Source of the DNA: Oceanimonas doudoroffii
GTDB taxonomy: Bacteria; Pseudomonadota; Gammaproteobacteria; Enterobacterales; Aeromonadaceae
Assembly: GCF_002242685.1 (NCBI RefSeq)
Contig: NZ_NBIM01000001.1
Coordinates: forward strand, 1,364,001 to 1,428,000
DNA: 64,000 bases
Reading direction: 5' to 3'
Both the position numbers and the translations under genes were made by a program. Every line of letters begins with the position of its first letter. Position 1 is the first letter of the stretch. Positions 1 to 64,000 of this stretch are shown in pieces. Under the pieces are notes generated by a model, which saw only the letters and a program-made list of their open reading frames with translations, was not told the DNA's origin and ran no database searches.

Positions 1-17
1 GACAGCTCCCCGAAGGG

Positions 18-1109
18 TCAGGCTTTGGCCTCGAGTTTGGCCACCTTGCGCGGCTGGCACACATGCACGGTGATCTCTTCCCGATCGTGATAAAGCTGCT
101 TGGCCTGGATCTGAAAGCCGCCCAGCTGATCGAGTTTTTCCTGCAACTGCTGCAGGTTGTACACCGCCTCGGCGTAACGCTTTTTCATCGGCAGCTTGAG
201 GTTGAAAATGGCTTCCTGACAGTCTTCCTCCAGCAGCCAGTCGGCCATCAGCGCCACCACTCGGGCCGGCTTGTCCACCATGTCGCACACCAGCCAGTAC
301 ACGTTCTTGCGGCTGGGTCGCCACTTGAAGCCATCTTCCCGGTAGTGCTTGACCTGACCGGTGTCCATCAGGCTCTGGGCCATGGGGCCGTTGTCGATGG
401 CCGCCACCATCATGCCTCGGGCCACCAGTTGATAGGTCCAGCCACCGGGGGCGGCGCCCAGATCCACGCCACGCAGGCCAGAGGTGAGCCGGGTATCCCA
501 CTCTTCCCGAGGAATAAACACGTGAAAGGCTTCTTCCAGCTTGAGGCTGGAGCGGCTGGGCGCGTCGGCGGGAAAGCGCAACCGGGGAATGCCCATGTGA
601 AAGGGCGACTGGTTGTAGGAATAGGAATAGCCCAGCATCACTCGGTTGTTGGCGGTAAAAAACAGGTGCAGGGTGGGCCGGTTGCGGGCCTCGGCCCGGG
701 TCAGCACCCCTTTGCCACGCAGGGCCTGACGTGCCGGCACGGTAAACTTGCGGCAGAAGCGGGACAACTCCTTGCCGTCGTTGGTATCGGCGGTTTCCAC
801 TCGAATATCACCGCACAGGGGCATGCCTTCGGCGGCGTCCAGCAGCGGACTGATGCGATCGTCCAGGGGCAAGTCGGCCAGCTCGGCCCACACCACCAGC
901 ATCTGGCGGGCAAAGATCAGCTCGCGGAACGGCAGCTTGCGCGCCAGTAAATCGCCGTCTTCCGGCTGAAAGCACTCATACACCACATAGCCGCTGTCGT
1001 CCTTGGCACGGGCAAAGCCGGGGCAGCCCATCTGCCCGGCCCGGTCCTGAATTTCGGCCGCCGCCTCTTTTTCAAATCCGGGACGGCAATATATCAACAA
1101 CTGTTTCAT
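18..1109 (-). CDS. rlmM: 23S rRNA (cytidine-2498-2'-O)-methyltransferase RlmM
   Basis: Methylates the ribose of C2498 in 23S rRNA, using S-adenosylmethionine, in the cytoplasm. The 363-residue length matches the family. The N-terminal part (about 1-160) is the THUMP-containing RNA-binding region. A Rossmann methyltransferase domain follows, with the SAM motif DLGAAPGGW at 216-224 and candidate catalytic residues K190, D276 (VCDMVD) and K305 (NLKLPMKK). The ATG overlaps the stop of the DUF423 gene by 4 bases (ATGA), so translation is probably coupled. The order gcvA-ygdD-rlmM is that of E. coli. The stop codon lies only 17 bases from the window edge, so no terminator can be judged. Confidence 0.96.
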
Positions 1110-1492
1110 TCAGACCTCAACCAGATGCGACCGGCCAGCAACAGGCACAGCCAGCCCACCATCAAACTCACTCCCCCCAGGGGAGTCACAAAACCAATTC
1201 CCCTGGCGCCAAACAGCACCAGGGCATAAATACTGCCACTGAACATCAGTATGCCCAGCACAAAAAAGACGACGGCGGCGTTCAGCGCCGCCGTGACACG
1301 CCGCTTCAACATCACCGCCAGCAACAGCAGTGCCAGGGCATGCAGAAACTGGTACTGCACCCCGGTATTGAAGGCCGCCACCAGCGCCGGTGCCGTGCCT
1401 CCGGCCGCCAGGCCATGGGCGCCGTAGGCACCGAGGGCGGTGCCGGTCAGGCCAAACAGCGCCGCGCCATAAAAGGCGAGATTAATGCTCAT
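1106..1492 (-). CDS. ygdD: DUF423 inner-membrane protein YgdD
   Basis: Small integral membrane protein of 128 residues with about four hydrophobic helices and glycine-rich stretches ([15 protein letters not shown] near the N terminus), which is characteristic of DUF423. The biochemical function of the family is unknown. It starts inside the 3' end of the hydrolase gene (11-base overlap) and its stop overlaps the rlmM start, so the four genes from gcvA to rlmM look like one translationally coupled operon. Identification rests on sequence character plus the conserved gcvA-ygdD-rlmM neighbourhood. Confidence 0.9.
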
Positions 1493-2093
1493 GAATAAAG
1501 TGCCTCATGCGCTCAATCACTCCCGCCAGGTTGCTCTCAAGGGTGGCGCCTGACGCCTTGCGCGGCTTGAAGCCATGATCGCCGTCGGTCACCCAGTGGG
1601 TAATGACGGTATCGGCCAGATCATACTCCGCCACCGCCTCGCGGTTGCCAAAGGTATCCCGCTCGCCCTGCAGCAACAGGGTGGGCGTGCCTATGGTGGC
1701 CAGGTGCTGGCCGCGAAAGCGGTCCGGCTTGCCCGGCGGATGAAAGGGAAAGCCCAGCAGCAGCAGGCCGGCCGGAGCCAGCTCATCGGCCACCAGCGAG
1801 GCCATGCGCCCGCCCATGGACTTGCCCGCCAGAAACAACCTGGGATGAGCGAACTCACCGGCCAGTTGCCGCCAGCAGTCCAGCAGCACGGGTTCGCGAT
1901 CCGGCGGCCGGCGGCGACCGTCGGCCCGGGTCTTCTGCATATAGGGGAATTCAAAGCGCAGTACCTGAATGTCCTCGCAGGCCAGGCCCTCGGCCAGGGC
2001 CTGCATCACGGCGTGCTCCATGCCGGCGCCGGCACCGTGGGCCAGCAGCACTCGACTGGCAGCGCCGTCGGGGCCGTTTTTCAGTATCTTCAT
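1482..2093 (-). CDS. Small alpha/beta hydrolase (dienelactone hydrolase/KANL3-Tex30-like)
   Basis: Predicted cytoplasmic serine hydrolase of about 203 residues. The nucleophile elbow is GKSMGG with Ser92, and the likely acid and base are Asp146 (GERDTF) and His173 (GDHGF), in the right order and spacing for an alpha/beta hydrolase. An oxyanion-type HGAGAG motif sits near residues 19-24. The frame is open further upstream, but I chose the ATG at 2093: it overlaps the gcvA stop as ATGA and the preceding residues do not look like the family. E. coli has no hydrolase between gcvA and ygdD, so this is a lineage-specific insertion into a conserved operon. The substrate is unknown. Confidence 0.82.
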   Translation of the reverse strand: MKILKNGPDGAASRVLLAHGAGAGMEHAVMQALAEGLACEDIQVLRFEFPYMQKTRADGRRRPPDREPVLLDCWRQLAGEFAHPRLFLAGKSMGGRMASLVADELAPAGLLLLGFPFHPPGKPDRFRGQHLATIGTPTLLLQGERDTFGNREAVAEYDLADTVITHWVTDGDHGFKPRKASGATLESNLAGVIERMRHFIHEH

Positions 2094-3001
2094 GGGTTCA
2101 TGGTCTTCTGTTTTTGTTCCTGCTCTAACAAGGCCAGCATCCACTCGCGAAAGGCGGCGATCTTGCCAAGGCCGGCCTGGGACTCGTGACTCACCAGGTA
2201 ATAGGCGTTTTTCGACATCAGCACCTGTTCAAAGGGGCATACCAGCCGGCCGGCGTCGATTTCCGGCTGGGTCAACACACTGTGGCCAAGCGCCACGCCC
2301 TGGCCGTGAATGGCGGCCTGAATCACCATGGAGGAATGGCTGAAAATCGGCCCCTGGTTAACGTTGGCCGCCTGAATGTCAAGCTGTTTGAACCAGGCCT
2401 TCCAGTCGCGCCGAGAGGTGTCGTGCAGCAGGGTATGACGGGTCAGATCCTCTGGGACCTTCAGCGGCCGGGTGCCCATCAGCAGCATGGGCGAACATAC
2501 CGGAATCAGGTATTCCGCGTGCAGCTTGTCGGCACGCAGCCCGGGCCAGCTGCCCTTGCCGTAATAGATGGCCACATCCACGTCATCGGTGAGCGAGCCT
2601 TCGTCCAGATCCACCGCCTTGATGCGCACGTCAATGTCCGGGTGCGCCTCACTGAAACGCACCAGCCGGGGCACCAGCCACTGAATGGCAAAGCTCGGCT
2701 GCAGGCTGACGGTCAGTGCGCCCTTGGCGCTGCGCGCCAGCAGTCGCTCGGTGGCATCGGAGATGGCGGTGAAGATATCCTTTATCTCCAGAAAGTAGCT
2801 CTGCCCTTCCTCGGTCAGCAGCAACGAGCGATTGCGCCGGCGAAACAGCTTGATCCCCAGAAACTCTTCCAGCCCCTTGATCTGGTGACTGATGGCCGCC
2901 TGTGTGACAAACAGTTCTTCCGCCGCCCGAGTAAAACTCAGGTTGCGGGCGGCGGCCTCAAAGGCCTTGAGCGCATTAAGCGGGGGTAATCGCCGGGACA
3001 T
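2090..3001 (-). CDS. gcvA: LysR-type regulator GcvA (glycine cleavage system)
   Basis: DNA-binding transcriptional regulator of 303 residues. The winged helix-turn-helix is at about 8-65 (recognition region 21-42, with TRAAEELFVTQAAISHQIKGLE-like spacing), followed by a type 2 periplasmic-binding-like effector domain. Sequence features such as DVAIYYGKGSWPGL and the order gcvA-(hydrolase)-ygdD-rlmM support GcvA, which in E. coli controls gcvTHP and gcvB. Neither target is in this window, so regulation of glycine cleavage is inferred from the family. It is the first gene of the operon; the 152-base gap to the next, divergent gene holds its promoter. Confidence 0.88.
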   Translation of the reverse strand: MSRRLPPLNALKAFEAAARNLSFTRAAEELFVTQAAISHQIKGLEEFLGIKLFRRRNRSLLLTEEGQSYFLEIKDIFTAISDATERLLARSAKGALTVSLQPSFAIQWLVPRLVRFSEAHPDIDVRIKAVDLDEGSLTDDVDVAIYYGKGSWPGLRADKLHAEYLIPVCSPMLLMGTRPLKVPEDLTRHTLLHDTSRRDWKAWFKQLDIQAANVNQGPIFSHSSMVIQAAIHGQGVALGHSVLTQPEIDAGRLVCPFEQVLMSKNAYYLVSHESQAGLGKIAAFREWMLALLEQEQKQKTMNP

Positions 3002-3153
3002 GCAAACCTCTGGCTGCGGTTAATGGCTGTGGATTATAGGGGCCCGAGCCGGCGCATGCCAGCGGCGACCGACGGCGAACAGTTCATTTTCCTGCACAGG
3101 CTGAGTAAACTGCATGACAACCCGTTATTCCCTTCGCTCCGGATTGCTTCCCG

Positions 3154-3762
3154 ATGATCGATATGTTGCCCGTTTCCCTGCTCGACTGGCTGGTGTTTGG
3201 CCTGGTCACCCTGTTGGTATTGCTTGTTCTATTCAGCCTGCTGCGCCGCATCTGGCGCGGCAGGCCGGGCAAAAGGTATGTGCAAAAACTGATGTTTACT
3301 CCCGAAGCCGCCACCGCCCTGAAACTGCTGGAGCAGGCATCCGCCGACCGACTGCGGGTGTTTCCCTCGGTGCCCATGACAGAAGTGCTGGAGCTGGCAC
3401 CCGAGCTTGGCAAGGCCCACCGGGAAAGGGCCTGGCAGGACATCTACGGGGAAAAGCTGGATTTCGTGCTGTGCTCCCCCGACGATCTGCGCGTGCGCCT
3501 GGTGGTGGCCCTGATGGACGACAGCCTGAGCCAGGCCGACGGCCGCCATCGTCATGCCCTGCTGGCCCGCATTGAAGACACCGGCCTGCCGGTGGTGCAC
3601 CTGTCCCCCAAGGGCTGGCCCACGCCCGCCGAGTTACGTGACGAGCTGCAATCCCTGCTCAGGCCCGCCGAGGTGACGCCGCCCCTCGGCGGCGGCCGCC
3701 AGGAGCCGGTGCTGAGCCTGCCCGACGAAGACCACGACGACGAACCCCGCTTTCGGTTATAG
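3154..3762 (+). CDS. DUF2726 domain membrane-anchored protein
   Basis: Protein of 202 residues with one N-terminal transmembrane helix (about 8-30, rich in L/V), a basic stretch just after it (RRIWRGRPGKR) and a cytosolic DUF2726-like domain at about 38-170. The domain shows the order FTPEAA, VFPSVPMTEVL, LDFVLCSPDDL, VALMDDSL and GLPVVHL, which I recognise from DUF2726, a family with a restriction-endonuclease-like fold guess but no established role. The C-terminal 30 residues are acidic and probably disordered. A second ATG nine bases downstream is a possible alternative start. The gene stands alone, divergent from gcvA. Confidence 0.7.
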   Translation: MIDMLPVSLLDWLVFGLVTLLVLLVLFSLLRRIWRGRPGKRYVQKLMFTPEAATALKLLEQASADRLRVFPSVPMTEVLELAPELGKAHRERAWQDIYGEKLDFVLCSPDDLRVRLVVALMDDSLSQADGRHRHALLARIEDTGLPVVHLSPKGWPTPAELRDELQSLLRPAEVTPPLGGGRQEPVLSLPDEDHDDEPRFRL

Positions 3763-3770
3763 CGACTCTC

Positions 3771-3803
3771 GTAGGTTGTGATAAGCGAAGCGAACCACAA
3801 CAT
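3771..3803. repeat. Intergenic palindromic repeat unit (REP-like)
   Basis: A short element with arms GTTGTG (3775-3780) and CACAAC (3796-3801) around a GCGAAGCG core. This layout is common in dispersed intergenic repeats of gammaproteobacteria (forms with a central TAGCGAAGCG). It lies between two convergent genes. Only one copy is visible in this window, so repeat status is inferred from resemblance. Confidence 0.45.
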
Positions 3804-3848
3804 GAAGCCGCCGGCCAATGCAGGCGGGCAGCCAGCGCTCCACAAGAT

Positions 3849-4580
3849 CTACAGCCATAATTCGCTGAGCGGGGTATCCGGGCTGTAATGGTGGGCCACC
3901 TGGGCCTGCAACAGCTCGGCGGTGGCCAGGGCATCGCTCAGGGCATGGTGGGGCGCATAGTAAGGCAGGTGATAACGCTCACGGCTGGCGGCCAGCCGAA
4001 TGGACACCGGCTTGTGACCGCGCAACCTGGCCCACAGGCCCAGCCGACGCGGATGAAAGCGGGTTTCCAGCTCCATGGTGTCGATCACCGGAAAACGAAT
4101 GTCTTCATACAGCCTGGCCTTGAGGGCGGTGGCAAAAAACACCTGTTCGATGCGCCGGTAGTGCACCACCACCACCCTGCCCGCCAAAGCGGCCAGCAGA
4201 TCGTCGAGCACCTGCAGCAGATCCGGCGCTTCCTTTACCTCGGAATGGGTAATGCGATGCAGGGCCACGGTCTCGTTCGCCATGGGCTTGTGCGGATTGA
4301 GGATCCAGTGGGCGGCGTCGCGGCAGCGAATGCGCTGCAGACTGAAGGGCACCAGCCCCACGCTGACGATGGCGTCCTTTCTGGCGTCCAGCCCGGTGGT
4401 TTCAAAGTCCAGTGCCACAAAGGGCACTTCGGCCAGGGGCGTATCGGGGGCCGGCAGCCCGGCCCGGTAAAAACGCTGCAGCCGGTAGTCCCGGGCGGTG
4501 CGCGCCCGCTCTTCAAACAGCGCCGGCCAGTCGGGAGCATGGGCCGACTCCGTCAGGGAAGAAGGTCTCAGATATACCAT
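3849..4580 (-). CDS. DnaQ-like 3'-5' exonuclease (DEDDh family)
   Basis: Predicted 3'-5' exonuclease of 243 residues related to the epsilon subunit of DNA polymerase III. Exo I is DFETTG with Asp58 and Glu60; Exo III is HHALSDA with His211 and Asp216. Exo II reads VVHYRRIEQVFF, where the usual Asp is replaced by Glu145. An N-terminal 50-residue extension precedes the nuclease core. It starts 7 bases after the cNMP/CBS/DUF294 gene, with a ribosome site (AGGACG) just upstream. This two-gene arrangement recurs in gammaproteobacteria and suggests that the nuclease is functionally tied to the sensor protein. Its substrate (DNA, RNA or a small nucleic acid) is unknown. Confidence 0.82.
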   Translation of the reverse strand: MVYLRPSSLTESAHAPDWPALFEERARTARDYRLQRFYRAGLPAPDTPLAEVPFVALDFETTGLDARKDAIVSVGLVPFSLQRIRCRDAAHWILNPHKPMANETVALHRITHSEVKEAPDLLQVLDDLLAALAGRVVVVHYRRIEQVFFATALKARLYEDIRFPVIDTMELETRFHPRRLGLWARLRGHKPVSIRLAASRERYHLPYYAPHHALSDALATAELLQAQVAHHYSPDTPLSELWL

Positions 4581-4587
4581 AACGTCC

Positions 4588-6459
4588 TCAGGACGCCCGT
4601 CCGGGCTGATAGCGGAATTTCAGAAACTTCTGGGCCTGGCTCAGGATCTGAAAGGCATCCTTGAGGTTGCGCCGCTCGAAGTCGGACAGGTTTTCCGGCT
4701 CGATATTGTTGTCGGGCTCCCTGCCCGCCTCCACGTCCATGGCCTGGTGGCGAATGCGTACCATGGCAATAAACTCCATGGCATCACGCAGATCCGGCCC
4801 ACGGCCCCGAGGCAGAATATCGGCCTCAATCACGTCATTGAGCCGCTCAAAGGAATTGCGCGCCTTGGAGCCCACCGCTAGGGCATGCACGCGTATCAGA
4901 TCCGCCAGCGGCGCCGTGCCCCGGCGCTTGAGGTTGATGGAGTTGTTGTGTTTGCCGTCCTGCTCCATCACGAACTCCTTGAAAAAGCCGAGTGGCGGCG
5001 TGCGCAGCAGGGCGTTGCGGGCCATGCTGGCCAGAAAGCGCGGGCTGCGCTTTGCCCGGCGCAGGATCAGCCGGTTGAGCTGCTCGGCCCATTCCAGGTG
5101 GCCATAGACGCCGTCGAGGTCAAAAAAGATGTTGCTGTTGAGCAGGGAGCGGGCACTGGGGTTGTCGATCCAGTCCATAAAGCACAGTTCCCACTCCCGC
5201 CTGGTTTTACGCCACTCCGGGTTGCTGGCCATGATGTCACCACTGCAATAGCTGTAGCCACAGGCGGCCAGGCCGTCGCACACAAACTTGGCCAGGGCGG
5301 CGAAATACGCATTGTGGGCTTCGGCATCGTAGCCGTTATCGAGAATGATGGCGTTGTCCTGATCGGTCACCACCAGCTGCTCGTCCCGGGCCATGGAGCC
5401 CAGCGCCAGAAAACAGTAGGGCACCGGCGGCGGCCCCAGCTTTTCTTCCGCCAGCTCCAGCAGCCGCTGTTTGAAACTGCGCCCGATCACCGCCATGGCC
5501 GAGCCAATCATGTGGGAGTTGGCGTCTTCATTGACCATGCGCACAAAGCAGGCACGAGCATCATCGGCGATGGTGGCCAGCTCATCGGCATCCTGGGCCC
5601 GAAAGATATGGCGCACCACAAACAGGCTGTTGCGGGACTCATGACGCATGACGTCCGACAGCGCCACCACTCCCACCGGCTTGCCCCGGTGCAGCACCGG
5701 CAGGTGGTGCAGGTTGTAGCGCAGCATGGTGAGCATGGCCTCAAACACGTACTGATCGCTTTCGGCGGCCACCAGTTCGGCGGACATCACCTCGCCCACC
5801 GGCGTGCTCGACGGCAGCTCTTCCGCCAGCACGCGAGTGCGCAGATCCCGGTCGGTGATAATGCCGGCCACCTCGGCGTCGTCCTCGCCGCCTTCGTGGA
5901 GCACCAGAATGGACGATACCCCTTCCTCGGTCATCTTGCGGGCGGCGTCAAACACGCTGGCCGAGCGGCCGATGGACACGGTGTCCCGGGAAATCAGCTC
6001 GCGCACACTGGAGGTCATCAGCTCGTTGGCCCCCTGGTGGCGGGATACCGCATGGCGCAGTCGAGTGCTTTCCCCGACCTCAACAAAGTCGGAAAACGCC
6101 TCGTGGTGTTCATAGAGCTCGTTGAATACCGACTCCGGCAGGCAATAGATCAGGGTGTCCTCCAGCGCCGAGGCCGGCAACCGGTTCTTGTTGTGCATCA
6201 ACAATCCCATCTGACCAAACAGGTTGCCTTCGCTCAGCCGGTTGTGCAGCTCGCCGTTGCGCCGGTAAAGCTCCACCGCGCCGCAGCGCACCAGATAAAG
6301 GTCATGCACCGGGTCACCGTATTCAAGAATGCGCGTGCCGGCGCGGTAGTAGGCCACTTCCACCTCGGTGGCAATGCGCTCCAGCACTTCCTCCGGCAAT
6401 TCCTTGAACGGATACCACTGGCGAATAAAGGCCAGTACTTCCAGCTGCTCCGCTTCCAT
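4588..6459 (-). CDS. cNMP-binding / CBS / DUF294 nucleotidyltransferase-like protein
   Basis: Predicted cytoplasmic signalling protein of 623 residues. Domains in order: a cyclic-nucleotide-binding domain (about 20-120, YRAGTRILEYGDP), a CBS pair (about 150-280) that usually binds adenine nucleotides, a DUF294 nucleotidyltransferase-like domain with GSMARDEQ at 354-361 and DQDNA at 366-370, and a C-terminal helical domain. The frame opens at a TTG 15 bases earlier, but the ATG at 6459 has a good GGAGAG site 6-7 bases upstream and was chosen. It is co-transcribed with the exonuclease gene. The nucleotide signal and transfer target are not known. Confidence 0.85.
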   Translation of the reverse strand: MEAEQLEVLAFIRQWYPFKELPEEVLERIATEVEVAYYRAGTRILEYGDPVHDLYLVRCGAVELYRRNGELHNRLSEGNLFGQMGLLMHNKNRLPASALEDTLIYCLPESVFNELYEHHEAFSDFVEVGESTRLRHAVSRHQGANELMTSSVRELISRDTVSIGRSASVFDAARKMTEEGVSSILVLHEGGEDDAEVAGIITDRDLRTRVLAEELPSSTPVGEVMSAELVAAESDQYVFEAMLTMLRYNLHHLPVLHRGKPVGVVALSDVMRHESRNSLFVVRHIFRAQDADELATIADDARACFVRMVNEDANSHMIGSAMAVIGRSFKQRLLELAEEKLGPPPVPYCFLALGSMARDEQLVVTDQDNAIILDNGYDAEAHNAYFAALAKFVCDGLAACGYSYCSGDIMASNPEWRKTRREWELCFMDWIDNPSARSLLNSNIFFDLDGVYGHLEWAEQLNRLILRRAKRSPRFLASMARNALLRTPPLGFFKEFVMEQDGKHNNSINLKRRGTAPLADLIRVHALAVGSKARNSFERLNDVIEADILPRGRGPDLRDAMEFIAMVRIRHQAMDVEAGREPDNNIEPENLSDFERRNLKDAFQILSQAQKFLKFRYQPGRAS

Positions 6460-6478
6460 TGTTCTCTCCTGCAAAGCG

Positions 6479-6505
6479 AAAAAAAGGCAGCACTCAGGCT
6501 GCCTT
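6479..6505 (-). terminator. Rho-independent terminator after the BCCT gene
   Basis: Stem AAGGCAGC (6484-6491) pairs with GCTGCCTT (6498-6505) around a 6-base loop. Read on the minus strand the hairpin is followed by a run of T (6483-6479). It terminates the transporter gene just upstream and separates it from the DUF294 operon. Confidence 0.88.
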
Positions 6506-6523
6506 GATAATGAGTGAACCGCC

Positions 6524-8161
6524 TTAGTCGCCCCTCGGCTCCGACATCAGCCCCTTGATCAGGGCCACACAGGAGATCAGCAGCACTATGGTAAAGGGAA
6601 AACCGGTAGACACCGACATGGCCTGCAGGCCGGCCAGGCCACCGCCCAACATCAGGGCGATGGCCACCAGGCCCTCAAAGGTGCACCAGAATACCCGCTG
6701 AGGCTTGGGCGCATTGACCTTGCCGCCGGCGGCGATGGTGTCGATCACCAGGGAGCCGGAATCGGATGAGGTTACGAAGAACACCACCACCAGCACGATG
6801 CCGATAAAGGAGGTAATGGCGGTCAGCGGCAGATCCTCCAGCATCACAAACAGCTGCAACGGCAGATCGGCGTCGGCCACCGCCTGATAGCCTTCGCTTA
6901 CCAGCTGGTGAATGGCGGTACCGCCAAAGGCGCTGAACCACAGCATGCAGGCGGTGGTGGGCACCAGCAGCACCGCCACCAAAAACTCGCGCACGCTGCG
7001 GCCGCGGGAAACCCGGGCGATAAACATGCCGACAAAGGGTGACCAGGAAATCCACCAGGCCCAGTAGAAGGAGGTCCAGCCCTGGGAGTAATTGGCGTCT
7101 TCACGACCAAAGGGCATGGACAGCGCCGGAAAATACTCAAAATAGGAGACGATGTTGGAGAAGAAACCACTGAAGATCATCAGGGTCGGTCCCACGATGA
7201 TCACGAACACCAGCAGCAGTGCCGCCAGTGTCATATTGATCTCCGACAGTCGTTTCACCCCGGCATCCAGACCGGCCAGCACCGATACCAGGGCCACCGC
7301 GGTGATCAGAATCACCAGGACCACCTGGGTGGTGGTGGTATCGGGAATACCGAACAAAAAGTTCAGCCCGGCAGAGGCCTGAGCAGCGCCATACCCCAAC
7401 GACGTGGCCAGACCAAACAGGGTGGCCACCACCGCCAGAATGTCAATCACATGGCCCGGCCAGCCCCATACCCGCTCGCCCAGCAGCGGATAGAGCACAG
7501 AGCGCATGGTCAGCGGCAGGCCCTTGTTAAAGGAGAAAATGGCCAGCCCCAGCGCCAGCACCGCATAGATGGCCCAGGGGTGCAGCGCCCAGTGATACAG
7601 GGTGGCGGCCATACCCAGCCGAGTGGCCTCGGCGGCGTCACCGGCGGCGGCCCCCAGCGGCGCCCAGTCGGTACGCACGCCGTTTTCCACCGTGGTGCCG
7701 GCCATGGAGGTACTGAAATGGGAGAGCGGCTCGGAAACGCCAAAGAACATCAGGCCAATGCCCATGCCGGCGGCAAACAACATGGAAAACCAGCCCAGGT
7801 AGGTGAAGTCGGGCGTGGCCTGGGTGCCACCAATACGCACTCGGCCCAGAGGAGAGAGGATCAGTCCCAGGCACACCAGCACAAAGATATTGCCGGCACT
7901 CAGGAAAAACCAGTCCAGGGTCGAGGTCAGCCAGCCGCGCAGGCTGCTGAACATGGGACCCACCTGATTTTGAAACGCCAGGGTGAGAAAGACAAAGGCC
8001 ACAATGGCCAGTCCGGAAATGAGAAAGACCCGGTTGTGAATGTCGAGTCCGAATGGCCCTATCTGCAGGGCAATGTTGTCCTGCCCTATCTGATAATCCG
8101 TATCAATGGGATTGGCCTTGCCCTCGGGGGCGATAACATCGTGGTTATCCTGTTCTGCCAT
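6524..8161 (-). CDS. BCCT-family transporter (betaine/onium compound uptake)
   Basis: Secondary transporter of the betaine/choline/carnitine family, 545 residues, about 12 membrane helices in the inner membrane. It has the GMGIG motif at 132-136 (typical of sodium-coupled glycine-betaine carriers such as BetP) and the aromatic helix FYWAWWISWSPFVGMFIARVSRG. The frame is open 90 bases further upstream, but the ATG at 8161 has an AAGGAAG site and yields the N terminus expected by comparison with the paralogue at 23573-25249. It lies directly downstream of the Rieske/aldehyde dehydrogenase pair but is separated from it by a terminator, so it may have its own promoter. Substrate (glycine betaine, carnitine, proline betaine or DMSP) is not resolved. 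Confidence 0.9.
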   Translation of the reverse strand: MAEQDNHDVIAPEGKANPIDTDYQIGQDNIALQIGPFGLDIHNRVFLISGLAIVAFVFLTLAFQNQVGPMFSSLRGWLTSTLDWFFLSAGNIFVLVCLGLILSPLGRVRIGGTQATPDFTYLGWFSMLFAAGMGIGLMFFGVSEPLSHFSTSMAGTTVENGVRTDWAPLGAAAGDAAEATRLGMAATLYHWALHPWAIYAVLALGLAIFSFNKGLPLTMRSVLYPLLGERVWGWPGHVIDILAVVATLFGLATSLGYGAAQASAGLNFLFGIPDTTTTQVVLVILITAVALVSVLAGLDAGVKRLSEINMTLAALLLVFVIIVGPTLMIFSGFFSNIVSYFEYFPALSMPFGREDANYSQGWTSFYWAWWISWSPFVGMFIARVSRGRSVREFLVAVLLVPTTACMLWFSAFGGTAIHQLVSEGYQAVADADLPLQLFVMLEDLPLTAITSFIGIVLVVVFFVTSSDSGSLVIDTIAAGGKVNAPKPQRVFWCTFEGLVAIALMLGGGLAGLQAMSVSTGFPFTIVLLISCVALIKGLMSEPRGD

Positions 8162-8350
8162 GAAAGTACTTCCTTTATAAAGGGAATATGTTGTTTTCAA
8201 CCTGCAAATGGTAGCACAGGCAGGGAGGCAAATGGGATTCATCAAGCACACTCGGGCAGGAATTAAACAGGGTAAAAATCAACCCCGGCGGGCTGCTTCG
8301 ACCTCGTTATTTTGCCAGAATGAATGACCACCACGCCGGCAGAAAGCCAT

Positions 8351-8382
8351 AAAAAAACCCCTGGCTGCAGGCAAGCCAGGGG
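8351..8382 (-). terminator. Rho-independent terminator of the Rieske-ALDH operon
   Basis: A perfect 9-bp stem CCCCTGGCT (8358-8366) with AGCCAGGGG (8374-8382) and a 7-base loop, followed on the minus strand by seven T (8357-8351). It ends the transcript of the aldehyde dehydrogenase gene. Confidence 0.92.
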
Positions 8383-8424
8383 AAATACAACAGATAGGGC
8401 AGTCAGGGTAAAAACCGATACAAC

Positions 8425-9891
8425 TTACTGCTTGATGGCGATACCAATGTTCTTGGTTTGCACATAGTTGAGCAGGGCCTCACGTCCTTTTTCACGACCA
8501 TACCCGGACTTGCCATAGCCACCAAACGGGGTTTCCACACCGCCGGCATACCATTCATTGACAAAAATCTGCCCGGCCCTCAGGTCACGAGCCACCCTCA
8601 TGGCCCGATTCACATCGGCGGAGTAGACGCCGCCGACCAGGCCATAATCGGTCCCGTTGGCAAGGGCAATGGCTTCTTCTTCGGTGCTGAACTTCAATAC
8701 CGCCACCACGGGACCAAATACCTCATCCCGGGCAATTTCCATGTCGGGGGTGACCTCGGCCACCACGGTCGGGGCCAGGAAATATCCGGCCTGCTCGATC
8801 CGTTGGCCACCCGCGGCAATGCGGGCTCCCTGCTCCTCGGCAAGCGTGCACATGGCCTCGGCCTTGTCGCGCTGCTGCCGGGAGATCATGGCGCCCATGT
8901 TGGGGCCAAACTCCGAAAAGCGGCGGCCTTCGCCCACACTCAGCCGGCTTGCCATGTCGGCTACCCGAGTGACCACCTGGTCATAGACCGACTCATGCAC
9001 GATAAGGCGGGACATGGCGGAGCAGACCTGACCGGCATTGAAGAAAATGCCCCAGCGCACGTCTTCTACCAGGGCGTCAATATTCGCGTCATCAAACACC
9101 AGGGCCGCCGATTTGCCGCCCAGCTCCAGCACGCAGGGCACCACGTTTCTGGCGGCCGCCTCGGCGATGGCGATGCCGGTCGGCACCGAGCCGGTGAACA
9201 CCAGCTGATTGATATCGGGGTGTGCCGACAGGGCCGCCCCCGCTTCTTTGCCATAGCCGCACAAAATATTCAGGGCGCCGGCCGGCAGACCCACATGCTC
9301 TGCGGCCCGGGCAAGGTAGCCCACCGACAGCGGATCCAGCTCCGGGGTCTTGACCACACAGGTATTGCCCGTGGCCAATGCCGCCGATACCGAGCGGGCC
9401 GTCATCTCCAGGGGGTAATTCCACGGAATAATATGCGCGGTCACGCCATAGGGCTCATATACGGTAAAGTCGTAATACTGCCCGCCGAGGGGAATGGAGC
9501 GTCCCTCCATGGTCTCGGCCTGATTACCGTAATATTCGAAATAGCGGGCGGCACTTTCGACTTCCAGCTTCGCTTCCCAGTAGGGTTTGCCTGCATCCAG
9601 GCACAGCACTTGCGCGATTTCGTCGAGGTTATCCAGCAGGTACTGACCCATGCGCTGCACCAGCCTACCCCGCTCCACCGGCACCATGTGCCGGAATTCC
9701 CCCTGCTGATGGCAACGCTTTGCCGCCTGCACGGCCAGATCCACGTCTTCGGCAGATGCGCAGGCCTGAGTGGCAATCACTTGGTCGGTACCGGGATCGG
9801 ATACCGGTACCGGGCTTGCCTGACCGTCAACCCAGGCTCCGTCGACAAAGTTAAGCCAGTGCTCGCGGGGCAGTGTCCATTGTTCAGTCAT
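8425..9891 (-). CDS. NAD(P)-dependent aldehyde dehydrogenase paired with the Rieske oxygenase
   Basis: Aldehyde dehydrogenase superfamily enzyme of 488 residues. It has catalytic Cys290 (NAGQVCSA), general base Glu256 (LELGGKSA), Asn158 (PWNYP) and cofactor-binding Lys181 (KTPE), so it should be a hydrolytic ALDH giving a free acid. Its start overlaps the stop of the Rieske oxygenase gene by 8 bases, a strong sign that it oxidises the aldehyde made by that oxygenase. In carnitine degradation this would be malic semialdehyde; for an N-demethylating oxygenase it would be another aldehyde. It resembles betaine-aldehyde-type dehydrogenases, but no gene name is safe. Confidence 0.85.
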   Translation of the reverse strand: MTEQWTLPREHWLNFVDGAWVDGQASPVPVSDPGTDQVIATQACASAEDVDLAVQAAKRCHQQGEFRHMVPVERGRLVQRMGQYLLDNLDEIAQVLCLDAGKPYWEAKLEVESAARYFEYYGNQAETMEGRSIPLGGQYYDFTVYEPYGVTAHIIPWNYPLEMTARSVSAALATGNTCVVKTPELDPLSVGYLARAAEHVGLPAGALNILCGYGKEAGAALSAHPDINQLVFTGSVPTGIAIAEAAARNVVPCVLELGGKSAALVFDDANIDALVEDVRWGIFFNAGQVCSAMSRLIVHESVYDQVVTRVADMASRLSVGEGRRFSEFGPNMGAMISRQQRDKAEAMCTLAEEQGARIAAGGQRIEQAGYFLAPTVVAEVTPDMEIARDEVFGPVVAVLKFSTEEEAIALANGTDYGLVGGVYSADVNRAMRVARDLRAGQIFVNEWYAGGVETPFGGYGKSGYGREKGREALLNYVQTKNIGIAIKQ

Positions 9892-10978
9892 TGATAGCTT
9901 CCCTTACCCAGTTATGAATGGCGACCAGTGAGTGCTCTGACATCACGCCTTCTTCCGGATCGACCACCAGCGGGCCGCCCCGATAACCTCGGCTGTTGAG
10001 GCCGCGTTGTACCGACTCAACCAGTACCAGGTCCTCCGCGACCGTAGTGTCGTGATCCTGCTTGGCCAGCTGACGAATCACATCCGACTCTTCCCCACCT
10101 ATGGTGTACCAGCCGCGATAAACCAGTACCTTGTCAACGGCAACCGGCCGCCAGTGATAGGTGTTCAGCACGTTGCCGGGATAAACCTGGAACGAAAAGC
10201 CGGGCCACAGGAACCAGGACTTGTAGCGGGTGGCATAGGCATTCGAGGTCGGATCAACCGGATAGGTCATTCTCTCAAGGTTCTGACACTCGGTAGTATG
10301 CTGCAGGGTATGGCCCACATGCTTGACGTTGTAAGTCTCGGGCTTTATGACGCCATCGACAAAGGTCTTGTGATTGGCCCCGCAGTGGTAACACTCGGAG
10401 TAGTTCTCGACAGAGACTTTCCAGTTACAGTTTTCAAAGATTTCAACAAACTCAAGGGGTTTGAGTTCGTCGATATGGGGCACGTACTCACGCAGCTCGT
10501 CACGAACGCCCGGAAACACCTCATCCATCGGCTTGGCATTCGGGTCCAGGTTCACGAAGATAAAACCGCAAAAGATTTCAGTGCTCACCTGGGGCAGGCA
10601 AATCTTGCCCTTGTCCAGCCCCCTGACCGAGTCCAGGTTGGGACCATTGCGCAGTTGTCCGGTGAGATCATAACCCCAGGTGTGGTAAGGGCATACCAGC
10701 ATGCGCGTGTTGCCCGACTCGTTCTGTACTATCTCGTGGCCTCGATGCTGGCACACATTGTAGAAGGTGCGAATGTCGCCCTTGCGGTCACGCACACAGA
10801 ACAGGCTTTCTCCGGCAATCTCCAGGCGAAAGTAATCACCCTTGTTAGGAATTTGTGATATGTGCCCCGCAAACTGCCAGGTAGTCGCCAGCAGTGTCTG
10901 CTTTTCTTTTTCATAAATGGCAGGATCGTTGTAGTACTTGGGCTCGAGAGCAAAGATCAAGCTGTCGTGATTACTCAT
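9884..10978 (-). CDS. Rieske oxygenase of the quaternary-ammonium (CntA/YeaW/Stc2/GbcA-like) group
   Basis: Oxygenase component of 364 residues that probably cleaves or demethylates a quaternary ammonium compound. The [2Fe-2S] Rieske centre is C76-x-H78 and C96-x2-H99. The mononuclear iron site is His198, His203 and Asp316. The residue linking both centres is Glu195 (ENYSECYH), where classical ring-hydroxylating dioxygenases have Asp; Glu here is the known signature of carnitine monooxygenase CntA and relatives. The C-terminal block VESVQRGLNSRGYRG also matches that group. It is first in an operon with the aldehyde dehydrogenase. No reductase gene is adjacent; the candidate lies at 26469-27416. 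The exact substrate is open. Confidence 0.85.
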   Translation of the reverse strand: MSNHDSLIFALEPKYYNDPAIYEKEKQTLLATTWQFAGHISQIPNKGDYFRLEIAGESLFCVRDRKGDIRTFYNVCQHRGHEIVQNESGNTRMLVCPYHTWGYDLTGQLRNGPNLDSVRGLDKGKICLPQVSTEIFCGFIFVNLDPNAKPMDEVFPGVRDELREYVPHIDELKPLEFVEIFENCNWKVSVENYSECYHCGANHKTFVDGVIKPETYNVKHVGHTLQHTTECQNLERMTYPVDPTSNAYATRYKSWFLWPGFSFQVYPGNVLNTYHWRPVAVDKVLVYRGWYTIGGEESDVIRQLAKQDHDTTVAEDLVLVESVQRGLNSRGYRGGPLVVDPEEGVMSEHSLVAIHNWVREAIND

Positions 10979-11229
10979 CGCTAATATCTCACCTAAAAAT
11001 AAGCACTTAAGTCATTACTGACTAGGTTTCACCGCATACATGCCCTTCTGCATCCATGCACGATCACGAAGATACGTCAGCGCCATCAATAAAAAAATTT
11101 ATTTTTAGCTAACAGTTCATTTACTTTTATTAACCAATATCATCACACGAACAGCGAGGGCCTCGAAGACATGCTCTGGCCGCAACGAAGCCTGTGCCTT
11201 CCCCCTTCAAGCAAGGCCTTGACCCAATA
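10979..11229 (-). promoter_or_regulatory. Upstream region of the Rieske operon
   Basis: About 250 bases without a plausible gene, AT-rich around 11085-11135 with a near-symmetric block of A and T runs at about 11088-11112. It must contain the promoter of the oxygenase-ALDH operon. I could not fix -35 and -10 boxes with confidence. Confidence 0.4.
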
Positions 11230-11266
11230 AAAACTGCCAGCCGGGTTAGCCCCGGCTGGCAGTTTT
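11230..11266 (-). terminator. Rho-independent terminator of dddD
   Basis: A 16-bp perfect stem: AAAACTGCCAGCCGGG (11230-11245) pairs with its complement at 11251-11266 around TTAGC. Read on the minus strand it ends in TTTTTATT. It stops dddD transcription before the Rieske operon promoter. Confidence 0.92.
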
Positions 11267-11307
11267 ATAAACAACGGTTTTTACGGTGAGTCTCGAACGC
11301 TGGCGGC

Positions 11308-13821
11308 TCAGCTGGGCAGGTATTCCCTTCCCCAGAACTCGCCGGCAATGCGGGCCGCCAGCATGTCATCTATCTGCTCTGCGCTGTACCCCAGCCCCGC
11401 CAGTATGGTGCGAGTGGAGTGGCCAAACTGCTCGGTTGGGGTGAGCGCAACCAACGGCGCCTCGGCAGGCCGAATCGAGTAATGATCGATCTGGGTGACC
11501 TTGTGGCCGCTGGGGTGGTTATCGTAAACCGAAAAGGCGTAGCTGCCCCTGTCGGTACCTACCCGGCCGTCGGCCTGACGGCTGTATGCTTCCCGCAGCT
11601 CTTCAATGCTGAGCGGCCTGGCGGCGGCGATATCGGCCTCGTGCAGCATCTTGACCCAGTAATCGGCACTGGCCGCGCGAAACGCCTCGGTGAGAAACAG
11701 GCCAAGGTCAGTTGCCTTCTCGATGCCTGCCAGTCCTTCGACCGCGGCCAGCTTATCAAGCTCGCTCCAGCCGGCATCCAGGTATACCCAGCCGTCACTG
11801 GCCTGGTAGAAGTGGGACAAGGGGTGATTCCCCAGCGCTTGCCGGCCGGACGCTTCATCAAAGGGCGCCCGCCCCTGATAGTCAAAGGCAAACGAGACCT
11901 GGGCCAGGTTGGTGATGGCCGACAGCGAGGTTCTGGCGCGAGAAACGGCCCCGGTTTTCAGCTTGTGATAAAGCGCAACCGCCATGCCCAGGCCGCCGGC
12001 AAAACCACAGTTCACATCCAGGGTGCCCAGGTGGGCATGCTCTTCCGGCGTGCTCGGCCCCCCAAAGCGGCTCATGATGCCGCTGTTGGCCTGAATGATG
12101 TCGTCATAGCCGATATAGTCGGTCTTGGGGCCGCGCCGTGGGCCCCCCAGGCAGTCGAGGCGGCAGAACAGCACACCCGGATTGATCGCCTGCAGGCTGT
12201 CATGATCCAGCCCCAGGGGGCGCATTTGCCGCTCCGGGGCATTGATGACCACCATGTCCACGGAACGCACCAGCCGGTTAAACACTTCCCGGCCTTCAGG
12301 GGTGGTGATATCCACCAGGACACTCTTTTTACCCATGCCGGTCTGAAAGCTGAACAGGGTGCCGATCAGCGGATCATAAAACGGGGTCACCGGGTCCAGC
12401 TTGATCACCTCGGCGCCAAAGCGTCCGAGAAAGGCGGTGGAGTGAGGACCGGCAATCACGTTGGTCAGATCCAGCACCTTCAGGCCATCCAGCCAGCCTG
12501 ATTGCCGAGCCGGCGCTATCTCCGCACCCTGAGGACGGGTAATCACCTCCCGCTGCGCCACCAAAGTCAGCTCGGCGAGCGCCTGCTCAAAGCTGACATT
12601 GGCCCTCGGACGGGGAGACAGCATCTGCTCGGCACACTCTTCCAGCCAGGCGATGGGGCCGGGTTGCTTCATCGATCCGAACTCCGGATCCTGCACCTCC
12701 ACAATCAACCCGGCGGCATTGGTATGCTCGTCATTGACCCACTCCTGCGTGGTTCTGTGGGGAGCGCCGGGAATCTGACCTTCTCCAAAGATACGCCCCC
12801 ACTCGGTCGAGGTTTTGGTCAGAAAGACATTCTTCATGCGGGCGGAAATAATATCGGCCCACTTTTTAGGCAGGGGATAGACACCGATGGAGGTTTCACC
12901 GCTCCACTCGGCAATGGGCAGGAACAGGTCCTCTACATCCGGCAAGCCATCGGCGACCAGCTGCTCATAGAGTCCCAGCGCCTTCAGGCAGCGCTTGGCG
13001 TGATGACGGTGGGACGGGCATACCACATAAAACATGCGGCCATCGGCACACTCGTAAGTGCGGTAAAAGGGATCCAGGTATTCCTGCAGATCCTCATAGC
13101 TCACGTCCATGGGCCGGTTGGCTGCCCGGCGACGCTCAATCTCCTCTTCCCGCATGGTCTTGTAGCGCTCGGGCATGCCTTCAATCACGATGGAGTTGTA
13201 GGACAGGCCCTCCATCAGTGCGGCGGCAATGGGCACCTCAATGGCATCGCCGCGGCCGGATTTTTCCCGGGCCAGCAGGGCCATGACCACCGAGCTGGCG
13301 GCCAGGGTGGTGGCATAGGCCGATCCCAGAGGCAAGGGGGAGAAACTGGGATTCAGCCCCATAAGTACCCGGTTGAACCCCATGTCGGTAAAGGCACCCG
13401 AGGTGGCGGCCACCACGGCCTCGGTGGCTTTCCATTCGCGGCGCAGTTGATCATTGCTGGCAAATCCCGGCAGCGACAGGGTAACCAACTCCGGACGCGC
13501 GGCCCGCAATTGCTCAAAGTCGATGCCCAGCCTTTTCATGACGCCGGGCCGAAAGCTTTCAATAACCACGTCGGCCTGCTCAATCAATGCCAGTGCCCGC
13601 GTTAATTCGGAAGCTTGTTTCAGATCCAGGCGAAGGCAGCTTTTGTTGCGATTGAGAATGGCATTGGCCGGATGATCCCATTGCGGGCCGGCGGGCGGGT
13701 CGATATGCACCACGGTCGCACCGAGATCCGCCAGTATCATGGCCACTGCCGGACCGGCAATCTGCTGACCAAAATCCACAACACGGACACCCGACAACGG
13801 CAATGAATGAGTTTGTTTCAT
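11308..13821 (-). CDS. dddD: DMSP CoA-transferase/lyase DddD
   Basis: Class III CoA-transferase fusion of 837 residues that converts dimethylsulfoniopropionate plus acetyl-CoA into dimethyl sulfide and 3-hydroxypropionyl-CoA, in the cytoplasm. Two CaiB-like domains are visible (about 1-430 and 445-837). The second carries Asp602 in the HLGTLDVNCGFAGG segment, at the same number as the catalytic Asp reported for Marinomonas DddD. The first domain has PLGSAY where that Asp would fall, so it lacks the nucleophile. Length, fusion and gene order (divergent from a BCCT gene, then Fe-alcohol dehydrogenase, CoA-acylating aldehyde dehydrogenase and LysR) make the identification strong. It has its own terminator. 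Confidence 0.96.
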   Translation of the reverse strand: MKQTHSLPLSGVRVVDFGQQIAGPAVAMILADLGATVVHIDPPAGPQWDHPANAILNRNKSCLRLDLKQASELTRALALIEQADVVIESFRPGVMKRLGIDFEQLRAARPELVTLSLPGFASNDQLRREWKATEAVVAATSGAFTDMGFNRVLMGLNPSFSPLPLGSAYATTLAASSVVMALLAREKSGRGDAIEVPIAAALMEGLSYNSIVIEGMPERYKTMREEEIERRRAANRPMDVSYEDLQEYLDPFYRTYECADGRMFYVVCPSHRHHAKRCLKALGLYEQLVADGLPDVEDLFLPIAEWSGETSIGVYPLPKKWADIISARMKNVFLTKTSTEWGRIFGEGQIPGAPHRTTQEWVNDEHTNAAGLIVEVQDPEFGSMKQPGPIAWLEECAEQMLSPRPRANVSFEQALAELTLVAQREVITRPQGAEIAPARQSGWLDGLKVLDLTNVIAGPHSTAFLGRFGAEVIKLDPVTPFYDPLIGTLFSFQTGMGKKSVLVDITTPEGREVFNRLVRSVDMVVINAPERQMRPLGLDHDSLQAINPGVLFCRLDCLGGPRRGPKTDYIGYDDIIQANSGIMSRFGGPSTPEEHAHLGTLDVNCGFAGGLGMAVALYHKLKTGAVSRARTSLSAITNLAQVSFAFDYQGRAPFDEASGRQALGNHPLSHFYQASDGWVYLDAGWSELDKLAAVEGLAGIEKATDLGLFLTEAFRAASADYWVKMLHEADIAAARPLSIEELREAYSRQADGRVGTDRGSYAFSVYDNHPSGHKVTQIDHYSIRPAEAPLVALTPTEQFGHSTRTILAGLGYSAEQIDDMLAARIAGEFWGREYLPS

Positions 13822-14350
13822 GTTTATCTATCCTTGTGATTCAACTTGCCTTGAACCCTACCGCTCATTGGCCTCGCCAATGCAACTGAGTCGGCACCGG
13901 TGAACTGAAATAAGTTATGCCTGCTTGGCAAGGGGATACTAGATTTGGGGCAACACCGAAAACCAGCAATAAAAAAAAGGCCTGAGCCCTCATTTTATTT
14001 ATTGCTCGTGTTTAATAGCCCGTGTCGTTGCGGGTATCGCCACAAAACCCGGCGACAGAGGCAATCCCATCAACCCCAGGCCAGCAAAGGCTTTCAGCAG
14101 TAACTGAGGCGCCCAACACTCGGTACCATGGTGAGGCAGCCACGGGGGCCGGCAAGACCAAGCCATAAATTATCTATGGTCTGAGACGTTTTTTTTATTG
14201 CTTTCCATGGCTCGGCGACTGAACAACAATCGCTGAGTCACCAGGATTGCAAGTGTCGGTGAATATATGCCGGCCTTGATGAATGGACGTCGCCCCTGTT
14301 ATTCACGGCGAACCATGAATTTCAGCGAACACAAATGAGAGGACTTCATT
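13822..14350. promoter_or_regulatory. Divergent dddD/dddT control region with repeated T-run-ATTGCT elements
   Basis: A 529-base gap with no plausible gene between divergent dddD and dddT. Three copies of a T-tract followed by ATTGCT stand out: minus orientation at 13965-13978, and plus orientation at 13993-14006 and 14189-14202. The first two form an inverted pair about the GC-rich segment 13979-13992. These are candidate binding sites for DddR or positions of the two promoters, but the assignment is inference. Ribosome sites close the region on both sides (GAGAGGA before dddT). Confidence 0.55.
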
Positions 14351-15934
14351 TTGGAAAAGGGTAAAGGATTATTGGAACATGAACATTCCGTGATGGTGCT
14401 GGGCTCGGCCTTGTTGGTGCTCTCGGTGGTATTATTTACCTCCATCAACCCCGAACTGGCCAATGCCATTTATAACACCGCCAAGGGCTTTATTGCCGAA
14501 GAGCTGGCCTGGTATTACATCGGCTTAATCAGCTTCACCTTGTTTTTCTCCATCTGGATCATCTTCAGCCGTTACGGAAAAATAAGGCTCGGTAAAGATA
14601 GCGACAGGCCGGAGTTCAGCAACTTTTCCTGGTTTGCCATGCTGTTTGGTGCCGGCATTGGTATCGGCATTTTGTTCTGGAGTATTGCCGAACCGATTAA
14701 TCACTTTCAAGGCAATCCGTTTATTGCGAAAAGCGATAACATGACGACCGCCGCGGCCCAGGTTGCCATGCGTATCTCTATTTTTCACTGGGGCCTGCAT
14801 GGCTGGGGATTGTTTGCGGTGATGGGGCTGATCCTGGCCTATTTCTCCTATCGCAAAGGGCTGCCGCTGTCTATCCGCTCCAGCCTTTATCCGGTATTTG
14901 GTGAACGCATCTATGGTCCCATTGGGCACCTGGCCGATCTGCTGGCCGTTTTCGGTACCGTATTTGGCATTGCCACCTCGCTGGGGCTGGGGGCACAGCA
15001 AATCAACGCGGGCTTGCAGTACCTGACCGGCATTGACGTATCAAGTGCCAACCAGGCGGTACTGATCGCCATTATTTCAATCATTGCCACCGTGTCGGCC
15101 CTTACCGGGGTTCAAAAAGGCATTCGTATTCTCAGCGAGCTGAATATGCACCTGACGGTACTGATCCTGGTGCTGTTTATTGTGTTCGGCCCAACCGCCT
15201 ATCTGCTGGGCGCCTTTTTTACCAACATGGGCGACTACCTGGTGCACGCGGTGGAATTGGGGTTCTGGGTTAATCCGAACCCCGAGGATCCCTGGCAGGG
15301 CTGGTGGACCCTGTTTTACTGGGGCTGGTGGATTGCCTGGTCTCCCTTCGTTGGCATTTTCATTGCCCGCATCTCCAGGGGACGGACCATTCGGGAATTT
15401 GTGCTGGGCGTGTTGATTGCGCCCACCGTGCTCGGCGCCTTCTGGATCACCATGTTTGGCAACACCGCCATTTTTATGGAGCTGTTCGGTAATGGTGGTG
15501 TGGTGAACGCCGTCAACGAAGACATCACCATGGCCCTGTTCAAGACCATAGAGTTTCTGGAGCTGGGTCAGGCGCTGACGCTGCTGCTGGCGGTGGTCTG
15601 CACCATCATGCTGGTCACCTATTTCGTGACGTCTGCAGACTCGGCCACGCTGGTGATCTGCACCCTAGTAGCAATGGGGCAGGAACACCCGCCGGCCCGT
15701 TACCGCGTGTTCTGGGGGGCGGCCATTGGTGGCGTGTCTGCCGTGCTGCTGTTTGCCGGCGGGCTGACGGCACTGCAAACCGCCTCAGTGGTGGCCGCCC
15801 TGCCCTTTTCGGGCGTGATCATCATGGCCATCTATGGCTTGTGCAAGGCACTCAAGGCCGAAACCGACACGCAGGCCCGTCCATCGGATCAGGCATTCCA
15901 GGCCGACACCATAAAAGTGCCCAAGGGGGTTTGA
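14351..15934 (+). CDS. dddT: BCCT-family DMSP transporter DddT
   Basis: Inner-membrane carrier of 527 residues with about 12 helices. It has GAGIGIG at 100-106 and the conserved aromatic helix GWWIAWSPFVGIFIARISRGR. It starts with TTG, preceded at good spacing by GAGAGGA; no better ATG lies near. It is the first gene of the plus-strand ddd run, divergent from dddD, which is where the DMSP uptake gene sits in Marinomonas-type clusters. It is shorter than the BetT-type paralogue at 21372 because it lacks the cytosolic C-terminal domain. DMSP as substrate is inferred from context. Confidence 0.92.
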   Translation: MEKGKGLLEHEHSVMVLGSALLVLSVVLFTSINPELANAIYNTAKGFIAEELAWYYIGLISFTLFFSIWIIFSRYGKIRLGKDSDRPEFSNFSWFAMLFGAGIGIGILFWSIAEPINHFQGNPFIAKSDNMTTAAAQVAMRISIFHWGLHGWGLFAVMGLILAYFSYRKGLPLSIRSSLYPVFGERIYGPIGHLADLLAVFGTVFGIATSLGLGAQQINAGLQYLTGIDVSSANQAVLIAIISIIATVSALTGVQKGIRILSELNMHLTVLILVLFIVFGPTAYLLGAFFTNMGDYLVHAVELGFWVNPNPEDPWQGWWTLFYWGWWIAWSPFVGIFIARISRGRTIREFVLGVLIAPTVLGAFWITMFGNTAIFMELFGNGGVVNAVNEDITMALFKTIEFLELGQALTLLLAVVCTIMLVTYFVTSADSATLVICTLVAMGQEHPPARYRVFWGAAIGGVSAVLLFAGGLTALQTASVVAALPFSGVIIMAIYGLCKALKAETDTQARPSDQAFQADTIKVPKGV

Positions 15935-16028
15935 GCACTACGGGAATGAGCGCGGGCCGAGTGGCCCGTGCCCAAAAACCATCCACACTCATCATGCAAA
16001 CCATGGTTTAACAGGAACGGAGTTTTCC

Positions 16029-17186
16029 ATGTCAACACAGGTCATTCTTCCGCGCATCATGCAGGTTGGCGAAGGCGCCAGCCATGAGCTTCCCGATGTA
16101 CTGAACAGCCTCGGCTGTTGCCGGCCCCTGATCATCACCGACAAAATGATGGTAGAGCTCGGCTATGCCGGCCGCATTCAGGCGTCGTTGTCCCAACAGG
16201 GCATCGCTTCTCATGTGTTTTCCGACACCGTGCCCGAGCCCACCGTCGGTTCGATTCAGGCCGGGGTCAGTGAGGTGCAGGCGGGCAATTATGATTGCAT
16301 CATCGCCCTGGGCGGGGGCAGCCCCATCGACAGCGCCAAGGCCATTTCCATTCTGGGCAAGCACGGTGGCCACATGCGGGACTATAAATTCCCCCGGGTG
16401 GTCATTGAAGCCGGACTGCCGATCATCGCCGTGCCCACCACCGCCGGCACCGGCTCGGAAGTGACCCGCTTTACCATTATCACCGATGAAGACACCGACG
16501 AAAAAATGCTGTGCGTGGGCATTGGCTTTATGCCGGTCGCGGCCCTGGTGGATTACACCCTGACCCTGAGCCTGCCGCCGCGGATCACCGCCGATACCGG
16601 CATTGATGCCTTGACCCACGCCATTGAGGCTTACGTCAGCAAAAAGGCCAGCCCCTACAGCGACAGCCAGGCGCTGTCGGCCATGCGCCTGCTGGGCCCC
16701 AACCTGCGCCGGGCCTATCACAATGGCAATGACAAGGCGGCCCGCGAGGCGATGATGCTGGGCTCCACCCTGGCCGGCGTGGCCTTTTCCAATGCCTCGG
16801 TGGCCCTGGTTCATGGCATGAGCCGCCCCATTGGCGCCGCCTTTCATGTGCCCCACGGCCTGTCCAATGCCATGCTGCTGCCCAGCGTCACCCGGTTCTC
16901 AATTCCCGCCGCCCCGGCCCGTTATGCCGAGTGCGCCCGGGCCATGGGCGTGGCCAACGTCAACGACAGTGACGAGCATGCCAACAACATGTTGTTGCAG
17001 GAACTCTACGCCCTGAATGAAGAGCTGCAGGTGCCGACGCTGGCCGAGTATGGCATTGCACAGCACGCCTTTTTTGACCTCATGCCCACCATGGCCGAGC
17101 AGGCGCTGGCATCCGGCTCACCCAACAACAACCCAAGGGTGCCGGGCGTTGACGAGATCGTCGAGATCTACCGCCAGCTCTGGTAG
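16029..17186 (+). CDS. dddB: Iron-containing alcohol dehydrogenase DddB (3-hydroxypropionate oxidation)
   Basis: Fe-dependent alcohol dehydrogenase of 385 residues. The nucleotide motif is GGGSPIDSAK (95-104), and the four metal ligands are predicted as Asp193, His197, His262 and His276 (DALTHAIEAY; HGMSRPIGAAFHVPHG). In the ddd pathway it oxidises the C3 alcohol released from DMSP to malonate semialdehyde with NAD(P). It is preceded by a GGAACGGAG site and follows dddT by 94 bases. DddA, the alternative choline-dehydrogenase-like enzyme, is absent here. Confidence 0.92.
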   Translation: MSTQVILPRIMQVGEGASHELPDVLNSLGCCRPLIITDKMMVELGYAGRIQASLSQQGIASHVFSDTVPEPTVGSIQAGVSEVQAGNYDCIIALGGGSPIDSAKAISILGKHGGHMRDYKFPRVVIEAGLPIIAVPTTAGTGSEVTRFTIITDEDTDEKMLCVGIGFMPVAALVDYTLTLSLPPRITADTGIDALTHAIEAYVSKKASPYSDSQALSAMRLLGPNLRRAYHNGNDKAAREAMMLGSTLAGVAFSNASVALVHGMSRPIGAAFHVPHGLSNAMLLPSVTRFSIPAAPARYAECARAMGVANVNDSDEHANNMLLQELYALNEELQVPTLAEYGIAQHAFFDLMPTMAEQALASGSPNNNPRVPGVDEIVEIYRQLW

Positions 17187-17244
17187 TTGACACATCGCCC
17201 GGGCAATAACTCCACCCCTTATTCATAACAACGAGGAAAATGAC

Positions 17245-18741
17245 ATGACCACCATAGGACATCTCATCAACGGCCAGCTGGTCACCGAAAACACACGCAG
17301 CCAGAACGTATTCAATCCCGCCACCGGGGAGATCGGCAAGCAGCTTGATCTCGCCTCCACCAAAACGGTAGAGCAGGCCATCTCTGCGGCACAACACGCC
17401 TTTCCCACCTGGCGCAATACACCACCGCTGAAGCGGGCGCGGGTCATGTTCCGCTTCAAGGAGTTGCTGGAGCAGCACGCCGATGAGATCTGCAGGTTGA
17501 TCGGCGAGGAGCATGGCAAGATTGCCCATGACGCCATGGGTGAGCTGCAGCGGGGCATAGAAAACGTGGAATACGCCTGTGGCGCCCCCGAGCTGCTCAA
17601 GGGTGAGCACAGCAGGAATGTGGGCCCCGGCATCGACTCCTGGAGCGAGTTTCAGCCCATGGGCGTGGTGGCGGGCATTACGCCGTTCAACTTTCCGGTG
17701 ATGGTGCCGTTGTGGATGTTTCCCATGGCCATCGTGTGCGGCAACTGTTTCGTGCTCAAGCCGTCCGAACGGGATCCGTCATCCACCCTGTATATTGCCC
17801 AGCTGCTGCAGGAAGCCGGCCTGCCCGACGGCGTGATGAACGTGGTCAACGGCGACAAGGAGGCCGTCGACGCCCTGCTGCACGACGACCGGGTCAAGGC
17901 GGTCAGCTTTGTCGGATCCACCCCCATCGCCGAGTACATCTACCGTACCGCCAGCGCCAACGGCAAGCGCTGCCAGGCCCTGGGTGGCGCCAAGAATCAC
18001 GCCATTGTGATGCCGGATGCCGACATGGACAACGCGGTCAATCAGCTGCTGGGGGCGGCCTTTGGCTCTTCCGGCGAACGCTGTATGGCCTTGTCGGTAG
18101 CGGTGGCCGTGGGCGATGCCGCCGGAGACGCGCTGGTGAGCAAAATGACGCAAGCCATGCAAAAGCTCAAGGTGGGCCCCAGCACCGACAGCGGTAATGA
18201 CTTCGGGCCGGTGATCACCCGCCAGCACCAGGAAAAGGTGATCGGCTACATCAACAGCGCCGAACAACAGGGGGCCACCATCGTCGTGGACGGACGCCAG
18301 CCGAAGGTGCCCAACCATGAAAATGGCTTTTTCGTGGGCGGCACCCTGATCGATCACGTCACCCCCGAGATGACCAGCTACCAGGAAGAGATTTTCGGGC
18401 CTGTACTGCAGGTGGTACGGGTCGCCACCATGCAGGATGCCATGGATTTGATCGATGCCCATGAATACGGCAATGGCACCTGCATATTTACCCGCGACGG
18501 CGAGGCGGCCCGCTACTTCTCCGATAACATTCAGGTGGGCATGGTGGGCATCAATATTCCCCTGCCGGTACCGGTGGCCTATCACAGCTTTGGCGGCTGG
18601 AAGCGCTCCCTGTTCGGTGATTTGCATGCCTATGGTCCCGATGCCGTTCGCTTTTATACCAAACGCAAAACGGTCACTCAGCGCTGGCCGTCCGCAGGCG
18701 TACGTGAAGGGGCCGAGTTCTCCATGCCGACCATGAAGTAA
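17245..18741 (+). CDS. dddC: CoA-acylating (methyl)malonate-semialdehyde dehydrogenase DddC
   Basis: Enzyme of 498 residues that converts malonate semialdehyde, CoA and NAD to acetyl-CoA and CO2, finishing C3 breakdown from DMSP. Catalytic Cys280 lies in GSSGERCMA. The general-base Glu of hydrolytic aldehyde dehydrogenases is missing: the segment reads ALGGAKNHA (246-254), as expected for the CoA-dependent MmsA group. TPFNFP (146-151) also fits MmsA. It follows dddB by 58 bases and ends at a terminator, so dddT-dddB-dddC is one transcription unit. Confidence 0.94.
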   Translation: MTTIGHLINGQLVTENTRSQNVFNPATGEIGKQLDLASTKTVEQAISAAQHAFPTWRNTPPLKRARVMFRFKELLEQHADEICRLIGEEHGKIAHDAMGELQRGIENVEYACGAPELLKGEHSRNVGPGIDSWSEFQPMGVVAGITPFNFPVMVPLWMFPMAIVCGNCFVLKPSERDPSSTLYIAQLLQEAGLPDGVMNVVNGDKEAVDALLHDDRVKAVSFVGSTPIAEYIYRTASANGKRCQALGGAKNHAIVMPDADMDNAVNQLLGAAFGSSGERCMALSVAVAVGDAAGDALVSKMTQAMQKLKVGPSTDSGNDFGPVITRQHQEKVIGYINSAEQQGATIVVDGRQPKVPNHENGFFVGGTLIDHVTPEMTSYQEEIFGPVLQVVRVATMQDAMDLIDAHEYGNGTCIFTRDGEAARYFSDNIQVGMVGINIPLPVPVAYHSFGGWKRSLFGDLHAYGPDAVRFYTKRKTVTQRWPSAGVREGAEFSMPTMK

Positions 18742-18771
18742 CGCCTTGCAACGGGATTAACCAAACAATTT

Positions 18772-18810
18772 GAGCCGCATCTCCTTTGGGACATGCGGCT
18801 CTTTATTTTT
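18772..18810 (+). terminator. Rho-independent terminator of dddTBC
   Basis: A 9-bp stem GAGCCGCAT (18772-18780) with ATGCGGCTC (18793-18801) and a 12-base loop, followed by TTTATTTTT. It separates dddC from dddR, so dddR probably has its own promoter or is expressed by read-through. Confidence 0.88.
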
Positions 18811-18931
18811 ACGGTTATCGCCCCGAGGATAGGAAGGCCGGCGCCGATGACACATGAGCGGCGCCGCCAAAAGCAAGGTCGCTTGGCACACCATAATGGC
18901 TTTAAATGAAGCCTGGTCAGGGAAAGACACC

Positions 18932-19855
18932 ATGAAGAAACGGCTTCCGCCACTCAACTGGCTTCGCTCCTTTGAAGCCGCCGCCCGCCACCTGAGTTTC
19001 ACCCATGCCGCCAGTGAACTGAATCTGACCCAGGCCGCGGTCAGTCAGCAGGTCAAGGGCCTGGAGTCCCAACTGGGTACCTCCCTGTTTAAACGCCTGC
19101 CCCGAGGCCTGGAGCTGACGGATGCCGGACTGGCCTATTTACCGGCCATTCATGAGGCCATTCAACGGCTTTCCGTGGCCACCGATGAAATTTTTGGCCA
19201 GGGCCGCACCCATCAGCTAACGCTCAGGGTGAATCTGGTGTTTCTGACCTCCTGGCTGGCACCTCGCCTTGCCCGCTTCAGGGCGCGCCACCCCGAGATA
19301 GGACTGCGCTTCACCAGTAACATCTGGGTAGGGGAAACGGACAAGGAAGCGGACATGGAAATCCGCTATGGAAAAGGCACCTGGCCCGGCCTGACGTCTG
19401 ACCGGCTGACGCAAGACGAATTGTTTCCGGTCTGCAGCCCGAGCCTGGTGGAGGGAGCCTCGTCCCTGGCGTCCCTTGAGGCGCTGGCGCGCTACCCGCT
19501 ACTGCATGTTATCGGTTATGAAGAAGGCTGGGGCTACTGGCTGAATCAGACCGGCCATGGCCACGTGGACACTCCCAACGGGCTGCAGTTCGACACCCTG
19601 ATTTCGGCCATGGAAATGGCCGCCCAGGGGCTGGGATTTGCCCTGGGCAGAAGCTCGCTGGTGGAAGGCATGATAGCCAGTGGCCGGCTGATTGCTCCCT
19701 TCAGCCAAAAGGTAAAAACCTCGGAGGCCTTTCACCTGGTTTACCCCATGGATCAGTATATTCACCCCCATGCCGAGATCTTCCGCTCATGGATACTGGA
19801 AGAAGCCGCAGACCATGAACGGGAGCACCCGTCGCCCACCGCCACCCCGGCTTGA
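18932..19855 (+). CDS. dddR: LysR-type regulator of the ddd cluster (DddR-like)
   Basis: LysR regulator of 307 residues: winged HTH at about 8-66 (FTHAASELNLTQAAVSQQVK), then an effector domain of the GcvA/AmpR type (MEIRYGKGTWPGL). The frame is open 78 bases earlier, but the ATG at 18932 sits after AGGGAAAG and gives the family's N terminus (KKRLPPLNWLRSFEAAAR). Its position at the end of dddTBC matches dddR of Marinomonas, which activates dddTBC with DMSP. That role is inferred here by position. Confidence 0.82.
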   Translation: MKKRLPPLNWLRSFEAAARHLSFTHAASELNLTQAAVSQQVKGLESQLGTSLFKRLPRGLELTDAGLAYLPAIHEAIQRLSVATDEIFGQGRTHQLTLRVNLVFLTSWLAPRLARFRARHPEIGLRFTSNIWVGETDKEADMEIRYGKGTWPGLTSDRLTQDELFPVCSPSLVEGASSLASLEALARYPLLHVIGYEEGWGYWLNQTGHGHVDTPNGLQFDTLISAMEMAAQGLGFALGRSSLVEGMIASGRLIAPFSQKVKTSEAFHLVYPMDQYIHPHAEIFRSWILEEAADHEREHPSPTATPA

Positions 19856-19865
19856 CGGGTTCACG

Positions 19866-21203
19866 CTAACCTTCATTGCCCTTGCTCAGACATTCCCCCG
19901 CCTTCGGCTCCTGGTGCGGTTCTTGCGGCTCATGATCCCTGAAGATGTTTTCGATGGGCGTTTCACAAAAGTCATCGTTTCGAGGGTCAATATCCGAGAT
20001 AACATGAACGTCCGGACTGGTGGACACGAAGTGCTCCTGTCCTTCCAGGGGAATGGGTGGCTGACGGTACTGGCGATACAGGGTATACACCGCCATGAAC
20101 ACCAGGGTCAGGGACAGGGTATGAAACAAGGCTTCGGGACCGTACGACTCCATCAGCAAGGAGACAAAGAAAGGCCCCAACACGCTGCCAAATGCATAGC
20201 TCAGCATCAGCCCCGAGCTGGCGGTAATCACCTGGGATCGGTCCACTATGTCATGGGTAATCGCCACCGCGATGGGATAAATGGTTGAGCCCAGTCCCAT
20301 GCACACGCAGATGGCCGCCAACCTCAAGAGGAAGCTTTCATTCGCCAGGAAGGCGTTGGCAAGGCAAGCCACCACCGTCAGCAGGGTGACGATCAGCAAC
20401 ACATAACTTCGCTGCAGCCGATCGCAAATCCAGCCAACCGGCCAGGCCGTCAGCATGGCGGCCAGGATGGCGCCAAACATGTATAGGGCAATCTCGTCAT
20501 TGCCAAGCCCGGACAAGCTGGCGAACAGGGGCACCAGGCCAAAGAAGGTGCCCAGAAAAATCCCCACGATAAAAGAGGCCACCATGCCCAGCGGTGCGGT
20601 ATGGAATAGCGCCCACAAAGACATTTTGCTTTGCACCTCAACCAGTTCCGGTGAGTGCATTCTCGACAGAGACAACGGAATAATGGCGGCCATGATCAAA
20701 ATGGCAGACACCGACAGCAGCAGGTTGTCTGCAGGCTCGCCAAGGCCCAGCAGCAGCTGCCCGGCGGCCGAGGAACAGTACACCGCGACCTGATAGAGTG
20801 AAAAAATCTTGGCGCGATTGGCATTGGATGCCACCGCACTAAACCAGCTTTCAATCACAATATAGAGGGAGGCTATCGACAGCCCACCCACCACCCTGAG
20901 TCCGCCCCAGAGCAACAGGCTGTCTGATACCGAATAGAGCAATGCCGACATGGCCGCCAAAGATGCAAAGACGGAAAAGGCCCTGATATGCCCTACCCGC
21001 TTGATAACCTTCTCGGCATAGCAAGAGCCAATCACGAACCCCGCCGAATAGCACACCATGACCAGGCCGATACTGGAGGAGCTCGCCCCCAGGGCACTGA
21101 AGCGAAGGCCAAGCAGGGTAACGAGAAAGGCATTACCCACGAGCAGGAGGACAAGGCTGGCAAACAGTGCCAGCAGGGAAATAAAGATCAACCTCATTTG
21201 CAT
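19866..21203 (-). CDS. MFS permease (YcaD-like)
   Basis: Major facilitator of 445 residues, about 12 helices, with the charged loop YAEKVIKRVGHIR after helix 2 and a long polar cytosolic C-terminal tail (about 390-445, rich in D, E and P). It resembles the YcaD group, whose substrate is unknown. The ATG at 21203 follows GGACG and was preferred over a TTG one codon upstream. It is convergent with dddR with only 10 bases between the stops and no clear terminator. Sitting inside the onium island suggests export or uptake of a pathway compound, but this is only context. Confidence 0.78.
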   Translation of the reverse strand: MQMRLIFISLLALFASLVLLLVGNAFLVTLLGLRFSALGASSSSIGLVMVCYSAGFVIGSCYAEKVIKRVGHIRAFSVFASLAAMSALLYSVSDSLLLWGGLRVVGGLSIASLYIVIESWFSAVASNANRAKIFSLYQVAVYCSSAAGQLLLGLGEPADNLLLSVSAILIMAAIIPLSLSRMHSPELVEVQSKMSLWALFHTAPLGMVASFIVGIFLGTFFGLVPLFASLSGLGNDEIALYMFGAILAAMLTAWPVGWICDRLQRSYVLLIVTLLTVVACLANAFLANESFLLRLAAICVCMGLGSTIYPIAVAITHDIVDRSQVITASSGLMLSYAFGSVLGPFFVSLLMESYGPEALFHTLSLTLVFMAVYTLYRQYRQPPIPLEGQEHFVSTSPDVHVISDIDPRNDDFCETPIENIFRDHEPQEPHQEPKAGECLSKGNEG

Positions 21204-21319
21204 CAAACGTCCATGTCGTCGTCATTCACACATAACCGCATTAACCCTTGCTAATGCGACATATAGAATCTGCGGGACAATAATCAGCACACTCCCGGCG
21301 CCCTGCTTACTCCCAAAAG

Positions 21320-21349
21320 CATGGGCCTTGCCTGATGGCAAGGCCCATG
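21320..21349 (-). terminator. Strong hairpin terminator after the BetT-like gene
   Basis: A perfect 13-bp stem (CATGGGCCTTGCC, 21320-21332, with its complement 21337-21349) and a 4-base loop. On the minus strand it is followed by CTTTT. It ends the long minus-strand unit that includes the BetT-like, BCCT, epimerase-like and reductase genes. Confidence 0.82.
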
Positions 21350-21371
21350 GGATTATTTACCACAGTTAACG

Positions 21372-23450
21372 TTACATGTTAACTACAGGTTTACCTTGTT
21401 CCAGAATCCGGGTTTTGATGTCGTCGGAAACCGCCGCAACCGTGGCCTGACGACCGGCATGACTGGTGTGAGCCCGGTGCCCAGCTTCACTGATGTTATG
21501 CAGGAAATGCATGTGCTTCTGAAACTGACTCAGCACGTCGGCAATCACGCTGTCCTGGCTCCAGCCCATGATGCTGTAGCCCTTGCCACCTTCGGCCAGG
21601 TGCACCTCTGCCCGGTAATAGGTGCTGGCTGACGCGCCTTCCATCGCCACCGGCGTGGCGTGCTCGACCAGGTGAACTTCATAGCGGAAGTCATAATCGC
21701 TGCCGTTGCGAATAACGATCCTGGCAAAGCCGTCCCGGCCCTCAACCGATGCCTGCAGCTCACGATCGGCCGAGTAGGCATTGATCTCCTCGACGACCAT
21801 GTTCAGTGCGCTGGTCACAGTACCATTCAGGTAACCCTCGGCCTCTTTGGCATTGGGAAAGGTAGTCATATTCTGCAGTTGGGTACGCCAGTTAGGCGCG
21901 TGCCCCTGGGGCAGGTAGGCGGTAAAGGAGAACGCTTCCTGCTTGTGATAATCCACAATCAGCACCTTGAACAGGCCGTAGATGGCAAACATCAGAATAA
22001 TGCTGACCGGCAGTGCGGACACTATCGTCATGGTTTGCAAGGCACTGAGGCCGCCGGCATAAAGCAGCACAAAGGCAACAACACCTATGGTTGACGTCCA
22101 GAACACCCGCATCCAGTTAGGCGGATTGTCGGCACCATTACAGCTGAGGATGTTAATCACCAGCGAACCCGAATCCGCCGAGGTGACAAAAAAGATCACG
22201 ATAAGGCAGACGGCAATCGACTGGGTCAGGGTGCTGAACGGCAGCTGCTCCAGGAAGACAAACAGGGCGACGGACACATCATTGGTCACCTGTTGCCCCA
22301 GCTGGGTCAGGCCACTGTCCAGGATCAGGCTGATGGCGTTATTGCCAAAAATGGACATCCACAGCGCAACAAAACAGGTGGGAACCAGCAGCACCCCCAG
22401 CACAAACTCTCGAATGGTGCGTCCGCGGGAAATTCTGGCGATAAACATGCCCACAAAGGGACACCAGGCAAACCACCAGGCCCAGTAGAATACGGTCCAG
22501 CCGCCAATCCAGCTGGTTTCTTCGTAGGCATAGAGGTTAAAGGTCTTGCCCATCAGGCTGTTGAAATACTCGCCCAGATTCTGCACAAACATATTCATCA
22601 CCGGCACCGTGTTGCCGGCAAACAGCACAAAAAGCATCAATATCACGGCAATCGTCATATTGATGTTGGAAAGAATTTTTATGCCTTTGTTCAGGCCGGA
22701 CACGACCGATAGGGTAGCCAGCAGGGTCACCAGCATGATCAATACCGACTGCACGGTCAGCGAGGCCGGTATTGCCGGCACCAGATGATTGATGCCGGCA
22801 TTGATTTGAATGGCACCAAATCCCATGGAGGTCGCCACCCCAAACAGGGTGCCGCAGATGGCAAAAATATCGACAACATCGCCAATGCGGCCATAAATTC
22901 GTTCCCCGATCAACGGATACAGCACGGAGCGAACCATAAGGGGCAGCCCGTGCCGATAGCAATAAACCGACAGGATCAGCGCGATGATCACATAGATGGC
23001 CCAGGCGTGAAATCCCCAATGAAAAATGGTGATATTCAGTGCCTCTTTGGCGGCTTCCCGCGTGCCACCCTCCATGACCGGCGGATTCAGAAAGTGCATT
23101 ACCGGCTCCGCCACCCCATAGAAGACCAGGGCAATTCCCAGGCCCGCCGAAAACAACATGGCAAACCAGGTGGGGCGGCTGTATTCGGGCTTGGCATGAT
23201 CCGGCCCCAGCTTGATATCCCCATAGCGTGACAAGGCAAGGTAGATACAGATGAGGAAAATAAAGCCCCCCATCAGTATGTAATACCAACTGCCAAAGTC
23301 CGTTATTCCCTTTTGGACCGCATTAAAGGTTTGACTGGCCACATTCGGCCAGAACAATGAGAAAAACACGATCAGGCTGGCAATCACGGCGGAGCCGTAA
23401 AATACCACGGCGTTTAATCCGGGCTGAAACTCTTTACTGTTACTTTGCAT
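21372..23450 (-). CDS. BetT-type BCCT transporter with cytosolic regulatory domain
   Basis: Choline/betaine-type carrier of 692 residues: about 12 membrane helices in the first 500 residues, then a 190-residue cytosolic domain with the block STYYRAEVHLAEGG and QKHMHFLHN near its end, as in E. coli BetT, where the tail senses osmotic state. It has GLGIALVFYGVAEP instead of the GMGIG of the sodium-coupled group, so proton coupling is likely. The frame begins 30 bases earlier at 23480; I prefer the ATG at 23450, but both ribosome sites are weak. Choline, betaine or DMSP could be the substrate. Confidence 0.87.
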   Translation of the reverse strand: MQSNSKEFQPGLNAVVFYGSAVIASLIVFFSLFWPNVASQTFNAVQKGITDFGSWYYILMGGFIFLICIYLALSRYGDIKLGPDHAKPEYSRPTWFAMLFSAGLGIALVFYGVAEPVMHFLNPPVMEGGTREAAKEALNITIFHWGFHAWAIYVIIALILSVYCYRHGLPLMVRSVLYPLIGERIYGRIGDVVDIFAICGTLFGVATSMGFGAIQINAGINHLVPAIPASLTVQSVLIMLVTLLATLSVVSGLNKGIKILSNINMTIAVILMLFVLFAGNTVPVMNMFVQNLGEYFNSLMGKTFNLYAYEETSWIGGWTVFYWAWWFAWCPFVGMFIARISRGRTIREFVLGVLLVPTCFVALWMSIFGNNAISLILDSGLTQLGQQVTNDVSVALFVFLEQLPFSTLTQSIAVCLIVIFFVTSADSGSLVINILSCNGADNPPNWMRVFWTSTIGVVAFVLLYAGGLSALQTMTIVSALPVSIILMFAIYGLFKVLIVDYHKQEAFSFTAYLPQGHAPNWRTQLQNMTTFPNAKEAEGYLNGTVTSALNMVVEEINAYSADRELQASVEGRDGFARIVIRNGSDYDFRYEVHLVEHATPVAMEGASASTYYRAEVHLAEGGKGYSIMGWSQDSVIADVLSQFQKHMHFLHNISEAGHRAHTSHAGRQATVAAVSDDIKTRILEQGKPVVNM

Positions 23451-23526
23451 ATAAAGCTCGACTGTAGTGAGTCCGAACATACGGGCAATGATGAGCGTTT
23501 CACCAGGCTTCAGGCCTGATAAAGCC

Positions 23527-23550
23527 CGAAGCCTGCCATCGCAGGCTTCG
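23527..23550 (-). terminator. Intercistronic hairpin between the two BCCT genes
   Basis: A 10-bp perfect stem CGAAGCCTGC (23527-23536) with GCAGGCTTCG (23541-23550) and a 4-base loop. On the minus strand it is followed only by GGGCTTTATC, so it may be a leaky terminator or an RNA-stabilising hairpin rather than a full stop. Confidence 0.6.
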
Positions 23551-23572
23551 GCATCATCACCGGCAATACGGT

Positions 23573-25249
23573 TTATTTATGCTTCAACAAAACAGGTTTA
23601 TTTCCCTGAGCTATTTTTCCCTTCACAGGCTCATCCCTGAGTCCCTTGATAACAGAATAAGAGGCAACCAGCAGTACAATGGCAAAGGGAAGCCCGGTGG
23701 ACACCGTCATGGCCTGCAGCGCACTCATTCCGCCGCCCAGAATCAGTGCCACCACCACCACACCCGAGCTCATGCACCAGAATACCTTCTGGGGGATCGG
23801 CGTTTCCATCTTGCCGCCGGCCGCCATGGAATCCAGCACCAGAGCGCCAGAGTCTGCCGAGGTAATAAAGAAGATCACAATCAACATCATGGTGATGAAA
23901 GAGGTGATTTCGGCCAGTGGCAAGCGGTCAAGCATTACAAACAGCTTGAGGGGCAGGTCGGCTTCCTTCAATGCGGTGTAGCCGCCATTGAAATACATAT
24001 CCAGTCCCAATCCACCAAACACACTGAACCACAAAATGCAGACCGATGAGGGTATCAGCAGCACGGCAATCATAAATTCGCGCACCGTCCGTCCTCGGGA
24101 AATACGGGCGATAAACATGCCAACAAAGGGACTCCAGGCAACCCACCAGGCCCAGTAAAAGGCACTCCAGCCCGCCGCGAAATTCTGATCGCTCCGGCCA
24201 AAAGGATTGGACAGCTCGGGCAGAAAACCCAGATAGGCGATGAAAGAGTCACCAACGCCACCTATTATCTGCAAGGTGGGTCCCACCATCACCACCAGCA
24301 GCAGCAAAATTGCGGCCAGTATCATATTGATTTCAGATAGCTTCTTGATGCCAGCCTTGATTCCCAGCAATACCGAGACCAGGGCGCCTCCGGTGATCAG
24401 TATGGCAATGATGATCTGGGCCAGATCTCCATCGGGCAGGCCGAACAGGTAGTTCAGGCCGGAAGCGGTCTGTGCCGAGCCAAAGGACAGGGTGGGCGCA
24501 ATACCAAAGATCGTCGCCACGATGGCCAGCACATCAATCACATGCCCGGGCCAGCCCCAGATACGCTCACCCAAAATCGGGTAAAACATGGAGCGCATGG
24601 TCAGCGGCAGGCCTTTGTTAAAGGCGAACAGCGCCAGGGCCAGGGCCATAAAGGCATAAATACCCCAGGCGTGCAGGGCCCAGTGATATGCCGACGCCGC
24701 CATGCCCACACTGCCCGATGCGACGACATCTCCCGGAGTGCCTCCCAGCGGACTCCAGTCTGATCTGATGCCCTGTTCATTGACCACTGCCCCACCGTAG
24801 GAATCAAGGGCATGGGTCAGGGGCTCGGACACACCGAAGAAAATAAGACTGGTCCCCATTCCCGCCGCAAACAGCATCGAAAACCAACCCAGGTAACTAT
24901 AATCCGGTTTTGCATCCGTCCCGCCCAGCCTGACACTGCCCAGCCGAGTCACGGTCACCAGAATACAGACGAGCAAAAAGATATTGGCGGCCATAATAAA
25001 AAAGCCACTCAATTCAACCGTCAACCAGTCTCTCATGGTGACAAAAATAACTTCGGCAAGATCCTGAAACACGATAGAAAAGAACGCTATCGACAATACG
25101 ATAATACCGGCGGTAATAAATACTCGATTGTGTACATCAAAGGAAATGGGGCCAATGCTTGATTTTATATTATCCTGGCCAAGTTCATAGTCTGTTTCAA
25201 TACTGTTTACATGGCCATCGGGCGAGATCACTTTCTCTTTGTCAGTCAT
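23573..25249 (-). CDS. BCCT-family transporter, paralogue of the 6524-8161 carrier
   Basis: Carrier of 558 residues with about 12 helices and the helix FYWAWWVAWSPFVGMFIARISRGR. Its N-terminal segment (SPDGHVNSIETDYELGQDNI) closely parallels that of the carrier at 6524-8161, so the two are paralogues. Its glycine motif reads GMGTSLIFFG instead of GMGIG, which may alter ion coupling or specificity. The frame opens 84 bases earlier; the ATG at 25249 has AAGGAG eight bases upstream and was chosen. It follows the epimerase-like gene, separated by a hairpin. Confidence 0.9.
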   Translation of the reverse strand: MTDKEKVISPDGHVNSIETDYELGQDNIKSSIGPISFDVHNRVFITAGIIVLSIAFFSIVFQDLAEVIFVTMRDWLTVELSGFFIMAANIFLLVCILVTVTRLGSVRLGGTDAKPDYSYLGWFSMLFAAGMGTSLIFFGVSEPLTHALDSYGGAVVNEQGIRSDWSPLGGTPGDVVASGSVGMAASAYHWALHAWGIYAFMALALALFAFNKGLPLTMRSMFYPILGERIWGWPGHVIDVLAIVATIFGIAPTLSFGSAQTASGLNYLFGLPDGDLAQIIIAILITGGALVSVLLGIKAGIKKLSEINMILAAILLLLVVMVGPTLQIIGGVGDSFIAYLGFLPELSNPFGRSDQNFAAGWSAFYWAWWVAWSPFVGMFIARISRGRTVREFMIAVLLIPSSVCILWFSVFGGLGLDMYFNGGYTALKEADLPLKLFVMLDRLPLAEITSFITMMLIVIFFITSADSGALVLDSMAAGGKMETPIPQKVFWCMSSGVVVVALILGGGMSALQAMTVSTGLPFAIVLLVASYSVIKGLRDEPVKGKIAQGNKPVLLKHK

Positions 25250-25310
25250 TTCAAAGACTCCTTCATACTTAAAGCAAGTATTCCGAATAATCTTGATAAG
25301 GCGATTCATG

Positions 25311-25340
25311 CCTGAGCTGGCATGAATCGCCATGAGATCA
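25311..25340 (-). terminator. Intercistronic 12-bp hairpin
   Basis: GCGATTCATGCC (25311-25322) pairs perfectly with GGCATGAATCGC (25329-25340) around TGAGCT and overlaps the last codons of the epimerase-like gene. No T-run follows on the minus strand, so it is more likely a processing or stability hairpin than a true terminator. Confidence 0.5.
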
Positions 25341-26453
25341 GGAAATTACAAACAGGGGCTCTCCGAGCACACTTAGATAAGGAGACACTCCCAGACCCGG
25401 CGCATCGGTCACTGATGCAAAGCCTTCGCTGACAAAGTAACTTTCGTGGGACAGTTTGGGGCTGACATAATCGGCCAGATTGCACACGTTCATAATGGCG
25501 CCCTGCTCTGTCGAGGTAGCAAGGTGCATTAGGGCACTGGTGGTGATGTCACTGCCCCAGGTGTCTTCAATGACCATTTTGGTGCCAATTTCCAGGCACA
25601 GATCGCGAGCCCGGCGGGTGGCACTGATACCACCAAACTTGGACAGCTTCAGTGCCGCCGCATCCATGCAGCCCAGCTGATGCCCATGCAACAGGCTGTG
25701 AATATCATGCACGCTCTCATCCAGCTTCATGGGCAGGCCCGTGGTTTGCCGCACCACATTGCAACTCTCGATGGTGGCGCAGGGCTGCTCCAGCATCACA
25801 TCCAGTGATGACAAGGCGCGACCGGCACGAATGGCATCCAGCTGACTGGCGCAGCAGTTCCAGTCGCCAAATACCAGCGGGCCAGTTCCCACGGCGGCCC
25901 GCACCGCTTCCATTCGCTCCACATCCCGGCGCCAGTCATTGTCACTACCGAGCTTGACCTGGAATTGACGGATCCCTTGCTGATAACCTTCTTTGGCGAT
26001 ATCGGCCATTTTTTCCGGGTCGCTGCAGGTAATGGACTTGTATAACGGCAGCTTTTCGGTTTGCAGGCCGCCAAGCAGGCGGTACAGCGGCAACCCCGCT
26101 TCCTTGGCGGTCAGATCCCACAGCGCAATGTCGATGGCCGACTTGGCGTAAACGTGCCCGATCAGGTGCTTGTCCAGCTTACGCATCAGTGCTTCCGGAC
26201 CAATGGGATCCGCGCCGATCAGCACCTCGGCCATTTCCGAAATGGCAGGAATGACGCCATCGGCATAGGCGGGCAAATAGTGCGGAATGGGACAAACCTC
26301 ACCCCAGCCACAAATACCGGCATCCGTGTCGATTCTGACGATAATGGACGGTACCGAAAGGCAGACCTTGCCACCGGCCATGTAATAGGGCACATGGCTT
26401 TCCAGAGCGATTTTCCACACACTAACTTTGGTAATAGTTGTCATGATGTTCAT
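25338..26453 (-). CDS. Enolase-superfamily enzyme, betaine epimerase / hydroxyproline dehydratase-like
   Basis: Mandelate racemase/muconate lactonizing enzyme fold, 371 residues. Predicted acid-base lysines are Lys167 (FQVKLG) and Lys269 (ALKLSKFGG); metal ligands are Asp197 (GDWN), Glu222 (LEQPC) and Asp245 (LDES). The blocks IGHVYAKSAIDIALWDL and LKLSKFGG resemble 4-hydroxyproline betaine 2-epimerase (HpbD) and cis-3-hydroxyproline dehydratase. Both act by removing a proton next to a carboxylate. It starts 15 bases after the reductase gene and precedes two BCCT genes, so a betaine substrate is plausible. A second ATG at 26444 is an alternative start. Which reaction it performs cannot be told from sequence. 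Confidence 0.8.
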   Translation of the reverse strand: MNIMTTITKVSVWKIALESHVPYYMAGGKVCLSVPSIIVRIDTDAGICGWGEVCPIPHYLPAYADGVIPAISEMAEVLIGADPIGPEALMRKLDKHLIGHVYAKSAIDIALWDLTAKEAGLPLYRLLGGLQTEKLPLYKSITCSDPEKMADIAKEGYQQGIRQFQVKLGSDNDWRRDVERMEAVRAAVGTGPLVFGDWNCCASQLDAIRAGRALSSLDVMLEQPCATIESCNVVRQTTGLPMKLDESVHDIHSLLHGHQLGCMDAAALKLSKFGGISATRRARDLCLEIGTKMVIEDTWGSDITTSALMHLATSTEQGAIMNVCNLADYVSPKLSHESYFVSEGFASVTDAPGLGVSPYLSVLGEPLFVIS

Positions 26454-26468
26454 CCATGAAGGTTGATG

Positions 26469-27416
26469 TTAGATATCAAGCACCAAAACGTCAGACTTTG
26501 CCCGTGACACACAAATACACATGCAATCGCCTTCGGCTTTTTCTTCGTCGTCGAGTACGTTGTCCCTGTGATCTATTTCTCCATCCAGCACATCGGTAAT
26601 GCAGGAACCGCACAAGCCGGATGAGCAGCCGTAATGAATATCAAACCCCTTGTCCTTGAGCACGGCAAGAATGGTCTGGTCGGAAGGAATTTCTATGTTT
26701 TCACCACTTGAATTAATCACCACGGTAAAGGGAGTATTTTCAACATCCCCTTCCGTGGCCGGTGCGGCGAATCGCTCAAAATAAACGGTGCCGCGCTTGT
26801 GTTCGGCGCTGACCGTTTGCAGGCGATTAAGCAGGGGCTCGGGGCCGCAGATGTAGTAATGACAGTCTTCGGCTTGAGCCAGTACAAAGGCGTCAAAATC
26901 AAGAAAACCGTCTACCTCATCGCAATGCAGGTGGTAATTGTCGCCCAGCTCCAGTTGGTTGAATAAAGCATCAAAGGCGGCATGCTCATGGCTTCTGACC
27001 AGGTAATAAACACTGAAGTCACGACCGGCTTTCTTTAATTCACACGCCATGGAGTAAATGGGCGTTACCCCAATGCCGCCGCCTATCAGCACGATGGGCT
27101 CATCACTGCTCTGCAACGCAAAGTTATTGCGTGGGCCGCCAATCTCAATTTCAACCCCCAGCTCAAGCTGATGCATCGCCAGCGAGCCGCCCCGGCCATT
27201 GTCCTCACGCTTTACCGCGACAGAAAACGATGTTCCGTCGTCCTGCCATTCCCAGACCGAGTAGTTTCTGACCAGATCGGGGCCCAGAAAAACGTCCACA
27301 TGACATCCGGCTTCAAATGACTCGAACGCGCCATCTATCGCCTCAAAGGTAAAGTTGCAGATTTCATCACTGAGATAATTCTTTTTTGCCAAACGGGCAC
27401 GAATAGTATCAGCCAT
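26469..27416 (-). CDS. Flavin/[2Fe-2S] oxygenase reductase (CntB/VanB-type)
   Basis: Electron-transfer protein of 315 residues in the order flavin domain (RNYSVW at 50-55), NAD(P)H domain (GGGIGVTPI at 112-120; CGPEPLL), plant-type ferredoxin domain with cluster ligands Cys264, Cys269, Cys272 and Cys302. This is the layout of reductases that feed Rieske oxygenases such as carnitine, vanillate or phthalate oxygenases. The only Rieske oxygenase in the window is at 9884-10978, more than 15 kb away beyond the ddd cluster, and is the likely partner. A strong GAGGAG site precedes the ATG. It is first of a tight pair with the epimerase-like gene. Confidence 0.9.
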   Translation of the reverse strand: MADTIRARLAKKNYLSDEICNFTFEAIDGAFESFEAGCHVDVFLGPDLVRNYSVWEWQDDGTSFSVAVKREDNGRGGSLAMHQLELGVEIEIGGPRNNFALQSSDEPIVLIGGGIGVTPIYSMACELKKAGRDFSVYYLVRSHEHAAFDALFNQLELGDNYHLHCDEVDGFLDFDAFVLAQAEDCHYYICGPEPLLNRLQTVSAEHKRGTVYFERFAAPATEGDVENTPFTVVINSSGENIEIPSDQTILAVLKDKGFDIHYGCSSGLCGSCITDVLDGEIDHRDNVLDDEEKAEGDCMCICVSRAKSDVLVLDI

Positions 27417-27492
27417 GATGTCACTCCTCTTACATCACCAACAATTCAACTCACAATTATCATTTCGGGAGAACATGATGATTGCGCCTCGT

Positions 27493-28356
27493 TTACTGTT
27501 TGTTTTCCCGGGCGGCCACCAGCGCCAGTCGTGCCAGCAGCTTTTCCGCCCGCCGTGCCACCGGCAGATCGATCATTTTGCCGTCCACGGCAATGGCCCC
27601 CACGGCATCCCGGCTGGCCTGGGCGAACGCCTCAACAATGCGCCGGGCCAAAACCACTTCTTCCTCGCCGGGAGAAAACACACGGTTAAGCACCTCAACC
27701 TGGGCCGGGTGAATGGCAAAACCGCCGGAAAAACCAAGGGGCAACGAGCGGCTGACACTGGCCTCAAAGGCGGCAATGTCGCGAAATTCGGCAATGCTGC
27801 CCACGTAACCCAATACCGCAATACCGGCGGCCTTGCAGGCAATGTTCACCTGCATGCTGGGCACCAGCAGGCTGTCCCAGCAGGGGGTCATTTCCATATC
27901 AAAAGACAGATCTTCCGTGCCCACGCTCAGCGCCAGCAGGCGGGGGTGTGCTGCCGCGATCTCCGCCGCGTTCAGCAAACCCGCCGGGCTTTCAATCAGG
28001 CCGATAATGCCAATGTCCGTTTCGTCCAGGGCGCTGGCCAGGGTTTGCACCTGCAGCGCACTTTCCACCTTGGGCAGCACCACCAGATTGGCGCCGGCGC
28101 CGATAACGGCCGGCAGATCCAGGGCCAGCAGATCGTTGGGGGCATTCACCCGCACCGCCGCGTCCTTGCCGGCCTGACGAATTTGTTGGCAGTGCATGGC
28201 CAGCGCCTGGCGCGCCTGGGGCTTGGTGGCCGCCGGTACCGCGTCTTCCAGATCCAGTACGATCACATCGGCACTACCCGCTACCGCCTTGCCCACCAGT
28301 TTTTCGTTTTGTCCGGGTACATACAAAAGAGAGCGCATGATTCCTGGCGTTTTCAT
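27493..28356 (-). CDS. ccl: HpcH/HpaI-CitE family lyase, probable (S)-citramalyl-CoA lyase
   Basis: CoA-ester lyase of 287 residues. It shows the CitE motifs RSLLYVPGQ, VIVLDLEDAV, Arg69 (VRVN), Glu122 (GLIESPAG) and Asp149 (VGTEDLSFDM), the last two being the likely Mg ligands. With the ict- and ich-like genes of the same operon it should split citramalyl-CoA into acetyl-CoA and pyruvate, the last step of itaconate (or mesaconate) breakdown. Its ATG overlaps the stop of the MmgE/PrpD gene by 4 bases. Malyl-CoA lyase activity is an alternative. Confidence 0.84.
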   Translation of the reverse strand: MKTPGIMRSLLYVPGQNEKLVGKAVAGSADVIVLDLEDAVPAATKPQARQALAMHCQQIRQAGKDAAVRVNAPNDLLALDLPAVIGAGANLVVLPKVESALQVQTLASALDETDIGIIGLIESPAGLLNAAEIAAAHPRLLALSVGTEDLSFDMEMTPCWDSLLVPSMQVNIACKAAGIAVLGYVGSIAEFRDIAAFEASVSRSLPLGFSGGFAIHPAQVEVLNRVFSPGEEEVVLARRIVEAFAQASRDAVGAIAVDGKMIDLPVARRAEKLLARLALVAARENKQ

Positions 28357-29729
28357 TTGCTTTCTCCCGCCGCCTGCTGAGCGGTCACAAACAGGGAGGT
28401 TCGCACCAGCGGCGCCGTTTCATCATCCCGCAGCAGTGCCTTGGCCAGTTCGAAGGGCAGGCCGCAGTCATGTACCTTTTGCAGCAGCTGTGCTTCGGTC
28501 ATCGGCATATCGGCTCCCCCCGGCACCGCCAGGCCTTCATCCACCAGTTGCTTGCCACTTTCCAGCGTCACCACCAGGGTTTCGGGGCTGGTGGGGCCGA
28601 TATCACCGGAGTGCCCAGCCGGCAGCTCGTAAAGGTCCAGTTCAACCAGGCCGGTCAACTGGCGCCGCGCCTGATCACGAAACGCCCGTTCGTTAAAGTC
28701 ATCCGGCGTCACATGACCACAGAGCAGGCCGGCGGCCACGCAATAAGGAATGGAGAAACGGGCCTCGGCATCGTTTTCAGGCAGGCCAAAATGAGCCACC
28801 TGATGGAAAGGCCGCGGCATGCGATACTGCACCTGAACGATGGCGTCGCCCGGCGTCAGTTGCGCAGAAATCCGCTCGGCGCTCATGATGGCGCGCTGGG
28901 TATAGGCGCAGCTGGGCCACAGCTTGCGAATCACCGGATACAGCCGCACTCCCTGCCCCAGCTCGGCGCGGGCCATGGCCTGAGAAAACCCGGGTGAGTC
29001 CGAGGTGCCATAAAGGCTGATAAAGCCGGACGGAATATCCCAGAGTTCGGTATTGGCGGTGGCCCCGGCCTTGGCCATCAGGGCCGCCCGAAGGCCGGCC
29101 TGGGCGGCCAGGCCTTCGTGAATGGCCTTGGCGTGAGAGCCGGTCTGGCGCAGGGTGCCTGCCGAGGAGCTGGCCGCCAGCGCCATGGCATGGGCCATGC
29201 GTTCGCGGTCAAGCCCCAGGGCACGGCTAACGGCCGCCGCCACGCCCACAGGGCCCAGGGTCAGGGTGGAGTGCCAGCCCTTGTCATAGTGGCCATAACC
29301 CAACGCCTGCCCCATTTGCACAATGGCTTCATGGCCGACCAGCCAGGCATCACAGACTTCCCTGATGGACAGCCCACGGGCAGACGCCAGGCTGAACAGG
29401 GCACTGAACAGCGGGCCGCTGGCATGGCTGGAGCCGGACAATTCATAATCGTCAAAGTCCAGGGCATGCACACGGGCCCCGTTCAGCAGGGCGGCACCAC
29501 TCAGGGTATGACCCTGTCCGCCACCGACAGCCACCACGCTGCCACTGTCTCCATCCTCCTGCAGGGCTGCCGCCACCGCCAGGGGCTGGTGCATGTCCTT
29601 ACCCAGGAACATACAGGCCAGGGTATCTACCAGACTGAAACGGGCGACGGCCCGGGCCTCCTGGCACAGCGCCAGCTCGGGAGCCGTTGCCCAGGTGCAA
29701 AACTGTTCGGAAAAAGCGGATAGGGTCAT
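28353..29729 (-). CDS. MmgE/PrpD family protein of the itaconate operon
   Basis: Protein of 458 residues of the family that includes 2-methylcitrate dehydratase, cis-aconitate decarboxylase and iminodisuccinate epimerase. Typical features are GGGQGHTLSGAALLNGARVHALDFDD-type sequence near residues 68-92 and GWHSTLTLGPVG. The Pseudomonas aeruginosa itaconate (rip) operon also carries an MmgE/PrpD gene of undefined role. Here it might isomerise or decarboxylate a C5/C6 dicarboxylate before CoA activation. It lies between ich and ccl with a 12-base gap and a 4-base overlap. Confidence 0.82.
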   Translation of the reverse strand: MTLSAFSEQFCTWATAPELALCQEARAVARFSLVDTLACMFLGKDMHQPLAVAAALQEDGDSGSVVAVGGGQGHTLSGAALLNGARVHALDFDDYELSGSSHASGPLFSALFSLASARGLSIREVCDAWLVGHEAIVQMGQALGYGHYDKGWHSTLTLGPVGVAAAVSRALGLDRERMAHAMALAASSSAGTLRQTGSHAKAIHEGLAAQAGLRAALMAKAGATANTELWDIPSGFISLYGTSDSPGFSQAMARAELGQGVRLYPVIRKLWPSCAYTQRAIMSAERISAQLTPGDAIVQVQYRMPRPFHQVAHFGLPENDAEARFSIPYCVAAGLLCGHVTPDDFNERAFRDQARRQLTGLVELDLYELPAGHSGDIGPTSPETLVVTLESGKQLVDEGLAVPGGADMPMTEAQLLQKVHDCGLPFELAKALLRDDETAPLVRTSLFVTAQQAAGESK

Positions 29730-29741
29730 GGGAATACCTTG

Positions 29742-30584
29742 TTACTGTTCCAGAAAGACGGCTTCAGCCTGCATCGCCAGCGCGTTGTCATGGCGTCGGG
29801 CCCAGAGCTTCATCACGTTACCTTCGCGCCGGCCTTCAATCTTGAAGGAATGGTTGGCGGTGATCGGCGCCAATCCCTTGAAGCTGAAGCGGGCGGGCTG
29901 ACGTCCCATGGTGCGCGTGGCCAGATCAACCAGCAGGGTGGCGGTCAGCGGACCATGGAATACCAGGCCTTCGTAACCTTCTACATCCCGGGAGTAGTCC
30001 ACATCGTAATGAATACGGTGGCCATTAAAGGTCAGGGCCGAATAGCGATACAGCATCACCTCGGTGGGAGACACCGTCTCGACCACATCGGCGTCGTCGG
30101 GCGCCAGTTTGGGAGCGGGCTGCGGCGCATCGGCGGCGGGATCTTCGCGGTAAACAATGTCCTGCTCCTCGGTGAAAGCCAGGTGACTACCGGAATAAAT
30201 CTCGTGCAGCACGGTCACAAAGCACAGGGCACCGGTGCGGCCTTCCTTGTGGGTAATGTTGCTGATGGTTGACACCTTGCGAACCGGCTCCCCCATGCGC
30301 AGCGGCGCCAGAAACTCAAAACGTCCACCCGCCCACATCCGCCGGGGCAGGTCTACCGGGGGCAGAAAACCGCCCTTTTTCGGGTGACCATCCCGGCCCA
30401 GCAGGGATGCCGGTTTGGCTTCCAGAAAATACAGCCAGTGCCACAGGGGCGGCAGTTCATCGCCTTTTTTCAGCAGCGCGTCCCGATCCAGGGTGGCTTC
30501 CATAAAACGGGCCGGTTGCAGGCGCAGTTCGTCCTCAAAGGTTTCACTGCGGCCCAGCCAGTTCATTACGTTACTTTCAGACAT
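29742..30584 (-). CDS. ich: MaoC-like hydratase, probable itaconyl-CoA / mesaconyl-C4-CoA hydratase
   Basis: Double-hotdog hydratase of 280 residues. The N-terminal half is the FAS1-type dehydratase domain, and the C-terminal half carries the hydratase segment ALTFNGHRIHYDVDY (183-197) followed by VFHGPL. It should add water to itaconyl-CoA (or mesaconyl-CoA) to give citramalyl-CoA. The frame is open 75 bases upstream; the ATG at 30584 has AAGGAAG and overlaps the ict stop by 8 bases, indicating coupling. Confidence 0.84.
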   Translation of the reverse strand: MSESNVMNWLGRSETFEDELRLQPARFMEATLDRDALLKKGDELPPLWHWLYFLEAKPASLLGRDGHPKKGGFLPPVDLPRRMWAGGRFEFLAPLRMGEPVRKVSTISNITHKEGRTGALCFVTVLHEIYSGSHLAFTEEQDIVYREDPAADAPQPAPKLAPDDADVVETVSPTEVMLYRYSALTFNGHRIHYDVDYSRDVEGYEGLVFHGPLTATLLVDLATRTMGRQPARFSFKGLAPITANHSFKIEGRREGNVMKLWARRHDNALAMQAEAVFLEQ

Positions 30585-31734
30585 TGAAGGCTTCCTTTTG
30601 CTGCTGCTTGGTAAACTCCTGACGCACCCGTTCGGTATCGGCGCCGGTCGCCGGAGCATGGCCTGATTCGTGGTGAGGGATGGCGTCCAGCCAACGAATG
30701 GGGGCCGCCGGAATGCTGACGGTAGCGCCGTTGTCGGTACCGACTTCCCGACGGCGCAGGGCCGGATGCTGCCCCAGCTCGGCCACGCTGTTTACCGCGC
30801 CAAAGGCGATGCCGGCTTCGCTCAGTCGAGCCTTGAATTCATTCTGGTCAATGGTGCGGGTCACCCCGGTGATCAGCTGTTCCAGCTCCTCACGGTGGCG
30901 AACCCGCTCGTTGTTGGACTGAAAACGTTCGTCCTGAGCAATGGCGGCATCACCCAGCACGATCTCGCAGAAACGCGGCCATTCCCGATCGTTTTGAATG
31001 GAAATCAGGGTCAGCGCGCCTTCACGGGTTTCAAATGCGCCATACGGAGCCATGCTGGGGTGTTTGAGGCCCACCCGTTTCGGCGCGCCCTTGCCATATT
31101 CCTCGTGCATAAGCGGCACACTCATCCAGTCGGCGGCAACGTCAAACAGCGAAACCGCCAGGGCCGAGCCTTCACCGGTACGCTCCCGTTTCATCAGGGC
31201 CTCAAGCACGGCGGCATGGGCGGTCATGCCCGCGCCGATATCACAGATGGACACTCCGATGCGGCCCATCTCATTCACCCCGCCGCTGATGCCGGTCAGG
31301 CCGGACTCCGCCTGGATCAGAAAGTCGTAGGCCTTGAGGTGGCGTACCGCCTCACTCTCTCCGTAACCGGTAATGTCCAGGGTGATCAGCCGAGGGTAAT
31401 CGCGGCGCAGCCGCTCGGCGCCAAACCCGGCCCTGGCCATGGCGCCCGGCGCCAGGTTCTGAATAAAGACATCGGCCTCGGCCAGCAACTGCTCAAGCAG
31501 CTCGGCATCGTCCTGTTCACGAAAATTAAGGACCACCGACTCTTTGTCCTGGTTGGTCCAGGTGAAATAAGAGCTGGCGCCCTTGGCCGCCCGATCATAG
31601 CCGCGGGCAAAATCGCCCTCGGCCCGTTCCACCTTGATGACCCTGGCACCGGCCTCGGCCAGCCTGGCCGTGCACAGTGGGGCCGCCAGGGCCTGTTCAA
31701 TGGATACAACCAGCAAACCTTCCAGTGGTCGCAT
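30577..31734 (-). CDS. ict: CaiB/BaiF CoA-transferase, probable itaconate CoA-transferase
   Basis: Single-domain class III CoA-transferase of 385 residues. The catalytic Asp is Asp165 in VSICDIGAGM; PLCTARLAEAGARVIKVE near the N terminus is the CoA-site signature. It should activate itaconate (or a related C5 diacid) with succinyl-CoA. It opens the operon ict-ich-mmgE/prpD-ccl. The frame runs 42 bases further upstream, but the ATG at 31734 is preceded by GGGAGGG. Unlike DddD it is not fused. Mesaconate as substrate is an alternative. Confidence 0.84.
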   Translation of the reverse strand: MRPLEGLLVVSIEQALAAPLCTARLAEAGARVIKVERAEGDFARGYDRAAKGASSYFTWTNQDKESVVLNFREQDDAELLEQLLAEADVFIQNLAPGAMARAGFGAERLRRDYPRLITLDITGYGESEAVRHLKAYDFLIQAESGLTGISGGVNEMGRIGVSICDIGAGMTAHAAVLEALMKRERTGEGSALAVSLFDVAADWMSVPLMHEEYGKGAPKRVGLKHPSMAPYGAFETREGALTLISIQNDREWPRFCEIVLGDAAIAQDERFQSNNERVRHREELEQLITGVTRTIDQNEFKARLSEAGIAFGAVNSVAELGQHPALRRREVGTDNGATVSIPAAPIRWLDAIPHHESGHAPATGADTERVRQEFTKQQQKEAFNV

Positions 31735-32056
31735 AAACCCTCCCGAGGATGTAAATAAACAACCCATAAAGCGCACATTTAGTTAACTAATCGGCTACAG
31801 GAGGGACTATAAAGACCACGAAAGGGAAAATAAATTGACTTTTTGTTTGCTTGTTGTAAACGTTTTTTTTACAGTTGGAATCTCACCGACATGCCTGGAA
31901 TGCTGGATATATTGGCTTAAGCATCAAGGTGTTAGGCTTTATTTTTACAACCAGCCAGACCAACCTGGTTCAAACTCGACCGGGTGGTAACACTCCCATA
32001 ACCCGCGCCCTTGATGACAAGGCGTCCAACATTCGCCGCTCAGGAGTGATGACAGA
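31735..32056. promoter_or_regulatory. Divergent control region of the itaconate operon and its LysR gene
   Basis: A 322-base gap without a plausible gene. It contains a perfect 12-bp palindrome, TTAGTTAACTAA, at 31779-31790, about 45 bases upstream of the ict start, and an AT-rich tract at 31825-31872. The palindrome is the best candidate operator for the adjacent LysR regulator; this is inference. Confidence 0.5.
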
Positions 32057-32962
32057 ATGTACAAGTTTCCACCTCTTTATGCGTTACGGGTATTTGAAGC
32101 GGTGGCCCGCCTGGGGGGGGTTCGGCAGGCGGCCCAGGAACTGTGTGTGACTCCTCCGGCGGTGAGCCACCAGCTGGCCAAGCTGGAGGAATACCTGGAG
32201 TCCCCCCTTTTTATACGCAAAGGCCGCAATCTGCTGTTGACCGAGGTGGCCCGCGATTACCTGACCGAGATTCGCCCCAGCCTGCAGGCCATCGGCCGCG
32301 CCACGGCCATTGCCTCGCAGAAGAAAAACCGTGAAACCCTGACCATAGCCGCGCCCCCTTCATTAACCACCAAGTGGCTGATTCCACGACTGGCCAGCTT
32401 CTTTGCCACCTGCCCTCAATACGATGTTCGCCTGCTGGATCGCATGATTCTGGAGCCGGAAGAAAAGGGCATCGATATCGCCATTGAATACCGCTTTGAG
32501 GCCGATCCCCATTTCAAGACACACCAGTTGCTTGACGATGAGATCGTCGCCCTGGCGAGCCCCGAGTATGTAGAGAAACACCAGCTGAACAGCATTGAGG
32601 GCCTGCGCGGGCTGACACTGATTGAAACCGAACGCCGCCTGAACTCGTGGAAGTCCATTCTGGCGGACTTTCCCTGGGTCAGGGATCAGCCGTTTTTATC
32701 GATGGGTTACTCCCTGCATGCCTTTGAAGCGGCGGCCCAGGGGCTTGGCGTGGCCCTGGGCAACCGGGTCAATGCCCAGGGCATGCTGGCCGCCGGCGAG
32801 CTTTGTATTCCGTTCGACATTGATGACTCCCAGCTGCCTCCCCTGCCTCGTTACTATCTCAGCATTCCGCCCCATAAGGAGCGGTGGGCTCGTGTGGCCA
32901 CCTTTGTGGAGTGGCTGGAAAAAACGCTGAAGTCCGAAGGGGTCGACGGTAAGGAAAGTTAA
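32057..32962 (+). CDS. LysR-type regulator of the itaconate operon (RipR-like)
   Basis: LysR regulator of 301 residues: HTH at about 8-66 (VRQAAQELCVTPPAVSHQLAKLEE) and a GcvA-type effector domain (DIAIEYRFEADPHF; GLGVALGNRV). It is divergent from ict, the position of RipR in the Pseudomonas aeruginosa itaconate operon, so it probably activates ict-ich-mmgE-ccl in response to itaconate or a relative. The last 4 bases overlap the 3' end of the next, opposing LysR gene. Confidence 0.78.
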   Translation: MYKFPPLYALRVFEAVARLGGVRQAAQELCVTPPAVSHQLAKLEEYLESPLFIRKGRNLLLTEVARDYLTEIRPSLQAIGRATAIASQKKNRETLTIAAPPSLTTKWLIPRLASFFATCPQYDVRLLDRMILEPEEKGIDIAIEYRFEADPHFKTHQLLDDEIVALASPEYVEKHQLNSIEGLRGLTLIETERRLNSWKSILADFPWVRDQPFLSMGYSLHAFEAAAQGLGVALGNRVNAQGMLAAGELCIPFDIDDSQLPPLPRYYLSIPPHKERWARVATFVEWLEKTLKSEGVDGKES

Positions 32963-33846
32963 CGGACAAACAACGCCTTCAGTCGCTCAAGCATCCATGT
33001 ATGCAGGGGACTGTGTCGCGTGCGGCTGTGCCAGGCCACAATCACCTCGAACTTGGGAGTCAGGGTGTCCAGCTGCAACGACGCCACCTTGGGATTGGGC
33101 AGCAGCCTGGAGGGATAAAATGAAATCATGTCGGTAGCCCCAATAATATCGGGGGCAGCCGAAAAGCTCGGTACCGACATCACGATATTGCGTTTCAGGC
33201 CTTGCAGGGCAAACCATTCATCATGAGAGCCGCGCAGGTTGGCCCGAGAGGGCGACACGATAAGCTGCGGCAGCCGCGCCACTTCCTCCAGGGTCCAGGT
33301 TTTTTCCAGGCGTTTGGAGTGGCGGGCCGTAATGCAGATATGCTGCTCTTCAAACAACACCAGATAATGAATGGAAGCGGGAATAAAGGGGGGAAAGCTC
33401 AATGCCAGATCGATCTCCCCGGTGGCCATCAACTGTTCAAGGTTATCTGACACAAAATCACGTACGATGATTTTCATATTGGGCGCATCGGCCCGCACGC
33501 TTTCCAGAAACCGCGGCAAAATGGCCTGTATGGCGTAATCATTGGCGCTGATACAGAAAGTGCCCTGGTAGCGTTCGGGTTCAAACTGCCCTGCGGTCAA
33601 CAGATCATCAACCTCGCTCAGAATACGCGAAGCCTTGAGCCCCAGCTGCTCGGCCAGCGGAGTCGGCACCATACGGTTGCCCTGGCGTATAAACAGCCGA
33701 TCGCCAAACAGGGCGCGCATCTTGCGCAACTGCTCGCTGATGGCCTGCTGGGTCAGTCCCATTTTCCCGGCGACCCTGGACACGCTGCGCTCCTGCAGCA
33801 ATGACTGCAACACCCTGAGTTGCTTCAGATCAAACTCACCACTCAC
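32959..33846 (-). CDS. LysR-type regulator, divergent from an ALDH / 2OG-oxygenase pair
   Basis: LysR regulator of about 295 residues with HTH at about 10-65 (VSRVAGKMGLTQQAISEQLRKMR). The effector domain resembles the NodD/PcaR-like group with ATPLAEQLG-type linker sequence (PTPLAEQLG). The frame opens at TTG 33 bases earlier; the GTG at 33846 has AAAGG seven bases upstream and is preferred. Its control region (33847-33936) contains three TTGTAYC boxes and is shared with the aldehyde dehydrogenase gene, its probable target. Confidence 0.75.
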   Translation of the reverse strand: MSGEFDLKQLRVLQSLLQERSVSRVAGKMGLTQQAISEQLRKMRALFGDRLFIRQGNRMVPTPLAEQLGLKASRILSEVDDLLTAGQFEPERYQGTFCISANDYAIQAILPRFLESVRADAPNMKIIVRDFVSDNLEQLMATGEIDLALSFPPFIPASIHYLVLFEEQHICITARHSKRLEKTWTLEEVARLPQLIVSPSRANLRGSHDEWFALQGLKRNIVMSVPSFSAAPDIIGATDMISFYPSRLLPNPKVASLQLDTLTPKFEVIVAWHSRTRHSPLHTWMLERLKALFVR

Positions 33847-33936
33847 AGTTGTACCTTTAACAAGCCACCCTTGTTTCAAATTGTATCATGGCGTTTGTAC
33901 CATATCGGCCCACCACCATTCATTAGGGTGAATGTC

Positions 33937-35283
33937 ATGACTTCCTTGTTACAGTCGTTCAATCCTGTCACTGGCGATGTGCTGGGTCAGGTTGCAATAA
34001 CGCCGGCGTCGGTGATGCCCGAGATCATCGCCAATGCCAAACGGGCGGCGCAGTCCTGGCGCCGTCTGACTACCTCAGAGCGCGTGCGCCTCGTTCAGGC
34101 GGCGTTTGCCCCCGTCATCGACAGGGCGGAAGAACTGGCTACACTGCTCGCCCAGGAGATGGGCAAGGATCTGCGCCGGGCCATGTCGGAAGTGACCGGT
34201 ACCGCCTATGCCGCCGATTACACGGCACAAGAAGCGGGCGCCGCCCTTGCCACACGCACGCTGAACGCAACCACCCGGCTGCAATATCAGCCCCTGGGTG
34301 TCGCCGCAGTGATCTCCCCCTGGAATTACCCGCTGGCCATGGCCGGCAACCTTATCGTGCCCGCCCTGGTGGCGGGCAATACCGTGGTGTTCAAGCCTTC
34401 GGAAGAGACTCCGCTTATCGCCCAGGCCCTGGTTGATATTCTCAACCAGACCCTGCCCGCACATGTACTGCAGATCGTGCACGGCAACGAAGAGGCCGGC
34501 AAGGCACTGGTCAACAGTGACATTAACCTGATCGCCTTTACCGGCTCGGTGGCCGCCGGAAAAGACATTATGGCCAGCGCCTCATCGGGCCTGAAACGCC
34601 TGGTGATGGAGCTGGGTGGAAATGACCCCATGATCGTCATGAACAACGCCAACATCGAAACGGCCGCCCACTTCGCGGTCGCCAGCAGCCTTGAGAATAC
34701 CGGCCAGATGTGCACCTCCACCGAACGCATTTATGTGGCGTCCGAGGTGGCGGATGCCTTCATCGAGCGTGTTGTGCAACTCGCCGCCCGCTATAAGGCG
34801 GGCCCCTGGAACGAGCCGGGCGTCAAGCTGGGCCCCCTGGTCAACCAAAGGCAGCACCGGCATGTTATGCACCATCTGCAGGATGCCATCGGCAGGGGGG
34901 CCCGGCTGCGGCTGGGCTCCGTCGAGCAGGCGCCGCCTTATATTTCGCCCGCGGTGATCACGAATATCACGCCAGACATGCTGATTGAGCAGGAAGAAAC
35001 CTTTGGGCCGGTGATAGCCATCGGTACCGTGAAGGGGCTGGATGAGGCAATAGCCCGGGCCAATCACTCCCCCTACGGCTTGGGTGCCGTGGTGTTTGGC
35101 GGTGAAGGCGCCGAACAGGTGGCGGAGCAGCTGGAAGCCGGCATGGTCGCCATCAACAGCGGCGTAGGCGGCACCGGCGACAGCCCCTGGGTCGGGGCAA
35201 AACACAGTGGTTATGGTTTTCATGGCTCGCCGGACGGCCACAGGCAGTTTGCCCAGGTCAGGGTGCTGAGCCGACGCCGTTAG
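33937..35283 (+). CDS. Aldehyde dehydrogenase (succinate-semialdehyde-dehydrogenase-like)
   Basis: ALDH superfamily enzyme of about 448 residues, somewhat short because the N-terminal arm is reduced. It has PWNYP for nucleotide binding, KPSEETP, general base Glu in MELGGNDP and the catalytic Cys in ENTGQMCTSTER, so it is predicted active and hydrolytic. The frame is open 117 bases earlier into the regulator's promoter; the ATG at 33937 (after AGGGTG) fits the family. It is followed after 9 bases by the 2OG-Fe(II) oxygenase gene, so they share a transcript. Substrate unknown. Confidence 0.83.
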   Translation: MTSLLQSFNPVTGDVLGQVAITPASVMPEIIANAKRAAQSWRRLTTSERVRLVQAAFAPVIDRAEELATLLAQEMGKDLRRAMSEVTGTAYAADYTAQEAGAALATRTLNATTRLQYQPLGVAAVISPWNYPLAMAGNLIVPALVAGNTVVFKPSEETPLIAQALVDILNQTLPAHVLQIVHGNEEAGKALVNSDINLIAFTGSVAAGKDIMASASSGLKRLVMELGGNDPMIVMNNANIETAAHFAVASSLENTGQMCTSTERIYVASEVADAFIERVVQLAARYKAGPWNEPGVKLGPLVNQRQHRHVMHHLQDAIGRGARLRLGSVEQAPPYISPAVITNITPDMLIEQEETFGPVIAIGTVKGLDEAIARANHSPYGLGAVVFGGEGAEQVAEQLEAGMVAINSGVGGTGDSPWVGAKHSGYGFHGSPDGHRQFAQVRVLSRRR

Positions 35284-35292
35284 GAGAATAAC

Positions 35293-36039
35293 ATGAACAT
35301 CAATGATTTCTACGTGGTGGCCAGGGAGCCTGGCGCCGAGCATTCGGCCCTGCCCACCAGGGCAAGTGACCGCACCAACCCGGCCCAGTTACTCGACAAG
35401 GTTGACTGGGACATTCAGCGTCGAGAGATACCGGAAGTGCCCGGCGCCTTTCAGATTCTTAACGTGCTTTCCCGGGAAGAGTGCGAGCGCCTGATTCAAA
35501 TTTCGGAAACCCTTGGTTACCTGGAAGACGCCGCCGTCTCCCTGCCCCGCTCGGTTCGCCATAACCACAGCCTGACCTGGGTGGTGGATGAGGCAACCGA
35601 CAACATCATCTGGGAACGCAGTCGGCCTTTCATGGGTGACCCCGAGGGCATCTTTAATGGTAAACGGCCGCTGGGTATCAATGCCCGGTTCAGGTTCTAC
35701 CGCTATGGCGAAGGTGACTTCTTCAAGCCCCATATCGACGGAGACTGGCCGGGCAGCCGCGTCATCGATCGCACCCTGGTCGGCGATGCCTACCCCGATC
35801 GCTGGAGCAAAATGACGTTCCTTGTGCTGCTTTCGGACGAGTTTGAAGGAGGCGCTACCGAATTCTGGGTTAACGAGCCGCATTCCCGGCAGACCAGCAA
35901 GGTGGGTGTTCGCACGCCGGCGGGCAGCGTGTTATGTTTCCCTCACGGCAGACACCCCATGCACTGCCTGCACAGCTCGGAGACCATCACCAAAGGGGTC
36001 AAGTACATCATTCGCTCCGATGTCCTCTTTGAGGTGTGA
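35293..36039 (+). CDS. Prolyl-4-hydroxylase-like 2-oxoglutarate/Fe(II) oxygenase
   Basis: Non-haem iron oxygenase of 248 residues. The iron ligands are His147 and Asp149 (FKPHIDGD) and a distal His, probably His227 (CLHSSETITKG), with Lys237 ten residues on to bind 2-oxoglutarate; GVKYIIRSDVLFEV is the typical last strand. No signal peptide, so it is cytosolic and probably hydroxylates a small molecule or a protein side chain. Good AGGAG site before the ATG. It is in an operon with the aldehyde dehydrogenase. This family is distinct from gamma-butyrobetaine hydroxylase, so a carnitine role should not be assumed. Confidence 0.82.
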   Translation: MNINDFYVVAREPGAEHSALPTRASDRTNPAQLLDKVDWDIQRREIPEVPGAFQILNVLSREECERLIQISETLGYLEDAAVSLPRSVRHNHSLTWVVDEATDNIIWERSRPFMGDPEGIFNGKRPLGINARFRFYRYGEGDFFKPHIDGDWPGSRVIDRTLVGDAYPDRWSKMTFLVLLSDEFEGGATEFWVNEPHSRQTSKVGVRTPAGSVLCFPHGRHPMHCLHSSETITKGVKYIIRSDVLFEV

Positions 36040-36072
36040 CCCGGTTTAGCACATTTACCTTTGGGAGCATCC

Positions 36073-36698
36073 ATGAATAAGCAACGTCTGCTGGCCGCGG
36101 AAAGCGAGTTTTTAACCCTCTACCCCGGCGGATTCTCCCACCCCCTGATGGTTCGTGAAGGAAAAAGCATCAGATAGCTCAACGCACGGCGCAGGCACAG
36201 CAGTGTTTTGCGCCCGAATGCTTTTCCCGGCCACAACAGGTGGCCGAAGACATGGTCAAACTGATCAGCCGCTCCTCCATGGTCTCCATGTTTGAAAAAC
36301 CCAGACTCAGGGACTGGGTCAGGGCCATGACCCATCATGAAAGAGAAAGCTACTCCTTTGCCCTGAATGACATGCTGCACGGGGATCAGAAATACGGCTT
36401 TAACATCATGCTGGACCTGCTGCGCCCCGCCCGGCTGGCCAAGTGGTCATTGATGACCATTCTGCCTTATTACTATACGCCCCGGGCGGAGGTCTTTGTT
36501 AAACCCACCACCACCAAAGGGGTTATTCGCTTCTTTGAACTGCAGGGGCTGATTTATAACCCAACCCCAAGCTATCCGTTTTACACCGCCTATCGTGAGC
36601 AAATCATTTAAATGAGAAACATGGTGGATGCCTCGCTGCAGCAGGATAATGCCGCCTTTACCGGATTCCTGATGATGTCCACCAAAACACTCGGCTAG
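36073..36698 (+). pseudogene. Decayed gene for a conserved hypothetical protein (frameshift plus nonsense)
   Basis: The ATG at 36073 opens a frame that ends after 34 codons at 36175-36177. Adding one base in the A-run at 36161-36166 (GGAAAAAGC) restores a frame that runs from KKHQIAQRTAQ through CFAPECFSRPQQVAEDMVKLISRSS to YREQII, where a TAA (36609-36611) interrupts it. The same frame then continues MRNMVDASLQQDNAAF to the TAG at 36696-36698. Read-through gives a coherent protein of about 207 residues of unknown function. Two independent lesions argue for true decay, not a sequencing slip. The 3' part (36240-36611) could still be translated from a GTG. It follows the 2OG oxygenase gene by 33 bases. 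Confidence 0.75.
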
Positions 36699-36717
36699 CC
36701 ATGTCCCCAGGCTGGGC

Positions 36718-38061
36718 TTATATGGTGACTCGCCCTGACGAGCCCATGGCACGCGCGGCCGGCTCCATGGCATGTTTTTTGTACATGTACCAGCTCATCA
36801 GGCCGGCCAGCACGTTTCCGAATGTGGCCCCGAAAAACAGCCCGCGCAAACCGTACAGCTCGGATCCAAGCCAGATCAGGGGCAGGTAGCAGCCCAACAG
36901 GCGCAATGCGGAAATAACCAGCGCCAGCCTGGGCTTGCCCATGGCATTGCACACCGACACCATGATCATGCAAAGCCCCAGGGCACCATAACTTATCGGC
37001 ACCAGCCAGAGGTATTCAGCCAGAATGGCCGCCGTGGCCCCGTCACTGATCAGCACTCGACTCAGGGGAGCCGACAGGGCGGCCAGCAGCGCGGCCAGGA
37101 TCAGCTGCCACAGCACCACGAACTTCACCGCCTTGCCCACCAGCAGCCGAATCTGCTCAAGGTCATTGCTGCCACGCAGTCTGCCTATCATGGGCGGCAT
37201 CGCCATGGTCAGCGCCAGTACCACAATGATGGACATCAGCTCAATACGACTGCCCAGCCCCCAGGCCGCCACCGCGTCCTCGCCATTCACGGCCACAATG
37301 GCCGTGGCCAGCATGGCCGACAACGGCGGCACCAGCTGACTCAGGGTGGAAGGCACCACAAAGGAGATGAGACGTGTCAGCCCGGCGCGAATGCGGACCA
37401 CGCTGCCGGGCAGTTGGACCAACCGCAGGCGCGCCATGCTGACCACGAGAATGAGGCAACCGGCACCATAAGCACAAATGGTGGCCCAGGCCGCACCGGC
37501 CAGGCCCATGTCCAGGACAAAGATAAATAATGGGTCCAGCACAATATTCAGCAGGCTGGTCAATACCATCACCATGCCTGGCAGCATGGTTTTGCCATTA
37601 GCCCGAAAAATGCTGTAGCCAAAATACAACATCGCCCCCAACCAGCAGCTGCCGAGCCACGGCAGCCAGTATGCCCGCACCAAAGGGTAAAGGGCCTCAC
37701 TGGCCCCCAGCGCGGAGAGGATCAGTTGCTGGCCAGCCCAGATCAGCAGACAAAGCACAAACACCACTGCGCCGCCGGTTGCCAGCACCAGGCTGCCCAG
37801 TTGCCGGGCATTGCCCTGCTTGCCGGCTCCCAGGGCGGTGGAAATAATCGTTGTGGTGGCGATACCCAGGCCAACCTGTATGCCGATGATGAGCTGAAAC
37901 ACAGGAATGGTGAACCCCACCGCCGCCAGGGGCTGGGTGCCCAGCTGGCCAATATAGGCACTGTCTACCAGCTGGCTGCTCATGGTGGCCAGCACGCCAA
38001 TCAGCATCGGCCAGGTCATGCGATATAACTGTCTGCCCAGTGACTCGCCGGGTTTACTCAT
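36718..38061 (-). CDS. MATE-family multidrug/Na+ antiporter
   Basis: Inner-membrane exporter of 447 residues with 12 predicted helices in two similar halves. The first half starts MTWPMLIGVLATMSSQLVDSAYIGQLG, and the second has the matching PSTLSQLVPPLSAMLATAIV block, the pseudo-repeat of MATE proteins. It probably exports cationic compounds in exchange for Na+ or H+. The gene stands alone; the hairpin at 38143-38168 lies upstream of it and ends the small repeat-protein gene. Specific substrate not predictable. Confidence 0.88.
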   Translation of the reverse strand: MSKPGESLGRQLYRMTWPMLIGVLATMSSQLVDSAYIGQLGTQPLAAVGFTIPVFQLIIGIQVGLGIATTTIISTALGAGKQGNARQLGSLVLATGGAVVFVLCLLIWAGQQLILSALGASEALYPLVRAYWLPWLGSCWLGAMLYFGYSIFRANGKTMLPGMVMVLTSLLNIVLDPLFIFVLDMGLAGAAWATICAYGAGCLILVVSMARLRLVQLPGSVVRIRAGLTRLISFVVPSTLSQLVPPLSAMLATAIVAVNGEDAVAAWGLGSRIELMSIIVVLALTMAMPPMIGRLRGSNDLEQIRLLVGKAVKFVVLWQLILAALLAALSAPLSRVLISDGATAAILAEYLWLVPISYGALGLCMIMVSVCNAMGKPRLALVISALRLLGCYLPLIWLGSELYGLRGLFFGATFGNVLAGLMSWYMYKKHAMEPAARAMGSSGRVTI

Positions 38062-38142
38062 GCTCTACCTGTTCAGCTCGCCCAAAAGGGCATACAGTAT
38101 CAAATTCATCAATGGCTTGCTCCAGTGCCTAACACCAAACAA

Positions 38143-38168
38143 AAAATGCACCGCTCAGGGTGCATTTT
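38143..38168 (-). terminator. Rho-independent terminator after the small repeat protein gene
   Basis: A 10-bp stem AAAATGCACC (38143-38152) with GGTGCATTTT (38159-38168) and a 6-base loop; on the minus strand the T-run continues to 38141 and beyond (TTTTTTGTTTGG). Confidence 0.85.
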
Positions 38169-38193
38169 CGTTATTCGGCACTGGTATTCACGC

Positions 38194-38439
38194 TTAGCCT
38201 CGGGCCTTGCGCTGTTCTTCCATGCGCTTTTCGTGTCGATCGATGCCATCGGTACCATTTTGCAGGTGCTGGCTGGAAAGCTCCTGACCTGACTGTACTG
38301 CAGTGAACTGTGCCTTTTCGGCCTGGGATGCTCGCAGTTCGGCCATACGTTTCTCATGGCGGTCAATGCCATCGGCATGGGCGGCGCCCATGGCAAACAG
38401 GGACAACAGGGCTACGGCGGGCAGGACTTGTTTATGCAT
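38194..38439 (-). CDS. Small secreted protein with two DGIDRHEKRM repeats
   Basis: Predicted 81-residue periplasmic protein. Residues 1-22 form a signal peptide (HKQVLPAVALLSLFAMGAAHA, cleavage after AHA). The mature part has the ten-residue unit DGIDRHEKRM twice, directly after the signal peptide and again near the C terminus, with Q/E/K-rich linkers. His, Asp and Glu in each unit could bind metal, but no function is known to me. The frame opens 18 bases earlier at a less likely start. It has its own terminator, which supports it as a real gene. Confidence 0.7.
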   Translation of the reverse strand: MHKQVLPAVALLSLFAMGAAHADGIDRHEKRMAELRASQAEKAQFTAVQSGQELSSQHLQNGTDGIDRHEKRMEEQRKARG

Positions 38440-38887
38440 AATTATTTCTCTACTCAAGATTTGGTTAACAGGATTTATTGCTACCCCGCTATGATATTTG
38501 AACAGAGGTGAGGCTGTGTACCCGCTACCACTTTGGAATTATTGTGACAAAAAGTTGAAACAAACTCAGCCTAGTTATAGCGATGCACTAGTATAAACCT
38601 GCCCCATTAAGGTTTATATTCCCAGCATTATCAAGGATGTAAAGGGCTAAGGAGCGCGAAAAAGGTAGCTCCAGGCCGTTAAACCTCTATAACAATTAGA
38701 ATATCAATACGCAAAGTTTAAACTTTTTGTTTAAATAGCTTTTCCAAATAGTAGATCACTGAAGGAAGGGAACTCTGTCCAGTTTGTGCAATCTGTCAGG
38801 CGCCAAACATACACTTCCAGCCGGACTACTTACTTTGGATTAACAAGCATGGTCAATCAGGTGACCCGGTGATCACGCAGGCTACGT
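38440..38887. other. Intergenic region, no gene seen
   Basis: About 450 AT-rich bases without a plausible reading frame. It must carry the promoter of the small repeat protein gene. It holds a perfect 14-bp palindrome, AAAGTTTAAACTTT (38713-38726). No RNA gene was recognised. Confidence 0.5.
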
Positions 38888-39916
38888 TTACTCCTTGAAA
38901 GACGCCTCGATACTCTCATACCGATAACGCGTTGCCAGTGCTTCCGGGGTGTCCTGTTCATAGGTTTTCAGTGAGGTATCCGCCCCCGCCTCCAGCAGTA
39001 CCCTGGCCGATTCCGCATTGCCATGCCAAATGGCATCGTGCAGCGGCGTATAACCATTATTCGGCCCCTGATCATTCAACACCCTGTCGGCGAGGCGGTC
39101 ATTGACCAGCAGCTTCAAAATTTCGGGGTGCCCCATATAGGCGGCTTTATGCATGGCAATGGCATTCATCGGATAACCGGTAATGGTTTGATCCGCGCCA
39201 TACTCCAGCAACACCTTGACCACCTCGGTATCGCCTTCACGGGAAGCCACCAGCAATGGTGTATGCCAGTCGTTCCTGTTTGAAAAGACCGGCCGGCGCT
39301 GATTAACGTCGGCCCCCTGCTCCAGCAGCACCTTGATACGTGACGCCTTTTCGGCACTCGACAGCGTGGTGTCATCCAGTGTGTTCAGAATGTGCTGTCC
39401 TTCCAGCAGTGCCTGTTGCTCATCACGCTTGGCCACAAAACGCTGCTTCAGTTGTTCATAGAGCCTGGCTTCATGGGGCTCAATATTTCTGTCCCAGCCG
39501 CCAACCATGTCTTCGGCTTTGGCACCGACACGCGTGGTCAGCTCAATGTTCAGCTCGGGGTAGCCAAACAACACATCAAGGTTCTCGGCTTTGGAATACC
39601 AGCTGGCCTTCATCAGGGGAGTAAACCCCGATCTGGGGGTTTGCAGATTGATGAAGGCTCCCTGATCCAGCAGGTATTTAAGGATTTCAGGATGATCGGA
39701 CTGGGCCGCGATATGGACGGGCGCGTTGCCCATTTTACGGTCCAGCTGATTCACATCAGCCCCACTTTCCACCAGGGTGCGGACCTGCGCCAAGTCTCCC
39801 GCGATCACCGCCTGATGCAGTGAAGGCAGCTTGCTCTCAGGGTTCACATCTGCCACCGAGGCGGTCGAAAAGGTGGCAAAGGCCGTTAATATCAGAGGTT
39901 TCAGTCGTCTGTTCAT
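38888..39916 (-). CDS. Periplasmic ankyrin-repeat protein
   Basis: Protein of 342 residues. The first 22 residues resemble a signal peptide (LILTAFATFSTASVA), so it is probably exported. At least five or six ankyrin repeats follow, clear at about 30-62, 64-95 and 97-125 and again at about 215-250, 250-282 and 297-330 (SGADVNQ, EQGADVN, EYGADQT, EAGADTS turn motifs). A non-repeat helical insert sits between the two sets. The frame is open 150 bases further upstream, but the ATG at 39916 is the one that gives the signal peptide. Ankyrin repeats bind other proteins; the partner is unknown. Confidence 0.8.
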   Translation of the reverse strand: MNRRLKPLILTAFATFSTASVADVNPESKLPSLHQAVIAGDLAQVRTLVESGADVNQLDRKMGNAPVHIAAQSDHPEILKYLLDQGAFINLQTPRSGFTPLMKASWYSKAENLDVLFGYPELNIELTTRVGAKAEDMVGGWDRNIEPHEARLYEQLKQRFVAKRDEQQALLEGQHILNTLDDTTLSSAEKASRIKVLLEQGADVNQRRPVFSNRNDWHTPLLVASREGDTEVVKVLLEYGADQTITGYPMNAIAMHKAAYMGHPEILKLLVNDRLADRVLNDQGPNNGYTPLHDAIWHGNAESARVLLEAGADTSLKTYEQDTPEALATRYRYESIEASFKE

Positions 39917-39989
39917 GATTATGTCTCGGTATCCAAAAATTACGGCTTCGGCAAGGGCGTGTTCCGGCCGGTCCGGGTATCTTACAGGC

Positions 39990-40949
39990 TCAGCCAACCG
40001 GCACGACCCGATAGTTGTGAATGGTGACTCGGCCCTGTTCGTCGAGCCTGACCTGCCAGATTTCATTTACCAGCAAATCAATCGGCTCCCCCTTGAGATC
40101 GGAGTCTGCAAAGGTATCGGCGAGTAACCGAATTCTCAGCTCAACCTGATAATCGTCGCCATCGGGCTGGATGGTTACCTGCTCAACCCGATGATCACAG
40201 CCGGGTTTAAAGACCTTTCGCACGATCGCATACCAGTCACGAAAGCCATCGTGCCCCAGAAACCGGCCTTCGGGCATATTCCAGTCTACGTCTGCCGCCA
40301 GCCGGGCGGTGAAGTACTCACTGGCCTCGGGCAGCTGATCAAACTGCTCGAACCACTCACTCACAAACCGGCGAATGCGCTCTTCATCGGATTCAAGCAC
40401 TTCCTGCAGGGCCGCCAGCAACCGCCGAGCATGACTCTCGGCCCGCTCCTGCACCTCTTCCAGCTTGTTGTAAACGCCGGGAATGTAGACCATGCGGTAA
40501 GTAGCAATGGGCGGCTGATATGCCATGCCGGCCAGATAGGCGGTCTGTTGCAGCGGCCGCAGCATTTGTTCGATGGTAAAGTGGTTGTACCCCAAAGGCT
40601 GATAAGACGCCGCGGGGCCGCCCACGGTCAGCGACAGGAACAGCGCCTTGCCTTTCAGCTTGTCTCCTTTGGAGCCAAATGCAAAGTCGTAGGCCAGCAC
40701 ATCGTCAATCCACTTTTTCAGCAGCGCCGGCACCGAGTACCAGTAAAAGGGAAACTGCAGCACAATGGCATCCGCCGCCAACAGCGCCTGTTGCTCGGCG
40801 GCCACGTCAATCTGATAGTCGGGATAAAGGGTGTCCAGGCAACGAACATCCACGCTGTCCAGGGAGCCGGCCAACCGCTCGATGATCAGCTTGTTGGTAT
40901 TGGATTGCTGAAGGTTCGGGTGACCGGAAATAACAACGACATGACTCAT
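39990..40949 (-). CDS. Fusion of flavodoxin-like NAD(P)H oxidoreductase and SnoaL/NTF2-like domain
   Basis: Protein of 319 residues. Residues 1-185 are a flavodoxin-fold quinone reductase of the KefF/MdaB/NQO type (VVVISGHPNLQQSNTN for FMN; QFPFYWYSVPALLKKWIDDV; LSLTVGGPAASY). Residues about 190-319 are a SnoaL/NTF2-like domain (FDQLPEASEYFTARLAADVDW; FLGHDGFRDWY). The fused second domain usually binds a small ligand or acts as a cyclase, so here it may shape substrate choice of the reductase. Divergent from a LysR gene with an operator-like inverted repeat between them. Cytosolic, FMN/FAD-dependent. Confidence 0.82.
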   Translation of the reverse strand: MSHVVVISGHPNLQQSNTNKLIIERLAGSLDSVDVRCLDTLYPDYQIDVAAEQQALLAADAIVLQFPFYWYSVPALLKKWIDDVLAYDFAFGSKGDKLKGKALFLSLTVGGPAASYQPLGYNHFTIEQMLRPLQQTAYLAGMAYQPPIATYRMVYIPGVYNKLEEVQERAESHARRLLAALQEVLESDEERIRRFVSEWFEQFDQLPEASEYFTARLAADVDWNMPEGRFLGHDGFRDWYAIVRKVFKPGCDHRVEQVTIQPDGDDYQVELRIRLLADTFADSDLKGEPIDLLVNEIWQVRLDEQGRVTIHNYRVVPVG

Positions 40950-41039
40950 ATCAACTCCACCATTGACCAGGTATGAACAAGAAACAGCTGGAGTTTATAT
41001 ATGTCGATTGATAATGTTTAGGCGACCAACACCCACATA

Positions 41040-41062
41040 ACTGTTAGCCAAAAACTAACAGT
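41040..41062. promoter_or_regulatory. Inverted repeat in divergent LysR promoter region
   Basis: ACTGTTAG (41040-41047) and CTAACAGT (41055-41062) are perfect 8-base arms around 7 bases, 25 bases before the LysR start codon and about 90 upstream of the fusion reductase gene. It is a good candidate LysR binding site controlling both genes. Confidence 0.6.
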
Positions 41063-41087
41063 CAAATTCACCCTTTGGCTGGAACCG

Positions 41088-41999
41088 ATGAAAGGCAGCA
41101 CCTTCAATCAGTTGAGCATCTTTCAAACCATCGTCAGGGAAGGCAGCATTCGCGGCGCGGCCCGCAAGCTGGAGATGGCCCCCCCGTCCGTCAGCCAGGC
41201 CCTCAAGCAGCTCGAAACCGAGCTCAAGTTGCCGCTGTTTACCCGCAGCACTCGCCGCATTGAGCTGACCGAAGCCGGCCAGATGCTCTACGACAACACC
41301 GCCGATGCCGTATCAACCCTCGATTTCGCCCTGGAAAGTGTTCAGGATCTGTCGGTTGAACCTTCCGGCAATGTCAGCATCACGCTGCCACGGTTTGTTT
41401 TTCAGTTCTTTTTACGCCCGGTTTATGCGGAGTTCTGCCGGCGTTACCCGGATATTCAGCTGGAGATTTCCGTTTCCGATGAATCCGTCAATCTTCTGGG
41501 CACCGGCCATGATATCGGTATTCGCTTTGGCGATCGGGTCGAGCCCGGCATGGTGGCACGTCAAGTAACGGCCCCCATGCAGGAAGCTCTGTTTGCCTCA
41601 GATGCCTACCTGGAGCGCCATGGCGAGCCGGCCTCCCTGGAGGATCTGCGCCAGCATAAACTGATTCAATATCGCTTTATTGCGTCCAATCAGCTGGCCC
41701 CGCTCAAGCTACTCAACGACGGTCAAACCACCACCGTCAATATGCCGGTGGCACTGGTGGTGAATGACACCGACGCCATGGTCGATGCCGCCGAGAAGGG
41801 GCTGGGCATTGGCCGAATCGTCACTCCCATGGTGGCCGAGCACTTCGCATCGGGCCGTTTACGCCCGGTACTTCAGCCCCATTGGTACCCTTATTCCGGC
41901 CTGTTTCTCTACTTTGTGCGCAACAGCCAAAAAGCCCGCAGGTTGCGGGCTTTGATTGACTTTTTGGTCGAAAAAGGTCGTCTGCTGCACGGCGCCTGA
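41088..41999 (+). CDS. LysR-type regulator of the flavodoxin-SnoaL fusion gene
   Basis: LysR regulator of 303 residues: HTH at about 8-65 (IRGAARKLEMAPPSVSQALKQLE), and an effector domain of the CrgA/YafC-like subgroup (GHDIGIRFGDRVEPGMVAR). It is divergent from the fusion reductase, its likely target. The 3' end contains an intrinsic hairpin inside the coding sequence (41931-41953), and the stop codon abuts the yqhD terminator. Confidence 0.83.
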   Translation: MKGSTFNQLSIFQTIVREGSIRGAARKLEMAPPSVSQALKQLETELKLPLFTRSTRRIELTEAGQMLYDNTADAVSTLDFALESVQDLSVEPSGNVSITLPRFVFQFFLRPVYAEFCRRYPDIQLEISVSDESVNLLGTGHDIGIRFGDRVEPGMVARQVTAPMQEALFASDAYLERHGEPASLEDLRQHKLIQYRFIASNQLAPLKLLNDGQTTTVNMPVALVVNDTDAMVDAAEKGLGIGRIVTPMVAEHFASGRLRPVLQPHWYPYSGLFLYFVRNSQKARRLRALIDFLVEKGRLLHGA

Positions 42000-42002
42000 A
42001 AA

Positions 42003-42026
42003 GGCAGGCCCTCAAAGAAGCCTGCC
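42003..42026 (-). terminator. Terminator of yqhD
   Basis: Stem GGCAGGC (42003-42009) with GCCTGCC (42020-42026) followed on the minus strand by TTTT. Moderate strength. Confidence 0.65.
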
Positions 42027-42042
42027 CGGCGCGCCCCATGAC

Positions 42043-43200
42043 TTACAGTGCGGCGTGCAGAATTTCCCGGCTGACGACGGGAGTCAGATCGCCGGTTTCA
42101 GACAGCGCCACCATGCCGTGATCGGTCAGGGCCCTGATGACATCATCAATCTGCTCGGCGCTCACACCATAGTCGGACAGTCGGGTCTTGACACCCAGAG
42201 ACTCAAAAAATGCCTGAGTCCGCTCAATGGCCTGTTCAATGCGCTGCTCGTCGCTGCCTTCACGAATCTCCCATACCCGCTCGGCATATTGCAGCAGTTT
42301 GGCACCTTTCTGGCCCTTGCGTACACGCCACAATGACGGCAGCACGATGGCCAGGGTCTGGGCGTGATCGATACCAAACAGCGCGGTCAGCTCGTGGCCG
42401 ATCATGTGGGTGCTCCAGTCGTGGGGCACACCGGCACCAATAAAGCCGTTCAGGGCGCAGGTGGCACTCCACATCAGGTTGGCCCGGGCGTCGTAGTCGG
42501 TGGGGTTTGCCAGGGTTTGAGGACCCACCTCAATCAGGGCACGCAGAATGCCTTCGGCGGTGCGATCCTGAACTTGGGCACCCACCGGAAAGGTCACATA
42601 CTGCTCCACCACATGGACGAAGGCATCCACAATGCCATTGGCCACCTGGTGCGCGGGCAGGGTGAAGGTCAGGGTCGGATCGAGGAATGAAAACCGCGGA
42701 AACAGCAGCGGGCTCATTACCGGAAACTTGCCGCCTTCGTGGCTGACCACGGCACCCATGTTCATTTCCGAGCCGGTGGCCGGCAGGGTGGCCACGGTGG
42801 CCAGCGGCAGGGCTTCGCTGATCGGAATCGGGGTGAAGCCGCTCTTCAGCAGATCTGTTTCCTCACCGGCATAGGGCGCCGCGGCGGCCACAAACTTGGT
42901 GCCGTCCATCACGGAGCCACCGCCGACCGCCAGCAGAAAATCCACGCCGTCACGGCGCACCATTTCCACCGCCTTCATCAGGGTGTCGAAACGCGGGTTC
43001 GGCTCAATGCCGGCAAACTCGGTGACCCGGCGCTGGCCCAGGCCCTGACGCACCTTTTCCAGGGTGCCGTTGCGCTGCACGCTGCCACCGCCATAAAGCA
43101 CCATGACATGGGCGTCGGCAGGCACCAGTTTATCCAGCTCGGCCAGCCGGTCCTGTCCAAAAACAATGTGGGTCGGGTTGTGATAATCAAACTGTTGCAT
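42043..43200 (-). CDS. yqhD: NADPH-dependent aldehyde reductase / Fe-Zn alcohol dehydrogenase YqhD
   Basis: Metal-dependent group III alcohol dehydrogenase of 385 residues that reduces reactive aldehydes with NADPH. Predicted metal ligands are Asp192, His196, His265 and His279, which correspond to E. coli YqhD residues with an offset of two. GGGS at 37-40 and GGGSVMD at 93-99 bind the cofactor. Divergent from the AraC-type gene exactly as yqhC/yqhD in E. coli, where YqhC activates yqhD in response to glyoxal and other aldehydes. This control is inferred here. It is not a second DddB: the sequence differs strongly from the ddd enzyme. Confidence 0.93.
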   Translation of the reverse strand: MQQFDYHNPTHIVFGQDRLAELDKLVPADAHVMVLYGGGSVQRNGTLEKVRQGLGQRRVTEFAGIEPNPRFDTLMKAVEMVRRDGVDFLLAVGGGSVMDGTKFVAAAAPYAGEETDLLKSGFTPIPISEALPLATVATLPATGSEMNMGAVVSHEGGKFPVMSPLLFPRFSFLDPTLTFTLPAHQVANGIVDAFVHVVEQYVTFPVGAQVQDRTAEGILRALIEVGPQTLANPTDYDARANLMWSATCALNGFIGAGVPHDWSTHMIGHELTALFGIDHAQTLAIVLPSLWRVRKGQKGAKLLQYAERVWEIREGSDEQRIEQAIERTQAFFESLGVKTRLSDYGVSAEQIDDVIRALTDHGMVALSETGDLTPVVSREILHAAL

Positions 43201-43228
43201 CAGTAGGCCTCCGTTAAGTGAACGACGG

Positions 43229-43294
43229 CCATTTTAAGGATGCGAGCAGGGTTTTGAATGGGCATTACTGCCTTTGTCATGCCTAAAACTATCA
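43229..43294. repeat. Regulatory block upstream of yqhD, copy 1 of 2
   Basis: A block of about 65 bases that recurs at 45899-45964 with roughly 53 of 64 positions identical. The core GGCATTACTGCC followed by TCATGCC is almost unchanged. It contains spaced TGCC units, as expected for an AraC-family activator. It lies 30-95 bases upstream of yqhD and is the likely YqhC site. Confidence 0.7.
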
Positions 43295-43356
43295 ACCCTG
43301 GTTTTTTTTGATATAGTAGAGAACTCAGCTTTCCAGCCCCTGCGAGCATACCGCCG

Positions 43357-44238
43357 ATGAATGAACTGGTTCACTTACTGGATGCCCTCTCCCCTCAAGA
43401 AGGCTTAAACGGCACAGCGCTGGCCGGTGTTAGCGTATATCGCGCCAGCAAGTCGGTGCCAAGAGAGCCCATGTGCTATACCCAGGGCATTATTCTGGTG
43501 GCACAAGGGGCCAAACAGGTTCATCTTAACGGTCGTGTCTATGACTACAATGCCAACAACTACCTGGTAATGACCCTGCCCATTCCTGTCGAGTGTGAAA
43601 CCCTGGTCACGCCCGGCGAGCCCTTGCTGGCCCTGCTGCTCGACATTCGCATGGACATGCTGCAACCGCTGATCCGGCTGATGGATGAGCACAACCGGCT
43701 GCCGCCCGAGGCCAATGGCACCGCGCAGCCCGGGCTCTATGTCAGCCGGGTCACCGAGGGGCTTTCCGCCGCGGCCGTGAGACTATGCCAGTGCCTTGAG
43801 TCTCCCCTGACCGCCTCCGCCCTGGGAGAAGGGGCGCTGCGTGAAATTCTGTATTTGATCCTGACCGGTGAGCACGCCTCCCCGCTGTTCGATCTGGCCC
43901 GGCACAACACTCAGCTGGCGAGAATGGAACGGGTGCTGAAACATATGCACGAACATTATCAGGAAAGTCAGGAGGTCGATCAGCTGGCGGTGCTGGCCGG
44001 CATGAGCACGTCATCGTTTCACCGCCATTTTCGCCAGGCGACCGGCTCCCCGCCCCTGCAATATCTGAAGAAACTGCGGCTGACCCGGGCTCGGGAGCTG
44101 CTGCAAGACAAAGACGTCAAGGTCAAGCAGGCCGCCGCCGAAGTGGGCTATGAAAGCCCCACCCAGTTCAGTCGTGAGTTCAAGCGCTACTTTGGCGTGC
44201 CCCCGCAAAGCAGTGCCGGCGTATCACCACCGGTGTGA
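43357..44238 (+). CDS. yqhC: AraC-family activator YqhC
   Basis: Regulator of 293 residues: an AraC N-terminal cupin-like sensing domain (about 15-170, with MCYTQGIILVAQGAKQVHLNG) and two HTH motifs at the C terminus (DQLAVLAGMSTSSFHRHF and KQAAAEVGYESPTQFSREFKRYFG). Divergent from yqhD. In E. coli YqhC responds to glyoxal and methylglyoxal and turns on yqhD and dkgA; here the duplicated upstream block suggests that it may also act on the MFS gene at 44480. Confidence 0.9.
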   Translation: MNELVHLLDALSPQEGLNGTALAGVSVYRASKSVPREPMCYTQGIILVAQGAKQVHLNGRVYDYNANNYLVMTLPIPVECETLVTPGEPLLALLLDIRMDMLQPLIRLMDEHNRLPPEANGTAQPGLYVSRVTEGLSAAAVRLCQCLESPLTASALGEGALREILYLILTGEHASPLFDLARHNTQLARMERVLKHMHEHYQESQEVDQLAVLAGMSTSSFHRHFRQATGSPPLQYLKKLRLTRARELLQDKDVKVKQAAAEVGYESPTQFSREFKRYFGVPPQSSAGVSPPV

Positions 44239-44375
44239 GGCATTCGAAACCGTGCACGGCGCTTTCGGCGCCGCACACCGGCCATTGTGATTGCAGGCAT
44301 TCTTGAGCAAGAAATCGTGCGAATTAACCAGCTGTTTCATGGCTAAAATCATAATGTGAACATACATTGGCGTTA

Positions 44376-44408
44376 AAAAAGCCAGCATTCAATGAATGCT
44401 GGCTTTTT
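44376..44408. terminator. Bidirectional terminator between yqhC and MFS gene
   Basis: A 15-bp stem AAAAAGCCAGCATTC (44376-44390) with GAATGCTGGCTTTTT (44394-44408) and a 3-base loop. T-runs occur on both strands, serving the convergent yqhC and MFS genes. Confidence 0.92.
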
Positions 44409-44479
44409 CCGTTGAGTTGGTTACCGCAGGCGCCCGGTATGGTTCATTTTTATGGGAGCCTGGTTTGGCGCCTACCCCC

Positions 44480-45688
44480 TCAGTTGTTTAATACCACATT
44501 CGGGCCTGCCGGCACGCTCTCCCGCTGGCGAGACAGTAATTTGGCACTGGCAGCCCAGATAACAAATCCGCCGGCAAACAGAATGGCAGACACATAACCC
44601 GACTCATGTATTTCTCCGCCGGCGGCAATGTAAAGACCGCCTACCCAAGGGCCGATGGCATTGGCGGTATTAAATGAACACTGCACTATTGCCCCTATCA
44701 TGGCCTGCCCGTTTGGCGCGGCTTCCATCAGCAGAGATTGAACAATGGCCGCCAGTCCAATGGTGCAACCAATAAAGAACACCACCACACACAATAGCAC
44801 CATGCTGCTGCTGACAAACACATACAGCAGGGAAAAGAACGCCGCCAAGGCCAGAACCACCCCTGTGGTCATCACCGGCTGGCGGTTGCCTATTTTACCC
44901 AGCACGACATTGCCCACCGTGCTGCCAATACCAAACACCACCATAGCGATGGACACGGCATAGGCGGGTGCCTGGGTGTGTTTTAAAATGGTATCGGCGA
45001 CATAGGTGTACATACAAAAGATGCCACCGAAGCCGACGATGATCATCGCGATGATCGACCACACCGATTTACTTTTAAAAACCCCCAACTCATTCGCCAG
45101 CGTCACTCGGGTTTTATTGGGTTCATTGGGCAGCCTGAACATCAACAACAAGGCGATCAGCGAAATAAATGAAACCAGCGCCAGGCAGTAACGCCAGCTT
45201 AAGTTCTGGCCGATAAGAGTGACCAGGGGAACCCCGATAATGGTGGCAATGGTCAGCCCCATAAATACTTTGGATATATAGGAAACCCTTTCATTCCTGG
45301 GGGCAATTTCTGCCGCCATAATGGCCGCCGTGCCAAAGTAACAACCATGGGGCAGCCCGCTCAGAAACCGGGAAAGTACCAGTTGTTCAAGTGTTTGTGC
45401 CAATGCGCCCAGACCATTGAACACCAGCATCATGGCAACAAATAACATCAATGCCTGGCGCTTTCTGATATTGGCCGTCAACAACATAAACACCGGCGCG
45501 CCTACCACCACCCCAAGGGCATAAGCACTGATCGCATAGCTGCTTTGTGCCGGTGTTGAACCGAATGCGTCGGTAAACAGGGGAAGCATTGGCATCATGG
45601 CAAATTCGGTCAGGCCCAATATGAAGCCGCCCAGCGCCAGCACAAACAGAATTGATTTCTTTGAATGTAACGAACTCTGGTTCATCAA
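44480..45688 (-). CDS. MFS exporter (DHA1, AraJ/YdhP-like)
   Basis: Drug:H+ antiporter-like permease of 402 residues with 12 predicted helices. It has the N-terminal pattern LALGGFILGLTEFAMMPMLP, helix-4/5 segment LSRFLSGLPHGCYFGTAAIMAAEIAP and antiporter motif-C-like GIGSTVGNVVLGKIGNR. It probably exports a small metabolite or toxic compound. The gene is followed by a bidirectional terminator. A sequence block shared with the yqhD promoter lies about 210 bases upstream, so joint control with yqhD is possible. Confidence 0.85.
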   Translation of the reverse strand: MMNQSSLHSKKSILFVLALGGFILGLTEFAMMPMLPLFTDAFGSTPAQSSYAISAYALGVVVGAPVFMLLTANIRKRQALMLFVAMMLVFNGLGALAQTLEQLVLSRFLSGLPHGCYFGTAAIMAAEIAPRNERVSYISKVFMGLTIATIIGVPLVTLIGQNLSWRYCLALVSFISLIALLLMFRLPNEPNKTRVTLANELGVFKSKSVWSIIAMIIVGFGGIFCMYTYVADTILKHTQAPAYAVSIAMVVFGIGSTVGNVVLGKIGNRQPVMTTGVVLALAAFFSLLYVFVSSSMVLLCVVVFFIGCTIGLAAIVQSLLMEAAPNGQAMIGAIVQCSFNTANAIGPWVGGLYIAAGGEIHESGYVSAILFAGGFVIWAASAKLLSRQRESVPAGPNVVLNN

Positions 45689-45898
45689 ACGTATCTCTGC
45701 AACGACATTAGGTTATTACACCTCAAAAATTTAAACATACCCGCAACAACACCAAAACACCCTTTCGGGAGTCCCATAATCTAGCCCTGTCAGCGTCATT
45801 GCCGCGCAAGATACCAGCCTGTAAAGCACAGAGACAACAGGTGCCGAGTGATGATAGCGCATTAGCGCACAAGAAGGTTTCGATTAAATGAAAGGCTG

Positions 45899-45964
45899 CC
45901 ATTTTAGGCAGCCGTGCAGCATTTTAAATGGGCATTACTGCCTTTCTCATGCCTATATCTATCA
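45899..45964. repeat. Regulatory block upstream of the MFS gene, copy 2 of 2
   Basis: Same orientation and near-identical core (GGCATTACTGCC and TCATGCC) as 43229-43294. It ends inside the last codon of the NTF2-like gene and lies upstream of the MFS gene at 44480-45688. No gene is seen in 45689-45961 otherwise. Confidence 0.7.
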
Positions 45965-46339
45965 GTCGATATGAACCGCCGTTTTATTGGTGATCAGCCA
46001 CCGTCCATTCACCTCCAGCATGTTGTGAAAATCAACAAATGAGGCCGCCGGATCGGTCAAATTGTTAAAATTCATGATAACATTCGCCGCACTGCCTACC
46101 TGATTAATCGACACGATTTGAGCATCAATGTCCCATCCGGTGCGGGACCAGCTCTCAAAACAGTCTGTCAGCAAATATTTATGCCGCTTGCCACTGGCAT
46201 CGATGAAGAAGATCCAGGCGTCTTCATCAAACGCCGATTTGAACTTGTCGACATCCCCTTTCCAGCCTTCCACATACAAGTTGATAACATCGATGATTTT
46301 TTGATAATCCGGCACGGCAGAAAGACCTTTTTCTGTCAT
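45962..46339 (-). CDS. NTF2-like / putative lumazine-binding family protein
   Basis: Small cytosolic protein of 125 residues with the cone-shaped SnoaL/NTF2-like fold: DYQKIIDVINLYVEGWKGDVDKFKSAFDEDAW at 11-42, then a beta-rich half ending in FVDFHNMLEVNGRWLITNKTAVH. This pattern is that of the Lumazine_bd_2 group, which includes uncharacterised proteins and some enzymes. A GGGGG site precedes the ATG. It lies upstream of the MFS gene with a 273-base gap. Ligand unknown. Confidence 0.75.
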   Translation of the reverse strand: MTEKGLSAVPDYQKIIDVINLYVEGWKGDVDKFKSAFDEDAWIFFIDASGKRHKYLLTDCFESWSRTGWDIDAQIVSINQVGSAANVIMNFNNLTDPAASFVDFHNMLEVNGRWLITNKTAVHID

Positions 46340-46372
46340 AAATACCCCCTATATTGAGTGCTGACCATAACG

Positions 46373-46397
46373 AAAAAAAGCCCGCCATAAGGCGGGC
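46373..46397 (-). terminator. Rho-independent terminator of the RND efflux operon
   Basis: Stem GCCCGCC (46380-46386) with GGCGGGC (46391-46397) and a 4-base loop, followed on the minus strand by seven T (46379-46373). Confidence 0.9.
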
Positions 46398-46419
46398 AAA
46401 GCACTGTCCATAACCATAC

Positions 46420-47847
46420 TTACAATAAATTTATCCAGTGACCGGGAAAGGCCCGCTGCAACTCGCTGAAGGCTTCCAGCAGCCGGCTGTTGGCGTCGAT
46501 AACGCCGGCCTCGGAGGTCAGCAGATCCCGCTGGGCATCCAGGAAGTCCAGATAGGGAATCATACCCTCTTCATATCTGGACTCGGCCTGTTCATAGGCG
46601 CTGCGGGCATATTCCTGCCGGCGCGTCAGCGCCAGCATTTGCTGCTGCTGGGCCTGCCAGTCCTGAACCGAGCGGTCGGCCCGGTTCAGCACACGCAGCC
46701 AGGTCTGCTCGAACTCGGCCAGCACGGCCCGCTCTTCCAGCTTCTGGGCATCCAGGCCGTCTTTCAGGGCCGACAGGTTCAGCAGGGACCAGTTCAGTTG
46801 CGGGCGAATACCCAGGTTTTCATCGGCGCCCCCCAACCCCAGGCTGGTACTGCTCATCCAGCCCAGCACACCACTCACACTGATGCTCGGAAAGAGCGCC
46901 GCCTTGGCCTCGTCAGACAGGGCCACCGCCTCGGCCACTCGAGCTTCGGCCAGCCGTATCTCCGGTGACTGGCGCAATGCCTGCTCGGGCTCGTGGATTT
47001 GCAACTGCAGTGATGCCAGTGCCGGCAGACCGGCGGCCGACACCTGCTCCCGCACTTCGGGCAGGGTTATCCCCGTCAGAATGGCCATGGCGTCCTGATA
47101 CTGGGTTCGAAGCACTTCCAGTTCCGGGCGACGAGCACGATATTCATACCGCAGGGCCTGAGCCCGGCTCAGCTCCAGGGGCGTCGACAGCCCCTCTTCC
47201 ACCCGCAGTGTCAGCACATCCACGCCTTCATCAAGCAACGTCAGCTGCTTGTCGAGCAAGGCCAGTTGCTCTTCCGCGCCCATCAGCCGGGTATAGGTAG
47301 CCACAACGCCGCTGACCACATCGGCCATGGTCTGAGCCTCAAAGGCCTGACGATGTTCAAGGTTTGCCTGGGCCTGTCTCACACGGGCGCGAATGCGGCC
47401 AAACAGATCCAGCTGCCAGTCGGCGGCCAGTCCCAGCGTGGCACTTTCCTGACGGACCACATTCAGGCTCTGAGGGTCCTGCTGGCGGGTCAGGGATACG
47501 TTGCCGGCAACGCCTCCCTGGGGCCGCAGTTGGTCACGGCTCACCCGCAGGCGTTCCATGCCGGCCTCGAGGCGCAAGGCCGCCGCCTCGAGGTCGTGAT
47601 TGTTGGCCAGGGCCTGTTCCACCAGGCGGTTCAGTTGTGCATCGCCATAGGCATGCCACCACTGGGCGGCCGCCTCGGCCTGCTCACCGTTCAGGCTCAC
47701 CTGCTCGGTAATCTGTTGCATCACCTGCTGATTGGGAGCCGAGGGGGCTTCATGCTCTGTGGTCACGGCACACCCCGCCAGCAGTACTGCGATGGCGGTC
47801 AGGGTCGGGATTCGACCCAGGGCCACAGTTTTAGTGCGCTTACGCAT
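46420..47847 (-). CDS. RND outer-membrane channel lipoprotein (OprM/NodT family)
   Basis: TolC-like outer-membrane factor of 475 residues. It has a lipoprotein signal with lipobox LLAGC (Cys26) and two repeats of the OEP fold with long periplasmic coiled coils (EQAEAAAQWWHAYGD; ALANNHDLEAAALRLEAG; second half from about 260). It forms the exit duct for the RND pump encoded upstream. The frame runs 39 bases further upstream, but the ATG at 47847 has AGGAGG and overlaps the pump stop by 8 bases. Confidence 0.9.
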   Translation of the reverse strand: MRKRTKTVALGRIPTLTAIAVLLAGCAVTTEHEAPSAPNQQVMQQITEQVSLNGEQAEAAAQWWHAYGDAQLNRLVEQALANNHDLEAAALRLEAGMERLRVSRDQLRPQGGVAGNVSLTRQQDPQSLNVVRQESATLGLAADWQLDLFGRIRARVRQAQANLEHRQAFEAQTMADVVSGVVATYTRLMGAEEQLALLDKQLTLLDEGVDVLTLRVEEGLSTPLELSRAQALRYEYRARRPELEVLRTQYQDAMAILTGITLPEVREQVSAAGLPALASLQLQIHEPEQALRQSPEIRLAEARVAEAVALSDEAKAALFPSISVSGVLGWMSSTSLGLGGADENLGIRPQLNWSLLNLSALKDGLDAQKLEERAVLAEFEQTWLRVLNRADRSVQDWQAQQQQMLALTRRQEYARSAYEQAESRYEEGMIPYLDFLDAQRDLLTSEAGVIDANSRLLEAFSELQRAFPGHWINLL

Positions 47848-50800
47848 GCTCGGCCTCCTGACGGCTGGTCTTCTCGGTGTTCTCATTGGTCGCGGGCTTA
47901 CGCTCCAGGGCGGTCATGGCCATGTAAAATACCGGCGTAAACAGCAGGCCAAAGACGGTCACGCCAATCATGCCCGAGAATACCGCCACACCCATGGCCT
48001 GGCGCATCTCGGCACCGGCACCACTGGCCAGTACCAGGGGGACCACACCGGCGGTAAAGGCGATGGAGGTCATCAGTATCGGCCGCAGACGCAGGCGACA
48101 GGCTTCCAGAATGGCTTCCAGCCTGGAGTTGCCCTCGTTACGGCTGTCCCGGGCGAATTCCACCATCAGAATGGCGTTCTTACAGGCCAGGGCCACCAGA
48201 ACAATCAGCGCAATGCGGGTGAAGATATCGTTAGCCCCGTCCATCAGCCAGATACCAGCCAATGCCGACAAGATGGTCATGGGCACGATCAGAATGATCG
48301 ACAGCGGCAGGGTCAAACTTTCGTACTGCGCCGCCAGCACCATGAACACCAGCAATACCACCAGCGGGAAGATATACACCATGGTGTTGCCCGCCAGGAT
48401 CTGCTGATAGGTCACCTCGGTCCACTCAAACTCCATGCCCTTGTCGAGCTGTTCGTTCAGAATGCGCTCAATCGCCTGCTGCGCCTGGTCAGAACTGTAA
48501 CCGGGAGCCGGGTTGCCGTTCAGTTCGGCGGTCGGATAACCGTTATAGTGCATTACCCGATCCGGTCCTATGGTGGACTCCACGGTCAGAACCGAGCCCA
48601 GGGGCACCATGTTACCGGCCGCATTGCGCACCTTGAGCCGCAGGATCTGCTCGGGGTCCACACGATACTCGGCATCGGCCTGGGCATTCACCTGGTAGGT
48701 TTTGCCAAACAGGTTGAAATCGTTCACATACAGCGAGCCCAGGTAAATTTGCAAGGTGTCGAACACCTGCTCCAGGGGAATGCCCTGCAGCATGGCCTGC
48801 TCACGGTCGATCTCGATGTCCATCTGCGGCACCTGAATACGGAAGCTGGAATACAGTCCGGTCAGTGCGGGATCCTGGCGCGCCGCGTCCAGTACCTTTT
48901 GCAGGTTGTCGAACAGCGCCTCAAAGCCCAGGCTGGCCCGGTCTTCAATCTGCAGCTTGAATCCACCCGTGGTGCCCAGACCCAGAATGGGCGGCGGCGG
49001 GAACACGGCCACAAAGGCCTCGTCAATGCTGGCAAACTGACCATTGAGCTGGCCGGCAATGGCATTGGCAGACTGGCTTGGATCCTTACGCTCGTCAAAG
49101 TCCTTCAGGGTAACGAACACGATGCCGCTGTTGGGGCTGTTGGTAAAGCCGTTCACCGACAGTCCGGGGAAGGAGACGGTTTGCATCACACCCGGGGTTT
49201 TCAGGGCAATTTGCTCCATTTCCCGCACCACCGACTCGGTTCTGTCCAGGCTGGAGGCGTCGGGCAGCTGCGCTACCGCCACCAGATACTGTTTGTCCTG
49301 CAGGGGAATAAAGCCGCCCGGTACCGCATTGAACAGGGTAACGGTTCCGCCCAGCAGGCCGACGTAGACCACGCCCACCACCACACTCAGGCGAATCAGC
49401 TTTTTCACCCCTTTCTCGTACATACGACCACCGCGCTCGAACATGCGGTTAAAGGGAGCAAACAACCAGCGTCCAAAGAGGGCATTCATGCCGTGCGTCA
49501 GCCAGTCGGGCTTGGCATCGTGGCTACGCAGCAGCAGTGCAGACAGTGCCGGAGACAGCGTCAGCGAGTTAAAGGCCGAAATCAGGGTAGAGATGGTAAT
49601 AGTCAGCGCAAACTGCTTGTAAAACTGACCACTCAGGCCCTGAATAAACGCCGTGGGAATAAACACCGCACACAGCACCAGTGCAATCGCGATGATGGGA
49701 CCGGTTACCTCGGTCATGGCCTGACGAGTGGCTTCCACCGGCGACAGCCCGTTGCCGATATTACGCTCCACGTTTTCCACCACCACGATGGCGTCATCCA
49801 CCACAATGCCGATGGCCAGTACCAGGCCAAACAGCGACAGGGTATTGATGGATACCCCCAGCCACTGCATGACCGCAAAGGTACCAATCAGGGACACCGG
49901 CACGGCAATCAGCGGAATGATGGAGGCACGCCAGGTCTGCAGGAACAGGATAACGACCACTACCACCAGTACAATGGCTTCCAGCAGGGTGTCGATAACG
50001 GCATCGATAGAGCCACGCACAAACACGGTCGGGTCGTAGGCGATGCGGTATTCCACGCCAGCGGGGAACTGCTCAGACAGTTCATCCATGGTGGCCCGTA
50101 CCTGATCCGAGAGCTCAATGGCATTGGCGCCGGGGCGCTGGAAGATCGGCATGGCGACGGCGGTCTGCCCATTCAGCAGGGAGCGCAGTGCGTAGGTTTC
50201 CAGGCCAAGCTCAATGCGCGCCACATCCTTCAGGCGAGTGATGGCGCCGCTGGGGTCCACCTGCACCACGATATTTTCAAATTCTTCGGTGCTTTCCAGA
50301 CGACCTTTTACGTTCAGCAAAACCTGGAATTCACTGTCGGTACTGACCGGCTGGGCACCCAGGCTACCGGCGGCAACCTGCTGGTTCTGCGCGCGAACGG
50401 CCTGCACCACATCACCCGGCACCAGGCTGCGAGAAGCCAGCGCTTCAGGATCCAGCCACAGGCGCATGGAGTATTTGCCACCACCAAACATCTGCACATC
50501 ACCCACCCCGGGCAAACGCGCCAGCTGATCCTTGATGTAGATATCGGCGTAGTTGGACAGATAGCTGGTTTCCCGATCCCCTTCAGGTGAGATCAGATGC
50601 ACCACCATGGTCAGGTTGGGCGAGGATTTTTCCGCCACTACCCCCAGGCGCTGTACTTCCTGCGGCAAACGCGGCAGGGCACTGGTCACCCGGTTTTGTA
50701 CCTGAACCTGAGCCCGGTCCAGATCCGTGCCCAACGAAAAGGTCAGGGTCAGGGTCATGCGACCGTCTGTGGTGGCCTGGGAGGACATGTACAGCATGTT

Positions 50801-51025
50801 TTCAATGCCGTTCATTTCCTGCTCCAGCGGTGCCGCCACGGTTTCGGCGATCACCTTGGGGTTGGCGCCCGGGTAGTTTGCCGTTACCACTACGGTGGGC
50901 GGCACGACCTCGGGATATTCACTGACCGGCAGCTGGAACAGCGAGATGCTGCCTCCTACCAGGATCAACAGTGACAGCATGGCCGCAAATATCGGCCGGC
51001 TGATAAAGAAATGGCTGAATTTCAT
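47840..51025 (-). CDS. RND multidrug efflux pump, inner-membrane component (HAE1, AcrB/MexB-like)
   Basis: Proton-driven exporter of 1061 residues. Twelve membrane helices and two large periplasmic loops follow the family plan: FFISRPIFAAMLSLLI at the N terminus and the proton-relay pair Asp410-Asp411 in IGIVVDDAIVVVENVERN, which matches Asp407-Asp408 of AcrB. The second half has the IRLALIVLVALACKNAILMVEFARD-type helix near residue 940. Middle gene of a complete tripartite operon. Likely substrates are hydrophobic drugs, solvents or bile-salt-like compounds; no regulator lies next to it. Confidence 0.95.
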   Translation of the reverse strand: MKFSHFFISRPIFAAMLSLLILVGGSISLFQLPVSEYPEVVPPTVVVTANYPGANPKVIAETVAAPLEQEMNGIENMLYMSSQATTDGRMTLTLTFSLGTDLDRAQVQVQNRVTSALPRLPQEVQRLGVVAEKSSPNLTMVVHLISPEGDRETSYLSNYADIYIKDQLARLPGVGDVQMFGGGKYSMRLWLDPEALASRSLVPGDVVQAVRAQNQQVAAGSLGAQPVSTDSEFQVLLNVKGRLESTEEFENIVVQVDPSGAITRLKDVARIELGLETYALRSLLNGQTAVAMPIFQRPGANAIELSDQVRATMDELSEQFPAGVEYRIAYDPTVFVRGSIDAVIDTLLEAIVLVVVVVILFLQTWRASIIPLIAVPVSLIGTFAVMQWLGVSINTLSLFGLVLAIGIVVDDAIVVVENVERNIGNGLSPVEATRQAMTEVTGPIIAIALVLCAVFIPTAFIQGLSGQFYKQFALTITISTLISAFNSLTLSPALSALLLRSHDAKPDWLTHGMNALFGRWLFAPFNRMFERGGRMYEKGVKKLIRLSVVVGVVYVGLLGGTVTLFNAVPGGFIPLQDKQYLVAVAQLPDASSLDRTESVVREMEQIALKTPGVMQTVSFPGLSVNGFTNSPNSGIVFVTLKDFDERKDPSQSANAIAGQLNGQFASIDEAFVAVFPPPPILGLGTTGGFKLQIEDRASLGFEALFDNLQKVLDAARQDPALTGLYSSFRIQVPQMDIEIDREQAMLQGIPLEQVFDTLQIYLGSLYVNDFNLFGKTYQVNAQADAEYRVDPEQILRLKVRNAAGNMVPLGSVLTVESTIGPDRVMHYNGYPTAELNGNPAPGYSSDQAQQAIERILNEQLDKGMEFEWTEVTYQQILAGNTMVYIFPLVVLLVFMVLAAQYESLTLPLSIILIVPMTILSALAGIWLMDGANDIFTRIALIVLVALACKNAILMVEFARDSRNEGNSRLEAILEACRLRLRPILMTSIAFTAGVVPLVLASGAGAEMRQAMGVAVFSGMIGVTVFGLLFTPVFYMAMTALERKPATNENTEKTSRQEAEHA

Positions 51026-51041
51026 GACGTCTCTAATCCGA

Positions 51042-52199
51042 TTATGCAGACGGTTCGGCGGCGGACTGGGGCTTGGCCAGGGTCAGGTTCTGGGTCTCAA
51101 TTTCAACATTCTGCGGCGTGACCGGCATGCCCGGGCCTACGCGGGCCGGTCCGTTGGCGGCAATGCGCTCTCCCGGCTCCAGACCGGCTTCCACCACCCG
51201 CAGCGTGCCTTCACGACGACCGAGTTCCACCTGGCGGTACTCGAGCACATTCTCGGCATTCACCACCAGTACAAAGCGGTTTTTCAGATCGGTGCCCACG
51301 GCGCGATCCGGCACCATGACGGTGGGGCGGCTGTCGGCGGCCTTGAGGCTGATGCGGGCAAAGGCGCCCGGACGCAGCTGGGCGTCTTTGGCGGTAAAGA
51401 CCGCACGTACACGCAGGGTGCCGGTCTGTTCATTGATCTGGTTATCAATGAAGTCCAGTGCACCGGTGTGCTGTTCGCCATTGCTGCCGGCCAGGGCCAG
51501 GGTTGCCTGGGTTTCGCCATTGTCGGTGACATTGGAAAATGACGCATTCCAGGTACGCTCATCCACGTCGAAATAGGCGTAGAGACGGTCCGTGGCCACC
51601 AATGAGGTCAGCACGCTCTGGCCCGCCTGCACATTGTTGCCTTCGGTGATAAAGGCATTGGAAACCTGACCATCGATCGGCGCCCGCACCTCGGTAAATT
51701 CCAGGTTCAGACGAGCGGCCTGCAGGGCAGCCTGCACCGAGGCCAGCTCGGCCCGACGCTGACTGGCCAGCGACAGGCGGGATTCGGCCTGCTCTGCCGA
51801 GATGGCATTACGGCCTTGCAGGCGCTTGGCGCGCTGAGCCTCGGAGTTGGCCTGATGCAGCGCCGCCTGGGCCCGGTTCAGCTCGGCTTCAAGGCGGGCC
51901 ACCTCGGCCGCAAAGGGGCGCGGGTCGATGCGAAACAGCAGGTCACCCTGTTTTACATGGCTCCCTTCGCGAAATTCCACCGACTCGATAACGCCGGAGA
52001 CACGAGGCCGCAGTTCAACCTGCTGGGGCGACTCCAGTCGAGTGGTGAAGGTGTATTCGGGGCTGTATTGGGCGTACAACACGGCGGCAACGTCCACCGG
52101 CTGGGCGGCAGGCGTTGCTTTTGCGGTCGACTCCGCTTCGGCGAAGCATCCCGCCAGTACAGCGGTAAACAACAGACAGGACAGTAAACGAAATTGCAT
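51042..52199 (-). CDS. RND periplasmic adaptor (AcrA/MexA-like) lipoprotein
   Basis: Membrane-fusion protein of 385 residues with a lipoprotein signal (lipobox VLAGC, Cys18). The barrel-sandwich, helical hairpin and beta-barrel order is visible: SGVIESVEFREGSHVKQGDLLFRIDP, then the coiled hairpin (LEAELNRAQAALHQANSEAQRAKRLQ), then EVRAPIDGQVSNAFITEGN. First gene of the operon; the pump gene follows after 16 bases. It bridges the pump and the outer-membrane channel. Confidence 0.93.
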   Translation of the reverse strand: MQFRLLSCLLFTAVLAGCFAEAESTAKATPAAQPVDVAAVLYAQYSPEYTFTTRLESPQQVELRPRVSGVIESVEFREGSHVKQGDLLFRIDPRPFAAEVARLEAELNRAQAALHQANSEAQRAKRLQGRNAISAEQAESRLSLASQRRAELASVQAALQAARLNLEFTEVRAPIDGQVSNAFITEGNNVQAGQSVLTSLVATDRLYAYFDVDERTWNASFSNVTDNGETQATLALAGSNGEQHTGALDFIDNQINEQTGTLRVRAVFTAKDAQLRPGAFARISLKAADSRPTVMVPDRAVGTDLKNRFVLVVNAENVLEYRQVELGRREGTLRVVEAGLEPGERIAANGPARVGPGMPVTPQNVEIETQNLTLAKPQSAAEPSA

Positions 52200-52616
52200 G
52201 AGCCTCGCTCCGGTTGAGGGTTGGCGATCCAGTAAATTACGGAGCGCAAGTATCCGGAAGTTGGCTTCAACTCTGTAGCGGGTTGTTGGTTAAATTGGCT
52301 TAAACAAAAAGTTGAAGCATACCCGTTCGGGACATGGTCATGGCTTCAAATGGAAAGATAACAATGAGGGCGGCCTGCTCAGGGAAGTCTCAAAGGGAGA
52401 CCATTTCGCCGATTGATGAATAATCATACCGTTTTCCCCTCTCAGGGATTATCAAAAGATTTTATAAAGTTATTCAACGGCGCCCGGCTTTTTATTCTTC
52501 GTAATTCAAATAGAATGGCCCCACTCCGCAGCAAACACTGCCATGTCGCCACCGGGCATCGCCCAGGCCGACCTTCACATACCGTATTTTCTGAACATCA
52601 TTACTCGGGGAGAACC
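52200..52616. promoter_or_regulatory. Divergent promoter region between RND operon and nitroreductase
   Basis: A 417-base gap with no plausible gene. It carries the promoters of the adaptor gene (minus) and the nitroreductase gene (plus). The segment 52289-52316 (GGTTAAATTGGCTTAAAC and AAAAGTTGAAG) is AT-rich and probably holds the efflux promoter. I see no clear operator. Confidence 0.4.
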
Positions 52617-53273
52617 ATGTCTCATCAAATCATCAAGGACCTTAACCGTCGCTACACCGTCAAGAAATACGACAGCAGCAAGCGCATTCCGGCCGAGGAT
52701 CTGAACATTGTGCTGGAGGCGCTGCGCCTGTCTGCCTCCTCCATCAATTCCCAGCCCTGGAAATTCATCGTGATCGAAAGCGATGAAGCCAAGCAGCGCT
52801 TTCACGAGACCTTTGCCAACAAGCACCAGTTCAACCAGCCCCATGCCAAAGAAGCGTCACACACCATACTGTTTGCCTATGATCCGCACTTCACCAAAGA
52901 CAAATACCGCAAGCGGGTGGATGTCGAGGTCTCTTCCGGCCACCTGCCCGAAGAAATGTACGACAAAATGCTGGGGGCCTACGCCTTTGCCGAGGCCAAC
53001 ACCGATGAGAACGGCTTCAACGGCCACTGGACCAAGTCGCAGATGTACCTGGCCCTGGGCAACACCCTGCACACCCTGGCACGCCTGGGTATTGACTCCA
53101 CCACCATGGAAGGCGTTGACTCCGAGCTGATTGACGAACAGTTCAAGCACGAACTGGACGGCTACGTCTGCGAAGTGGCGCTGGCCATGGGCTATTACAA
53201 GCAAGGCGAAGACTTCAATCACGGCCGGCCCAAGGCGCGTCTGGCCGCCAAAGACGTGATTGTGATGCTCTAA
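52617..53273 (+). CDS. Oxygen-insensitive NAD(P)H nitroreductase (NfsB-like)
   Basis: FMN flavoprotein of 218 residues of the NfsB/FRase I group. FMN-site motifs are RRYTVKKYD near the N terminus and SASSINSQPWKFIVIES (about 42-58); VALAMGYYKQGEDFN and K-rich C terminus match NfsB. It reduces nitroaromatics and quinones by two electrons. The frame is open 204 bases further upstream into the intergenic region, but the ATG at 52617 follows GGGGAG and gives the family length. Stand-alone gene. Confidence 0.9.
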   Translation: MSHQIIKDLNRRYTVKKYDSSKRIPAEDLNIVLEALRLSASSINSQPWKFIVIESDEAKQRFHETFANKHQFNQPHAKEASHTILFAYDPHFTKDKYRKRVDVEVSSGHLPEEMYDKMLGAYAFAEANTDENGFNGHWTKSQMYLALGNTLHTLARLGIDSTTMEGVDSELIDEQFKHELDGYVCEVALAMGYYKQGEDFNHGRPKARLAAKDVIVML

Positions 53274-53287
53274 CCCGGGTTATCAAT

Positions 53288-53312
53288 ACTTCCCCCGATC
53301 ATCGGGGGAAGT
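53288..53312. terminator. Putative hairpin between convergent nitroreductase and GFA genes
   Basis: ACTTCCCCC (53288-53296) pairs with GGGGGAAGT (53304-53312) around 7 bases. T-runs are poor on both strands, so efficiency is doubtful. Confidence 0.55.
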
Positions 53313-53323
53313 TCGCGTTTATC

Positions 53324-53725
53324 TCATCGTTTCGGCAACCCGTCATTAATGTCTATGATCCTGCGGTCATAGAAAAAATGGGCCGTTGACTCAAAGCCAT
53401 CGGGCAAAGGGCCCGGGTTGCAGCGCTGGAACAACAGCTGAGACACCAGCTTCCATCCCATGGCATTGGTGTTATACATCACATCGCCACAATGCTTGCA
53501 AAAGATGCGCGTCATGCGCTTGCGAGGATGCTGAAATTCAATAACATCCTCCTTGCCTCGCGTAATGGCGACCTGGTCCGCTTGCCAGGCCAGCACCGAG
53601 TGGTACGGTACCTGCAGCAGCTCACGGCAATCCTCACAATGACAGTAGCCATGTACCTTCGGCTGCCCCGTCATGGTGACTTCTACCGCCTCACAGTCAC
53701 AATGGATGGTATGCATGTGGCTCAT
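53324..53725 (-). CDS. GFA-family zinc protein (glutathione-dependent formaldehyde-activating-like)
   Basis: Small protein of 133 residues with the GFA cysteine pattern: Cys9, Cys11, Cys28, Cys30, Cys33, and Cys76, Cys79, which bind two zinc ions. The family adds glutathione to formaldehyde in one founding member, but most members have no proven role. The frame opens 18 bases earlier; the ATG at 53725 lies six bases after GGAGGG. It is the last gene of the run mdaB-like, cupin, AhpD-like, GFA, all divergent from the HxlR regulator. Confidence 0.8.
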   Translation of the reverse strand: MSHMHTIHCDCEAVEVTMTGQPKVHGYCHCEDCRELLQVPYHSVLAWQADQVAITRGKEDVIEFQHPRKRMTRIFCKHCGDVMYNTNAMGWKLVSQLLFQRCNPGPLPDGFESTAHFFYDRRIIDINDGLPKR

Positions 53726-53774
53726 CATTTTCCCTCCACTCACGGGTTATCGCTGGTTGCTCACACCAAGGCCT

Positions 53775-54332
53775 TCAGCGCTCGGCCGGATGAGTCCATG
53801 CGTAGGGTTGCATTGCCGCATCCACCTCGGTGTGCGTCAGCGCATTGGTAAAGTTGGAAATCAGCTTTGAGGCCAGTCCGGTCAGGACTTCAAGCGCCTG
53901 CCGACGGGTGAAGCCGGCGTCCAGAAATGCCTGCAGTTGCTCGTCCCCGATATGCCCGCGTTGATCCAGCAGCGCTTTGGTAAAGTCATGCAGCGCCTGC
54001 AAACGCGCATCGGGAATACGGGTGCCTTCGCGCAACGCCTCAATCACCTCTTCCGGCATGCCTGCCGATTTCATCATCCAGGTATGGCCGGGCACGCAAT
54101 AGTGGCAGTTGTTTTCAAAGTTGGAGGTCATAAAGACCACCTGCTGCTCCAGGGGAGTCAGGGTGGTCTTTTTCATAAACAATGAAAAAGTCGTGTTGTA
54201 GGCCTCATAGGTCGCCGGCGCTTCCGCCAGAATTTTGTGCAGGTTGGGGATCATGCCGAATCCTTTTTTTGACTCTTCCATCAGTGGCTTGGACTCTGCC
54301 GGCGCGGTATCAATTTCATAGTACTCAAACAT
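53775..54332 (-). CDS. Carboxymuconolactone decarboxylase / AhpD-like protein
   Basis: Protein of 185 residues with the redox motif Cys76-x-x-Cys79 followed by His83 (NNCHYCVPGH), as in AhpD-type alkylhydroperoxidases, and the preceding EQQVVFMTSNFEN helix. It probably acts as a thiol-dependent peroxidase or redox relay in the cytosol. It fits a redox-stress role with its neighbours. The decarboxylase name reflects family only; the catalytic cysteines mark the peroxidase branch. Confidence 0.83.
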   Translation of the reverse strand: MFEYYEIDTAPAESKPLMEESKKGFGMIPNLHKILAEAPATYEAYNTTFSLFMKKTTLTPLEQQVVFMTSNFENNCHYCVPGHTWMMKSAGMPEEVIEALREGTRIPDARLQALHDFTKALLDQRGHIGDEQLQAFLDAGFTRRQALEVLTGLASKLISNFTNALTHTEVDAAMQPYAWTHPAER

Positions 54333-54388
54333 AACAACACCTCTACTGATAACAGACGTTTATAACGGTTGCACAACCACGATATTGT

Positions 54389-54754
54389 TCAGTGCTTTTC
54401 TTCCACTATGATGGCCACAACGGGGGTATCGCCCACGTTCGTTACCTGATGAACCCAGGCTTGATGCCACATCACGTGACCGTCCGGGATCTCCGCCTCA
54501 AACACCTCCCCTTGCTCATCGATTCGAATTTTTCCACCGGACTGAAAGTAGACGGTTTCATTATTGTGTCGATGAATGGTGTCGGCTTCCCCAGGCTCCA
54601 GCTCCATCCTGAGCACCATGACACTGTCATTTTCAAATATCAGTTCATACTGCTCCGGCGAGGCGATATGGGCCGCCTCCTGGGCGCCGGCCACCGAAAC
54701 GAGGCCGGCCAGCGCGATGGCTCCAACGATAACTCTGCTCAATACCTTGTTCAT
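54389..54754 (-). CDS. Exported single-domain cupin
   Basis: Protein of 121 residues with a signal peptide (VLSRVIVGAIALAGLVSVAGA, cleavage near residue 24) and one cupin domain. The metal site is probably His61, His63 and Glu66 (HRHNNETV) with His102 (WVHQV). It is periplasmic and may bind metal or a small ligand; enzyme activity cannot be predicted. The frame opens 78 bases upstream, but the ATG at 54754 gives the signal peptide. Same transcript as the MdaB-like gene (19-base gap). Confidence 0.75.
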   Translation of the reverse strand: MNKVLSRVIVGAIALAGLVSVAGAQEAAHIASPEQYELIFENDSVMVLRMELEPGEADTIHRHNNETVYFQSGGKIRIDEQGEVFEAEIPDGHVMWHQAWVHQVTNVGDTPVVAIIVEEKH

Positions 54755-54773
54755 GGCTTTTGCCTCTCGTTTA

Positions 54774-55358
54774 TCAGAAGTGCGCGTCAATGTGCTGCTG
54801 GAAACGCTCAAAGTCTTGTTCGACACTGGCATTCTTCATCACGTCGAAACAGGCAAAGGTCGGCAGCGGCTCCATGGCAAAGAAGCGGAAGTTCATGTGC
54901 ATCGGGAAAAACAGATCATCCACACTCTTGCCCTGGAACAGGTACTCGCTTTCGTCGTTAAAGGATTCTGCGGGCGCGTTGAAGGTCAGTGACAACATGT
55001 ATTTCTTGCCCTGCAGCGTGCCGCCGGCACCGTAGTTTTCCTTGGGCGCATCCTGGTGGCGGCCATCCCCGTTGCACAGGGCCCCGCCCATGCCGGCGGT
55101 GTAGACCTCATCCATGTATTTCTTGAAGGACCAGGGCACCATCATCCAGTTAACCGGGGACTGCAGCAAAATGATGTCGGCCCACTGATGATTTTCCAGC
55201 TCCAGCTCTACCTGCCACTCATCGTCCACAGTCACAATGCGGGTACTATGGCCCTTGGCACGGATCAGTTCGTCGGCCAGTTGGGTCAGGGAGCGGTTCA
55301 ATCGGCCCTGTGCAAAGGGATAGTGGCGGTGGGCATTGATGATCAGCACATTACTCAT
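54774..55358 (-). CDS. MdaB-like NADPH:quinone oxidoreductase
   Basis: Flavodoxin-fold FAD/NADPH quinone reductase of 194 residues. It has the flavin loop [19 protein letters not shown], the conserved [22 protein letters not shown] segment and [18 protein letters not shown]. This pattern belongs to MdaB. It reduces quinones by two electrons and so avoids radical formation. It is first of the four-gene run toward GFA and is divergent from the HxlR gene, whose operators lie directly upstream. Confidence 0.86.
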
Positions 55359-55383
55359 GGTGTCGTCTCCTGGGTAAGTTTAT

Positions 55384-55454
55384 GGTAACTTTTGCTTACC
55401 AGGTGTATTATGGTTACCTTGAAGCTCGGTTCAATTAGTTAACTTTTGGTAACC
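55384..55454. promoter_or_regulatory. Pair of HxlR operators between MdaB-like and hxlR genes
   Basis: Two similar 17-base elements: GGTAACTTTTGCTTACC (55384-55400) and GTTAACTTTTGGTAACC (55438-55454), each an imperfect palindrome around a T-rich centre. Their centres are 54 bases apart, close to five helical turns. A further half-site GGTTACC is at 55412-55418. The spacing favours cooperative binding and control of both divergent genes. Confidence 0.72.
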
Positions 55455-55477
55455 TGGCGGGCTCAAAGGGGGTTAAA

Positions 55478-55834
55478 TTGGAAAGCATTGTAGAAACAGA
55501 TGGTTATGGCAGAAAAAAAGTTATCAATCCCTGCATGGAGCCCTGCGCCATCGAGAAAGGCATGCGCCTGATCGGAGGAAAGTGGACGGGATCCATCATC
55601 TACCACCTCAAGGATGGCCCGGTGCGCTTCAACGATCTGAACCGCATGCTGGGCGGCGCCAGCAAGAAGATGATTGATCAGCGCCTGAAGGAGCTGGAAA
55701 GCAGAGGCATGGTGGTCAGGCAGGTCTTGAGCGAACGCCCGCTGGCGGTGACCTACTCACTGACGGCGTTTGGACACAGTGCCCTGGACCTTCTTGAGCA
55801 ATTACGCGTGTGGTCGGAAGTGCACGAGCTGTAA
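55478..55834 (+). CDS. HxlR-family redox-responsive regulator
   Basis: Winged-helix regulator of 118 residues. Cys19 and Cys23 (NPCMEPCAIEKG) lie just before the HTH (MRLIGGKWTGSIIYHL; FNDLNRMLGGASKKMIDQRLKELE). Conserved Cys at this position senses quinones or electrophiles in QorR/YodB/HypR-type proteins. It probably represses the divergent mdaB-like run and itself through the operator pair. A bidirectional terminator follows. Confidence 0.88.
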   Translation: MESIVETDGYGRKKVINPCMEPCAIEKGMRLIGGKWTGSIIYHLKDGPVRFNDLNRMLGGASKKMIDQRLKELESRGMVVRQVLSERPLAVTYSLTAFGHSALDLLEQLRVWSEVHEL

Positions 55835-55847
55835 TGCCGCAGATAAA

Positions 55848-55885
55848 AAAGGCCGGTGATGAATAATGATTCATCACCGGCCTTT
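55848..55885. terminator. Bidirectional terminator between hxlR and ABM genes
   Basis: A 17-bp perfect stem (55848-55864 with 55869-55885) and a 4-base loop, flanked by A6 and TTT. It serves both convergent genes. Confidence 0.93.
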
Positions 55886-55907
55886 GCACAGCCATCACTA
55901 GAAAGCG

Positions 55908-56219
55908 TTAAGCGCTTGCCCCCAGTACCTTGATGCTGACCTCTTCCACCAGGGAGCTGACCGCCTCCTGATAGCTTTTCATGTGTGGGGTTGCCAGGTG
56001 CGCATCCAGGTGCGCCACCGACGCCCATTGCTCCATCACGACAAGGGTGTCTTTACCAAGTGTTTCCTGAATCGGAATGTCGGTGGCAACATGCTCGACC
56101 GGCGCATATTCAAGGCAACCCTCTTCATCCAGCACCGCGGGCCGAATGCGCAGCAGCTCACTCAGCACCTTTTCCCGTTGCCCCGCCTTTGCATTGATGG
56201 TGGCAATGACATAAATCAT
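55908..56219 (-). CDS. ABM-domain monooxygenase (YgiN-like)
   Basis: Small protein of 103 residues with the antibiotic biosynthesis monooxygenase fold (IYVIATINAKAGQREKVLSEL; EQWASVAHLDAHLATPH). YgiN of E. coli is a quinol monooxygenase partnered by MdaB, which fits the MdaB-like gene nearby. Last of the run MFS-LLM-AKR-MDR-OYE-ABM. The frame opens 276 bases earlier inside the OYE gene; the ATG at 56219 follows AGGAGACG. Confidence 0.82.
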   Translation of the reverse strand: MIYVIATINAKAGQREKVLSELLRIRPAVLDEEGCLEYAPVEHVATDIPIQETLGKDTLVVMEQWASVAHLDAHLATPHMKSYQEAVSSLVEEVSIKVLGASA

Positions 56220-56289
56220 GTTATTCGTCTCCTTGGCACAAGCAGCTTGTGCATCACAACCAACAGGAGCCGAAGCTCCCGCCTTGATA

Positions 56290-57372
56290 TCAGGCTTCCG
56301 CCAGCGCTTCCAGGGTGGGGTAATCGTTATAACCCTCGGCCCCCTGGCTGTAAAAGGTGGTCGGGTCGGGCTCATTGAGCTCGGCACCGGCCTGCAGACG
56401 CTCCACCAGATCCGGGTTGGCAATAAAGGGCACGCCAAAGGCAATACCCTGTGCCTGACCGGATTGAACGGCGGCATTGGCTTCCTCGCCGTCATAACCC
56501 ATGTTCAGGATCAGGTTGCCCCGATAGTGTTCACGGGCGGGGGTGACCACATCGCCTTGCTGCTCGCCAAGCACGTCGCCGCGCATCAGGTGCAGATAGG
56601 CCAGGTTGTAGTCATTCAGGCGCTGCGCCATCCAGGTGATCAAGCCGACCGGATCGCTGTCTTTCATGCTGTTGAAGCTGTTCAGCGGCGACAGACGCAC
56701 ACCCACCCGCTCACTGCCCCAGACGCCCACGACGGCATCCAGCACTTCCAGCAGCAGTCGGGCACGATTTTCTATCGGACCACCATAAGGGCCGGTGCGC
56801 TGATTGCCGCCGTCACGCAGGAACTGATCCAGCAGATACCCATTGGCACCGTGCACTTCCACGCCATCAAAACCGGCGCGTTTGGCATTTTCGGCGGCGA
56901 TTTTAAACCCTTCAACAATGGCCGGAATCTCGTCATCGCGCAGTTCACGGGGCACGGTGTAGGCCTTTTTCCCTTCCGGGGTATGCACTTCATCATTGGT
57001 GATGGCTACCGCACTGGGGGCCACCGGCACCCGGCCTTCATTGAGCAGCGGGTGACAGGCACGACCACCGTGCCAGATTTGCAGAAAAATCTTGCCGCCG
57101 CGGGCGTGCACGGCGTCGGTAACCTTTTTCCAGCCGGCCACCTGGGCGTCAGAATAGATGCCCGGCTCACGCCAGAACGCCGAGTTGCCTTCCATCACCA
57201 TGGTCGCTTCGGCAATCAGCAGGCCGGCGGACGCACGCTGGGCATAATGCTCCACGATCAGGTCGGTAGGAACATGGTCGGCATCGGCGCGAATACGGGT
57301 CAGCGGGGCCATCAGCACCCGGTTGTTCAGTTCAACGGCACCAAGCCGAATCGGCGTAAAGAGATCTGTCAT
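56290..57372 (-). CDS. Old yellow enzyme-family ene-reductase (NemA-like)
   Basis: FMN TIM-barrel ene-reductase of 360 residues. Substrate-binding His174 and Asn177 with proton donor Tyr179 (VEVHGANGYLLDQF) are present; LTRIRAD and FLQIWHGGR are FMN-site motifs. It reduces activated C=C bonds of enones and N-ethylmaleimide with NAD(P)H. The frame opens 126 bases earlier; the ATG at 57372 lies after GAGG at good spacing. A 138-base gap separates it from the MDR gene, and 70 bases from the ABM gene. Confidence 0.9.
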   Translation of the reverse strand: MTDLFTPIRLGAVELNNRVLMAPLTRIRADADHVPTDLIVEHYAQRASAGLLIAEATMVMEGNSAFWREPGIYSDAQVAGWKKVTDAVHARGGKIFLQIWHGGRACHPLLNEGRVPVAPSAVAITNDEVHTPEGKKAYTVPRELRDDEIPAIVEGFKIAAENAKRAGFDGVEVHGANGYLLDQFLRDGGNQRTGPYGGPIENRARLLLEVLDAVVGVWGSERVGVRLSPLNSFNSMKDSDPVGLITWMAQRLNDYNLAYLHLMRGDVLGEQQGDVVTPAREHYRGNLILNMGYDGEEANAAVQSGQAQGIAFGVPFIANPDLVERLQAGAELNEPDPTTFYSQGAEGYNDYPTLEALAEA

Positions 57373-57510
57373 TGGAATCCTCGCTATCGTTACAGGCAGG
57401 TTCTGCCTGCCAAAGGCACGGCCATATTGCGCCAGAACCTGCCTCGACTGTGTAGTCATGTCGGCTTTGGAACCATCATGAATGAAAGTTGAAGCCAAAG
57501 CCGATGTTAC

Positions 57511-58500
57511 TTAGCCCAGCTCAATACCGTATTTCAGGGCCTTGCGATGGCTCTTGAACTCCAACAGGGCAGCATCAAGGCGCTCAAAAGGTTCAACCAG
57601 CATGTCGGGGCCTTTCAGGCCGCCCTGATACTGCTGGTGCAGCAGTCGCTCGCCTTCACGGGCAAAGCGTTGCCACTGGGCCTCGGAGCCGGTGCCATGA
57701 AGGGCATTGAGCGCCACTTCGTGCTGTGAAATCGCCGTGGAGAACAACGGCACCACGGCCTTTTCCAATCGACCCATAATGCAGATGAGGTGGCCATTGG
57801 CTTCAACGTAAGAGGCCAGTGTTTCGGCATGGGCCGCTCCCACGGTGTCGAATACCGCGAAATAGCGCGCTTCAAGCTGGCTGGCCGACTCCACACAACG
57901 ATGGGCGCCCAGCTCCATCAGGCTGTCATGTCTGGCACCGGAGGCGATGACGGTGATATGAAAGCCACGGGCCCTGGCCAGCTGGACCAATATACGACCA
58001 ACGGCGCCAGAGGCGCCGGTAATCAGGATCTCTGCATCCAGTGGTGTTGGAATTTTCTCAATGGCCTGCCAGGCCGTCATCACCGGGCAGGGAAAGGCAG
58101 CGGCCTCACTCCAGGACATCCGTTCGGGCATGCGCATGATGGTGCGGGCATCAATGGCGGTATATTCGGCAAAGCTGCCATTTCGAAGCAGGGACTGGTG
58201 GTAACACACCGGTACTCCCAGCCAGTGGCGCAGCGATTCATCGCCAACCGCCACGACCACACCGGCGCCATCAACGCCGGGAATGTGCCCGTCGGACCAC
58301 TGCTCTCCCAGTGCGGCATCAATGAATTTCCAGTCGACCGGGTTCAGGCCGATCGCCTTGTTGGCGATCAGAACGTCCCCCGGACCAGGATCGGGCATGG
58401 CCTGAGTGGCAAGGGAGATGGCACGTTCGGATTTGGCCCAGATCCAGGCCTGCATGCTGTCGGGCAAGGATTCCATCGTGATCATGTGATTCAGTCCCAT
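57511..58500 (-). CDS. MDR-superfamily zinc-independent oxidoreductase (quinone reductase-like)
   Basis: Medium-chain dehydrogenase/reductase of 329 residues: the N-terminal GroES-like domain with GLNPVDWKFID, then the Rossmann domain with ITGASGAVGRILVQLA for NADPH. No zinc ligands of the alcohol dehydrogenase type are visible, so it is a quinone or enone reductase. Its first ATG (58500) overlaps the aldo/keto reductase stop by 10 bases; ATGs at 58485 and 58476 are alternatives. Substrate unknown. Confidence 0.82.
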   Translation of the reverse strand: MGLNHMITMESLPDSMQAWIWAKSERAISLATQAMPDPGPGDVLIANKAIGLNPVDWKFIDAALGEQWSDGHIPGVDGAGVVVAVGDESLRHWLGVPVCYHQSLLRNGSFAEYTAIDARTIMRMPERMSWSEAAAFPCPVMTAWQAIEKIPTPLDAEILITGASGAVGRILVQLARARGFHITVIASGARHDSLMELGAHRCVESASQLEARYFAVFDTVGAAHAETLASYVEANGHLICIMGRLEKAVVPLFSTAISQHEVALNALHGTGSEAQWQRFAREGERLLHQQYQGGLKGPDMLVEPFERLDAALLEFKSHRKALKYGIELG

Positions 58501-59294
58501 TGCGGTGCAAAGTCAGGGTTGGCAATGCGCTCGCCTTGCTCAAGGGAAGCGATGTCGGCCATGTCGTCGTCGTTCAGCTCCAGGCGCAGGGCGTTCAGGT
58601 TGGTTTCCAGATTCACCCGCTTGGTGGAGGAAGGAATGGTGACCAGCCCCTGCTGCAGTTGCCAGGCCAGCACCACCTCGGCCACCGACACCTCATGGCG
58701 CTCGGCAATGCGTTGCAGCACGTCGTCTTTCATTACCTTGCCAACGGCCAGGGGCATATAGCCGGTCACCTGAATGTTGCGGGACTGGCAGTGCTCGATA
58801 ACACGGCGGTTTTGCAGGTAGGGGTGCACCTCGACCTGGTTGGTCAGAATGCTGCCCTCGCCCAGGATCTCAATGGCCTGATCCAGCTGTGCATTGGTAA
58901 AGTTGGACACACCGATAAACCGGGTCAGCCCGCGGCGCTGGGCCTCGGCCAGCTGCGGCAGATAAGTGTCCATGGCCACCTTGCCGCTGACTTCCGGCCA
59001 GTGGATCAGCAACAGATCAACGGCCTCTACCTGAAGCTTGCGCAGGCTTTCTTCCACGCTGGGAATAAAAGCATCTTCACCCAGGTTTTCCAGCCACACC
59101 TTGGTGGTCAGGAAGAGCTCATTCCGGGCAATGCCGCTGTCGGCAATCGCCTGGCCCACTTCGGCTTCATTACCGTAAATCTGTGCGGTATCGATATGAC
59201 GAAACCCGGTCTCCAGCGCCATGCTGACCGCGTTGTAGGCATCATCCCCTTCCAGACGAAAGGTTCCCATTCCCAGAGAAGGCATCATATTCAT
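58491..59294 (-). CDS. Aldo/keto reductase (DkgB-like)
   Basis: NADPH-dependent carbonyl reductase of 267 residues with the full catalytic tetrad: Asp35 and Tyr40 (HIDTAQIYGNE), Lys65 (TTKVWLEN) and His98 (LIHWPE). C-terminal IPSSTKRVNLETN binds NADPH. It reduces reactive aldehydes such as methylglyoxal in its relatives. The frame opens with TTG nine bases earlier; ATG 59294 with AGGAG is preferred. It lies 15 bases after the LLM gene. Confidence 0.9.
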   Translation of the reverse strand: MNMMPSLGMGTFRLEGDDAYNAVSMALETGFRHIDTAQIYGNEAEVGQAIADSGIARNELFLTTKVWLENLGEDAFIPSVEESLRKLQVEAVDLLLIHWPEVSGKVAMDTYLPQLAEAQRRGLTRFIGVSNFTNAQLDQAIEILGEGSILTNQVEVHPYLQNRRVIEHCQSRNIQVTGYMPLAVGKVMKDDVLQRIAERHEVSVAEVVLAWQLQQGLVTIPSSTKRVNLETNLNALRLELNDDDMADIASLEQGERIANPDFAPQWD

Positions 59295-59309
59295 TACGGG
59301 CAACTCCTG

Positions 59310-60227
59310 TTATTGCGAGTGAAACAGCGGCAAAACACGCTCGCCGATGTCGTGAAAAGTGTTATCCAGTGGTCGTTGATTGCGGCGCACATGCAGACCG
59401 ATGTGATCCACCCCGGCGGATTTCATGTCTTCCAGTTCCTTGATCAGGCCGTTAATGCCGGTGCTGATGCCGAAGTGGTGTCGCCGTATGGGGGCGTCCA
59501 CATCCCCGACCAGATCCAGGTGAATAAAGCTGATGTAGGGCTTGTCTCCCGCAACGCGGCGCCAGAGCTCAACCCGTTTGACGTGATCCTGCGGCGTGCC
59601 CGGATAGGCCAGCCAGCCCTGCATATGCTCACCCACCCAGGCGGGGCTTTGTTGTGCCAGTCCGGCCACCAGCAAGGGCGGCTGGGGCGCCCTGGGCAGC
59701 ACCTCCATGCCGCTTGCCAGCGCGCCGTCCTGGTCGCCACGAAGCACGCTCACGGCGTCGCGAAAGCGCTCACCCCGGCCGGGAAAGTCCACCCCGAAAA
59801 TCGGGTATTCACTGGGGCGGTCACCGCTGGCCACCCCCAGCAACAGGCGATCGCCGCTCAGTGCCTGGACTGTGGCGGCGGCCTTGCGTACCAGCCAGGG
59901 CTGGCGCAGCGGCAGCACCACGGCGGCGGTGCCCAGCAGAATCTGCTGCGTGTGTGAGGCCAGGTAGCCCAGGTAGGTAAAGGTTTCGAACACCTGGGCG
60001 GCATCACCGAATTTCGGGTCGTACAGGGGCACATCGCGCACCCAGGCCGCTCTAAATCCCAGTTGATCGGCCAGCCGAATCAGTTCGGCGTGTCGTTGCA
60101 TGTCCGGCACACCAAAAGGGCGGCCATCCTGCCGACGGCGCGTGTCGCCCTCGGCAGACCAGTCATTGTCGAGGGGCAGTTCCAGTCCGATGGAAAAACC
60201 GCCTTGGGTCAGTTTTTCAATGCTCAT
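59310..60227 (-). CDS. LLM-class (luciferase-like) flavin oxidoreductase
   Basis: TIM-barrel flavoprotein of 305 residues related to bacterial luciferase and alkane monooxygenases (FRAAWVRDVPLYDPKFGDAAQVFE; LLLGVASGDRPSEYPIFGVDF; VLRGDQDG). It probably uses FMNH2 or F420 and O2, but the substrate is not predictable. A hairpin at 60241-60261 sits just upstream of its ribosome site. It belongs to the MFS-LLM-AKR-MDR-OYE-ABM run. Confidence 0.8.
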   Translation of the reverse strand: MSIEKLTQGGFSIGLELPLDNDWSAEGDTRRRQDGRPFGVPDMQRHAELIRLADQLGFRAAWVRDVPLYDPKFGDAAQVFETFTYLGYLASHTQQILLGTAAVVLPLRQPWLVRKAAATVQALSGDRLLLGVASGDRPSEYPIFGVDFPGRGERFRDAVSVLRGDQDGALASGMEVLPRAPQPPLLVAGLAQQSPAWVGEHMQGWLAYPGTPQDHVKRVELWRRVAGDKPYISFIHLDLVGDVDAPIRRHHFGISTGINGLIKELEDMKSAGVDHIGLHVRRNQRPLDNTFHDIGERVLPLFHSQ

Positions 60228-60240
60228 TATAAAAACTCCC

Positions 60241-60261
60241 GGGCGAAGCCTGGCTTCGCCC
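60241..60261 (-). terminator. Hairpin between MFS and LLM genes, possible attenuator
   Basis: GGGCGAAG (60241-60248) pairs with CTTCGCCC (60254-60261) with a 5-base loop. On the minus strand it is followed by CGGGAGTTTTTATAATG, so the T-run coincides with the LLM ribosome site. It could act as a partial terminator that lowers expression of the downstream genes. Confidence 0.6.
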
Positions 60262-60278
60262 TTGTTTACATTTCAGTC

Positions 60279-61454
60279 TCAGGCGGCTCGTGCCTCGGCA
60301 CGCTTGTCGAGGGAGCCGGAAAAGCGGGTCAGCACCAGTGCCAGCAGCACGATCAGGGCGCCAATCCAGGCGGTGTCCATCAGCGACATGCCTTCGATAA
60401 TCACGCCACCCAGTACCGAACCAAAGGCAATACCCACGTTAAAGGCGGCGATGTTCAGGCCGGATGCCACATCCACTGCCTCGGGGGTGTATTTTTCGGC
60501 CAGTTGCACCACATACACCTGAAGCCCGGGCACATTACCGAAGGCGAACGCGCCCCAGACCAGAATGGTCAGCACCGCGGCCACCGGGTGTACGGCGGTA
60601 AAGGTGAAGACCAGCAGGATCAGCGCCAGCGCCGCAAAAATAATGTTCAGTGCCTTGATGGGGCCCAGGCGATCCGCCAGACGACCACCCCAGATATTGC
60701 CGATGGCCACCGATACGCCGTATACCAGCATGATGAGGCCGATGGCACCGGACTCGAAACCGGACACCTGCTCCAAAATCGGCGCCAAAAAGGTGAAGGC
60801 AGTAAAGGTGCCGCCATAGCCCACGGCGGTCATGGCATACACCAGCAGCAGGCGCGGCTGAGTCAGCACCTTAAGTTGCTGGGAAATACGCGCCGGCGGT
60901 GCCTGCTTGAGGTTTTTCGGTACCAGCAGGGCGCTGCCGATAAGGGCAATCAGGCCCAGTGCCGCCACCACCATGAAGGTGGCGCGCCAGCCGAAGCTTT
61001 GGCCGATCCAGGTGCCCAGGGGCACGCCGGTCACCAGGGCCACGGTCAGGCCGGTAAACATGATGGCAATGGCGCTGGCTTCCTTGTCTTTGCTCACCAG
61101 GCTGGTGGCAATGGTGGAGCCAATCGAGAAAAACACCCCGTGAGCCAGGCCGGTAAGAATGCGCGCCATGATCAGGGAGTTATAGCCCGGTGCCATCCAT
61201 GCCAGCAGGTTGCCGATCACAAACAGCGACATAATGACCATCAATACGTTTTTACGTTGCCAGCGTCCGGTCAGTGCGGTCAGCACAGGTGCGCCCACGG
61301 CCACACCAAGGGCATAAAGGCTGACCAGCAGGCCGGCCGATGGCAGGGATACACCCAGATCCTGGGCAATGGTGGGTACCAGTCCGACAATCACAAATTC
61401 GGTGGTACCGATTGCAAATGCGCTTAGGGTCAGCGCAAGAAGAGCAATAGGCAT
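60279..61454 (-). CDS. MFS exporter (DHA1, YdhP/AraJ-like)
   Basis: Permease of 391 residues with 12 predicted helices: ALTLSAFAIGTTEFVIVGLVP at the N terminus, ARILTGLAHGVFFSIGSTIATSLV in helices 4-5, and TGVPLGTWIGQSFGWRATF as motif C. It is a paralogue in type of the MFS gene at 44480. It is the first gene of the run and divergent from a LysR gene, its likely regulator. Probably exports a small organic molecule or a detoxified product. Confidence 0.88.
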   Translation of the reverse strand: MPIALLALTLSAFAIGTTEFVIVGLVPTIAQDLGVSLPSAGLLVSLYALGVAVGAPVLTALTGRWQRKNVLMVIMSLFVIGNLLAWMAPGYNSLIMARILTGLAHGVFFSIGSTIATSLVSKDKEASAIAIMFTGLTVALVTGVPLGTWIGQSFGWRATFMVVAALGLIALIGSALLVPKNLKQAPPARISQQLKVLTQPRLLLVYAMTAVGYGGTFTAFTFLAPILEQVSGFESGAIGLIMLVYGVSVAIGNIWGGRLADRLGPIKALNIIFAALALILLVFTFTAVHPVAAVLTILVWGAFAFGNVPGLQVYVVQLAEKYTPEAVDVASGLNIAAFNVGIAFGSVLGGVIIEGMSLMDTAWIGALIVLLALVLTRFSGSLDKRAEARAA

Positions 61455-61545
61455 AACAGTCTCCGCTATGAGTTAGGTTGCTGCGAAGTATGCCCACTGG
61501 TATCTTTTACAAAAACAGCACCATCAACAAAATACCTTTGCAAAA

Positions 61546-62436
61546 ATGGCAATAGTCTCTCGTACCGAAGATCTGGAAATTTTACTGACCGTGATCGACA
61601 GCGGCAGCCTGTCGGCGGCGGCCCGCATTCTCGACATTCAGGTGGCCCGCGTATCCCGAGCCCTGAGCCGGCTGGAAAAGGAACTGGACTGCACCCTGCT
61701 GAACCGCACCACGCGCAAACTGGAGCTGACCGAAGAAGGCCGCCTGTTCAGTGATGAGGTCAGGCAGGGACTGGATCGGCTGGCCAAGGCCGAAGAAAAC
61801 CTGAAGGCGTTGCGGGGCATTCCGGCGGGGCGACTGCGGGTGGATGCGGTCACGCCCTTTATTCTGCATCAGCTGGTGCCACTGGTGCCGGGCTTTCGCG
61901 AGTGCTTTCCGCAGATTGAACTGGAGCTGGTCGCCAGCGAAAACATCATCGACCTGATTGAACGCCGCACCGATCTCGCCATTCGCATCGGCGCCCTGCA
62001 GGACTCCAACCTGCATGCCCGTTTTCTGGGGCGCAGCCCGCTGCATATGGTGGCCTCGCCGGCCTACCTGGAACAACACGGCACACCCCAGACCCTGGAT
62101 GCACTGTTTCACCACCAGATCATCGGCTTTGCCGATGCACCCCACCTCAACCGCTGGCCACTGTCGCCCCCGGTTACCGTGGTGCCCAACCTGTCCAGCA
62201 GCAGCGGCGAGACCATTCGCCAGCTTTGCCTGGCCGGACAGGGCCTGGCATTACTGTCCGACTTCATGATCTGTGACGCGCTGGCCAGTGGCCGACTGGT
62301 CAAGGTACTGGACGGCTACATCGTTACCCCCAATGACCGTGAGCTGATTCATGCCGTTTATTACCGCAATACCACCCTGTCCAGCCGCATCACCGCGTTT
62401 CTCGACTATATTGCCCCTCGCCTGAAGCTGAAATAA
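61546..62436 (+). CDS. LysR-type regulator of the MFS-LLM-AKR-MDR-OYE-ABM run
   Basis: LysR regulator of 296 residues: HTH at about 10-65 (LSAAARILDIQVARVSRALSRLEKE), then a CrgA-type effector domain (TDLAIRIGALQDSNLHARFLG; LCLAGQGLALLSDFM). Divergent from the MFS gene over a 91-base gap containing GGTAT and ATACC arms (61500-61536). This placement supports control of the neighbouring run. Effector not known; its 3' end faces the MDR gene with 24 bases between. Confidence 0.85.
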   Translation: MAIVSRTEDLEILLTVIDSGSLSAAARILDIQVARVSRALSRLEKELDCTLLNRTTRKLELTEEGRLFSDEVRQGLDRLAKAEENLKALRGIPAGRLRVDAVTPFILHQLVPLVPGFRECFPQIELELVASENIIDLIERRTDLAIRIGALQDSNLHARFLGRSPLHMVASPAYLEQHGTPQTLDALFHHQIIGFADAPHLNRWPLSPPVTVVPNLSSSSGETIRQLCLAGQGLALLSDFMICDALASGRLVKVLDGYIVTPNDRELIHAVYYRNTTLSSRITAFLDYIAPRLKLK

Positions 62437-62460
62437 GCGGTGTAGCAAGGGGCAGTGGAC

Positions 62461-63450
62461 TCAGCCCGAAATGGTCGCGACAATCTTGCCCACGGTACGT
62501 TGCTGACGCATTTCCATCAGGGCATCCCCTATGTCCGATAGCTCGATCACTTGCAGTCGAGGGCAAATAATCTGCCCGGCTTCCAGCAGGGACGAAAAGG
62601 CCTTGCCGGCCTGAACAATGGTATTGCGGCCGTGTTCACCATTTACATGGCCGGAGCCCAGGCTAAGCTGGTGAAAGCTCAATCCTTTTCCGAACGCATC
62701 GGAAAAGGCTTGGCCGTTGATGGTATCCACCAGCTCCACCATGTGCCCTTCATAGCCGAGCACATCGGCAGCCAACGCGGCATTGGCTCCGCCCACCGCA
62801 TCCAGTGATGCTTCCATCCCTTCCGGGCCGGCAACCTGTAGTACGCGCTCCAGCAAATTACTCTGCCGGTAATCCAGCGGATGGGTCGCTCCGAGCGAAC
62901 GCAGGTAGTCATGATTGGCCGCCGATGCGGTGGCGACAATGGTGTCGATGCCAAAGTACCTGGCCAGCTGAATGGCAAAACCCCCAACCCCGCCAGCGCC
63001 ACCGGCCACAAAGAGATTTTTGCGCTCGGCAATGTTCAGTTTGTCGACCAGGGCACGATACGCCGTCCAGCCCGCACAGGGAGTGGCTGCCGCCTGCACC
63101 GGATCCACCGCGGGGTGAGTCACCAAGGTACGGGCGTCCTGCAGGGCATATTCGGCAAAACCACCATGATGGCGTCGCATGTTGCCGTGATAGAGCACTC
63201 TGTCTCCCACCTTCCAGCCCGTTACCTTGCTGCCGACGGCACAAATCTCTCCCGACACATCCAGGCCACCCACAAACTGGTCATCCATCTGCTCCACCAT
63301 GGCATGCCAGAGGTTCACCTTGGCATCGACCGGATTCAGGCCCACGGCATAAACCTTGATCAATACGTCATAGTCCGTTTGCAGCCTGGGCACGGCCAGC
63401 TCATCAAGACGAAATTGATCCTGTTGTTTTTGGTAGGTAATCGCTTTCAT
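62461..63450 (-). CDS. Zinc-independent MDR-family alcohol/quinone oxidoreductase
   Basis: Medium-chain dehydrogenase of 329 residues: GLNPVDAKVNLWHAMVEQ in the GroES-like domain and VAGGAGGVGGFAIQLARYFG for NADPH. No catalytic or structural zinc cysteines of ADH type are visible, so it is a quinone/enone reductase type. The frame opens 69 bases earlier; the ATG at 63450 follows AGGAACAGG and gives the family start MKAITYQK. Only 147 bases upstream lies a co-directional LysR gene. Function beyond redox detoxification is not resolved. Confidence 0.87.
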   Translation of the reverse strand: MKAITYQKQQDQFRLDELAVPRLQTDYDVLIKVYAVGLNPVDAKVNLWHAMVEQMDDQFVGGLDVSGEICAVGSKVTGWKVGDRVLYHGNMRRHHGGFAEYALQDARTLVTHPAVDPVQAAATPCAGWTAYRALVDKLNIAERKNLFVAGGAGGVGGFAIQLARYFGIDTIVATASAANHDYLRSLGATHPLDYRQSNLLERVLQVAGPEGMEASLDAVGGANAALAADVLGYEGHMVELVDTINGQAFSDAFGKGLSFHQLSLGSGHVNGEHGRNTIVQAGKAFSSLLEAGQIICPRLQVIELSDIGDALMEMRQQRTVGKIVATISG

Positions 63451-63596
63451 GCCTGTTCCTGTTTTCCCGTAAATCATGCGCCACCCGTCCGATCGCCTGA
63501 CGACGCACGATGATGGCAAAGGTTATGCCTAAAAACGGTACCGCCGAGCGGGCCACATCAAAAGCGGCGCTTACCGAACTTTGCGGAAAAACTGTT

Positions 63597-64000
63597 TCAA
63601 CCGTTTTTTTCATCCTGCAACACATCACGTATTTGCTGCCTCAGCCAACCACGAAGGGGATCCTCATGAGTTCGCCGATGCCAGGTCTGCAATATATCGA
63701 CCGTCGGCATGGGCACAGGACAAGGGTGGCTCACCAGATCGGGCGCCCTGCGGCAGGCCTGCTGTGCCACCGAATTCAGGCAGGTGATCAGCAGGTTGCT
63801 GCCCTCTATCATGGATGCCGGTGACAAAAAGCTTGACAGCCCTGCCACCACCCGGCGCCGGTGCCCCATTCCCTGCAATACCCGGTCTACCACACCGTCA
63901 AGATCACCGGTCAGGGTGGTGACCAGATGATCGCAGGCCAGAAAGGCCGGCAGGTCCAGTGCGCCTTTGATGGCGCTGTTGCTGCGACTGGCCAGCACCG
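63597..64000 (-). CDS. LysR-type regulator, C-terminal part (cut by window edge)
   Basis: The last 133 residues of a LysR effector domain (FLACDHLVTTLTG; GMGHRRRVVAGLSSFLSPASMI; LVSHPCPVPMPTVDILQTWHRRTHEDPLRGWLRQQI). The N-terminal HTH lies beyond position 64000. The reading frame is open to the window edge and no start can be given. It may control the MDR gene 147 bases downstream, but its true target could lie outside the window. Confidence 0.75.
   Translation of the reverse strand, partial: VLASRSNSAIKGALDLPAFLACDHLVTTLTGDLDGVVDRVLQGMGHRRRVVAGLSSFLSPASMIEGSNLLITCLNSVAQQACRRAPDLVSHPCPVPMPTVDILQTWHRRTHEDPLRGWLRQQIRDVLQDEKNG

Follow-up and report, generated by a model that had tools for sequence, protein, structure and literature searches.

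A ddd gene unit lodged inside a CntA-like Rieske oxygenase cluster, probably for a betaine-like compound, in Oceanimonas doudoroffii

Why should a complete ddd cluster, predicted to break down DMSP, an algal compound, lie between what appear to be the two halves of an oxygenase system for betaine-like compounds? The question is raised by one stretch of the Oceanimonas doudoroffii genome (64 kb, hereafter the window), in which an earlier note had described exactly this nesting; the genes and coordinates are as it described them. On the left, the minus strand carries genes for a BCCT carrier (6524-8251), an aldehyde dehydrogenase (ALDH, 8425-9891; Aldedh, 524 bits) and a CntA-like Rieske oxygenase (9884-10978; Rieske and Ring_hydroxyl_A domains above cut-off). 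To the right, again on the minus strand, are a BetT-like BCCT carrier (21372-23480), a further BCCT carrier (23573-25333), an MR/MLE enzyme of the enolase superfamily (25338-26453; N- and C-terminal MR_MLE domains) and a PDR-type flavin/ferredoxin reductase (26469-27416). The ddd genes and an MFS transporter gene (19866-21206, minus strand) separate the two. The right half proves longer than had been allowed: a CitE-type acyl-CoA lyase (27493-28356; HpcH_HpaI), an MmgE/PrpD family enzyme (28353-29729), a MaoC-type hydratase (29742-30659) and a family III CoA-transferase (30577-31776; CoA_transf_3, 310 bits), all on the minus strand, and a divergent LysR regulator (32057-32962, plus strand) were left out of the pathway first proposed, and all of them travel with the Rieske genes.

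That the window regions at 8.4-11.1 kb and 21.4-33 kb form a single accessory cluster is very probable from their architecture in other genomes. Contiguous versions with no ddd genes and one BCCT carrier each occur in Marinobacter xestospongiae (LysR divergent from CoA-transferase, MaoC, PrpD, CitE, reductase, MR/MLE, BCCT, Rieske and ALDH, 75-88% protein identity) and Halomonas smyrnensis (Rieske, ALDH, LysR, CoA-transferase, MaoC, PrpD, CitE, reductase, BetT and MR/MLE, 63-82%). The comparison clusters number only two. The two halves are thus one co-inherited system, as had been supposed, with the Rieske and reductase genes found as neighbors free of ddd, and the converse possibility, that the halves never occur together, is excluded. 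In M. xestospongiae the BCCT and Rieske genes are separated by about 0.49 kb, with no ddd gene there; this carrier, between MR/MLE and Rieske, is 86% identical to 23573-25333, while the H. smyrnensis cluster holds a 68-73% homolog of the BetT-like carrier. ALDH orthologs follow the Rieske gene directly (87% in M. xestospongiae, 82% in H. smyrnensis), and LysR orthologs are present at 87% and 74%. Each relative has 10 of 11 cluster genes together (Rieske, ALDH, reductase, MR/MLE, two BCCT, CoA-transferase, MaoC, PrpD, CitE and LysR), even though Rieske hits at E<=1e-100 are confined to one of 124 genomes of the genus of M. xestospongiae and one of 275 of the family of H. smyrnensis, those two species themselves, so that the co-occurrence is not due to chance. 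The single reductase ortholog (E<=1e-85) among the same 275 genomes is in the same genome as the Rieske ortholog. Rieske orthologs above 80% identity were confined to these two species among the best 80 of 222 loci, which were retrieved with six short exact peptide patterns and may not exhaust the relatives; none above 36% identity occurs in any of the 22 congeners. The outer cluster is horizontally mobile, and probably degrades a betaine-like compound.

Two genes of the region stand apart. The MFS gene is the only one of the outer region without a counterpart in the related clusters, its nearest relative there being a 31% MFS protein at the H. smyrnensis locus. The left BCCT carrier, which the earlier note had counted as part of the system, was rejected as a member: it is core genome, adjoining a DUF294 gene in all seven congener loci compared (L158-L164; seven of the 20 congeners carrying that DUF294 gene), and DNA homology around it stops at 8161 in three congeners compared by blastn.

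Judged from sequence comparison, the complete ddd unit, about 8.5 kb, is a separate element lodged inside the outer cluster, between genes. It comprises dddD (11308-13821, minus strand; 837 aa, with two CaiB-type domains matched by CoA_transf_3 in two stretches) divergent from four plus-strand genes, namely dddT, a BCCT carrier (14351-15934; 81-84% in three congeners), dddB, an iron-type alcohol dehydrogenase (16029-17186), dddC, of (methyl)malonate-semialdehyde dehydrogenase type (17245-18741; TIGR01722 at 674.7 bits, above the cut-off of 448.5), and the LysR regulator dddR (18854-19855), dddB and dddR being assigned from profile matches and congener loci. With dddD accompanied by dddB, dddC and a BCCT carrier, this is a predicted dddD-type DMSP cluster, differing from the dddD-TBCR clusters of three congeners, which have the same gene order, only in its location inside the Rieske cluster. 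Those congeners carry ddd at other sites and have no Rieske system, their dddD being 86-89% identical. Blastn homology with them (76-85% DNA identity) spans 11303-19807, with a left edge at 11303-11308 in all three loci (L154, L155 and L156) and a right edge at 19807 in L155 and L156; the L154 stretch compared ends earlier. No convincing repeats were found at these sharp edges. That ddd is an old part of the cluster was rejected, as it is missing from both related clusters. Whole-genome searches for dddD and the reductase, which covered 31 of the 80 kept genomes, found no dddD at E<=1e-150 in M. xestospongiae and a diverged one (47%) on another contig in H. smyrnensis.

The split does not amount to a broken pathway. 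The ddd unit sits in the gap between two probable transcription units, and no gene is interrupted. Blastn homology with M. xestospongiae (8426-11136) takes in roughly the first 158 bp ahead of the Rieske start (10979-11136, minus strand), the upstream region of the Rieske operon being conserved there, and dddD is followed by a strong terminator-like hairpin (11230-11266, minus strand). Folding of 11215-11280 gave -35.2 kcal/mol (z -5.84), a stability that none of 200 shuffled sequences equaled; a pattern scan there returned a partial, plus-strand form only.

The Rieske protein matches carnitine monooxygenase in the PDB over nearly its full length (7e-61, 209 bits). Aligned with YeaW, its own paralogs and PDB 6y8j, it conserves the C-x-H and C-x2-H motifs, the NYSECYHC-x3-H region including its glutamate, and the distal ED motif with its aspartate, which we take to be 2Fe-2S ligands and a facial triad with bridging Glu; it thus has the ligand and triad motifs of a CntA/GbcA-type oxygenase. 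It reached only 171.5 bits against the GbcA equivalog NF058607 (cut-off 670). Identity with carnitine monooxygenase YeaW/CntA itself was likewise rejected, since the protein does not group with annotated YeaW: it is 33% identical to the Klebsiella YeaW and lies outside the set of five rows (98/97) that contains the latter in a midpoint-rooted tree. That tree has a Phaeobacter row on a very long branch, lacks CntA itself and leaves out the incomplete rows G063, G074 and G088. The Rieske subfamily, by its sequence, stands apart from YeaW.

The reductase has flavin-binding, NAD-binding and C-terminal 2Fe-2S Pfam domains above cut-off and a full-length match to phthalate dioxygenase reductase (1.9e-59), as expected of the CntB/PDR type, with orthologs of 75% and 63% in the two related clusters. 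It had been called the only matching reductase. This holds in the genomes of both relatives, where the cluster reductase is the sole match at E<=1e-50, but not here, where two further PDR-type reductases reach that level (45% and 36%). Both have a CntA-like Rieske gene and an ALDH gene of their own no more than a few kb away. Beyond them there are six weaker, more distant matches (E 3e-14 to 1e-6). The same pairing of Rieske, ALDH and PDR/VanB-type reductase, with a BCCT carrier, is found in the Klebsiella yeaW region (CntA/CntB, YeaW/YeaX), and we regard a partnership of oxygenase, reductase and ALDH in the window as likely. Unlike in those systems, the reductase lies in another operon, and MR/MLE and itaconate-type genes are added.

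These added genes resemble the Ict-Ich-Ccl (rip) operon for itaconate, presumably composed of a CoA-transferase, a hydratase and a lyase, in combining a family III CoA-transferase, an apparently itaconyl-CoA-hydratase-like MaoC protein (best PDB match itaconyl-CoA hydratase, 1.5e-65), a CitE-type lyase and a LysR regulator. They differ in that CitE scores 166.7 bits against its best NCBIfam model, RipC/Ccl NF038242 (cut-off 375), and in being joined to a Rieske system and BCCT carriers. PrpD matches IDS-epimerase (5.3e-43) and Bacillus subtilis IRG1 (3.8e-38) in the PDB. In an Ensifer operon, a 55% homolog of the CoA-transferase is accompanied by methylaspartate mutase, methylaspartate ammonia-lyase and a CoA ester lyase.

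The explanation that we favor, and hold to be reasonably probable as a whole, is betaine C-N cleavage feeding a C5-dicarboxylate CoA route. The BCCT carriers would import a zwitterionic onium compound, and the Rieske oxygenase with its PDR-type reductase would hydroxylate the carbon adjacent to the onium nitrogen, breaking the C-N bond to give an amine and an aldehyde, which ALDH would oxidize to a dicarboxylate. From this, the CoA-transferase, the MaoC hydratase and the CitE lyase may then produce acetyl-CoA and a small oxo-acid (pyruvate or glyoxylate) in steps resembling itaconate/mesaconate breakdown, with MR/MLE and PrpD altering stereochemistry or the position of a double bond or amine along the route; DMSP would be handled independently by dddDTBCR. 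Cleavage rather than demethylation is about an even call, and the C5-dicarboxylate exit slightly better than that. We know of no betaine that yields a branched C5 dicarboxylate, which counts against this explanation. Carnitine, gamma-butyrobetaine and crotonobetaine were rejected as obvious substrates because their products, by the chemistry as we understand it, would not need the CoA module.

It is possible, if rather doubtful, that the substrate is instead a cyclic imino-acid betaine: MR/MLE would epimerize (hydroxy)proline betaine, the Rieske enzyme would demethylate it or open its ring, ALDH would oxidize the semialdehyde, and the itaconate-type genes would take the deaminated C5 acid. MR/MLE is closest to PDB 4mgg (1.1e-72), with matches that include 2pmq/4h2h and 4e8g/4izg/4j1o, which we take to be hydroxyproline-betaine epimerases; it belongs to the enolase-superfamily branch of the hydroxyproline-betaine epimerase HpbD and cis-3-hydroxyproline dehydratase, has both catalytic-type lysines, and among the matches listed is 37-42% identical to plasmid genes annotated as c3-hydroxyproline dehydratase. 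Its best NCBIfam model is indeed cis-3-hydroxyproline dehydratase NF043002, but at 315.7 bits, below the cut-off of 500. The betaine-epimerase likeness claimed earlier holds as a family-level resemblance only. Moreover, the Rieske protein is closer to carnitine monooxygenase than to 3vca, presumably the stachydrine demethylase Stc2 (111 bits, residues 9-219). Alphaproteobacterial relatives pair MR/MLE with a dimethylglycine-dehydrogenase-type enzyme (one member checked), found in 70 of 84 Rieske loci, an association that fits a nitrogen-retaining product, i.e. demethylation or ring opening, and speaks against C-N cleavage; no such gene was found at the M. xestospongiae and H. smyrnensis loci or among the annotated window genes.

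That the CoA-transferase, MaoC, PrpD, CitE and LysR genes form a separate dicarboxylate pathway merely adjoining the Rieske system is improbable. Stand-alone LysR and divergent CoA-transferase-MaoC sets do exist on two plasmids, one from Paraburkholderia and one from Caballeronia, the latter set being joined by MFS and CoA ester lyase genes, but reductase and MR/MLE share the strand run of the module in all three clusters, and Rieske and reductase, though rare, co-occur. The Rieske subfamily, whose neighborhoods are mostly alphaproteobacterial, does without these genes elsewhere, which counts against the explanation favored above: the other 82 of 84 loci have no reductase, CitE, PrpD or MaoC homolog at 40% identity within the stretches examined (30 of the 84 being shorter than 20 kb), and one has a CoA-transferase homolog at that level. 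A reductase at E<=1e-50 (34-42%) was found anywhere in seven of 29 such genomes searched whole; pairing with this reductase is therefore not a property of the subfamily.

Equally unlikely is a functional nesting, in which the Rieske pathway and ddd would jointly use DMSP or related sulfonium or ammonium compounds through shared carriers and a shared semialdehyde dehydrogenase. One-sequence phmmer at E<=1e-8 places DddQ-type cupins close to the Rieske gene in 29 of 84 loci, including 20 of the 54 loci of at least 20 kb, although its weaker hits may be other cupins; clustering gives 26 loci. The one member compared with Pfam and the PDB matches DddQ structures (3.4e-87). BCCT-like and ALDH genes likewise border two of the three ddd clusters of the congeners. 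The third, however, is beside a BcsC-type cellulose-synthesis gene, neither gammaproteobacterial relative has ddd linked to its Rieske cluster, the three congeners have ddd and no Rieske ortholog, and the DddQ loci are mostly from roseobacters and not independent. MR/MLE of at least 50% identity occurs in 50 of the 84 loci. The roseobacter dddQ neighborhoods resemble the window in their Rieske proteins (59-67%, tree rows) around DddQ-type cupins and in MR/MLE (58-61%, in listed alphaproteobacterial loci with the closest type); they differ in that an RpiR regulator, a dimethylglycine-dehydrogenase-type enzyme, a class III aminotransferase and a zinc alcohol dehydrogenase replace the reductase and itaconate-type genes. 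It is a long shot that the Rieske and MR/MLE pair marks an uncharacterized oxygenase subfamily tied to DMSP metabolism, linked separately to DddQ in roseobacters and DddD here, DMSP-cleaving enzymes unrelated to each other, and that this pair may oxidize a sulfonium or DMSP-like ammonium osmolyte to a semialdehyde finished by ddd enzymes or the itaconate-type CoA route. The locus does offer a lead on why roseobacter DddQ-type genes sit amid Rieske and MR/MLE genes, and, by uniting a CntA-like oxygenase and an itaconate-type CoA route in one mobile cluster, it makes an onium pathway directly testable.

The LysR regulator at 32057-32962 probably controls the outer cluster. In a search for motifs shared by the upstream regions of the Rieske and CoA-transferase genes, equally good motifs of lengths 16, 20 and 24 arose in 36, 44 and 5 of 200 shuffles for the window, 1, 10 and 8 for M. 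xestospongiae, and 37, 145 and 27 for H. smyrnensis. No tRNA genes were found in the window. Between 8000 and 27500, a sigma-70 scan gave 11 sites against 11.3 in shuffles, and a terminator scan gave 28 against 19.7 (sd 4.3).

Every gene named in the earlier note was recovered as an open frame, with coordinates in agreement. The ddd cluster of the window is complete, with dddD on the minus strand and dddT, dddB, dddC and dddR divergent from it on the plus strand, and it lies between a CntA-like Rieske oxygenase with its aldehyde dehydrogenase (ALDH; 8.4-11.1 kb) and a block running from BCCT carriers to a LysR gene (21.4-33 kb). The expected motifs are present in the Rieske protein, whose closest PDB match is a carnitine monooxygenase (7e-61); the reductase is of the phthalate-dioxygenase-reductase (PDR) type (1.9e-59), and the best-scoring model for the MR/MLE protein is cis-3-hydroxyproline dehydratase, at a score under the curated cut-off.

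The Rieske protein was scanned against named species genomes, and among the best 80 of 222 loci the top two belong to Marinobacter xestospongiae (88%) and Halomonas smyrnensis (82%). In both of these the genes for oxygenase, ALDH, reductase, MR/MLE, LysR, CoA-transferase, MaoC, PrpD and CitE are contiguous, together with one BCCT carrier each and without ddd between them, which supports the co-inheritance of the two halves that the earlier note had proposed. The M. xestospongiae gene order is collinear with that of the window, the distance from BCCT to Rieske being ~0.49 kb there against ~12.6 kb in the window, where BetT, an MFS gene and ddd intervene. In H. smyrnensis the Rieske-ALDH pair is placed across LysR from the rest of the cluster, and thus moves as a unit of its own. 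No dddD was found in the M. xestospongiae genome at E<=1e-150; that of H. smyrnensis (47% identity) is on a different contig from the Rieske cluster. The H. smyrnensis cluster also adjoins a zinc ADH (L021 7934-8979), of a family common beside alphaproteobacterial Rieske genes, that the window does not have at this position. To the right of the window cluster, adjoining a LysR gene, are an ALDH and then a 2OG-Fe(II) oxygenase (33820-36039), a pair for which no counterpart was found in the fetched stretches of the M. xestospongiae and H. smyrnensis clusters. Further right (56290-62436), old-yellow-enzyme, aldo/keto reductase, luciferase-like and MFS genes and their neighbours are shared with the H. 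smyrnensis locus L168 at up to 80% protein identity. In both genomes this block is close to the Rieske cluster (about 7-27 kb off the Rieske gene in L168), and the two are perhaps parts of a larger shared island.

The nested arrangement is real and well-bounded. DNA homology of the ddd unit to three congeners (other genomes of the genus) starts at 11303-11308 and, for two of them, ends at 19807, the fetched stretch of the third having stopped earlier. Homology to M. xestospongiae takes in the 158 bp immediately before the Rieske start. A very stable hairpin lies 3' of dddD. The ddd unit cuts no gene and, as far as sequence can tell, probably no operon. Identity of dddD to the three ddd-bearing congeners is 89, 87 and 86%, against 92, 79 and 73% for the core DUF294 protein in the same three; compared with the core, ddd is therefore less variable, and it has probably passed from one species to another. 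Onium-type genes are beside ddd in two of these three congeners, one cluster adjoining MR/MLE, a GMC oxidoreductase, Lyase_1, two ALDHs and a BCCT-like gene (L154), the other LysR, BCCT and ALDH (L155). Two congeners (G021:C1 and G012:C22) carry a dddD of a second, diverged lineage (47-48%), in one of them together with the orthologous dddD.

At the left edge, the BCCT gene at 6524-8251, which had been counted as a member of the Rieske system, proves to be a core gene. The DNA homology of three congeners stops at 8161, inside this gene, and it neighbours DUF294 in all seven congener loci fetched; the island begins beyond it. In L158, from the congener nearest by DUF294, the stretch beyond the core BCCT (5615-14775) holds a GGDEF protein and a LysR-like gene, then BCCT-like, ALDH-like and 449-aa genes. 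Onium modules may have a hot spot here.

Rieske matches at E<=1e-100 are confined to the window's own genome among 394 sampled genomes of the order, to M. xestospongiae among 124 of its genus and to H. smyrnensis among 275 of its family, where the reductase (E<=1e-85) is likewise restricted to H. smyrnensis. Two of 22 congeners have a Rieske match at E<=1e-40, with merely 33% and 36% identity. Since the genus sets differ in size (23 genomes for the window's, 124 for that of M. xestospongiae) and the window's genome is missing from both other searches, the carriers seem to span three genera. The set is rare yet near-whole (10 of 11 genes) in each of the other two genomes, which suggests transfer of the cluster as a unit.

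The window genome encodes two more CntA-like Rieske proteins (36% and 33-35%), both of which have an ALDH and a PDR-type reductase of their own close by. By elimination the reductase at 26469 probably serves the window Rieske, although PDR-type reductases can be shared. A second reductase was not found at E 1e-50 in the M. xestospongiae and H. smyrnensis genomes.

The Rieske-ALDH-reductase trio matches a yeaW-type operon, in which the carnitine C-N bond is cleaved and an aldehyde formed. CoA-transferase, MaoC, PrpD and CitE are together reminiscent of itaconate breakdown, and in Ensifer a methylaspartate operon that encodes methylaspartate ammonia-lyase and a CoA ester lyase includes a homologue of the CoA-transferase (55%); together these point to a pathway that would exit via a C5 dicarboxylate. 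Counting against such an exit, alphaproteobacterial relatives have in place of these genes an enzyme of the demethylase type and in many cases an aminotransferase, an indication that the product can retain nitrogen.

Neighbourhoods were compared across 84 loci (the 80 from the species-genome scan and four plasmid regions), which come from related, mostly roseobacter genomes, so that counts are not independent, and 30 of which are shorter than 20 kb. Near the Rieske gene are an RpiR regulator (71 of 84), a dimethylglycine-dehydrogenase-type enzyme (70), MR/MLE (65), a class III aminotransferase (45), zinc ADH (44), AhpD (31) and ALDH (24 by clustering, 31 by tblastn). Among the 84 loci, homologues at 40% identity of the reductase, CitE, PrpD, MaoC and LysR are limited to those of M. 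xestospongiae and H. smyrnensis, and those of the CoA-transferase to these two and L042. A reductase match (E<=1e-50) occurs anywhere in 7 of 29 other genomes searched whole, and the subfamily as a whole is therefore not dependent on the reductase of the window. Two loci from gammaproteobacterial MAGs (L022 and L090) have a neighbourhood of the alphaproteobacterial type. In the Rieske tree the window protein pairs with that of M. xestospongiae (97/92), H. smyrnensis joining next (95/100), within a larger group (92/92) separate from YeaW and from the window genome's own paralogues. The most interesting loose end is the association of this subfamily with two unrelated kinds of DMSP-cleaving enzymes: a DddQ-type cupin is near the Rieske gene in 29 of 84 loci by phmmer (26 by clustering), and in 20 of the 54 not shorter than 20 kb. 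In Roseovarius albus (L039 4196-5376) two such cupins are side by side, beside the Rieske cluster.
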